Assembly: GCA_020523885.1 (NCBI GenBank) | Contig: JAJAPY010000004.1 | Span: forward strand, 234,761-268,762 | Direction of reading: 5' to 3' | Source: Candidatus Liberimonas magnetica | GTDB lineage: Bacteria; Elusimicrobiota; Endomicrobiia; Endomicrobiales; JAFGIL01 | Length of the DNA stretch: 34,002 nt | Part shown: piece by piece, positions 1-34,002 of the stretch | Layout of the letters: each line of letters starts with the position of its first letter | Numbering within the stretch: the stretch's first letter is position 1 | Made by a program: the position numbers and the translations under genes | The notes under the pieces: model-generated | What the model was told of the DNA's origin: nothing | The model's database searches: none | What the model saw: only the letters and a program-made list of their open reading frames with translations

Positions 1-254
1 ATCTCACCTTTTTCTATATATGTTTCACCCAATGAAATCAAATTGCGCACATCGCAGGGATATGCCTTCTTTAATTCCCCCAAAATTTCTATTGCTTTAT
101 TGAAATCTCCTTTTTCTTTTGATTTTATCACTTTAAATATTTTATAGTCATATTGACTATAAAATACATATTGAAAAATATTCAGAAATATCGAATAATT
201 AACTATAGACAGGAATATTCCTAATATAATATAAATCCTATTTTTATTTAGCAT
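1..254 (-). CDS. Membrane-anchored TPR protein, 3' part missing (window edge)
   Basis: An open frame begins at the ATG at 254-252 and runs off the left edge after 84 codons. Residues about 7-30 are a hydrophobic stretch containing IYIILGIFLSIVNY, which fits a single N-terminal membrane anchor. The rest is a helix-turn-helix TPR-like segment (KGDFNKAIEILGELKKAYP). The layout matches the protein at 5679-6425: a short N-terminus, one membrane segment, then TPRs. The two are therefore probably paralogues. The gene starts 73 bp after the stop of the upstream B12-type rSAM gene. No clear ribosome binding site precedes the ATG, and the frame is open further upstream without another ATG, so the start is tentative. 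The likely role is membrane scaffolding; no enzymatic motif is visible. Confidence 0.6.
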   Translation of the reverse strand, partial: MLNKNRIYIILGIFLSIVNYSIFLNIFQYVFYSQYDYKIFKVIKSKEKGDFNKAIEILGELKKAYPCDVRNLISLGETYIEKGE

Positions 255-327
255 ATATTTAAAAAGCTTATTTAAATAGAATATTATAATACTATTTTTA
301 ATACTAAAATATGGGAAATTCATAATT

Positions 328-1701
328 TCAGATATTTTTTGTTTTAAAAGCGTAAATTACCACTTTAAATAAAACCGCAAGCGGTGTTGTGCGCAAAAGC
401 AATAGTATTTTATCGGCTTTACAATAGAACTTTCGAAAACATACCTTTATTAGAGCATTAAGGTCTTCTACAGTCAATAAATGCATATTCTCTACATTGA
501 CATTACTGGACAATAAGGAAATATCTTTGTACGGGTCTGGAAATGAGAAATGACCCTTTAGCATTTGAACGATTGGAGTATTCGGAAAAACTGTGAACCT
601 CGAAAAATGCGCAAAATCCGTGCCAAGACTGTTTGAATAGTCAATTGTATTTAAAATGTCTTTTCTACTTTCCCAAGGGAATCCGATCATATAGAAGGCG
701 TATGTTCTTATCTTATATTTCCTACAGCATTCTACAACTGCTTTAATCTTTTCAAGTTCAAGGCCTTTTTGCATTTTTTTTAAAGACTCCGCATTGCCGC
801 TTTCAGGCGCAAAGCATAAAAGCCAAACTCCTATTTCAGATAGGCTGCGCACTACATCCTCATCGCAAAGATCTACCCTAACACCGTTTTCCAGCTGAAA
901 TTTTAACTTTATATCCCTCTTTTGAATTAAATAGCATATTTCGAGCACCCTTTTTTTATCAAAAGTAAAATTATCGTCAACTATGCATATTTCTTTTACC
1001 TTCAACGTCTTAGACAAGTACTCAATTTCATCAACAATGTTTTTCGGAGATCTAGGTCTCCATTTAAATCCCATATTATGGTAACAAAATGAACACTTAT
1101 ATGTACATCCTCTTGAAGTAAGTATCCCTGCAAATGGTTTTTGATTTAACGGGAAAAGTTTATATTTATTTAGATCGACCTTATGGTATGACGGCAAGGG
1201 CAGTGCATTCAAATCCTCAAAATCCGTACTTAAACCGTTAAATTTAAAACCTGAGTTGCTATCTTGCCGGAAATAAACTCCTTTTATATCTTCATCGTTT
1301 ACTGCAGTCAAATATTTTATCAGGTTATTTTCACTTTCACCTATAAAAATTGCATTTATATCAGGATTTGCCAGGTATTCCTTAGAGTATAAGGAACTCT
1401 GCGGTCCTCCAATAACAATATTTTTTTGGGGGTAATGTTTCCGTATATAAGATATTTTTTCAAAACTCAATTCAACATTTGAACAAAATACAGAAAATCC
1501 TATTAAGTCATAATCCTTTACAATATCTATGTCATAACTGCCGCAATTTGCATCAATAATACGGCTATTAAAACCATTTTTTTCTAGAACAGCATCTAAA
1601 TAAAGCAGCCCCAAAGGAGGCATAGTATTAAGGGAATGATCTGTTTGCCTTGGCGATTCTATAACCAACAAAACATTTTTTATTTCTTTTCTGTTTATCA
1701 T
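328..1701 (-). CDS. B12-binding-type radical SAM protein
   Basis: This 457-residue protein has the class B rSAM layout. Residues about 8-135 form a Rossmann-like cobalamin-binding-type domain (TMPPLGLLYLDAVLEKNGF, later IVIGGPQSS). There is no DxHxxG motif, so any cobalamin would be bound without the usual lower His ligand, as is common in this class. The 4Fe-4S site is C199-x3-C203-x2-C206 in TSRGCTYKCSFC, with a TIM-barrel-type region after it. Relatives perform methylations and other radical rearrangements on lipids, peptides or small molecules; the substrate here is not evident. The gene lies 201 bp downstream of the GT39 pair and precedes the partial membrane-TPR gene. No strong ribosome binding site is seen before the ATG. 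A degraded relative of its core lies at 5373-5558. Confidence 0.88.
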   Translation of the reverse strand: MINRKEIKNVLLVIESPRQTDHSLNTMPPLGLLYLDAVLEKNGFNSRIIDANCGSYDIDIVKDYDLIGFSVFCSNVELSFEKISYIRKHYPQKNIVIGGPQSSLYSKEYLANPDINAIFIGESENNLIKYLTAVNDEDIKGVYFRQDSNSGFKFNGLSTDFEDLNALPLPSYHKVDLNKYKLFPLNQKPFAGILTSRGCTYKCSFCYHNMGFKWRPRSPKNIVDEIEYLSKTLKVKEICIVDDNFTFDKKRVLEICYLIQKRDIKLKFQLENGVRVDLCDEDVVRSLSEIGVWLLCFAPESGNAESLKKMQKGLELEKIKAVVECCRKYKIRTYAFYMIGFPWESRKDILNTIDYSNSLGTDFAHFSRFTVFPNTPIVQMLKGHFSFPDPYKDISLLSSNVNVENMHLLTVEDLNALIKVCFRKFYCKADKILLLLRTTPLAVLFKVVIYAFKTKNI

Positions 1702-1902
1702 TTTATAATTTTAAGTACGCTATAAAATTTTGCTATATGGGGCAGAAGCAGTCATAATAAGGCTTTCTATCAATTCCCTCCATGTAATAATAGGATAACA
1801 TTTTATTTAAAGAACTAAAAACCATTTTTAACAATATATATACAGACAACAAAAGAACTCAAGCATAAAGTATAGCTGATAAAGATTGTACTATAATATA
1901 CT

Positions 1903-3498
1903 TCATTTTTTATTTATCTTATAAACAAATATGTGACTGCTATCTTCCATCTTAATATCACCCATCAGCCTATATTTATCTTTAATGCCTTTATCGTACG
2001 GCACTAACATGTTAATATCACTGCATAAAATAATATAATCTAATTTTGATCTAATTCCAAGATTAGCGATGTTAATAAATTCACCAGGTACTTTATTCAA
2101 CCGAAAATAGTATATTAAACTGCAGTCATATTTATAATAACTGTTAAGTTTAGCATTTTTTCCACCATAGAATGTGTTAAATGTCCCTATGATTGGTGGT
2201 TTATCCCATATTTTATCTTTACTTATTAATTCAATTATACTCCCCATTTTTGAATTGTTTTTTACAGGATAGTATGTACCCCATGGGCTTGCCGGGTAAG
2301 AATAGTTCAATAATAATTTATCTATATTTATGCCCATTACTTTTTTGCCATCAAATGTATTATTATAGCTTAAGATATAATATTCTGTTATACCAAAGCA
2401 TATAGTTAAAAAGATAATTATATTACGGATTGCTGTTGATTTTAGTAAAGATATTCCTATACCTGAAATCAGAGCGAAATAGACCAGATAGGGGGCTGTT
2501 GTTTTCAGCTCTTTTGTTTGTATCAATATAAAAATAAGGTATATACCTGCTATTGAAGAACTAAACAGCAAAAGGTATTTCCTATTTATATCATTCAAAT
2601 ACATTAGCCAGCCAACTAAACCTATAATAAATATCTCAAAATAGAACATAAGCATCTGATTGTTTATCAAATTTACATAGTTATACATCAACGATTTGAA
2701 CGAAAATATTGGATAGTTATCAACCGGATTATAAAAATATGCTGCGTTAAAATAATTGGGGATAAGAACTTTCAAATTTATCGTATACCAAGGCCCGGAA
2801 ATACTTATTATAATTAGAAAGGTTATTGCCAGATTTGTTATTATATTTTTATTTAAAGGATATTTTTGAATAATAAAATGTATTATAAGGAACAGCACTG
2901 CCGGCATAATAAATAAAATATAAAGCTGTTTCGTAAGCATGCCAAAACCAAAACTTAAACCAAATAGGACAGAATAAGCTGTTTTAGAAAAGTGTTCGCA
3001 ATAAATCAAACAACACAGGCTTAAAGACACCATAGCTGACATGGCAAAATCCGGTAAAGGCGACCTGGATAACGCAAATATGAACGGGTAAGATAACAAA
3101 ATAAAAACCGACAAAAACCCTGCCTTTTTCCCGCTTATTTTTGCTCCGGCATTATATACTGACAAAATCATAATAAGCATAAATACTAAGTTTGCAAGTA
3201 TGGAATATACGTGCGATCTTCCCAATATCATGTTAAAACCTGCCATCACCGTGTGGAAGAAGGGCGGATAAAAATTATTAATGCTAAAATATAATAATTT
3301 TGAAATCATTTGAAGAATATTTTTTGAAGTATCCAATATTTCCAAAGCTGCATTCAAGTGCCAGGCTTCATCGGCATAATATATAGATTGATTTTTCTTT
3401 AACCATATGTAATTATTTAGTCCATAGAATACCCAAATAAGTAAAATAGTTAAATATTCTGTTTTATTTTTAAAATCTTCGATTAATTTTGAAATCAT
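1903..3498 (-). CDS. GT39/ArnT-like polytopic glycosyltransferase (copy 1)
   Basis: This 531-residue protein has a dozen or so hydrophobic segments, typical of the PMT/ArnT (GT39) superfamily. Such enzymes transfer sugars from polyprenyl-phosphate donors on the periplasmic side. The first external loop carries the family's acidic pair at D43-E44 (YYADEAWH), followed by a YPPFFH motif. A second acidic loop motif, SRSPLPDF, ends near D150, and GMLTKQ follows in a membrane-proximal segment. About 130 residues at the C-terminus appear soluble. It is a close tandem paralogue of the protein at 3704-5290, colinear from the first residue (both MISKL) to the end (shared PYDKGIKDKYRL). The leader upstream of the ATG is also duplicated. 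Donor and acceptor are unknown; the neighbouring exporter suggests a surface polymer. Confidence 0.85.
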   Translation of the reverse strand: MISKLIEDFKNKTEYLTILLIWVFYGLNNYIWLKKNQSIYYADEAWHLNAALEILDTSKNILQMISKLLYFSINNFYPPFFHTVMAGFNMILGRSHVYSILANLVFMLIMILSVYNAGAKISGKKAGFLSVFILLSYPFIFALSRSPLPDFAMSAMVSLSLCCLIYCEHFSKTAYSVLFGLSFGFGMLTKQLYILFIMPAVLFLIIHFIIQKYPLNKNIITNLAITFLIIISISGPWYTINLKVLIPNYFNAAYFYNPVDNYPIFSFKSLMYNYVNLINNQMLMFYFEIFIIGLVGWLMYLNDINRKYLLLFSSSIAGIYLIFILIQTKELKTTAPYLVYFALISGIGISLLKSTAIRNIIIFLTICFGITEYYILSYNNTFDGKKVMGINIDKLLLNYSYPASPWGTYYPVKNNSKMGSIIELISKDKIWDKPPIIGTFNTFYGGKNAKLNSYYKYDCSLIYYFRLNKVPGEFINIANLGIRSKLDYIILCSDINMLVPYDKGIKDKYRLMGDIKMEDSSHIFVYKINKK

Positions 3499-3591
3499 AA
3501 GATTTGTTTTTACTACTTAAACTCCTGCTTTTGATGTTAGGTTATACTTGATAAGAATAAAGAAACCTAAGAAACATTCCATAAACATTTT
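3499..3591 (-). promoter_or_regulatory. Duplicated leader of GT39 copy 1
   Basis: About 93 bp upstream of the start codon at 3498 closely match 5291-5385 upstream of the second GT39 gene, with scattered substitutions and a 2-bp length difference. The conserved block reads, on the coding strand, from a TTAGGTTTCTT stretch through a possible TATAAC -10-like element to CAGGAGTTTAAG. The AGGAG lies more than 20 bp from the ATG, too far for a normal Shine-Dalgarno sequence, and in-frame TAA codons exclude an earlier start. It may hold a promoter or 5'-UTR signal, but it may simply be part of the duplicated segment. Confidence 0.4.
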
Positions 3592-3703
3592 AAGCGAAGA
3601 AAGGCACTTTATATAATTCAGGATTATTCTTATTCTAAAGTATAATTTACTTATCTATTTGAAACCAAAATCTTCTGCATTTTATTATGATACGTTTCAT
3701 GTT

Positions 3704-5290
3704 TTATTTACTTTTATAGACAAATATTTGACTGTTGTCCTCCATCTTAAAATCACCTATCAGTCTGTATTTATCTTTAATGCCCTTATCATATGGCATC
3801 AATATATTAATATTCCTGGACAAAACAATATAATCAAATTTTGAGTTAGTTCCCACTTGAGCGATATTAACAATTGCACATGGGATTTTTTTCAATTTGA
3901 AGTAGTATCGCAAACCGTAATCGTTTTTTATCATATAGCTCAACTTCCTTTTATCTATATCATAAAACGGATTAAATGTCCCTATATTGGGTATTTTATC
4001 CTTAATATTATCTTTATTTATTAATTCAATTATATTATCAATTTTTGGATTCATTTTTAAAGGATAATATACACTCCAGGGATGTCGGGGATAAAAATAG
4101 TTTAATAATAGATTTTCTATTCTTATACCCATGACTATGTCATTATTTGATACGTTTTTATAACTTAATACATAATATTCTGTTAAACCATAACATACGA
4201 TTAAAAAGATAATTGTATTACGGATTGCTTTTGATTTTAACAAAGATATCCCTATACCTGAAATTAAAGCAAAATAGACCAGATAGGGATCCGTTGTCTT
4301 CGGCACTTTTCTCTGTATTAATAAAAATATAATATATACGCCTGTTATTGAGAAACTAAATAGCGAAAGATATTTCTTGTTAAAATCGTTTGAATATATT
4401 AACCAGCTGATTAAACCGATGACAAATACTTCAAAATAAAACATTAGCATCTGATCATTTATTAGATTAACATAATTATATGCTAATGACGTAAAGGTGA
4501 ATACACTATACTCGTCTTTTGGGAAAAAATAAGCAGCTCTAAGGTATTCAGGGCCTATTGTTATTAAATTAATTATATACCAGGGCCCAGAAATTACTAG
4601 AATAAGAATTAGGATAATTAGTAGATTAGTTATACTTTTTTTGTTTACATTAACCTTATCTTTTATAAAATATACTAAATACAATAGAATAAATGGCAAA
4701 ATAAATAAAATAAAAACCTGCTTTGTAAGCATGCCAAAACCAAAACTCAAACTAAATAGGACAGAATACGTTGTTTTAGAAAAATATTCGGTGTAAACCA
4801 AAAAACATAGGCTCAATGCTAACATAGCGGTTAATGCAAAGTCGGGTAATGGAGACCTTGATAAGCCAAATATATGAGGATATGCTGACAATATAAATAC
4901 AGATAAAATCCCTGCTTTTTTATTGCATATTTTTTTTCCGGTATAATATATGGCTAAGATCATCACAAGCATGAATAATAAATTTGCAAGTACAGAATAT
5001 ATCTGTGACCTGCCCAATATAAAATTAGATCCTGCCATTATCATATGGAAAAAAGGTGGATAGAACTTATCAATACTAAAATATAGTAGTTTTAAAATCA
5101 TTTGAGGTATATTTTTTGAAGTATCCAATATTTCCAAAGCTCCAGTTAAGTGAAACGCTTCATCGCTCATATATAAAGCTTGGTTTTTCTTTAACCAGAT
5201 GTAATTATTTAATCCAAAAAATATCCAAATAAGTAAAATTATTAAATACTCTATTTTATGTTTAAGATAATCAGTTAATTTTGAAATCAT
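3704..5290 (-). CDS. GT39/ArnT-like polytopic glycosyltransferase (copy 2)
   Basis: This 528-residue polytopic membrane protein is colinear with the product of 1903-3498. The acidic pair is D43-E44 (YMSDEAFH), followed by YPPFFHMIMAG, then LSRSPLPDF with the second acidic loop residue, and FGMLTKQVFI. The hydrophobic core is better conserved than the C-terminal soluble part, where the copies differ in the segment before KIDNIIELI and around the final 80 residues. Different C-terminal regions could mean different acceptors or donors, which is inference. The coding strand is the same as copy 1, with 205 bp between the genes. Upstream lie the duplicated leader and a degraded rSAM fragment rather than an intact gene, so this pair may form its own transcription unit. 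Confidence 0.85.
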   Translation of the reverse strand: MISKLTDYLKHKIEYLIILLIWIFFGLNNYIWLKKNQALYMSDEAFHLTGALEILDTSKNIPQMILKLLYFSIDKFYPPFFHMIMAGSNFILGRSQIYSVLANLLFMLVMILAIYYTGKKICNKKAGILSVFILSAYPHIFGLSRSPLPDFALTAMLALSLCFLVYTEYFSKTTYSVLFSLSFGFGMLTKQVFILFILPFILLYLVYFIKDKVNVNKKSITNLLIILILILVISGPWYIINLITIGPEYLRAAYFFPKDEYSVFTFTSLAYNYVNLINDQMLMFYFEVFVIGLISWLIYSNDFNKKYLSLFSFSITGVYIIFLLIQRKVPKTTDPYLVYFALISGIGISLLKSKAIRNTIIFLIVCYGLTEYYVLSYKNVSNNDIVMGIRIENLLLNYFYPRHPWSVYYPLKMNPKIDNIIELINKDNIKDKIPNIGTFNPFYDIDKRKLSYMIKNDYGLRYYFKLKKIPCAIVNIAQVGTNSKFDYIVLSRNINILMPYDKGIKDKYRLIGDFKMEDNSQIFVYKSK

Positions 5291-5385
5291 AGAGTTTGTT
5301 TCTACTACTTAAACTCCTATTTTTGATGTTAGGTTATATACTTGATAAGAAAGAAGAAACCTAAGAAATATTTCATAATGATTTT
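5291..5385 (-). promoter_or_regulatory. Duplicated leader of GT39 copy 2
   Basis: This is the second copy of the leader found at 3499-3591. The coding strand carries the same TTAGGTTTCTTCTTTCTTATC stretch in slightly different form, a TATAAC-like hexamer, an AGGAG box more than 20 bp before the ATG, and an in-frame TAA that blocks upstream starts. Similarity stops at about 5385, where sequence resembling an rSAM gene begins, so this point marks a duplication boundary. Confidence 0.4.
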
Positions 5386-5558
5386 AGTTCAGCACTGTTG
5401 GTTCTTACTTTATTACCAAATAGTATCGTCTTGCAATCATTATATTTATTTGGACATCCCCTGGAGGTTATAAGGGAAAAAGAAGAGGGCCTTTTTAAAC
5501 TCTGGAGTGTAACCTGGTAATATTTATGGATATGATGAAACAAGAAAATAAGGACCAT
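5373..5558 (-). pseudogene. Degraded radical SAM gene fragment
   Basis: A 61-codon open frame encodes SFSLITSRGCPNKYNDCKTI followed by LFGNKVRTNSAEL. This matches the core of a B12-type rSAM protein: TSRGC, the CxxxCxxC loop and the FGxKxRxRS stretch after it. The middle cluster cysteine is Tyr and the usual aromatic before the last Cys is Asp, so the 4Fe-4S site is broken. The frame ends at the boundary with the duplicated GT39 leader, and stops interrupt all frames on the upstream side. The remaining part of the 388-bp gap (5559-5678) shows nothing I can assign. It is probably a relic of an rSAM gene related to the one at 328-1701. Confidence 0.5.
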
Positions 5559-5678
5559 TTGAAAGTTCTATTCCAACAGCAAAATATAAATTAACCTATA
5601 ATTCCTTAAGACTCAAGGGTGGTCGAATAGAAACTGCATTTTCCCTGCTATTTTATTATTTATCATTATAATTTAAAA

Positions 5679-6425
5679 CTAATTATTATTTCTCATTGAA
5701 TTTAACCTAGTGTATGAATCATTTATAACTAAATTATCAGGTAGATATTCTAGGGCCTTCTTTTCGGTTTCGCACGCTTTCTTTATATCTTTTTTTTCCA
5801 TGTATATCTGCGCAAGGTCGTGGTATATCCAACCTGTATTTTCATCTTTTTCACTAGATTTTATGGCTTTTAAATAATACTTCTCGGCTTCGCCATAATC
5901 TTTCCTCTTAAAATATAGGTTCCCCATTACCTTTAATACCCAGCTGCTGTTCGGATTCAACTTAATTGCATTTTCCAGCTCATTGTATGCTTTATCGTAA
6001 TCTTTATTTATAGTATAGATCTCACCTGACAATACAAAAGCATTTATATATCCGGGATCTATCCTTTTTATTTCATTACACAGCTTTAGCGCTTTATTAA
6101 GAAATACCTGTTGTGCGGATATTTCCTGCATATTTTTATCTACATTGATATTGTTTTCGTTATTTTCTATTTCCCTGCCTTTTAAAAAATATTTTACCGC
6201 TTTTGCATATTTCTTTCTTGCTTTTTCTAATTTATTATTTGTTTTCTCTATATCTACGTAGTATTTATCACCGGACCTGCCATACACGTATAATGAAATA
6301 TCGTATAGAAATAGATAATTACCGACACTTATCAATACTCCAAGAAAAATATATAAATTATTTCTGATAAAGAGGTGTCTTGTAACTTTATCCAAATCAA
6401 GAGTAGTGATTGATGTTTTATTCAT
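5679..6425 (-). CDS. Membrane-anchored TPR protein
   Basis: This 248-residue protein has a hydrophobic segment at about residues 24-48 (LYIFLGVLISVGNYLFL), a charged coiled region at 55-90, and three clear TPR units from about residue 130 (SGEIYTINKDYDKAYNELEN, MGNLYFKRKDYGEAEKYYLK, LAQIYMEKKDIKKACETEKK). It has no catalytic motif. The start codon overlaps the stop of the ABC ATPase gene by 8 bp (ATGAATAA), so translation is probably coupled. Its position directly after the exporter suggests a membrane scaffold that recruits cytosolic or periplasmic partners to the transporter; this is inference. A likely paralogue begins at 254 at the left edge. Confidence 0.75.
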   Translation of the reverse strand: MNKTSITTLDLDKVTRHLFIRNNLYIFLGVLISVGNYLFLYDISLYVYGRSGDKYYVDIEKTNNKLEKARKKYAKAVKYFLKGREIENNENNINVDKNMQEISAQQVFLNKALKLCNEIKRIDPGYINAFVLSGEIYTINKDYDKAYNELENAIKLNPNSSWVLKVMGNLYFKRKDYGEAEKYYLKAIKSSEKDENTGWIYHDLAQIYMEKKDIKKACETEKKALEYLPDNLVINDSYTRLNSMRNNN

Positions 6426-7170
6426 CCTGAATGCCGGAATTATTCATGTACAATTTTGAGATTTTATCAACTTCACCAAAACCGATTTGTATGCCGCGAT
6501 TTATATACAAAGCATTTTTACACATTCGATTTACGCCCCTGATACCATGCGAAATAAATAGTATAGTATTGCCTTTATTTAGAATATTTTCAAATGCAGT
6601 AATACATTTCTTTTGAAAAGATAAATCTCCTACAGCCAATGCTTCATCTACCATCACTATACCCTTTACAGTCTGAATTACTGTTGCAAAAGCTAAACGT
6701 GCGCTCATACCTGAAGAAAACTCGCTTAATTTTGCTCCCATAAAATCTCCCAGCTCGCTGAAATCTATTATATCGTTTAATTTCTTGTCTATCTCTTTCT
6801 TTGACATCCCTAACAAAGCACCATACAAGTATATATTGTCAATAGCACTAAAGTTAGAGTTAAAACCTAGCCCTAACTCAAACATGCAAGATGTCTCACC
6901 ATTAATTTCATATCTTCCGGAAGTTTGGGACATTATTCCTGATAATATCCTGAGCAATGTGGTTTTGCCGGCTCCGTTAGGGCCGATGATCACAACCATT
7001 TCACCTTTTTTTACAGTAAAATTTATATTTTGTAATGCCCATATTTCGCGTTTTGGGTATTCACCGCCCAGCCTGTGCCTTATTGTAGATATTAAAGTCA
7101 TTCTATCTCTTGTGCCGATACAGAATTTCTTTGACAGATTTTCTACCTTTATTGCAATATTGTTATCCAT
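6418..7170 (-). CDS. Polysaccharide ABC exporter, ATP-binding subunit (Wzt-like)
   Basis: This is a complete ABC ATPase of about 250 residues. It has Walker A GPNGAGKTT (about residues 63-71), signature LSEFSSGMSARLA (about 148-160), Walker B GIVMVDEALAVGD and switch histidine ILFISHG. The FSSGM signature and VDEALAVGD are typical of the O-antigen/teichoic acid exporter branch. The protein ends soon after the nucleotide-binding domain and lacks the C-terminal carbohydrate-recognition domain of long Wzt proteins. I chose the ATG at 7170 because GGTGAT lies just upstream; a TTG at 7182 would add four residues. It sits directly downstream of its permease partner and overlaps the TPR gene by 8 bp. 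Confidence 0.92.
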   Translation of the reverse strand: MDNNIAIKVENLSKKFCIGTRDRMTLISTIRHRLGGEYPKREIWALQNINFTVKKGEMVVIIGPNGAGKTTLLRILSGIMSQTSGRYEINGETSCMFELGLGFNSNFSAIDNIYLYGALLGMSKKEIDKKLNDIIDFSELGDFMGAKLSEFSSGMSARLAFATVIQTVKGIVMVDEALAVGDLSFQKKCITAFENILNKGNTILFISHGIRGVNRMCKNALYINRGIQIGFGEVDKISKLYMNNSGIQDE

Positions 7171-7194
7171 TTTAATCACCAACTCATTTAATAA

Positions 7195-7956
7195 TTATAT
7201 TCTCTCTACAAAGTGCTTTTCATATTTGTTAAATATTTGGTACCCGATAATTAGAACTATGGTGGCAAAAATAAACACATAAACAAAGCCAGTTAAGTCA
7301 AATAATTTTCCATCAATTAACACATCTCTGGTTGATTTTATAATGTGTGTCATAGGGTTTAAAAGTATAATATTCCTTTTAGTTGGATTAATTAATTCAA
7401 GCGTATAGAATATAGGCGTAAGAAAAAAACCTACATTTGTAAATATTCCCCATATTCTATTTATATCAAGAAAATACACCCCTATGGTAGCAAGCATAAA
7501 TGAGACAGCTACTATAAGATAAATATTCAATAAAAGAATAGGCAATAAGAAAAAAACCATTACGGTAAAATTAGCTTTTATTACCAGCCAGAAAATAATA
7601 AGTATAATAAGCTCTAAAATGTGAGAATACAATGTTGACAGAACAGACGCTAATACTAAAATAGATTTTGGGAATTTTATACTCTTTACAAATGCATTAT
7701 ATCTAACTATTACATTTATTGAATTTGATGTGCTCGTAGCAAAAAAATTCCACTGGACTATCCCTATAATTAAATATAGCGGGAAATCCGGTATGTGAGA
7801 ACCCATCCATTTTGAAAACAGATTATACAAAACAATAAAATATATAAGCGGGTGAAATAACGTCCATAAAAAACCCAAAAATGTACCCTGGTCCTTCGAA
7901 CGGAATTCTGCAACGCTTATTTGATAAATCATGTTCCAATATTTACTGTTAAACAT
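7195..7956 (-). CDS. Polysaccharide ABC exporter, permease subunit (Wzm-like, ABC-2)
   Basis: This 253-residue ABC-2 family permease begins with an amphipathic N-terminal helix and the characteristic motif AEFRSKDQGTFLGFLWTLFH, followed by about six membrane segments. NVGFFLTPIFYTLELI and LLNPMTHIIKSTRDVLI are typical of Wzm/TagG-type exporters. With the ATPase 24 bp downstream it would export a lipid-linked glycan or related amphiphile across the inner membrane. It lies 22 bp after the last TPR-rSAM gene, so the exporter appears to be part of the same transcription unit as the rSAM array. Confidence 0.9.
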   Translation of the reverse strand: MFNSKYWNMIYQISVAEFRSKDQGTFLGFLWTLFHPLIYFIVLYNLFSKWMGSHIPDFPLYLIIGIVQWNFFATSTSNSINVIVRYNAFVKSIKFPKSILVLASVLSTLYSHILELIILIIFWLVIKANFTVMVFFLLPILLLNIYLIVAVSFMLATIGVYFLDINRIWGIFTNVGFFLTPIFYTLELINPTKRNIILLNPMTHIIKSTRDVLIDGKLFDLTGFVYVFIFATIVLIIGYQIFNKYEKHFVERI

Positions 7957-7978
7957 TCTTAAGCTGCCTTTTTATTTT

Positions 7979-9604
7979 TCATATATATTTTAGATTCAAT
8001 TCGGGTATTCTTTTGTATAGACAATCGATATTGCAAAAATCATCAATATTATTTTCAATTATTCTCTTTCTATATTCGGCTATCTTATCTCCGTTCCATA
8101 TTTCTTCTATGCTATTGTTTTTTACATTACCAACACTATACTTGATCGGGCATTGGCATTCAGGCCTTACCCCGCCGCCAATATCAATATATAGCCTCTG
8201 CCATGGAACGTGGCAAAATAATCTACCGATCTTATTTTTCAAATTATGTTGTTTATCATTAAGAACATTTTCGTTTTCGATTTTAATGTATCCTTCTAAT
8301 TTATCGAACATCTTCTTGGAAGGTATCCTGTTTTCCAGCTTAATATTATATTTATCAGCCTTTTTTATTAATTTATCCCTTAAACCGTCTACGGACTTAA
8401 AAAGGTCAGAATCCCTGTTATAATAAAACATATTTTCTTCATAATTTTCAAAATCACATCCTGCTGAATTCAAAAGTACGCTGTTAAAGCCATATTTCTT
8501 AGCAAATTCGATGAATTTCGGGACCTGATGATAATTAGAGTTTATCACATACACGTTAAGTCTTGTTGTCATCTTGGAGCCAGATTTTGCCCTTATTGAA
8601 TTTATAAGCTTAATATTTCTTATAACCTTTTCAAAATTTGACCCTGGCCTGATATACTCATATATTTTTTTTGTCGTTCCATCTACTGAAAATGTTAACT
8701 CTAAATTAAGTTTGGCAAGTTTTTCTGCGATTTTTTCATTAATCAACAGCCCATTCGTAATAATAACCTGCTTTAGTCGATGCTTACCAGCTTCATCTAA
8801 AAGCTCCTCAAACCCATCATATAAAAAAGCTTCTCCTCCCTGCCATATAACTTTCTCCAAAAAAGGAAATAAAGCTACTATTTCATTTTTGGTCTTTTCC
8901 GGCAAACTCCACTCAATGTCCCTTATTTTACACATTATACATTTTAAATTACATTTATTCGTTAACGACACCACAAGGCTTCTTAATTTTGAAGTTAAGA
9001 CAACCTTATTACTCGCGATCTCGATTTCATTATTCAAAATATTCTTTGACATAGTGTCGTTATTAGGAATAATTTTATCAATATCTTTACAAATTTTTAA
9101 ATTCTCGGAATAATTTCCATGATAATTATTGCTTTGAACCAGGCGTATGCGTTCGTTGATCAATTCATCTGTATCATTTTTTACGAATGACGTATTATAT
9201 GTGTACTGGGCAGCTTTTTCCAAGTACTTGGCCGATGCATTGTTTTTACCCATTTCTTCATAGATTTTCGATAATTCTATTGCCATATTCTCTTCATTAT
9301 ACCCAAGCTTGATTGATTTTTGAAATTCTTTGATCGCGTCTTTATATCGCCTTATTGTTTTATACGCTTTTGCTAATAAGACATGTGTGTAGATATGTTT
9401 TTCATTTAATTTCAGTGCTTTTAATAAATGCTTTATAGCTAAATTATGTTTCCCTTGGATTAAATGCAGTTTACCCAGCTCAAAATATACCTGCTCATCA
9501 GTTTTATCTTTTTTTAAAAGATTGCTGAGTATTTTTTCAGCTTTGTCATACTTGTGTTCTTCAATATTATTTTTTGCCATCTCCAGTAAACAGTTATTGT
9601 TCAT
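7979..9604 (-). CDS. TPR-radical SAM-SPASM fusion protein (1)
   Basis: This 541-residue protein has TPR-like repeats at about residues 1-135 (VYFELGKLHLIQGKHNLAIK and similar), a linker, and an rSAM core with C218-x3-C222-x2-C225 (NKCNLKCIMC). The SAM-contacting GGE is in IWQGGEAFLYDGFEEL. The C-terminal SPASM-like region runs from CHVPW through CQCP, the conserved VGN...SIEEIWNG stretch, and a terminal CNIDC pair. SPASM proteins hold auxiliary FeS clusters and mostly modify peptides or proteins, though some act on other substrates. The ATG has AGAGG about 10 bp upstream and lies 5 bp after the preceding stop. It is the last of five consecutive TPR-rSAM genes and adjoins the exporter. Confidence 0.88.
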   Translation of the reverse strand: MNNNCLLEMAKNNIEEHKYDKAEKILSNLLKKDKTDEQVYFELGKLHLIQGKHNLAIKHLLKALKLNEKHIYTHVLLAKAYKTIRRYKDAIKEFQKSIKLGYNEENMAIELSKIYEEMGKNNASAKYLEKAAQYTYNTSFVKNDTDELINERIRLVQSNNYHGNYSENLKICKDIDKIIPNNDTMSKNILNNEIEIASNKVVLTSKLRSLVVSLTNKCNLKCIMCKIRDIEWSLPEKTKNEIVALFPFLEKVIWQGGEAFLYDGFEELLDEAGKHRLKQVIITNGLLINEKIAEKLAKLNLELTFSVDGTTKKIYEYIRPGSNFEKVIRNIKLINSIRAKSGSKMTTRLNVYVINSNYHQVPKFIEFAKKYGFNSVLLNSAGCDFENYEENMFYYNRDSDLFKSVDGLRDKLIKKADKYNIKLENRIPSKKMFDKLEGYIKIENENVLNDKQHNLKNKIGRLFCHVPWQRLYIDIGGGVRPECQCPIKYSVGNVKNNSIEEIWNGDKIAEYRKRIIENNIDDFCNIDCLYKRIPELNLKYI

Positions 9605-9609
9605 TTAAA

Positions 9610-11343
9610 TCAGACCTCTAACTTCAAATTATTACCAGGCATAACCCCGGAGGTACACCTGGGGCTGCACCACTTTGAACACTCATATTTAGATATTTTC
9701 TCTCTATACTTTGCCATGAGTTTTCCATTCCATATTTCTTCTAATGACTGGCTTGTTACATTGCCGATATGTTCTTCACAAAAACCATAGGGCTTGACAC
9801 AGCCGTTGGTAAGTATAAACAAGCTTTTCCATGGCCAATGGCATAAAATCTCATTTTTTATAAATACATTATTCGCATTGTTTTTAATTGAAGGGTCTTT
9901 TGGGGCAGGTTCATCATCCGGATATTCAGCGCAATTTCCGGTTTTAGGGAGAATATTTAATAGTTTTAACTCATATTCCTTTGCTTTTCTGATCACTGCC
10001 GGCATTTTATCATTGATATATTTGAATGCCTTTTTATCATTATTTAAAAATATGTTTTCTTTACTTTTAATATAGCGGACCGGAGTTATGTTTAAAGCAT
10101 CAAATCTGTATTTATTGGCAAATTCAACAAAATCAATTAATTGATGATAATTAGATTTAATGATCGTTGTCTGCAATATAATATTTATCTTAGATTTTGC
10201 AGTTCCATATATCTCTTTATACTTATTTAGGAATTTAATATTTTGTATCAATTTATCAAAACTTGCTCCGGTCCTAATTGCCTCATAGGACTTTTTTGTT
10301 GTCCCATCAATAGATAAAATAATATTTACATTGCTTTTTACTAATTTCTCTGCCCAGCTGTCGTTTATTAATTGCCCGTTTGTAACTATAACTTGATATA
10401 GATCCGGATAAGATGCTGCTTTATCAAAAAGTTCTTTAAATCTTTTATGAAAAAAAGGTTCTCCGCCAAGCCAATGAATATATTTCAAGTATGGGAACAA
10501 TCCGATTATTTCTTCAATTATTGATTCCGGCATATCCCAGGGGCTTGACCATACTTCGCACATCTTACACTTGATATTGCACCTGCTGGATAATGTAATA
10601 CCTAACACCATAGGTTTTGACTTAAGATATTTTTTCCTTTCAGATATTTCTGTTTCATTTTGGATTAAATTATCAAAGAATGCCTTATTCCCGAATGGTT
10701 CCATCTTACTAACTTTTTTAAAATGACCTTTTGACAGCTCAAATTCCCCCAATTCACGGTATAAAACCCCAAGCTTGTATTGCATGGAACTATCTACGGG
10801 CTTTTCTTTTTGTATTATTTCTAATTCTTGTTTCGCCTTATCATATTTCCCGGTTTCTTTATAGGCTTTTGCCAATTCATACCTTAATCCGTGGTTTTTA
10901 TAGCCTAATTTTAACGCGCTTTCAAACTTTTCTATAGCGCTGTCATATTGTTTCATCTCCATATAAAGGTTTCCCATGTCGTACAAAACACTGCCTTCAC
11001 CCTCATTATATTTTAAAACCAGGTTAAATTCCTTTAAAGAGCTCTTATAATCTTTTTGTATCATATAATACTTGCCGAGCAGGACATGGGCAAATAAATG
11101 TTTGCTGTTTAAACCTATTGTTTTTTTTAATTCTTTTACTGCAGGCAGGTAATTCTTATTTACAAAATACAGCTTTCCCAGTTCAAAATGGGCATCTTCA
11201 TTTAAAGGGTTTATTTTAATTACCTTTTTCAATATATTTTCTCCAGCATTATAATTACCGGGTAAAATGCTGTCCTTTGCAGTCTGTATAAGCATGGTTT
11301 CATTTGCCGCATTTATTTCCATAACTTTATTCTCAATTACCAT
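9610..11343 (-). CDS. TPR-radical SAM-SPASM fusion protein (2)
   Basis: This 577-residue protein has about five or six TPRs (residues 15-215, e.g. LYDMGNLYMEMKQYDSAIEK) followed by rSAM core C255-x3-C259-x2-C262 (SSRCNIKCKMC). WLGGEPFFHKRFKELF supplies the GGE motif and LSIDGTTKKSYEAIR matches the fifth-strand region of its siblings. SPASM-like cysteines follow: CHWPWKS, a GFC after a Gly-containing turn, IGN...SLEEIWNG, then CSKWCSPRC. The ATG directly abuts the upstream TAA, with AGGG about 8 bp before it, which suggests coupled translation. The TPR block is longer than in its siblings. It may bind partner enzymes or a protein substrate; the substrate is unknown. Confidence 0.88.
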   Translation of the reverse strand: MVIENKVMEINAANETMLIQTAKDSILPGNYNAGENILKKVIKINPLNEDAHFELGKLYFVNKNYLPAVKELKKTIGLNSKHLFAHVLLGKYYMIQKDYKSSLKEFNLVLKYNEGEGSVLYDMGNLYMEMKQYDSAIEKFESALKLGYKNHGLRYELAKAYKETGKYDKAKQELEIIQKEKPVDSSMQYKLGVLYRELGEFELSKGHFKKVSKMEPFGNKAFFDNLIQNETEISERKKYLKSKPMVLGITLSSRCNIKCKMCEVWSSPWDMPESIIEEIIGLFPYLKYIHWLGGEPFFHKRFKELFDKAASYPDLYQVIVTNGQLINDSWAEKLVKSNVNIILSIDGTTKKSYEAIRTGASFDKLIQNIKFLNKYKEIYGTAKSKINIILQTTIIKSNYHQLIDFVEFANKYRFDALNITPVRYIKSKENIFLNNDKKAFKYINDKMPAVIRKAKEYELKLLNILPKTGNCAEYPDDEPAPKDPSIKNNANNVFIKNEILCHWPWKSLFILTNGCVKPYGFCEEHIGNVTSQSLEEIWNGKLMAKYREKISKYECSKWCSPRCTSGVMPGNNLKLEV

Positions 11344-12900
11344 TTATTCAACCCTGCATATTTTATCTTTTACCTGGCCCATAATGCATTCTTTTTGGCA
11401 CAAATCCAAATAGTCATTATTTGCCAGCTTCCTTCTGTAAAACCTCATTCCTTCTCCATTCCAAATTTCGCTTAAACTCATAGAATCTGTGCTGCCAACA
11501 AACTTTTTTAAACAAAACCCGAAAGGACGTGCCATGCCATTGCAATCAATGAGCAATCGCTGCCAGGGTGCGAAACAGATCGGTTTATTTTTATCTTCCT
11601 TTATTCCCTGCTCATTTAAAGTATTCCCCATATTTTCATCAGCCTTGTTTTTTACATCACTGTCAAGAGGCAGCCAATCATTAAGCCTTATCCCGTAAGA
11701 TGCTGCGATTTTTCTGGCATTTTTCATACTATTTTTTAAACTTTCCAGTTTATTTTTATCGCCGAGGAAAATATCTTCTTCGCTATTTCTCCTGATCGGA
11801 GTAAATGTTACCGCATTAAAATCATATTTCTTGGCAAATTCAATAAAATTTTCCAATTCTGTATGGTTTGACTTCATTATTACGGCATTTAGATATATAT
11901 TGACCTTGTTGTTTTTGTAAGAGCGGAACTCCTTAACTAATCCTAAAACTTTTATCAGCCTTTCAAACCTTGCACCGCTTCTTATATACTCATAGGTTTC
12001 CTTGTCTACAGAATCTATGGAAAAAACGATATCTGTCTTGCCTTTCTCTATTTTCTGAAGTATTTTTTCATTTATCAGAAGTCCGTTGGTAAATATCACT
12101 TGCTTTAAATTGTCATGCCTGGCACCTTCCATAAGAATATCTTCAAACCCATTCATCATAAAAACTTCTCCGCCTTGCCAGGAAATATCTTCCATATAAG
12201 GGAATAAATCAACTATTTCTTTCATTATACTATCCCGTACTTGCCATGTCCCCTTCCATATATCGCATATCCGGCATTTTATATTACACCTATCCAGGAC
12301 CATCGCTATCATTGACCTTACTTTGGAATCCAGGACCTCTTTTCCTTCAGTTGCTTCTATTTCATTCAATACTTTATTAGACAGGAACCTGTTTCCGTTA
12401 TCAATAAAAGCGTATATTTTATTGAAAGTTTCAACAGCCTTTGATTTCTGTCCCTGTTCTCTATATACCCTTCCTAATTCCATCAGGATATCTACATTGT
12501 TTGGTTCAATATCAGCAGATCTTTCCAAGCATTTCATCGATTCATCTATATACCCGATATGTGTATATACATTGGCTAATTCCTTATAAATGTTTGCATC
12601 GTTGGGGAACTCTTTCAAATAACCCCTGTATTGTTCTAATGCCATCTCAAGCCTTCTCTGCCTAAAATATATCCTGGCTAATTCTAATTTTGCCAAATGG
12701 TAATTGGCGTTTATCTTTAATACTTTTTTGTACTCTGCCTCAGCTGACACATCGTTCCCCTGCATTTGATAGATCTTTGCCAATTCAAAAACCGCAAACG
12801 CATCTTCCGGGTCTTTAGTGAGCATTTCATTCAAAATTATTTTTGCCTCATCGATCTTGTTATTCAATATAAATTCTTTAACTGTCCCTAATAGTTCCAC
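11344..12900 (-). CDS. TPR-radical SAM-SPASM fusion protein (3)
   Basis: This protein has about 518 residues from a GTG start at 12900-12898. I prefer it because GGAG lies 6 bp upstream and the N-terminus then aligns with the sibling at 7979-9604; an ATG at 12960 would overlap the previous gene by 41 bp. TPRs fill residues 1-165 (LELARIYFRQRRLEMALEQY and others). The rSAM core is C205-x3-C209-x2-C212 (DRCNIKCRIC), with SWQGGEVFMMNGFEDIL supplying GGE. The SPASM-like tail has CFAPWQR, GFC, VGS...SLSEIWNG and CQKEC. The protein ends nearly flush with the next gene, whose ATG abuts this stop. Confidence 0.85.
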   Translation of the reverse strand: MELLGTVKEFILNNKIDEAKIILNEMLTKDPEDAFAVFELAKIYQMQGNDVSAEAEYKKVLKINANYHLAKLELARIYFRQRRLEMALEQYRGYLKEFPNDANIYKELANVYTHIGYIDESMKCLERSADIEPNNVDILMELGRVYREQGQKSKAVETFNKIYAFIDNGNRFLSNKVLNEIEATEGKEVLDSKVRSMIAMVLDRCNIKCRICDIWKGTWQVRDSIMKEIVDLFPYMEDISWQGGEVFMMNGFEDILMEGARHDNLKQVIFTNGLLINEKILQKIEKGKTDIVFSIDSVDKETYEYIRSGARFERLIKVLGLVKEFRSYKNNKVNIYLNAVIMKSNHTELENFIEFAKKYDFNAVTFTPIRRNSEEDIFLGDKNKLESLKNSMKNARKIAASYGIRLNDWLPLDSDVKNKADENMGNTLNEQGIKEDKNKPICFAPWQRLLIDCNGMARPFGFCLKKFVGSTDSMSLSEIWNGEGMRFYRRKLANNDYLDLCQKECIMGQVKDKICRVE

Positions 12901-12919
12901 GGGTAGCTCCGGTTTTAGT

Positions 12920-14653
12920 TTACCATCTTGCCATACATTCAGTCCTGCATATCCCTTCAAATTTACGGTCTATAATATTTCGCCTGTAAGACACCGCTGT
13001 TTTGCTGTTCCATATCTCATCAAGAGAATTTTCATCTATATTCCCGATTTTTCTTAGACAGGACCCGGTTATCAAAACATCCCCGTTATCACATATCATC
13101 ATATACTGCCACGGCATTTTACAGACTATTTCTTTTGATTTTATTTGCTGTACTTTTATCTCCGTATCTTCCTTTTTATTTATTTTTTTAAAGCTGGTTT
13201 CCGCAGGAGGCAGCAGGATATCAAGCTCTATTTTATATTCAGCTGACTTTTTTTTGATGGCCGGTATAGCTTTAGAAACAAACTTTATAGCGTCAGCATC
13301 TTTATTCTCATAAAATATATCTTCGTCCGGTGCCAGGTTAAAATGCAAGGCCATCAAGGATACCTGGTTAAACCCGTTATCTTTTGCAAATTCAATAAAA
13401 TCTTCGATTTGGAGGTAGTTGCTTTTCATAATTACCGCATTTAATCTAATGTTCATTTTAGGATTGTATTTATTCTTAGATTCGATTAGTTTCTTAACAT
13501 TTTTCATTAATTTATCATAACTTGAGCCTTGCCGTATAGATTCATACACATCTTTTGTTACACCGTCTATGGATACCGCTAACTCTGTATTTTTGGTCTG
13601 TACGATTTTGTTTATCCACTTGTCTGTTAAAATGACGCCGTTTGTAATTACATGCTGAGTAAGGTTTTCAAAACTTGCCGCTTTATCGAACATTTCCTCA
13701 AAATGTTTATATAGGAATACCTCTCCGCCCAGCCAAACCACTCTTTCAAGAAAAGGGTAATAATCCATAATTTCTTTGGCGGTTTTATAAGGCAAATCCC
13801 ATTTTTTATTCCATAAACCGCAAGTTTTGCACTTAATATTACATCTGGTAGTAAGTGTTGCCCATAAACGTTTAACTTTCGATCTCAAGACGATATCTTT
13901 TCGTAATATTTCTATCTTATTTAAGGCCATGTCCTGGTCGAAACAATTCTTTGGGGTTAAATTTAGAATTTTATTTTCTTCATCCTTAGAACATTCGTAT
14001 TTATTCAATATTTGGTACAATTCAGCCAGCCTTAAATGTACTTCCTTGTCATCTTTGATCTTAGACGCCTTTAAATAATATTCTATCGCTTTATTGTAGT
14101 CTTCCTTCAAATAAAATAAATCTCCTGTTTCACAAATTGCTTCATAGTTATTCTTGTCCAGAGCTGTAACTTTCACTAAATATTTCAGCGCTTCTTCTAA
14201 TCTTCCTAGTTTTTTGTATATTTTAGCATAAATGATGTTTGCTTCCGGATCATCGTTTGATGTTTCCGAATAACTCCCCAGGCACTTCAAGGCTTTATCG
14301 AAATCTCCTAACTGGCAATATATATTGCCAAGTTCCAAATATGCTGCAGGATTACGTCCGCATATATCATTAAGAACCTTTATTGTTTGTTCATAAATAT
14401 TTGAAAGGCAGGATATTTCTCCTAACTCTTTTATGGCCTCGTTATTATGCGGGTTTACTTCGATTAAATCTATAAATGATTTTATAGCTTGAAGAGGATT
14501 ATTCATCATTTTATAAATCTTGGCGATTTCTAATTTCGCTCTTTCCCGGTATTCCGGATCATTGCCAATATTGATGAAACACTCCAAAGCTTTATCATAT
14601 AAGCCATCTTTCTGATAATTATATGCGGTAATTATTTCATTTTTAGTAGTCAT
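12920..14653 (-). CDS. TPR-radical SAM-SPASM fusion protein (4)
   Basis: This protein has about 577 residues from the ATG at 14653, 4 bp after the previous stop. An ATG at 14680 would add nine residues but overlaps the upstream gene by 23 bp. About six TPRs cover residues 8-215 (LELGNIYCQLGDFDKALKCL, AKIYKKLGRLEEALKYL). The rSAM core is C271-x3-C275-x2-C278 (TTRCNIKCKTC); VWLGGEVFLYKHFEEMF carries GGE, and LAVSIDGVTKDVYESIR matches the siblings. The SPASM-like tail has CKMPWQY, a GSC, IGN...SLDEIWNS and CRTEC at the extreme C-terminus. In order and motif spacing it is a clear duplicate of its three neighbours, with strongly diverged TPR sequence. Confidence 0.87.
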   Translation of the reverse strand: MTTKNEIITAYNYQKDGLYDKALECFINIGNDPEYRERAKLEIAKIYKMMNNPLQAIKSFIDLIEVNPHNNEAIKELGEISCLSNIYEQTIKVLNDICGRNPAAYLELGNIYCQLGDFDKALKCLGSYSETSNDDPEANIIYAKIYKKLGRLEEALKYLVKVTALDKNNYEAICETGDLFYLKEDYNKAIEYYLKASKIKDDKEVHLRLAELYQILNKYECSKDEENKILNLTPKNCFDQDMALNKIEILRKDIVLRSKVKRLWATLTTRCNIKCKTCGLWNKKWDLPYKTAKEIMDYYPFLERVVWLGGEVFLYKHFEEMFDKAASFENLTQHVITNGVILTDKWINKIVQTKNTELAVSIDGVTKDVYESIRQGSSYDKLMKNVKKLIESKNKYNPKMNIRLNAVIMKSNYLQIEDFIEFAKDNGFNQVSLMALHFNLAPDEDIFYENKDADAIKFVSKAIPAIKKKSAEYKIELDILLPPAETSFKKINKKEDTEIKVQQIKSKEIVCKMPWQYMMICDNGDVLITGSCLRKIGNIDENSLDEIWNSKTAVSYRRNIIDRKFEGICRTECMARW

Positions 14654-14657
14654 ACGT

Positions 14658-16055
14658 TTAAAACGGCATTTCCCAGTCATCTAGCCATGTTGAAAGCCAC
14701 CTTTCCTCCTGGCCTGTTACCATACATCTCCAGCATCTGCAGTTATCATTCCGGCAGTTTTCCGGTTCTTCCAAAAGATTGAAACTTCCGTCAAATAGAT
14801 TGCCTAAACTTAGTAAACCGTCATCCGTACAGCACCTATATGCCTGTCCGTTGGGATATATCCTTGCATAAGTGAAGCCCATAAGACATTTTTTTGCTGT
14901 TTCTTTGACCGTTTCCTTAATATCGTCTTTATCTTTTCTCCAATCAGATTCTATCTTGCTTTTTTTATCGATCCCGTATATTTTATCAAACTCATAATCA
15001 GTGTATGCAGCAGGATATTTTTTATCGTTTAAAGATCCGGAAAAAGGATGGATAATAAAAGGCACATCTATTTCGTCAAGCTTCCTTTTATACGAATCTA
15101 CCCTGTCCACATAGGGCGGATAACCTACAAATACCCCTATTACCTTAAAACCCCTCTCTTTTAATTTATTTAAATTCGCTGCGAATTCTTCAATGTTCAT
15201 GAATTCAGGATGAATACTTGCGTCAATCCTGACATTTTTCGGGTCAATTTCTTTTATAAACTTATTAATATTAAAAGACAGGTTTGTATTTATCTGGAGC
15301 TTGTGAAAATTTGACAGCTCTTTAACCAGCCTTATAAAATCCGGATAGACTGAAGGTTCACCTCCGTCTAAGCGTATCCTGCAAGCCCCATATTTCATTG
15401 AAACATTTTTCCAGGCATCAATTATCTTTTCTGTCCCCGGATAAGAAGCGATATGTTTAATATCTTTCTTAAAATCTTTTTGTCCTGGTTTTGGCGTATA
15501 ACAGTAAGAACACTTATAATTGCATTCATAATGCATTCCCCAGGTAATAAAGACCCGATAAGGCGCTAATTTCCCTCTTTTGCCTTTTACTTCTTTTATC
15601 TTATTAAGCCAACTGCTTATCTTTTCGTCAGGGCTGATAGTTAAAAACGCATTAAATTCTTTTTTTGAAGCGCTATAATCTCCGAGTAGCCTGTTTATTT
15701 TACCAAGTTCCAAATGCGCCTGTGCATTATTATAATTTACTTTAATGGCTCTTTCAAGCAGCTCTTTGGCCTCTTTTTGTTTTCCTTCTTTCCAATATAA
15801 CTTTGATAATTCTATCAGGGCGAGATCATGTTTATTATCCAAATCTATGGCTTTTTCATATTCCGATGCTGCCATTTCATGTAACTTTTTCGCAACATAT
15901 ATATTTGCTAATTCAAAATGTGCCTGTGAGTTATTTGCATCATTTTTAATGACACCCTTAAAAATATGTTCTGCTTTATCAAAAAGATTATTATCCCTAT
16001 AACCTTTTCCAAGCTCAATATTCTTTTGGTTTGTTCTATCTATATTTTCCTTCAT
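14658..16055 (-). CDS. TPR fused to short-type radical SAM protein
   Basis: I chose the ATG at 16055 because it overlaps the upstream TGA in an ATGA arrangement, giving about 465 residues; an upstream ATG at 16106 would overlap by 55 bp. Residues 10-150 hold about four TPRs (FELANIYVAKKLHEMAASEY). The catalytic half belongs to the short-rSAM family rather than the SPASM group next door: C178-x3-C182-x2-C185 (ECNYKCSYCYTP), RLDGGEPSVYPDF, a HPEF motif, HPFSGSLNDKKYPAAYTDYE, then RCC, LGNLFDGSFNLLEEP and CRNDNCRCW. It ends in a Trp-rich tail. It is therefore a hybrid linking the two rSAM families of the locus. Confidence 0.87.
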   Translation of the reverse strand: MKENIDRTNQKNIELGKGYRDNNLFDKAEHIFKGVIKNDANNSQAHFELANIYVAKKLHEMAASEYEKAIDLDNKHDLALIELSKLYWKEGKQKEAKELLERAIKVNYNNAQAHLELGKINRLLGDYSASKKEFNAFLTISPDEKISSWLNKIKEVKGKRGKLAPYRVFITWGMHYECNYKCSYCYTPKPGQKDFKKDIKHIASYPGTEKIIDAWKNVSMKYGACRIRLDGGEPSVYPDFIRLVKELSNFHKLQINTNLSFNINKFIKEIDPKNVRIDASIHPEFMNIEEFAANLNKLKERGFKVIGVFVGYPPYVDRVDSYKRKLDEIDVPFIIHPFSGSLNDKKYPAAYTDYEFDKIYGIDKKSKIESDWRKDKDDIKETVKETAKKCLMGFTYARIYPNGQAYRCCTDDGLLSLGNLFDGSFNLLEEPENCRNDNCRCWRCMVTGQEERWLSTWLDDWEMPF

Positions 16056-16861
16056 TTTTCCTGCACAATCCATTGTGATTCTATCGGGCAATACGACTTT
16101 TCGCAAACTAATGGTTCATCGAACAATTTAAAATCCTTATCTAAAAAATTACCTACTTTACCATCTGCATATTGACTGCACCTGTCAACAAGGCCGCTTG
16201 TTCTTATGACAGCGTAATCTTGCCCGGCCCGGCAAAGCTTCCCTTTTGGAATTGCTTTGTTCAGCTGGTAATCCATTTTTTCGCTTCCCTTATACGGGCT
16301 TAACTCTTCTATTATCCCTTTTTCTTCTTCGGAATTGAGCACAAAACCATCGCCCCTGAGCGGCAGGGGTATGAGTTTCACACTTTCATTCATTAATTTT
16401 TTACTTCTTTGCGGCATATCTTTTATTTGATTGGGATATGCCACATAATAAACCTGATGATCAGGAAGATATTCTTTTATTTTCACGACTTTTTTAAAAA
16501 ACTCTTCAAAATCTGCGAAGCTCGGATGAAAAGTCGGCGCGATCTTTATCTGTTCTTTGGACAGTTTCGGTACCAGCTTGTCAATATCCCATGATAGGTT
16601 AGTGCAAATTTCTGGAAAATGATATTTTCCCAGCATTTCCACCAGTTCATAAAAACCAGGATATGTAGAAGGCTCTCCTCCGGATATATATATATAGCAT
16701 TTACCGTACAGCCCGTAAATCCTTTCCCAGATCAAACCCCACTCTTTTGGGGACAACAATTTATTTTTAGGCGAGGTTTCCCAAGTCCCGCAATAAGGGC
16801 ACCTGTAATTGCATGTTTTGCACAGATCCCAGCCAAATGTAACCATTACAGCTTTACCCAT
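16052..16861 (-). CDS. Short-type radical SAM protein (divergent member)
   Basis: This 269-residue protein has C17-x3-C21-x2-C24 (KTCNYRCPYC), with an additional Cys at position 14. IYISGGEPSTYPGFYELV follows, then FHPSFADFEEFF and YVAYPNQ, all hallmarks of the short-rSAM family in this locus. It diverges in the C-terminal half: the PFxGxYxGKxYP motif is reduced to LPLRGDGFV, and the final CPC is CPI, so one auxiliary-cluster ligand may be missing. LCRAGQDYAVI, RC, VGNFLDKDFKLFDEPLVC are retained. It overlaps the next gene by ATGA. Upstream lies the insertion island, so its original promoter or upstream partner has been separated from it. Confidence 0.87.
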   Translation of the reverse strand: MGKAVMVTFGWDLCKTCNYRCPYCGTWETSPKNKLLSPKEWGLIWERIYGLYGKCYIYISGGEPSTYPGFYELVEMLGKYHFPEICTNLSWDIDKLVPKLSKEQIKIAPTFHPSFADFEEFFKKVVKIKEYLPDHQVYYVAYPNQIKDMPQRSKKLMNESVKLIPLPLRGDGFVLNSEEEKGIIEELSPYKGSEKMDYQLNKAIPKGKLCRAGQDYAVIRTSGLVDRCSQYADGKVGNFLDKDFKLFDEPLVCEKSYCPIESQWIVQEK

Positions 16862-16997
16862 TCAGTTTTGTAATTCGTTATATTCATCTGAATACCCTTA
16901 TTTAAATATTTTTAAAAGTTAGTGTAGTTAGAGAAGTCTGACACCATAACCTTAGTTCATTAGTCAAGCCAGGCACTGCTACTCAGGCAACGCTACT
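16862..16997. other. Intergenic spacer with a 14-bp imperfect direct repeat
   Basis: This short AT-rich spacer lies between the short-rSAM start and the ORF6N remnant. Two adjacent 14-bp units, caggcactgctact at 16970-16983 and caggcaacgctact at 16984-16997, differ at two positions and abut the ORF6N stop. No gene, tRNA or clear promoter is recognised. Confidence 0.4.
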
Positions 16998-17390
16998 CTA
17001 TTCTTTATTTTTGAATCCGTCTATTTTTATGTGTTTTTCTGTAAGCGTTGGTGTATCTCGTGTTTTATCGAAAAGTTTTTGTATTTGATAATCATGGTGG
17101 TCGTATTTGCGCTCCAATTGGCTTATTTTTTGAACTAATTCCTTATGAGTGTACGCAAATTCTCTTAATTTAACAAAGGTTTCAATAATCTGAACGCTCG
17201 CATCTATAGCCTTTTGACTTTCTAATATATTTGCAAGCATTAAAGCACCATATTCTGAGAACACATAGGGCAGGTATCTTCTACCGCCCCTGTTTGAGGT
17301 CGCAAATTGCGACCTCAAACTTTCAAACTCTTCTTTATTCAATTGAAACATAAATGTCTCTGAAAACCGTTTTCTATTTCGTTTTACTTG
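16998..17390 (-). pseudogene. ORF6N-domain protein, N-terminus missing
   Basis: The recognisable frame reads through VKRNRKRFSETFMFQLNKEE, an RSQFATSNRGGRRYLPYVFS stretch and LVQKISQLERKYDHHDYQI. These are the central and C-terminal parts of the phage/mobile-element ORF6N (KilA-N-associated) DNA-binding family. The first ATG in frame (17351) falls in the middle of the domain. Frame-open sequence continues upstream to about 17390 and matches the family, then becomes element sequence. The normal N-terminal 40-50 residues, including the typical LYGVxTxxLNxQ region, are absent. The truncation lies against the left end of the transposase element. The missing part is not found on the other side of that element. 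Confidence 0.7.
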
Positions 17391-17402
17391 GACGAATAGT
17401 AT

Positions 17403-17416
17403 GGGACGTATGCAAC
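17403..17416 (+). repeat. Left 14-bp inverted end of transposase element
   Basis: Sequence gggacgtatgcaac, the exact reverse complement of 18478-18491. It lies immediately outside the transposase stop codon and a few bases from the point where ORF6N similarity ends. Confidence 0.75.
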
Positions 17417-17440
17417 ATAGCTACATTGTTCATTTTATCA

Positions 17441-18442
17441 TCACATTAGTTTTATATTATATTTTGCCACTAGCCTTTCCCCTGCATTAACTGCTCTGGT
17501 TATTGCCTGCCTGCTAACATGAAAATACTCACCCAATTCCCTTCCGCTTATTTTTAATTCTTTATTCCCGATATATAACACAATCTTCCTTGCATCAGAT
17601 ACTTTTATATCTCGCCTTTTCTTTTTCATTTCGCTTTTTTCAATATCCAGCTGCTCAGCTACTTTTTCCATTACTTTTGATAAATCCCATCCTTCACGCT
17701 TTAACCTTTCTGTTTTTTGTATTTTCTCTTCTGCCTCTTTTAGTATCTTACTAACAAACTCACCGTCCCCCAAAATACGCTCGTCTCCCTGCCATCTCTC
17801 TTTTGACTTCCGTAAACCGATTACTTCTCTCCATCCACCAGCACTTCGTATCAGTCCGCCACCAGTCAGCTCTTCTTTTTTACCCATATCTTTTGCATCT
17901 CTCACAAATTCAACATATTTCCTTTGCGCTTCTCCTCTCCCTGCACCAAACCTTTCTAATATCTCACCTACTGACTGCCATTCTATTTTATTTTTTCCTG
18001 CTAATACAGAATGCCCGCACCATTTGTATTTGTTTAGCTCTTTGATGTCTTTAACCAATCTTGCTCTTAACGGATTCAGATGTATATACCTGACAAGTTC
18101 AAGAAAATACGATTCTTCCTGACATAGTATCGATTTATACCTATTTTGATAAAGATATCCGCTCCTCTTGTATTTCCGGTTGAAATAAAGCGCATACCCA
18201 GTTAAAAGCTTTCTCATTAAATCACTTAAGGGCTTAGCCCCGGTTCTTATCAATAAATGAAAATGATTGGGCATTAACACCCAACCATAACATTTGTGCC
18301 TTGTATTTTCTAGCCCTTCTGCCAACCTGCGAAGAAATTCTTCCCGATCAGCATCATCTTTAAATATTTCACGACGCTCTATCCCACGTTGTATTACGTG
18401 ATATATCCCGCCCTCTATGTTTATTCTTCCCTGTCTTGGCAT
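17441..18442 (-). CDS. REP-associated tyrosine (Y1/HUH) transposase with DnaA-like C-terminal HTH
   Basis: This 333-residue protein opens with MPRQGRINIEGGIYHVIQRG, typical of the Y1 transposase family. The HUH metal motif is in VLMPNHFHLLIRT and the presumed catalytic tyrosine in the LLTGYALYFNRKYKRSGYLY segment, followed by LVRYIHLNPLRARLV. The C-terminal third contains ERFGAGRGEAQRKYVEFVRD and a basic helix-turn-helix (ISGRELGEYFHVSRQAITRA) resembling the DnaA C-terminal DNA-binding domain, a common attachment in this group. It makes single-strand nicks at REP-like hairpins. It appears intact. It interrupts the rSAM array on the same strand and is flanked by 14-bp inverted repeats. Confidence 0.92.
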   Translation of the reverse strand: MPRQGRINIEGGIYHVIQRGIERREIFKDDADREEFLRRLAEGLENTRHKCYGWVLMPNHFHLLIRTGAKPLSDLMRKLLTGYALYFNRKYKRSGYLYQNRYKSILCQEESYFLELVRYIHLNPLRARLVKDIKELNKYKWCGHSVLAGKNKIEWQSVGEILERFGAGRGEAQRKYVEFVRDAKDMGKKEELTGGGLIRSAGGWREVIGLRKSKERWQGDERILGDGEFVSKILKEAEEKIQKTERLKREGWDLSKVMEKVAEQLDIEKSEMKKKRRDIKVSDARKIVLYIGNKELKISGRELGEYFHVSRQAITRAVNAGERLVAKYNIKLM

Positions 18443-18477
18443 ATTCCGATTCTATTAAATTGTATTTATGTTGTCAA

Positions 18478-18491
18478 GTTGCATACGTCCC
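18478..18491 (+). repeat. Right 14-bp inverted end of transposase element
   Basis: Sequence gttgcatacgtccc, the perfect reverse complement of the left end at 17403-17416. It lies 35 bp before the transposase start codon and abuts the group II intron-like segment. Confidence 0.75.
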
Positions 18492-18776
18492 CTAATTCCG
18501 CATATGCCGAAGAGTTCTTCAGGACTGCTTCTCCAGATTCTTCACCCCTTCTTTCGCCTTCGCTACATTAGAACAGCTCGGCTCTCTTTGTTAGCTAACG
18601 ACACTGCAGGATTCCCTTTAATGGTACGGACTACCGTTTTGCATCTCATCCTCTGAGATTTCGTCCGCTTTGACGCATCCAGTCACCCAGTGCATCAGGA
18701 CTTAGCTATCTGGCTTTCTGGCAATTACCAGAGTCGAACTTTCACCGACAAGTATTCTATGCCTTGCAAGGCACAC
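18492..18776 (-). mobile_element. Possible truncated group II intron 5' ribozyme segment
   Basis: This non-coding, base-pair-rich stretch starts, on the minus strand, with GTGTGCC at 18776, matching the GUGYG 5' end of group II introns. A short GCCTTGCAAGGC stem follows, then GTCGGTGAAAGTTCGAC, GGTAATTGCC, GAAAGCCAGATAGC and AAAGCGGACG. These are in an order that recalls bacterial group II intron domain I. No reverse transcriptase frame and no convincing domain V are present; the sequence stops at the transposase element. It is probably a fragment truncated during a rearrangement. It could instead be another structured RNA. My judgement rests on remembered motif order, not alignment. The interval 18777-18850 next to it holds nothing recognisable. 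Confidence 0.35.
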
Positions 18777-18854
18777 CTTAATGTATCTTTAATCTAATTT
18801 ATTGATATTCGGGCAAAATATAGCCATTTTCACTTTTTATCTATTTGCCGTATC

Positions 18855-18919
18855 AATCCCGCCAAGGCAGGATGGCCCCTGCGGGATTTTATAGCGGGCG
18901 GACGCAAGGCCCGCCCCTA
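18855..18919. repeat. GC-rich palindromic (REP-like) repeats overlapping a stop codon
   Basis: Two hairpins lie side by side in otherwise AT-rich DNA. One has arms aatcccgc (18855-18862) and gcgggatt (18881-18888). The other has gcgggc (18894-18899) and gcccgc (18909-18914). The second belongs to a GTAGGGGCGGGC-type sequence of the kind often dispersed in bacterial genomes. Its TAG (minus strand, 18919-18917) is the stop codon of the adjacent rSAM gene. No T-run follows either hairpin, so a rho-independent terminator is not supported. Confidence 0.55.
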
Positions 18920-19768
18920 CGGCTTTTCTACTAACAAAAACGCCCATTCGTTGCAGGGGCAGTATTGCGAGTGGCAGGGCTTGGGCTCGTCCCATAGCTC
19001 GATCTTTCCGAAAAGGTTGCCCAGCTTTATATTTTCGCCCTTCCAGCTGCCGCCGCCGCAGCGCAGGATTTCGCCGTCGGGATGTATGATTGCGTAAGTA
19101 TGGCCCGCATTGCACAGCTTATCTTTGGTAATAAATGGCTTGGTCTGGAATTTTTCTCCGGCTCTTTTTTCAAGGGCCGGGTCTATTATTAACAACTCTT
19201 CATTGGTGTAGGATTCGGGGTATTTTTTACCTTTATACTCTCCCCAGAAAGTAGAGACGGAAAAATGTATATCGTTCTTGGAAAACAGCTCCTTATACTT
19301 TGGAATATCATGGACTTGTTCTGGATAGGCGAGATAAAGCACTCCCACGCTTACGCCTCTGTCTTTTATTCTCTTCACGTTGGCCAGGAATTTATCAAAG
19401 TCCGCGAATAGGGGATGCAGAGTTGCTCCCAGTTTTAGCCTCTTTAATTTCTCATCCGAAGTTTTTTCCAAAAGACCTTTGGCGCCGTTTGCCAGGTTCG
19501 TCATTAGTCCGATAGTATGATAATCCAGCATACCGGATATTACCTCGCCAAAATCGGGGTATGTCGAAGGCTCGCCGCCGGCTATTTCTATGTGCGCCTC
19601 GCCGTATTTCTTATATATATCTTCCCATATCTCTAGAAGCTTCTTTGTGCCGGGATAAATATTGCGCTTTCCGAACTCTTCCCATTTGCCGTGCCACCAG
19701 CAATACGGGCACCTGTAATTACAATCCCAGTGCATATCCCATGAAAAACGTAAGTTTCTTTTATCCAT
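18917..19768 (-). CDS. Short-type radical SAM protein (A), C-terminus cut by repeat
   Basis: This 283-residue protein has C16-x3-C20-x2-C23 (WDCNYRCPYCWWHGKWEEFG), followed by IEIAGGEPSTYPDF, LHPLFADFDKFL and YLAYPEQV. STFWGEYKGKKYPESYTNEE carries the family motif. The C-terminal cysteine region has LCNAGHTYAIIHPDGEILRC, LGNLFGKIELWDEPKPC and QYCPCNEW. The last codons (EKP-stop) coincide with a GC-rich palindromic repeat. Several siblings continue with a Trp-containing tail after this point, so this tail may have been replaced by the repeat. The ATG has AGGA about 9 bp upstream. It is the last gene before the insertion island. The surrounding DNA is visibly richer in G+C than the SPASM genes. 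Confidence 0.87.
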   Translation of the reverse strand: MDKRNLRFSWDMHWDCNYRCPYCWWHGKWEEFGKRNIYPGTKKLLEIWEDIYKKYGEAHIEIAGGEPSTYPDFGEVISGMLDYHTIGLMTNLANGAKGLLEKTSDEKLKRLKLGATLHPLFADFDKFLANVKRIKDRGVSVGVLYLAYPEQVHDIPKYKELFSKNDIHFSVSTFWGEYKGKKYPESYTNEELLIIDPALEKRAGEKFQTKPFITKDKLCNAGHTYAIIHPDGEILRCGGGSWKGENIKLGNLFGKIELWDEPKPCHSQYCPCNEWAFLLVEKP

Positions 19769-19792
19769 ATACTTATCCTGACAGATTTACTA

Positions 19793-19853
19793 TTTCAATT
19801 GAAAATTTTAACTGATTCTTAACTCCCCCGGCCCCTCTTTAACAAAAGAGGGG
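19793..19853. repeat. Palindromes in the gap between two short-rSAM genes
   Basis: The 101-bp gap holds a perfect 12-bp palindrome tttcaattgaaa (19793-19804) and a stronger hairpin with arms cccctctt (19832-19839) and aagagggg (19846-19853). C- and G-runs beside it could extend pairing in alternative ways. The hairpin lacks a following T-run on the minus strand, so termination is doubtful. It may be a dispersed REP-like element or an mRNA stabilising structure. This is one of the few breaks in an otherwise tightly packed array. Confidence 0.45.
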
Positions 19854-19869
19854 AGTCATTTAACATCAG

Positions 19870-20721
19870 TTATTTTACTATCCATCTGAACTCGCACGGA
19901 CAGGTTTCCTGCCTGCACAACATCGGGCTGTCGTTCAACTTAAAGTTCTCGTCAAATATGTTGCCAAGAAGCATCTTATCCCGGCTTTTCGAGTAATCGT
20001 TGCTGCAGGGATAGACTGAACCATCGTTGTCAACTCTTATGTACAACTGGCCTGCAGCGCACATCTGTCCCTTGCTTTTTACCTGCACGACCTGTTTGCT
20101 TGCCCATTGGATATCTTTATCGCTTTTAAGGCTGCCTATTACTTCATTTATATGATCCCTTTCCTGTTCGCTAAAACCCGCGGGGTAGTTCTTTCCCTTA
20201 TAATTGCCCCGGAAAGGCAGGGGCGTAAACCTGAAACCCTTGTTTAGAAAATAATCCCCGGTCACTTTAAGGCCTTCTAATTGTTCCGGATAGGTTACAT
20301 AATGTATCCTGATATCAAACCCGTTATCTTTCAAGACCGTTGCCTTGCTGGCAAACTCTTCCAGGTCCGCAAACGACGGGTGGTAACTCAGCCCCATGAA
20401 AAAATTATCCGGGCTTATTTCCTGTACCAGTGTTTTAACGTCTTCTTTACTGCAGGACAAGTTCGTGTCAAATGAAACATGAGCGAACTTGTTCAATTCA
20501 ATTATCATCTTTAGAAAATCCGGGTACAGGAAAGGTTCACCGCCTGTAATTATGAGTTTCAACCCGCCGTATTTGTCACTAAGCTTTCTGTAGGCCTTGA
20601 CCCAGTTGCCGGTCTTTAGATATTTATTCCTTTTTTCAACTTCCTGCCACAGGCCTTCAAAAAAACAATACGGGCACCTGTAATTGCACTTATAGTGAAT
20701 AAGCCAGTCTATTTCTATCAT
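19870..20721 (-). CDS. Short-type radical SAM protein (B)
   Basis: This 283-residue protein has C12-x3-C16-x2-C19 (YKCNYRCPYCFFEGLWQEV), so the cluster lies very close to the N-terminus. LIITGGEPFLYPDF, YHPSFADLEEFASKA and YVTYPEQL follow. The family motif appears as LPFRGNYKGKNYPAGFSEQE. The C-terminal cysteine set is MCAAGQLYIRVDNDGSVYPC, LGNIFDENFKLNDSPMLC and ETCPCEFRW. The start codon overlaps the upstream TGA (ATGA), so translation is probably coupled. Unlike some siblings the protein stops shortly after CPC, without the Trp-rich tail. The substrate is unknown. Confidence 0.88.
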   Translation of the reverse strand: MIEIDWLIHYKCNYRCPYCFFEGLWQEVEKRNKYLKTGNWVKAYRKLSDKYGGLKLIITGGEPFLYPDFLKMIIELNKFAHVSFDTNLSCSKEDVKTLVQEISPDNFFMGLSYHPSFADLEEFASKATVLKDNGFDIRIHYVTYPEQLEGLKVTGDYFLNKGFRFTPLPFRGNYKGKNYPAGFSEQERDHINEVIGSLKSDKDIQWASKQVVQVKSKGQMCAAGQLYIRVDNDGSVYPCSNDYSKSRDKMLLGNIFDENFKLNDSPMLCRQETCPCEFRWIVK

Positions 20722-21653
20722 GATTTAGTTTTGATTTTCGGCGTTTGCCAGTGAAAAAGCCAGTTCTTTTCCTCATCTACTATCATGGCGACCCAGCACG
20801 GGCATTTATCAAGACGGCACTCCTTAGGTTCATCATAAAGAGCGAAGGTCCCGTCAATAAGGTTGCCGATCTTTCCTTCTTCCTTTATCAAACAACACCT
20901 GTAAGCGTTGCCGTTGGAGTGGATCTTTGTGTAGACCTGCCCCATTCGGCATAACTTTCCAAGGTGAGGGTTAAGAGGCTTTTCTTTCTTGTCTCCGTCG
21001 TTTTTATCGCCGTAAGATTCCAGCATCTTTGGGGCTGTCCTGGGATCGCACTTGCATACCAGCTCTCTTTCCTCTTTGGTATAGCTCTGCGGATACTCTT
21101 TGCCCTTGTATTTGCCGCGGAACGGCATTACGTCAAAAGATATATGTTCAATGTCAAAACCCGACTTGTATTCTTCCATCCTGGCTAACTGTTCAGGGAA
21201 CGCGACATAGTTTACGCCAAGGTCATACCCCCCGTCCTTCAGAGCTTTGGCTTTTTTAAGGAACGTGCCGAAATCCGCAAACTGAGGATGGAACGAAGCC
21301 GCGAACCTTACCCGGTCAGGCGGTATCTTCTTCATGAATTCATCTACGTCAAAAGACAGGTTCGTATCAAACTCAACCGTGAATTTATCGGTCAGGAACG
21401 AGACCAGCTCGATGAAACCGGGGTAATGGAACGGCTCGCCGCCGGAAATGTGCAGGTGGCCTTCACCGTACTTGTCGTAGATATCACCCCATATCCTTTT
21501 CCATTCTTCTATTCCGGGATACCTGTTCTTTTTTTTCTCCTCTTCCCAGGTATCGTTAAAAAAACAATAACTGCACCTGTAATTGCATGCATAATGGATA
21601 TCCCAGGTATAAAAACATTTCCCGGGAGGTATATTTTTTCTGGCGTTCTTCAT
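20718..21653 (-). CDS. Short-type radical SAM protein (C)
   Basis: This 311-residue protein has C23-x3-C27-x2-C30 (YACNYRCSYCFFNDTWEEE). LHISGGEPFHYPGF follows, then SFHPQFADFGTFL and YVAFPEQL, with MPFRGKYKGKEYPQSYTKEE as the family motif. The C-terminal half has LCRMGQVYTKI, RCC, IGNLIDGTFALYDEPKEC and DKCPCW, then a tail with NWLFHWQTP. A charged insertion (YGDKNDGDKKEKP) separates the YP motif from the cysteine region. It is linked on both sides by 4-bp ATGA overlaps to the genes at 21650 and 19870. Of the family, this member shows every motif most completely. Confidence 0.89.
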   Translation of the reverse strand: MKNARKNIPPGKCFYTWDIHYACNYRCSYCFFNDTWEEEKKKNRYPGIEEWKRIWGDIYDKYGEGHLHISGGEPFHYPGFIELVSFLTDKFTVEFDTNLSFDVDEFMKKIPPDRVRFAASFHPQFADFGTFLKKAKALKDGGYDLGVNYVAFPEQLARMEEYKSGFDIEHISFDVMPFRGKYKGKEYPQSYTKEERELVCKCDPRTAPKMLESYGDKNDGDKKEKPLNPHLGKLCRMGQVYTKIHSNGNAYRCCLIKEEGKIGNLIDGTFALYDEPKECRLDKCPCWVAMIVDEEKNWLFHWQTPKIKTKS

Positions 21654-22705
21654 TTCTTTTCCCTTTTAATGTAATTGGCATATTCTTTCATATACTCAGT
21701 TCTATAAACCGGATGTTCCAGCGCTTCCCAGAGAGGGACCCACTTATCTTCTTCTTGCCCAACGAGCATACTTTTAAAACACGGGCACTGGTAACTTACC
21801 TTGCAGGCAGCCGGTTCATCCAGCAGCTTGAAATCCTTATCAAGGATGCTGCCCAGGGAGCCTGAATCTACCCCGTGATAACCGGCACAGCACCTGGTCA
21901 CTGAACCGTCCGGGTGTATCTTTGCATACATCTGGCCCATCCGGCACAACTCGCCTGTTTTTACTTTTTTTCCCGGTTCTTCTTCCCTTTTTACACGCCA
22001 GTCATACCACCTGGAGTTCATGTCCTTTAAATGCTCGTCCAGGGCATCTTTTGCAATGCCTTCAAGAAGCATTTTCTCTTCAACACTATAGGACTGAGGG
22101 TACCATTTATCATTGAACTTACCTGCGAACGGTATGACCTTAAAGTATATCCTCTCGCTTTCCACCATTTTTTTATACTCAGAAATCTTACCGAGATGGT
22201 TAGGATATCCAACATAGCATATAGTTGACGGGAACCCGTTATGATGAAGGAACTTTACTTTATCAAGGTATTTTTTCATGTCATCGAATTCCGGATGAAA
22301 ACTTGACGAGATGGACACCCCGTTGTTTGGCGGGATTTTGTCCAGGAATTCCTTCATATCAAAACTTAGGTTAGTCGTTATATCTACCGAATTGTATTTC
22401 AAAAGCGTTTTAACGAGACCCCAGAAATTCGGGTAAATAGTCGGCTCTCCCCCGGAAAATCTTACATGGCTTCCCCAATATTTTTCGAATATCTTTTCCC
22501 AAGCCTCTTCCCATCTGCTTATATCTATGCTTTTAGACTTAAATTCTATATCTCTTTTTATTACTTCGCAGTAAGAACACTTATAGTTGCATTTGAACGA
22601 AATATCCCAGTTCCAGTGAACACGGTACGGGGGGTCCAGCCTGGGATATTTTGGTATTCTAACTAATTTATTCTTTAAATCGTAGATATTTATGATCGTC
22701 TTCAT
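21650..22705 (-). CDS. Short-type radical SAM protein (D), extended
   Basis: At 351 residues this is the longest of the unfused short-rSAM family. A roughly 25-residue N-terminal extension precedes C39-x3-C43-x2-C46 (FKCNYKCSYCEVIKRD). HVRFSGGEPTIYPNF, SFHPEFDDMKKYL, YVGYPNHL and IPFAGKFNDKWYPQSYSVEE follow. A longer insertion precedes the C-terminal cysteine region: LCRMGQMYAKIHPDGSVTRC, LGSILDKDFKLLDEPAAC, and SYQCPCF with one extra residue before CPC. The tail includes KWVPLWEALEHP and a lysine-rich end. It overlaps the next gene by ATGA and begins 18 bp after the previous stop. Confidence 0.88.
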   Translation of the reverse strand: MKTIINIYDLKNKLVRIPKYPRLDPPYRVHWNWDISFKCNYKCSYCEVIKRDIEFKSKSIDISRWEEAWEKIFEKYWGSHVRFSGGEPTIYPNFWGLVKTLLKYNSVDITTNLSFDMKEFLDKIPPNNGVSISSSFHPEFDDMKKYLDKVKFLHHNGFPSTICYVGYPNHLGKISEYKKMVESERIYFKVIPFAGKFNDKWYPQSYSVEEKMLLEGIAKDALDEHLKDMNSRWYDWRVKREEEPGKKVKTGELCRMGQMYAKIHPDGSVTRCCAGYHGVDSGSLGSILDKDFKLLDEPAACKVSYQCPCFKSMLVGQEEDKWVPLWEALEHPVYRTEYMKEYANYIKREKK

Positions 22706-22723
22706 TATTAACTCTTTGATACA

Positions 22724-23590
22724 TTATTCCGTAATCGCTTTCAGGCATGGGCACATTTCCACATCGCATGGCAACGCTTTTTTAAGCAAAGTAAAGTTAT
22801 CGTCGAATATATTGCCTATTAAGTGCCTTTCTCCTATCTGTCCGCACCGTGCAACTTTGCCGTCGGGAAATATTAAAGCTGATTTTTTGCCGGCCGCACA
22901 CATTACACCTTTTTTTTCAACGTTTTCTTTCCAGGTATTATCAAGCCCAAGCATATTTTTCTCTTCAGCATTATAACTCTCCGGGTAAGAAAACCCGTTG
23001 TAATTCCCATAAAACGGGATAACCTTCAGTACCTCATTTTGTGAACTTGCTACTTTTAAATAATTGTTAAATTCTTTTAAGTAGCCCGGGTATGCGCACA
23101 AATTAATATTTCCTGTCTGGAAATCATGTTTTCTCAAATATTTTACCTTACCTATAATATCCTCCAGCTTATCGTAATTTGGCTGAAAACTTAATGTTAT
23201 AGAAACTTTTTGCGGGTCTACTTTATTTACAAATTCTTCTAGCCCCAGGGAACCGTTCGTTGATATATTTATAGGATAATGCAACTGCGACAGTTTTGAT
23301 ACGAGGCTTGTAAAATCGGGATATATAAAAGGTTCTCCGCCTGTTATAAGCACGCTTGCCCGCCCATATTTGTCATAAATTCTCTGCCAGTGTGCCATCC
23401 ACTCATTTACAGAAAGATAAACGGTACGTTTGCCGTACTCTTCCCACTTTCCTTCAAATATGCAATGAGGACACCGGTAGTTGCAGGCATAAAGCATATT
23501 CCACTCAAAGTTAATCATATCAGGAATATTGAAACTTTCCTTTTTAGAGTCCTTGCCCTGTAAATAGAAACTGTCTTTTATTTCTTGCAT
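22724..23590 (-). CDS. Short-type radical SAM protein (E)
   Basis: This 288-residue protein has C36-x3-C40-x2-C43 (YACNYRCPHCIFEGKWEEYG). VLITGGEPFIYPDF and LSFQPNYDKLEDI follow; the family His-Pro is here Gln-Pro. LCAYPGYL and IPFYGNYNGFSYPESYNAEE come next. The C-terminal cysteines are MCAAGKKSALIFPDGKVARC, IGNIFDDNFTLLKKALPC and EMCPCLKA, and the protein ends three residues later. The start lies 10 bp after the upstream B12-type rSAM stop. No strong ribosome binding site is visible, so expression may depend on readthrough from the upstream gene. Confidence 0.87.
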   Translation of the reverse strand: MQEIKDSFYLQGKDSKKESFNIPDMINFEWNMLYACNYRCPHCIFEGKWEEYGKRTVYLSVNEWMAHWQRIYDKYGRASVLITGGEPFIYPDFTSLVSKLSQLHYPINISTNGSLGLEEFVNKVDPQKVSITLSFQPNYDKLEDIIGKVKYLRKHDFQTGNINLCAYPGYLKEFNNYLKVASSQNEVLKVIPFYGNYNGFSYPESYNAEEKNMLGLDNTWKENVEKKGVMCAAGKKSALIFPDGKVARCGQIGERHLIGNIFDDNFTLLKKALPCDVEMCPCLKAITE

Positions 23591-23600
23591 ATTATTTAGG

Positions 23601-25172
23601 CTATACTGTTTTATTTAGGATTTTTGTATCTATTGATTTTATCCTATTAAGGACTGCCTCGTTTTTTGGGTCAAGTTTTTGATATTTTCTAAAATATTCC
23701 AGTGCAGTATCGTATTCATTAATATATTCATAATAACTGCCGAGGTTAAACCATTCGTCCAGTTCTACCGTGGTCCTAACCCCGTTATCAACCTGCACGC
23801 CCAGGTCCAGGCACAATTTTTCGAATTCCTTGCATCTTTTTAATCTTACAGGGTAGGTATTTTTCCCGTCTAGGGTCTCCCAATAAAGATGATGTGAAAA
23901 CGGCGTCTTTATCATAAACTTACCGGGTTCAGTATGCAATTTGCTGTTTTCTTCGATCGCACAATAAGTCCTGCTCGGATATACCCTGGTGAAATATTTT
24001 CCCATGTCCTTAATAAAATCCAGCGTTAAGTGAAAATCATTTTCTGTTTCGCCTGGAAATCCAAACATAAAATTGCCTGTAACCCTGATCCCTGATTCAC
24101 AAGCATCTTTTATTATCCTTTTAGCATCTTTAATATCATATTTTTTGTTCATCAGCTTTAAAATCCTGGCAGAGCCGGATTCTATTCCGAAAATCAAGTG
24201 CTTACATCCTGCTTTTGCCATTTTCTGAACAATATTCGTTGTCATCTTTTTGTTTATAATCGCATTTGCCACCCAGAGAATCTTTGTTCCGTACGGGGGA
24301 TATTTTATCATCAGGTCGCAAAATTCTTCTGTCCTTGATACATTCGCATTAAAAACCAGGTCCTGAAAATCTATATGGCAAATCTCAGGATACGATAATT
24401 TATGAAAACTTATTTCCTGATGCAGCCTTTCTGCATTCATTTCCCTGTAAGTGCCCCAGAAACTTCTTGAACTGCAAAAACTGCAATCCCATACACATCC
24501 TCTTGAACTCATTATGGCAAAGTGCTCTTTATCATCATAATCTTCTATTTTTAAATCAGAAAAATCCATATACGGCAGGCTGTCCAGGTTATTCATAGGT
24601 TTCCTGTCACCTGTATAGAAGGTTTTTTCTTTATCTCTTATATATACCCCTAAGCAATCTCGTAAAGAGCCGCTTTTGTCCATCTCCTGGCATAATTCAG
24701 GGAATGCCCTATCCCCTTCTCCGGGAATTACGTAATCAACAGGAGATTCCTTAAATATTTTTTCAATATAACATTTCTCGTTGAATATCTGGCCGCCAAA
24801 GATTATTAATAAGTCTTTATTTTTTTCTTTCAACTCCTTGGCATATTGAATGCTTGCCCAATATGTCGAAGAAGTAATGGAAAAAGCCGCCATTCTTGGC
24901 GCATGCTTTAATATATTTTCAGTAAAACTATTTATAATATTATTCATAGACAAAAAGAACTCATTTACACTGTTTTTATCATACCAAAAAGATGACTGTT
25001 CCCATGCCCACAAGTTCTTCATGTTATCTTCTCTTTTAGTATATAAATAGTTATTTAGGTCATAAGATTTAGCTTCATGACCTTTACTTTTAAGGCATGC
25101 ACTCAATTGTACGATTGACAAAGGTGGTTCCCTTGTCCCCCAGACCGGGCACTGGATCAAAGCGACTCTCAT
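23601..25172 (-). CDS. B12-binding-type radical SAM protein with C-terminal TPR
   Basis: This 523-residue protein starts with a cobalamin-binding-type domain (VALIQCPVWGTREPPLSIVQ, LLIIFGGQIF, VIPGEGDRAF). The 4Fe-4S site is C226-x3-C230-x2-C233 (SSRGCVWDCSFCSSRSFWGT). A typical elongated class B barrel follows (FGIESGSARILKLMNKKY, GNFMFGFPGETENDF). The final 50 residues contain a TPR-like unit (WFNLGSYYEYINEYDTALEY), unusual at this end. The ATG overlaps the preceding stop by 4 bp and has a GGAGG-like ribosome binding site. It sits between the SPASM trio and the short-rSAM block. The DxHxxG motif is absent. The reaction is unknown; methylation or ring chemistry would fit the class. Confidence 0.89.
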   Translation of the reverse strand: MRVALIQCPVWGTREPPLSIVQLSACLKSKGHEAKSYDLNNYLYTKREDNMKNLWAWEQSSFWYDKNSVNEFFLSMNNIINSFTENILKHAPRMAAFSITSSTYWASIQYAKELKEKNKDLLIIFGGQIFNEKCYIEKIFKESPVDYVIPGEGDRAFPELCQEMDKSGSLRDCLGVYIRDKEKTFYTGDRKPMNNLDSLPYMDFSDLKIEDYDDKEHFAIMSSRGCVWDCSFCSSRSFWGTYREMNAERLHQEISFHKLSYPEICHIDFQDLVFNANVSRTEEFCDLMIKYPPYGTKILWVANAIINKKMTTNIVQKMAKAGCKHLIFGIESGSARILKLMNKKYDIKDAKRIIKDACESGIRVTGNFMFGFPGETENDFHLTLDFIKDMGKYFTRVYPSRTYCAIEENSKLHTEPGKFMIKTPFSHHLYWETLDGKNTYPVRLKRCKEFEKLCLDLGVQVDNGVRTTVELDEWFNLGSYYEYINEYDTALEYFRKYQKLDPKNEAVLNRIKSIDTKILNKTV

Positions 25173-26254
25173 GCTCCCTCCAGTAACTTATTTATTTCTT
25201 CATCATTTTTTCCACGGGTTATTATATGAGATTTAAAATCATTAACAGAAGAAGGGTTAGCTCTAAAACAGTATTGAGAACATGAATATTTGCCATCTAT
25301 CAGCTTTTTTCTGATGTTTTTGTAATAATCGCCATTCCAGACATCCATAAATTCTTTGTTTTTTAAACTCTCCTTTGAATCTCCTGCAACATCGCAAGTA
25401 ATAATATCGCCTTCAGGATTTATCATTAATTGAGTCCAGGCTTCACTGCATAGCTGATGATTTAAGCTATGGCCATTCCCGAACCTCGGAGGCAATATTA
25501 CGTTAATATTATTTTTCTGAGCTTTATCTTTTGCCAGGTCCAATATTTTATTAGTTTTTTCTTTGATGAAATAACAAGAGAGATCTTTTTGATCAAGCCT
25601 GTAAACGTAGTTATAATAAACTATCACTGAATTAGCATCAAAATCTTTTGCAAAATCAATAAAATCCGGCAAATTTTCTATATTTTTTGTCGTTGCAAGG
25701 AATATGAAGTTTATCCTTAAATTGTTTCCTTTAGATCTCTTTAAATGCTCTAAATTATAGATTAAAACCCCGTAATTCTTTGATTTTGTCATTGTTTCAT
25801 GGGTAACCTCGTTGCTTGAGTGAATTGACACATGGATTGTGTAAATATTGCCGCTTTCAAGAATAAAATCAACCATCTTGGGAGTTAATGAACTTCCATT
25901 TGTTGCAAACATTTTTTCTGCATATTTGAACTGGTTGAAATACCCAAGTATTTTTTTTGCTTCCGGCAAAAGAAGAAGCTCGCCTGATCCGGTCAGGTTT
26001 ATTCTTTCTGCCCTGGTAAGTACCGGTAAAAGTTTTTTTTCATAATTACACTTGAATTCCTCAAAGTTGAAATAGCTATAAACCGCAGGCCTTGAACAGA
26101 ACAAACAATCCTGATTGCAGGGCGCATCCAGCTGTACAAAGACGTATCTTGGATAGGATTCAAGGGTAAGTTTCCTATCTGTAAATTCCCTACTATTTAA
26201 AATATTATTCTTCAAAACAATTTCTCTTTCTTCAATCGATGCTGATTTTTGCAT
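25169..26254 (-). CDS. Radical SAM-SPASM protein (paralogue of 27187-28299)
   Basis: This 361-residue protein has C46-x3-C50-x2-C53 (DAPCNQDCLFCSRPAVYSYF). A NLTGSGELLLLPE stretch stands where siblings have GGE. SIHSSNEVTHETMTKSK and IFLATTKNIENLPDFIDFAK are shared with the protein encoded at 27187-28299. The SPASM-like end is LCSEAWTQLMINPEGDIITC, DVWNGDYYKNIRKKL and CSQYCFRA, followed by an SHIITRG tail that both paralogues carry. It overlaps the gene before it by 23 bp and the gene after it by 4 bp. The two paralogues flank a different SPASM protein, so the block is interleaved rather than a simple tandem. Confidence 0.87.
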   Translation of the reverse strand: MQKSASIEEREIVLKNNILNSREFTDRKLTLESYPRYVFVQLDAPCNQDCLFCSRPAVYSYFNFEEFKCNYEKKLLPVLTRAERINLTGSGELLLLPEAKKILGYFNQFKYAEKMFATNGSSLTPKMVDFILESGNIYTIHVSIHSSNEVTHETMTKSKNYGVLIYNLEHLKRSKGNNLRINFIFLATTKNIENLPDFIDFAKDFDANSVIVYYNYVYRLDQKDLSCYFIKEKTNKILDLAKDKAQKNNINVILPPRFGNGHSLNHQLCSEAWTQLMINPEGDIITCDVAGDSKESLKNKEFMDVWNGDYYKNIRKKLIDGKYSCSQYCFRANPSSVNDFKSHIITRGKNDEEINKLLEGA

Positions 26255-27218
26255 GGTTACTTACTCCTATATGGTCGCAGTTCGTACAAACATTATTTTC
26301 CTTTGGCTTTGTCCTGTCTTTAACAAATTTACGTGCAACCCTGTATTTCTTTCCGTTCCAGATCATCCAGAAAGGTTTTTTAAAGAATTCATAAAAATCG
26401 TCTTTCTGATCTTCTACTGAACAACAAGGAGAAACAGAACCGTCAGCATTTATAGTTATACCATCCCACAACCAGCCGCATATTTGTTCTACTGGTTTAA
26501 ATTCTATTTTATCCTCTACTACTTTGTATCTGTTAAATTCATCCTTATTTGAAACCCATTCGGGAGAACAGAAAGGCGCTGTAAAACCTATAGAATCAAC
26601 TCCTATTTCTTTAGCCATAGCTTTTGCTTTATCAATTTCATGTTCATTATGCTTAAAAACCAGGAATTGCCAGTGTATATGAGGAATTTCCTTGTTTAAA
26701 TCCTTTTTTACCTTAACTAATAATTTCAAATTACTTAATGCTTTTTCAAAGTTTCCATCCCTTCTATAAATTTCATAAACTTCTTGACTAGCACCATCTA
26801 TAGAAGCAGAAATCCAGTCTACTCCAGACTTTATCAATGCAACGGCATCATCTTTAGAAAGCTCAACATTCAAATTTGTATCCAATTTTATTTCAGGACT
26901 GAACCTTTCTTTGGTATAAGTTATCATCCGGGAAATATCTTTATTTAAAAGCGGCTCACCCCAGTTACAAAAATCGATATGAAAAAGATACGGCCCCAGC
27001 TTATCTATTATTTTCTTATAATCATTAAATGACAATGTTGCCTGTACCCTGGTACCTCTTCTTTGACCGGTAGGGCAGAACACACATTTTAAATTACAGA
27101 TATTAGATGGGTCAATCGTCAGCCAGTAAGGATACCCTATTACAATTTGAGTCCTTAGCCGTTTTTGTAATTCGATCAATTTATAGTTATATTTTTTTAT
27201 TAGATATCGGATATTCAT
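26232..27218 (-). CDS. Radical SAM-SPASM protein
   Basis: This protein has 328 residues from the ATG at 27218; a TTG at 27233 would add five residues. The 4Fe-4S site is C41-x3-C45-x2-C48 (SNICNLKCVFCPTGQRRG), and FCNWGEPLLNKDISRM supplies the GEP motif. SASIDGASQEVYEIYRRDG follows. The SPASM-like end has ICGWLWDGITINADGSVSPC, MIWNGKKYRVARKFV and CTNCDH. The basic, amphipathic N-terminus (about 25 residues before the core) could be membrane-associated, as in some glycan- or lipid-linked rSAM families; this is inference. It overlaps the upstream gene by about 30 bp and the downstream gene by 23 bp. Confidence 0.87.
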   Translation of the reverse strand: MNIRYLIKKYNYKLIELQKRLRTQIVIGYPYWLTIDPSNICNLKCVFCPTGQRRGTRVQATLSFNDYKKIIDKLGPYLFHIDFCNWGEPLLNKDISRMITYTKERFSPEIKLDTNLNVELSKDDAVALIKSGVDWISASIDGASQEVYEIYRRDGNFEKALSNLKLLVKVKKDLNKEIPHIHWQFLVFKHNEHEIDKAKAMAKEIGVDSIGFTAPFCSPEWVSNKDEFNRYKVVEDKIEFKPVEQICGWLWDGITINADGSVSPCCSVEDQKDDFYEFFKKPFWMIWNGKKYRVARKFVKDRTKPKENNVCTNCDHIGVSNHAKISID

Positions 27219-28299
27219 TTTTGTGTTTCTCAAGATATAACAATATCTCCGCTTGTGCTTCCGGCCTAAAAGTTATATGGGATTTAATATTATTTATATT
27301 ATTCAAATCATATCTATAGCAATCCCTGCACCAGGAATGAGGTTCATCGTTTATTAAACCTTCCCGCAGTTTCGTATAGCCCGGCCCGTTCCATATATCA
27401 TAAAACTCCTGTTTTTCTAAATATCCTATGTGATTACCGGCAAAACAACAGGGGTTTACAGACCCCTGCGTTTCAACGTAAAAAAAGTTCCATGGATCAT
27501 AACAGGGAGGTTTATTTTTAACTTTATTATCATAAATCCCGAACTTTGGCGGTAAATTTAAAGACATATTTAATTTTAATGCCAAAGCCTCTGCATCTTT
27601 TAATATTTTGTTTGTCTTCTCCGGATTAAAAAAACATGACAATTTTATCTGGTCAGGATTAAAAATAGTTAAATAGTTGCATGTTACAGTATCTACGCCG
27701 ATCTGTTTTGCTAATTTTATAAAATCTGGGAGGTTTTCAATGTTTATAGTTGTGGCCAAGAATATTAAATTGATATGCAGAGTACTTCTCTTTATTTTTT
27801 TTATCTCTATTAATTTCTTTATATTTGATATTATTTTATCCCAGGCTTTTGTCCTGGTCATAGACTCATGTAATTTCTTGTCCGCGGCATGTAAAGATAT
27901 CAACAGGGAATACTTGCCGTCGGTAATTATATCTGATATTTCCGAATTTATCGATATTCCGTTCGTAGTAAATACTTTTGTATTATCTGGTAATTTAATA
28001 TTTATATATTCTAAGTAATTTATAAACTCAGGTATCAGAAATATTTCACCAAAACCGCAAAATCCAATATGGTCTGCTTTTTTAAGGACCTTACCTATTC
28101 TATTTTCAAATAAATCTTTGTATACCTGAAGACTAAAGTTCGGGAAATCGCCTCCGAGGCAAAATACGCAGTTTGCATTGCATTTTGCGTGAGCCCCGAT
28201 TGTAATATACTGTGGAGTTGTCCGCAATCTGATTTTATGCAATCTCACTTCCGCATCATTATCTTCTTTGTTTTTTTGAATTATATTTATTTCATTCAT
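27187..28299 (-). CDS. Radical SAM-SPASM protein (paralogue of 25169-26254)
   Basis: This 370-residue protein has C40-x3-C44-x2-C47 (HAKCNANCVFCLGGDFPNF), a GFCGFGEIFLIPEF stretch in the GGE position, SLHAADKKLHESMTRTK, and IFLATTINIENLPDFIKLAK shared with its paralogue. The SPASM-like end runs through CYDPWNFFYVETQGSVNPCC, DIWNGPGYTKLREGL and CRDCYRYD, with an SHITFRPEAQAEI tail. The ATG overlaps the stop of the giant beta-helix gene by 8 bp, which places that surface-type protein at the head of the same transcription unit. The region overlapping the next gene (about 30 bp) encodes a lysine-rich end. Confidence 0.88.
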   Translation of the reverse strand: MNEINIIQKNKEDNDAEVRLHKIRLRTTPQYITIGAHAKCNANCVFCLGGDFPNFSLQVYKDLFENRIGKVLKKADHIGFCGFGEIFLIPEFINYLEYINIKLPDNTKVFTTNGISINSEISDIITDGKYSLLISLHAADKKLHESMTRTKAWDKIISNIKKLIEIKKIKRSTLHINLIFLATTINIENLPDFIKLAKQIGVDTVTCNYLTIFNPDQIKLSCFFNPEKTNKILKDAEALALKLNMSLNLPPKFGIYDNKVKNKPPCYDPWNFFYVETQGSVNPCCFAGNHIGYLEKQEFYDIWNGPGYTKLREGLINDEPHSWCRDCYRYDLNNINNIKSHITFRPEAQAEILLYLEKHKNEYPISNKKI

Positions 28300-31200
28300 A
28301 ATTCATATTCAATTTATTCAAGATATCCCTTAAAAAACCATAGTTATCTCTAAATATTTCCCGACTTGACATGAGATTAACGGTATAATTCGATTTATTT
28401 AAGTATTTATCCTTAAAATTATCTATATTTATGCTGTGTTCAGGATAATATTCTTTATAATAATTTAAAATATTAGAAATATACGGTTCCACAATAATAT
28501 TTTTATCTACGGCTAAATGTAAACTTAAAATCCTATTATATAAATATATCAATGATCGCCTCTTATTTTCTAATTGTTTGCCGCCGTACATCCTTAACGA
28601 TAAATTCAATATATTAATAGATTCTTTAATAAGCAGACCCAGGATATCATCCGATGGCTTTCTATAATCATCTTTCCTAACCATATATTGCCACCTTTCT
28701 TCTTCCCCGGTATTTGATAGGCTGATAGCGTTATTGCCCAGTAATTTAAAATAATTAAACGGCGTTTCCAAATGTAAGGAAAACTGAATTGCCTGGAACA
28801 TATTGTCCGTAAGTACGGCCATCGGAGTGTTTTTCGAAAAATCTATCACTTTTAAATTATCATGTAAAAAGGCCAGCCTTTTTAAAAACTCAGGTTTTTT
28901 AAAGGCTAAAGCCTTGATGATTATATATAAATAACCAGGGCTGTCAAAAATTATGCTTTTTACATCCCCTGCCGAAATTTGAATTATCTCCTTACATAAC
29001 CTTTCCCACCTGGATACCTGGTTTATATCGATCACATTATAATATTTTATATCACCGTATTTATACTTTACATCCTCCCTATTGCCAGGGCCATCCAACC
29101 CACTAATTAAACCAGGAAGCACTGATTCAAGATAACCTATTATAAACAAAAATGCGTCCTTGTAATCAGATTCTTTCAGCTCAATATTGTTTACCCAGGC
29201 ATCCCTCAATTTATTCACTAGCCCCATGTCGTCTTTATCGCCACAATTATTTATAAAATAATCTAAAACAGCTGTCCTGCCTATAAATTCCGTTTCTTTA
29301 GCGTTCGTATAGATATAATATTTGATAATGTCTATTACCGATTTTACAAATAACAGCTTGGAAGCTAGGCTTTTGTCGTTGTTAAAAAAGATATCATTTA
29401 ATTTAAAATATGAATTAATCATTTCTGTCAAAGCGCTTAGCGTGACGGACCTGCTCTTAATATCTATTTTGTTCTCTATCTTCTCTAGACTCCCACTTAT
29501 CAATTTCGCTTTATTCATAAATTCTAGGGACCTGATGCTCCCGGATTTAGTAAACCTGTCAAATTCTTCTATCGTCACTATTTGAAATTCACCATAAAAG
29601 GGAAATATCACCTTTAATAAGTTATAGGCTTTATTTATTCTGTTTATTAACTTGACTTCATCCTCGTTATCTACTTTGCTTAACCTGAACAATAAATCTA
29701 TGTCGCTCGCACCGGGTATCCAGTCATTCGAAGTCAACCCTCTTCTTAAATATATCCCGCTTATATCCCCGCTTTTATTAAAATACAATTTCAGGACCTT
29801 CAGGCTAATAAAATATATCTGCCTGTAAATTATATTAAAAATACCGTACTGCCTGGTACTTAAAACAATATTCCTTACAAAATTATAGAATAAACTAATA
29901 TCACCGGAAAACATCCGGCCTTTTTTGGTTACATTTAAAGAAATATCATTATTTTCTATTGCCTTATTTTCAAAATATGAATATTGTTTTGCAATTATTT
30001 CATTCCTTAAGGATTCTATCTTTGACTCGTCGCTATAACGAATACCGTAACTTACTCCGTTTATCTTATTCCGTTTTATTGCAACTTCCGAGATGTTGTT
30101 GATCTCTATACCTATCGTCTTCGTATGCCCAACTATGTTGTTGTCTTCTATTATACCGCTGCTTTGTTCTTTATATTCTATCCCGAAAGCCTGGGCCTCA
30201 ATATTATTATTGGCTATTTCTACCTGACAGCTGCCGCCAACCTCCACTCCTTTTAACCCTGCCAGGCTGTTCTTTTTTACTACCCCTATTGTATTCATCG
30301 AATATTTAATGCAAATACCATTCTTACTGTTAAGGCTGCTATCGTAAATATTCACATTGCTTATGTCATTTACTTCTATGGCCGTGTTCTCGCTTTCTAT
30401 TTTAATGCCTTCAACTTTTACCAGAGATTCTTCTATGCATATCATCCCCTTCTCAACAGCTGTGATGCTGTTGCCTTTTATTTCCAACTCTGCATGCCCT
30501 GATATTTCCATCCCTATATTCTCACTCTTCCCGCTTATCTCATTATTCTCTATTGTCCCGCTGCTGCTGTCTTTATATAATATTCCCCTCACTTTCGTGT
30601 ACAGTTTATTGTCTTTGATCGTGATATTGCTGCTGTCTATAACCACTATTCCTTTATTTCCGTTTAAAACATTTGAACAAATTATTCCGGTTGTATTCAT
30701 GGAATAAACGATGCATGTATTCGTTGAGCTATTTATAAAACAATCCGTTTCTTTAGCGTTCGTATAGATATAATATTTGATAATGTCTATTACCGATTTT
30801 ACAAATAACAGCTTGGAAGCTAGGCTTTTGTCGTTGTTAAAAAAGATATCATTTAATTTAAAATATGAATTAATCATTTCTGTCAAAGCGCTTAGCGTGA
30901 CGGACCTGCTCTTAATATCTATTTTGTTCTCTATCTTCTCTAGACTCCCACTTATCAATTTCGCTTTATTCATAAATTCTAGGGACCTGATGCTCCCGGA
31001 TTTAGTAAACCTGTCAAATTCTTCTATCGTCACTATTTGAAATTCACCATAAAAGGGAAATATCACCTTTAATAAGTTATAGGCTTTATTTATTCTGTTT
31101 ATTAACTTGACTTCATCCTCGTTATCTACTTTGCTTAACCTGAACAATAAATCTATGTCGCTCGCACCGGGTATCCAGTCATTCGAAGTCAACCCTCTTC

Positions 31201-34002
31201 TTAAATATATCCCGCTTATATCCCCGCTTTTATTAAAATACAATTTCAGGACCTTCAGGCTAATAAAATATATCTGCCTGTAAATTATATTAAAAATACC
31301 GTACTGCCTGGTACTTAAAACAATATTCCTTACAAAATTATAGAATAAACTAATATCACCGGAAAACATCCGGCCTTTTTTGGTTACATTTAAAGAAATA
31401 TCATTATTTTCTATTGCCTTATTTTCAAAATATGAATATTGTTTTGCAATTATTTCATTCCTTAAGGATTCTATCTTTGACTCGTCGCTATAACGAATAC
31501 CGTAACTTACTCCGTTTATCTTATTCCGTTTTATTGCAACTTCCGAGATGTTGTTGATCTCTATACCTATCGTCTTCGTATGCCCAACTATGTTGTTGTC
31601 TTCTATTATACCGCTGCTTTGTTCTTTATATTCTATCCCGAAAGCCTGGGCCTCAATATTATTATTGGCTATTTCTACCTGACAGCTGCCGCCAACCTCC
31701 ACTCCTTTTAACCCTGCCAGGCTGTTCTTTTTTACTACCCCTATTGTATTCATCGAATATTTAATGCAAATACCATTCTTACTGTTAAGGCTGCTATCGT
31801 AAATATTCACATTGCTTATGTCATTTACTTCTATGGCCGTGTTCTCGCTTTCTATTTTAATGCCTTCAACTTTTACCAGAGATTCTTCTATGCATATCAT
31901 CCCCTTCTCAACAGCTGTGATGCTGTTGCCTTTTATTTCCAACTCTGCATGCCCTGATATTTCCATCCCTATATTCTCACTCTTCCCGCTTATCTCATTA
32001 TTCTCTATTGTCCCGCTGCTGCTGTCTTTATATAATATTCCCCTCACTTTTGCATACAGCTTATTGTCTTTGATCGTGATATTGCTACTGTCTATAACCT
32101 CTATACCTTTAGTCCCGTTCAATGTATTAGAGCCGATTATTCCGGTTGTATTCATCGAATACCTTATACAAACACCTTTTCCGCATGCTATTTTAGAATC
32201 GACGATATTTACATTGCTAATATCATAAACACTCAAACCTATATCCTCTGATTTTACATTGCTTTTACTGATTTCAACCTGGCTTCCCCCGTTAGCCTCC
32301 AAGCCTTTGTTCCCAGACATACTGGTATTACAAACTATTCCTCTTGCATCCATGTCATATTTCACACAAACACCTTTTTTACATATTATTTTTGAATCAT
32401 TTATATTTACATTGCTTATTTCATAGACATTAATTCCAATGCTCTCTGATTTTATATGGCTTTTACTTATGTCAACCTGGCTTCCCCCGTTGGTTTCCAA
32501 GCCTTTATGCCCCGATACATTAGTATTACAGACTATTCCGCTTGCATCCATATCATATTTTACACAAACTCCTTTCCTGCATGTTATATCCGAATCAGTT
32601 ATTTTTACATTACTTATTTCATGAGCACTTATCCCTGCATTTTCTGTTTTTATATTGATTTTATTTATTTCGACCTGGCTTCCTCCGCCGGCTTTAAATC
32701 CTTTGTTCCCGGATAAACTTGTATTATGAACCATCCCGCTTGCATTCATATCATATTTTATGCAAATACCTTTTTTAGAATTGATAGCCGTATCCGTTAT
32801 ATTTACACTGCATAAATTATAAACTTCTATGCCATTATTTAAACTTTCAATTTCAATTCTTTTAATTTGTGCTTTAGCCTCATGAGAACAATTTACGCCA
32901 TAATTTATGGTTTTAATGTCATTTTTTTCAACGTAGACTTCTGCATTCCCCAGCAACTGTATACCTGTCAGGCCATTTAACCTGTTTCTCTTTACTGCCC
33001 CGGTCGAACTCATATCATATTCTATACAATTGCCATTCTTGCAGGCTATAATACTATTTAATATATCTACATTTCTTAGATCTTTAATAGTTACCCCTTG
33101 ATTTATAGCTTCTATCTTTATTCCATCGATCTTTACCCGGTTAACCCCCAACATTTCTATCCCAATATTACCAACCAATTTATTTTTATTGATTGCCCCT
33201 TTTGCATTCACGCTGTATCTTATACAAGAGCCTATTCTGCTAACAGTAATATCATTATTCGCTACAGACACGATACTATTATCCGAACACTCTGCACCGC
33301 TTATTTTTGTTATAATAGAATTATTATTTATTGTTGCCCGGGTTTTACCATTTATTGAAATGCCATGGTCTCCATTTTTTACGATATTTTTTTCTATGAT
33401 TATTTTATCCCCGTCATCCTGAAATCTAATTGCAGATTGGTTGTTTAATAAAATATTATCACTGATTATGCATCCCCTGTTCCTTTCGTCGCCATAAACC
33501 GCAATATTTTTATTATAGTTTAATTTATTATTTTTTATAACAGTTTCTTTTGCAGCACAATTTAAAACACCTACATTGTTTTTATTTATTGTATTTTCAA
33601 TAATATTCGTTCTATTACAACCCCAAACATCAATCCCTACATCACTGCCATTTATAGTATTATCATATGCCAGAGAGTCTCGCACCTTGACGAAAATAAT
33701 TCCTCTAACCTTATTCCTAATAATTATATTTGTATTTATTTTTATATTTTCCCCGCCAGCACAATAAATCCCTATAATATTATTTGTGAAACTGTTCTTA
33801 TAAATTTCACATAAACTTTGTTTATATAACCAAAATCCGATCTTATTGTCCTTAAAACTACTATCTTTTACGCTTATTGCTGCACCCTTTAAAGCAAGAA
33901 GGCCGTAAAAAGCATGATTTATTATGCAATTCTCTATTTCAGACCCATTTCCTCTAACTATAACAACCGCACCTCCCCAGCCCCTGTTCCCGATTACAAT
34001 TT
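28292..34002 (-). CDS. Giant parallel beta-helix protein with nucleotidyltransferase-like domains, 5' end beyond window
   Basis: The frame is open to the right edge, giving at least 1,903 codons; an internal GTG at 33685 is not a convincing start because the same beta-helix continues upstream. The N-terminal part is built of Asn/Ile-rich coils (SNITIKDNKLY, NVNIYDSSLNSKNGICIKY) typical of right-handed parallel beta-helices. Near 33.2-32.1 kb it shows an exact 198-bp (66-residue) super-repeat. A nucleotidyltransferase-like segment (LTSNDWIPGASDIDLLF, with a DxD pair) follows, and it occurs twice inside a perfect duplication. The last 330 residues are helical and unassigned. No signal peptide can be judged because the N-terminus is missing. 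It is the first gene seen in the operon and overlaps the next by 8 bp. Confidence 0.85.
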   Translation of the reverse strand, partial: IVIGNRGWGGAVVIVRGNGSEIENCIINHAFYGLLALKGAAISVKDSSFKDNKIGFWLYKQSLCEIYKNSFTNNIIGIYCAGGENIKINTNIIIRNKVRGIIFVKVRDSLAYDNTINGSDVGIDVWGCNRTNIIENTINKNNVGVLNCAAKETVIKNNKLNYNKNIAVYGDERNRGCIISDNILLNNQSAIRFQDDGDKIIIEKNIVKNGDHGISINGKTRATINNNSIITKISGAECSDNSIVSVANNDITVSRIGSCIRYSVNAKGAINKNKLVGNIGIEMLGVNRVKIDGIKIEAINQGVTIKDLRNVDILNSIIACKNGNCIEYDMSSTGAVKRNRLNGLTGIQLLGNAEVYVEKNDIKTINYGVNCSHEAKAQIKRIEIESLNNGIEVYNLCSVNITDTAINSKKGICIKYDMNASGMVHNTSLSGNKGFKAGGGSQVEINKINIKTENAGISAHEISNVKITDSDITCRKGVCVKYDMDASGIVCNTNVSGHKGLETNGGSQVDISKSHIKSESIGINVYEISNVNINDSKIICKKGVCVKYDMDARGIVCNTSMSGNKGLEANGGSQVEISKSNVKSEDIGLSVYDISNVNIVDSKIACGKGVCIRYSMNTTGIIGSNTLNGTKGIEVIDSSNITIKDNKLYAKVRGILYKDSSSGTIENNEISGKSENIGMEISGHAELEIKGNSITAVEKGMICIEESLVKVEGIKIESENTAIEVNDISNVNIYDSSLNSKNGICIKYSMNTIGVVKKNSLAGLKGVEVGGSCQVEIANNNIEAQAFGIEYKEQSSGIIEDNNIVGHTKTIGIEINNISEVAIKRNKINGVSYGIRYSDESKIESLRNEIIAKQYSYFENKAIENNDISLNVTKKGRMFSGDISLFYNFVRNIVLSTRQYGIFNIIYRQIYFISLKVLKLYFNKSGDISGIYLRRGLTSNDWIPGASDIDLLFRLSKVDNEDEVKLINRINKAYNLLKVIFPFYGEFQIVTIEEFDRFTKSGSIRSLEFMNKAKLISGSLEKIENKIDIKSRSVTLSALTEMINSYFKLNDIFFNNDKSLASKLLFVKSVIDIIKYYIYTNAKETDCFINSSTNTCIVYSMNTTGIICSNVLNGNKGIVVIDSSNITIKDNKLYTKVRGILYKDSSSGTIENNEISGKSENIGMEISGHAELEIKGNSITAVEKGMICIEESLVKVEGIKIESENTAIEVNDISNVNIYDSSLNSKNGICIKYSMNTIGVVKKNSLAGLKGVEVGGSCQVEIANNNIEAQAFGIEYKEQSSGIIEDNNIVGHTKTIGIEINNISEVAIKRNKINGVSYGIRYSDESKIESLRNEIIAKQYSYFENKAIENNDISLNVTKKGRMFSGDISLFYNFVRNIVLSTRQYGIFNIIYRQIYFISLKVLKLYFNKSGDISGIYLRRGLTSNDWIPGASDIDLLFRLSKVDNEDEVKLINRINKAYNLLKVIFPFYGEFQIVTIEEFDRFTKSGSIRSLEFMNKAKLISGSLEKIENKIDIKSRSVTLSALTEMINSYFKLNDIFFNNDKSLASKLLFVKSVIDIIKYYIYTNAKETEFIGRTAVLDYFINNCGDKDDMGLVNKLRDAWVNNIELKESDYKDAFLFIIGYLESVLPGLISGLDGPGNREDVKYKYGDIKYYNVIDINQVSRWERLCKEIIQISAGDVKSIIFDSPGYLYIIIKALAFKKPEFLKRLAFLHDNLKVIDFSKNTPMAVLTDNMFQAIQFSLHLETPFNYFKLLGNNAISLSNTGEEERWQYMVRKDDYRKPSDDILGLLIKESINILNLSLRMYGGKQLENKRRSLIYLYNRILSLHLAVDKNIIVEPYISNILNYYKEYYPEHSINIDNFKDKYLNKSNYTVNLMSSREIFRDNYGFLRDILNKLNMNYE
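29289..30595. repeat. Direct repeat copy A (1,307 bp) inside beta-helix gene
   Basis: By line-by-line reading this interval matches 30744-32050 without a mismatch, at an offset of 1,455 bp (485 codons, frame-preserving). It encodes beta-helix coils followed by the nucleotidyltransferase-like segment. At its high-coordinate edge, identity falls abruptly to roughly four-fifths by eye over the next 110 bp. At its low-coordinate edge, similarity ends at once. Confidence 0.93.
30744..32050. repeat. Direct repeat copy B (1,307 bp) inside beta-helix gene
   Basis: This is the upstream (N-terminal) copy of the segment at 29289-30595. Here the nucleotidyltransferase-like segment ends at TNAKETD and passes straight back into beta-helix coils (30743-30596), instead of into the C-terminal helical domain as copy A does. 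The middle domain of the protein is therefore embedded between two beta-helix stretches. Confidence 0.93.
32061..32852. repeat. 198-bp tandem super-repeats coding for beta-helix coils
   Basis: About four units recur with exact 198-bp spacing. The anchors are the plus-strand positions 32153, 32351, 32549 and 32747, which begin the variants of catatcatattttacacaaa. Each unit encodes about 66 residues with fixed landmarks: GSQVEISKS, ISNVNI, KKGVCVKYDM and GIVCNT. Units differ by scattered substitutions, so this is a diverged coding repeat and not a CRISPR or satellite. Confidence 0.8.

Follow-up and report, generated by a model that had tools for sequence, protein, structure and literature searches.

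An ordered array of radical SAM genes beside a glycan-type exporter in Elusimicrobiota and Omnitrophota: evidence favouring a surface glycan as substrate

Organization of the locus

Radical SAM (rSAM) enzymes act on unactivated C-H bonds, and known pathways employ one to a few of them. The stretch of DNA analysed here (34,002 nucleotides of Candidatus Liberimonas magnetica, hereafter the window) contains 16 intact rSAM genes, 15 of them between 7979 and 28299 and one at 328-1701, all on the minus strand, which confirms the gene count of a preliminary description of this DNA. Each passes the Pfam PF04055 cut-off and contains exactly one CxxxCxxC motif. Across the 3.39 Mb of the genome PF04055 is matched 95 times, from which about one match would be expected per 34 kb. 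The features, read along the minus strand, are:

28292-34002, minus: NT, repeats of a right-handed beta-helix (Pfam Beta_helix/NosD) followed by a nucleotidyltransferase domain at the C-terminus
27187-28299, minus: SPa, radical SAM/SPASM (Pfam)
26232-27233, minus: SPb, radical SAM/SPASM (Pfam)
25169-26254, minus: SPc, radical SAM/SPASM (Pfam)
23601-25172, minus: B12a, cobalamin-binding radical SAM with C-terminal TPR (Pfam)
22724-23590, minus: ST1, short radical SAM carrying a single set of auxiliary-cluster Cys (Pfam, tree)
21650-22705, minus: ST2, short radical SAM (Pfam, tree; model pLDDT 92)
20718-21653, minus: ST3, short radical SAM (Pfam, tree)
19870-20721, minus: ST4, short radical SAM (Pfam, tree)
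18917-19768, minus: ST5, short radical SAM (Pfam, tree)
16862-18916, no strand: insertion island (intron remnant, transposase, ORF6N fragment)
16052-16861, minus: ST6, short radical SAM (Pfam, tree)
14658-16106, minus: TST, TPR fused to a short-type radical SAM (Pfam, tree); likely start ATG at 16055
12920-14680, minus: TS1, TPR, radical SAM and SPASM (Pfam)
11344-12960, minus: TS2, TPR, radical SAM and SPASM (Pfam)
9610-11343, minus: TS3, TPR, radical SAM and SPASM (Pfam)
7979-9604, minus: TS4, TPR, radical SAM and SPASM (Pfam)
7195-7956, minus: ABCm, glycan-exporter permease, Wzm/TarG family (Pfam ABC2_membrane)
6418-7182, minus: ABCa, glycan-exporter ATPase, Wzt/TarH family (PDB matches)
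5679-6425, minus: TPR protein; residues 22-50 read by eye as one hydrophobic segment
5373-5558, minus: remnant of a B12-type radical SAM gene, the motif's second Cys lost (by eye)
3704-5290, minus: PMT_2 glycosyltransferase (Pfam)
1903-3498, minus: PMT_2 glycosyltransferase (Pfam)
328-1701, minus: B12b, cobalamin-binding radical SAM (Pfam PF04055, PF02310)

The locus extends beyond the window. Its left limit lies at C4:220445, and three further rSAM genes (C4:224125, 225206 and 230650) bring the total to 19 in about 48 kb; the right side runs off the contig end. The junctions are as tight as had been described, apart from a 101-bp hairpin gap (19769-19869) and the 2055-bp island. Four-base overlaps occur at 19870/20718, 20718/21650 and 23601/25169, an 8-bp overlap at 27187/28292, and the remaining gaps are of at most 22 bp. 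The longer overlaps (23-55 bp) hinge on TTG or upstream starts; in TST, the alternative ATG at 16055 yields an ATGA overlap. The reported seventeenth rSAM gene does survive as a remnant, a 61-residue ORF (TSRGCPNKYNDCKTILFGNKVR) which by eye resembles the start of a B12-type enzyme with the middle Cys replaced by Tyr. The ORF at 18837-19115 overlaps ST5 and is spurious.

Five architectures are present where four had been recognized, TST being a TPR region fused to the short type without any SPASM match. The SPASM profile PF13186 exceeds its gathering score in SPa-c and TS1-4, and among the short types only ST4 passes it, barely; PF02310 exceeds its own gathering score in B12a and B12b, the B12-dependent radical SAM enzymes. 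Seven Cys are retained in 49-50 of 50 short enzymes. The solved structures nearest to ST2 are the peptide maturases SkfB, SuiB and CteB; BlsE, SpeY and BtrN, which act on sugars and cyclitols, rank behind or among them. None of the rSAM proteins scanned attains an NCBIfam family cut-off that would name it.

NT is the first gene of the array. It is cut by the contig end, its frame remaining open to the end of the window, and it contains an internal duplication of 1418 bp (98.7% identical). At least seven assemblies are interrupted in this gene. The earlier reading of 28292-33685 as a beta-helix gene was right about the repeats and missed the C-terminal nucleotidyltransferase domain (RRGLTSNDWIPGASDIDLL); the gene has no real start here. 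This domain has no match in Pfam or NCBIfam, and a PDB sequence search with the NT profile gave none. Its best fold matches are the aminoglycoside nucleotidyltransferases AAD(9) and AadA (Foldseek E 1.7e-3 at probability 1.0, from a model whose mean pLDDT is 67), and a GxSDIDxL-type motif is kept in the domain of relatives, one of which (G275) has it fused to GT2. The beta-helix repeats vary much between relatives in residues and length. NT was rejected as a conserved substrate, the Cys of the window repeats not being retained in relatives.

The island between ST5 and ST6 is no part of the pathway. It comprises the 5′ remnant of a group II intron (18751-18619), a gene for a Y1 transposase (17441-18442) that has imperfect inverted repeats of 27 nt, and an ORF6N fragment (16998-17351). 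In G020, G033 and L006 its place is occupied by a TPR-SPASM gene.

Conservation in two phyla

Related loci were found in metagenome-assembled genomes of both Elusimicrobiota and Omnitrophota, the best preserved carrying about 15-28 rSAM genes each. For one contig, L054, the assignment to Sumerlaeota may be an error of binning. The same order recurs in both phyla: the beta-helix/nucleotidyltransferase gene, three SPASM genes, the B12 gene, ST1 to ST6 and the TPR types. Over 29 loci, 561 of 592 ortholog pairs stand in the window order (mean 297 and maximum 383 in 2000 shuffles). In the tree, ST1-ST6 and TST form separate clades (SH-aLRT 96-100 for those of ST1, ST2, ST3, ST4, ST6 and TST), and every short-type clade includes an Omnitrophota member in the matching syntenic role. 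NT and the ST family occur together in 23 of the 30 ST-bearing Elusimicrobiota genomes against 4.4 expected, a significance that is nominal since the genomes are related. The number of TPR-SPASM genes is variable: G029 has none and G033 about 15. Because order and clades are conserved in both phyla, the array is best understood as a fixed multi-step set with a variable TPR tail and not as a random family expansion. One-to-one orthology, collinearity over two phyla and a shared exporter neighbourhood support the multi-step modification pathway that had been proposed; the term combinatorial does not suit the core, which is fixed, only the TPR-SPASM genes varying.

Many proteins combine two or three rSAM domains (44 in 23 loci); an Omnitrophota example with three is encoded at L009:4618-8211. 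SPa and SPf are SPASM enzymes encoded at opposite ends of the locus, and in two Omnitrophota genomes their orthologues are joined with glycosyltransferases in a single polypeptide, as GT2-GT4-SPf-SPa (1689 aa, truncated) and GT2-GT2-GT4-SPf-SPa (2077 aa); SPf and SPa were identified in them by reciprocal best match. The Omnitrophota genome L014 encodes a relative of SPc fused to Methyltransf_24. Neighbour genes in other loci include YdjC-GT2, O-carbamoyltransferase, GDSL and methyltransferase genes.

The exporter and its neighbourhood

The best PDB matches of the ABC pair are of the Wzm/Wzt and TarGH type: 6oih (4e-16) and TarG (2e-12) for ABCm, 6amx (6e-53) and TarH (3e-45) for ABCa. In NCBIfam, a galactan permease (ABCm) and teichoic acid/galactan export (ABCa) are matched below the equivalog cut-offs. 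The array is followed by a seven-gene module (Wzm/Wzt-family exporter, ST7, B12 rSAM, SPASM rSAM, GT2 and HprK-like genes), which is joined to it here and occurs without an array alongside in five relatives. ABC2_membrane genes are few, only 1-5 per genome, and such a gene and an ST gene are within about 1-8 kb of each other in G000, G020, G029, G033 and G102; in G298 one is located on the array contig. G029 and G102 also have a gene similar to B12b (26-28% identical) close to the exporter. The homologues are therefore not scattered away from the exporter, as same-family genes adjoin the same exporter in relatives. Glycosyltransferases within the locus are a GT2 (C4:221446) and a YdjC-GT2 (C4:232119). 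The two GT39 genes, previously read as belonging to the pathway's signature, were rejected as such: PMT_2 genes are ubiquitous in these genomes (34 in the present one), too common for confident linkage, and their proximity is uninformative.

The search for a peptide precursor, a comparison across eight loci of every ORF of 20-130 aa that does not fall within a larger gene, yielded none; the only cross-genome match, a protein of 54-59 aa, is the membrane protein DUF5989 and was rejected. Near the arrays there is no PqqD-type domain, a test that divergent RRE domains could escape, and PqqD is confined to other contigs in G000, G020, G033 and G102, being absent from G029, G295 and G298.

Proposed pathway and alternatives

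The preliminary description left the substrate open; the evidence now favours a glycan, short of proof. This reading is supported by the exporter module and the type of the exporter's best PDB matches, the glycosyltransferase and methyltransferase fusions, the neighbour genes in other loci, the ABC2_membrane genes near ST genes, and the lack of both PqqD near the arrays and any conserved small ORF except DUF5989. Against it count the peptide maturases closest to ST2, the location of array and exporter module on separate contigs in Endomicrobiaceae, the origin of all relatives from metagenome assemblies, and the fact that neither sugar-nucleotide synthesis genes nor a polyprenyl-phosphate initiating transferase was recognized within the locus. 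On balance, and with appreciable room for doubt, we judge that the locus probably serves to make, modify and export a glycan or glycolipid of the cell surface, a fixed series of distinct rSAM enzymes altering its sugars. A fixed-order array of a dozen or more different rSAM genes beside an exporter, in a little-studied group of anaerobic bacteria, points to an undescribed pathway for a heavily and unusually modified surface sugar.

We infer the chemistry and product as follows. The glycan would be assembled on a carrier lipid in the cytoplasm, where each rSAM enzyme would abstract one H atom and, by analogy with SPASM/twitch dehydrogenases and epimerases, the conserved auxiliary Fe-S cluster would accept an electron, leaving one position oxidized, epimerized or cross-linked. 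The B12 enzymes may methylate or cyclize. A nucleotide may be added by the NT domain to the product or to one of its precursors, the beta-helix serving as a holder or scaffold. A common unit would result from the core enzymes and lineage-specific decorations from the TPR-SPASM set, the finished glycan then being exported by the ABC transporter. A bolder version, which we regard as possible and hold only tentatively, is assembly-line-like: a dozen or more non-redundant enzymes in fixed order, some of the Omnitrophota ones fused together and with glycosyltransferases, would act successively on one lipid-linked glycan to give a surface polymer of an undescribed class with radical-made sugars or cross-links.

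The NT fold, the likeness of ST2 to BlsE, SpeY and BtrN (of blasticidin, spectinomycin and butirosin synthesis) and the frequency of B12-rSAM enzymes in specialized-metabolite pathways would also suit a small molecule, for example an aminocyclitol- or glycolipid-like metabolite secreted by the exporter instead of a structural polymer. This is unlikely, as the exporter family carries lipid-linked polymers, the fusion partners are GT2 and GT4, and the match in fold of NT is, overall, a weak one (E >1e-3, model pLDDT 67). A RiPP-like pathway, with a peptide or protein as the target of the SPASM and short enzymes (NT itself, in its beta-helix repeats, is a candidate), would agree with the mostly peptide substrates of SPASM enzymes, the structures closest to ST2, the often protein-binding nature of TPR domains and the HprK-like kinases known from RiPP clusters; moreover, the NT of L062, the sole complete one read, has by eye no obvious signal peptide and would meet cytoplasmic enzymes. 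Such a pathway is nevertheless unlikely given the lack of a conserved small ORF other than DUF5989 and of PqqD near the arrays, the weak conservation of the repeats, and an exporter and fusions that indicate glycans.

It is also conceivable that no single pathway exists and that successive tandem duplications produced partly redundant neighbours. The range of TPR-SPASM numbers, the remnant gene and mobile-element island inside the locus, and the general abundance of rSAM genes (95 here, 108 in G295) are in line with this. We consider it improbable, since the short positions represent ancient lineages, each conserved separately and all kept in order in two phyla, the seven Cys are almost invariant and fusions recur.

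If the glycan reading is true, an almost unstudied bacterial group builds a surface glycan by radical chemistry at unprecedented scale, with a conserved set of at least 11 different rSAM enzymes tied to a glycan exporter. The defined gene core, the orthologues available for each step and the natural multi-enzyme fusions, which are directly expressible, make product and reactions testable.

Relation to known systems

In open-access literature, judged by titles and hit counts (subscription journals and preprints lay outside this coverage), no paper ties Elusimicrobiota/Elusimicrobia or Omnitrophota/Omnitrophica to such rSAM arrays, and a phrase search of it for tandem rSAM proteins returned none; the earlier impression that no pathway of this composition has been described holds within that literature. 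To our knowledge, no surface-glycan locus has 11 or more rSAM enzymes.

ABC-transporter-dependent glycan loci (O-antigen Wzm/Wzt, teichoic acid TarGH, galactan export) share the exporter-pair family and GT2 with the present one, as well as nearby deacetylase-like and methyltransferase genes and a carbamoyltransferase, the latter seen in relatives of the present locus; they differ in the initiating transferase and sugar-nucleotide genes, not recognized here. The tailoring enzymes BtrN, SpeY and BlsE share the SPASM/twitch-type rSAM fold with auxiliary cluster; their pathways use one or few rSAM enzymes each, make soluble antibiotics and have no Wzm/Wzt-type exporter. Multi-rSAM RiPP clusters (SynChlorMet ScmE/ScmF, polytheonamide PoyB/C/D, bottromycin) also apply several rSAM enzymes, including B12 types, to one product, but they are defined by a precursor peptide and have far fewer rSAM genes, and all NCBIfam scores here are far below cut-offs. 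The best NCBIfam match of the tested short enzymes is the STM4011 family (NF038073), of which they are not members (59-77 bits against a cut-off of 200). We know of no FbiC-like proteins with three rSAM domains or fused to glycosyltransferases; FbiC itself, a CofG/CofH fusion for two-step F420 synthesis, resembles the fused proteins described above in having two rSAM domains per chain.

Composition and Extent of the Locus

The sixteen radical SAM (rSAM) genes of the preliminary description proved to be real: each of them passed the Pfam cut-off and contains one CxxxCxxC motif. The remnant of a further gene could be placed at 5373-5558. ORFs were called mechanically, and the genes are named here by type as follows.

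Features of the window (single numbers are the lower coordinates of genes; all rSAM genes lie on one strand)
328-1701 (B12b), 23601-25172 (B12a): B12-type rSAM
27187 (SPa), 26232 (SPb), 25169 (SPc): SPASM rSAM
22724, 21650, 20718, 19870, 18917, 16052 (ST1-ST6): short rSAM
14658 (TST): TPR-short rSAM
12920, 11344, 9610, 7979 (TS1-TS4): TPR-SPASM rSAM
16862-18916: group II intron 5′ remnant (RF02003); Y1 transposase gene with imperfect 27-nt inverted repeats; ORF6N fragment
28292-34002 (NT): beta-helix protein with C-terminal nucleotidyltransferase domain

Seven cysteines of the short type, three of the SAM cluster and four C-terminal, recur in 49-50 of the 50 members aligned. A mobile-element island interrupts the array at 16862-18916; in three relatives (G020, G033, and L006) a TPR-SPASM gene occupies its position. 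Opposite-strand genes are also found inside the array of another relative, G102. The sole unexplained gap between rSAM genes holds a hairpin (CCCCTCTT-TAACAAA-AGAGGGG, window 19820-19865), beside which no T run was noticed by eye.

The window (34,002 bases) forms the end of contig C4 (268,762 bases), in a draft genome of 3.39 Mb, and the locus continues leftward on the same strand with three further rSAM genes, namely ST7 (short), one B12-type and SPf (SPASM). Genes for a GT2, an HprK-like P-loop protein, a GDSL/TPR protein, a YdjC-GT2, a methyltransferase, and a membrane TPR protein are also found there. The whole locus (about C4:220445-268762) thus comprises 19 rSAM genes, compared with about 1.4 expected in a random stretch of equal length. 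Just left of the window (L002, 14661-14760), 100 N interrupt the genome sequence and leave a TPR gene there incomplete.

To the right, the NT gene is open to the contig end. Contigs also end within this gene in G020, G033, G046, G102, G191, and L054, a pattern suggesting that the gene is long and repetitive and disrupts assembly. The C-terminal domain carries a GxSDID nucleotidyltransferase pattern, and the closest folds are those of AAD(9) and AadA (E slightly above 1e-3, from a model of moderate confidence). In G275, the NT domain is fused to a GT2. A 1418-bp tandem duplication (98.7% identity), either real or a contig-end assembly effect, gives the NT protein of the window a partial second nucleotidyltransferase domain.

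Conservation in Elusimicrobiota and Omnitrophota

A genome collection was scanned once with the short-type alignment and the 70 best loci, all relatives being draft or metagenome genomes, were kept. Nearly all are labelled Elusimicrobiota or Omnitrophota; the rest are one Sumerlaeota contig, which may be a binning error, a few other bacteria, and one distant Xanthobacter match. The conserved gene order is NT, SPa, SPb, SPc, B12a, ST1, ST2, ST3, ST4, ST5, ST6, TST, TS (names beyond the short type were assigned by best match). Of 592 gene pairs, 561 hold the window order across the 29 loci in which three or more assignments were confident; in 2000 shuffles the mean was 297 and the maximum 383. 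This conservation shows that the array is a functional unit; it does not imply that the enzymes act in gene order.

In a quick maximum-likelihood tree of 95 short-type domains (SH-aLRT support, no bootstrap), ST1-ST6 and TST each form a clade of their own; support is 96-100 for six of these, and the ST5 orthologues group more weakly. Since the Omnitrophota genome L009 is represented in each clade, the duplications predate the spread across the two phyla. The GC3 of ST2-ST5 (window 18917-22705), 0.48-0.56 versus about 0.3-0.4 in flanking genes, hints that this spread may have occurred by transfer rather than descent.

Among 295 Elusimicrobiota genomes, 30 contain the short family and 43 the NT domain; both occur in 23, against 4.4 expected (p-values ignore relatedness). 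A short-family match was found in 50 of 285 sampled Omnitrophota genomes, many of them having one weaker relative only. The assembled relatives carry 20 (G020), about 28 (G033), 15 (G029), and 19 (G102) rSAM genes per locus, all on one strand. Core positions are retained; TPR-SPASM genes vary from none (G029) to about 15 (G033), where they have lower GC than the core. Another Elusimicrobia genome has about 25 rSAM-motif ORFs, mostly TPR-SPASM, on one strand within 52 kb (JAFGSA010000046.1, 116.7-168.4 kb; L013, L028, L073).

Export Module and Fusions

The exporter genes, ABCm (7195-7956) and ABCa (6418-7182), have Wzm/Wzt and TarGH as best structure matches. In G020, G033, G191, G046, and G094 they open a compact run, ABCm-ABCa-ST7-B12 rSAM-SPf-GT2-HprK-like, identical in order in all five, on a contig other than that of the array (in G094 it is cut at SPf by the contig end). 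In the present genome, G029, and G102, the module genes come after the array and are interspersed with others. The link between exporter and array is specific, because the permease family of ABCm has only 1-5 genes per genome. The two 'GT39' genes, proposed earlier as part of the signature, carry little weight, since PMT_2 is common (34 in the present genome).

In 44 proteins from 23 loci, rSAM domains are joined in twos or threes, and each domain has its own motif.

Examples of multi-domain fusions
B12a+ST1+SPc: 1197 aa, L009
ST5+ST2+ST3: 976 aa, L009
GT2-GT2-GT4-SPf-SPa: 2077 aa, Omnitrophota G298
GT2-GT4-SPf-SPa: 1689 aa, cut by contig end, Omnitrophota G295

The assignments in G298 and G295 are reciprocal best matches (36-46% identity). 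In the present genome about 40 kb separates SPf from SPa, so these fusions link the two ends of the locus with each other and with glycosyltransferases. A Methyltransf_24 domain is fused to a SPASM relative in L014.

Substrate of the Pathway

Among solved structures, the confident model of ST2 (pLDDT 92) is nearest to SPASM/twitch enzymes whose substrates are peptides (SkfB, SuiB, CteB, anSME, EpeE) or sugars and cyclitols (BlsE, SpeY, BtrN). The predicted structure alone does not decide the substrate. In the array, neither a precursor peptide nor PqqD was found. Together with the exporter family, the glycosyltransferase fusions, and the neighbor genes, this absence favors a glycan, and following this best explanation the array is classed with the ABC-transporter-dependent glycan loci. 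What each enzyme does, in which order they act, and how NT, the HprK-like protein, and the TPR parts contribute are points that we infer. No rSAM protein among those scanned passed an NCBIfam cut-off, and no description of arrays of such composition was found in the open-access literature, to which the search was confined. If a dozen or more enzymes were shown to act in succession by radical tailoring, this would merit its own category.

Elsewhere in the present genome, at about 38-58 kb of contig C21 (L083, L084), one open frame of 7031 aa places an rSAM domain inside a giant multi-domain protein, which by eye seems to combine a cyclic-glucan-synthase or phosphorylase-like region with deaminase-like parts.
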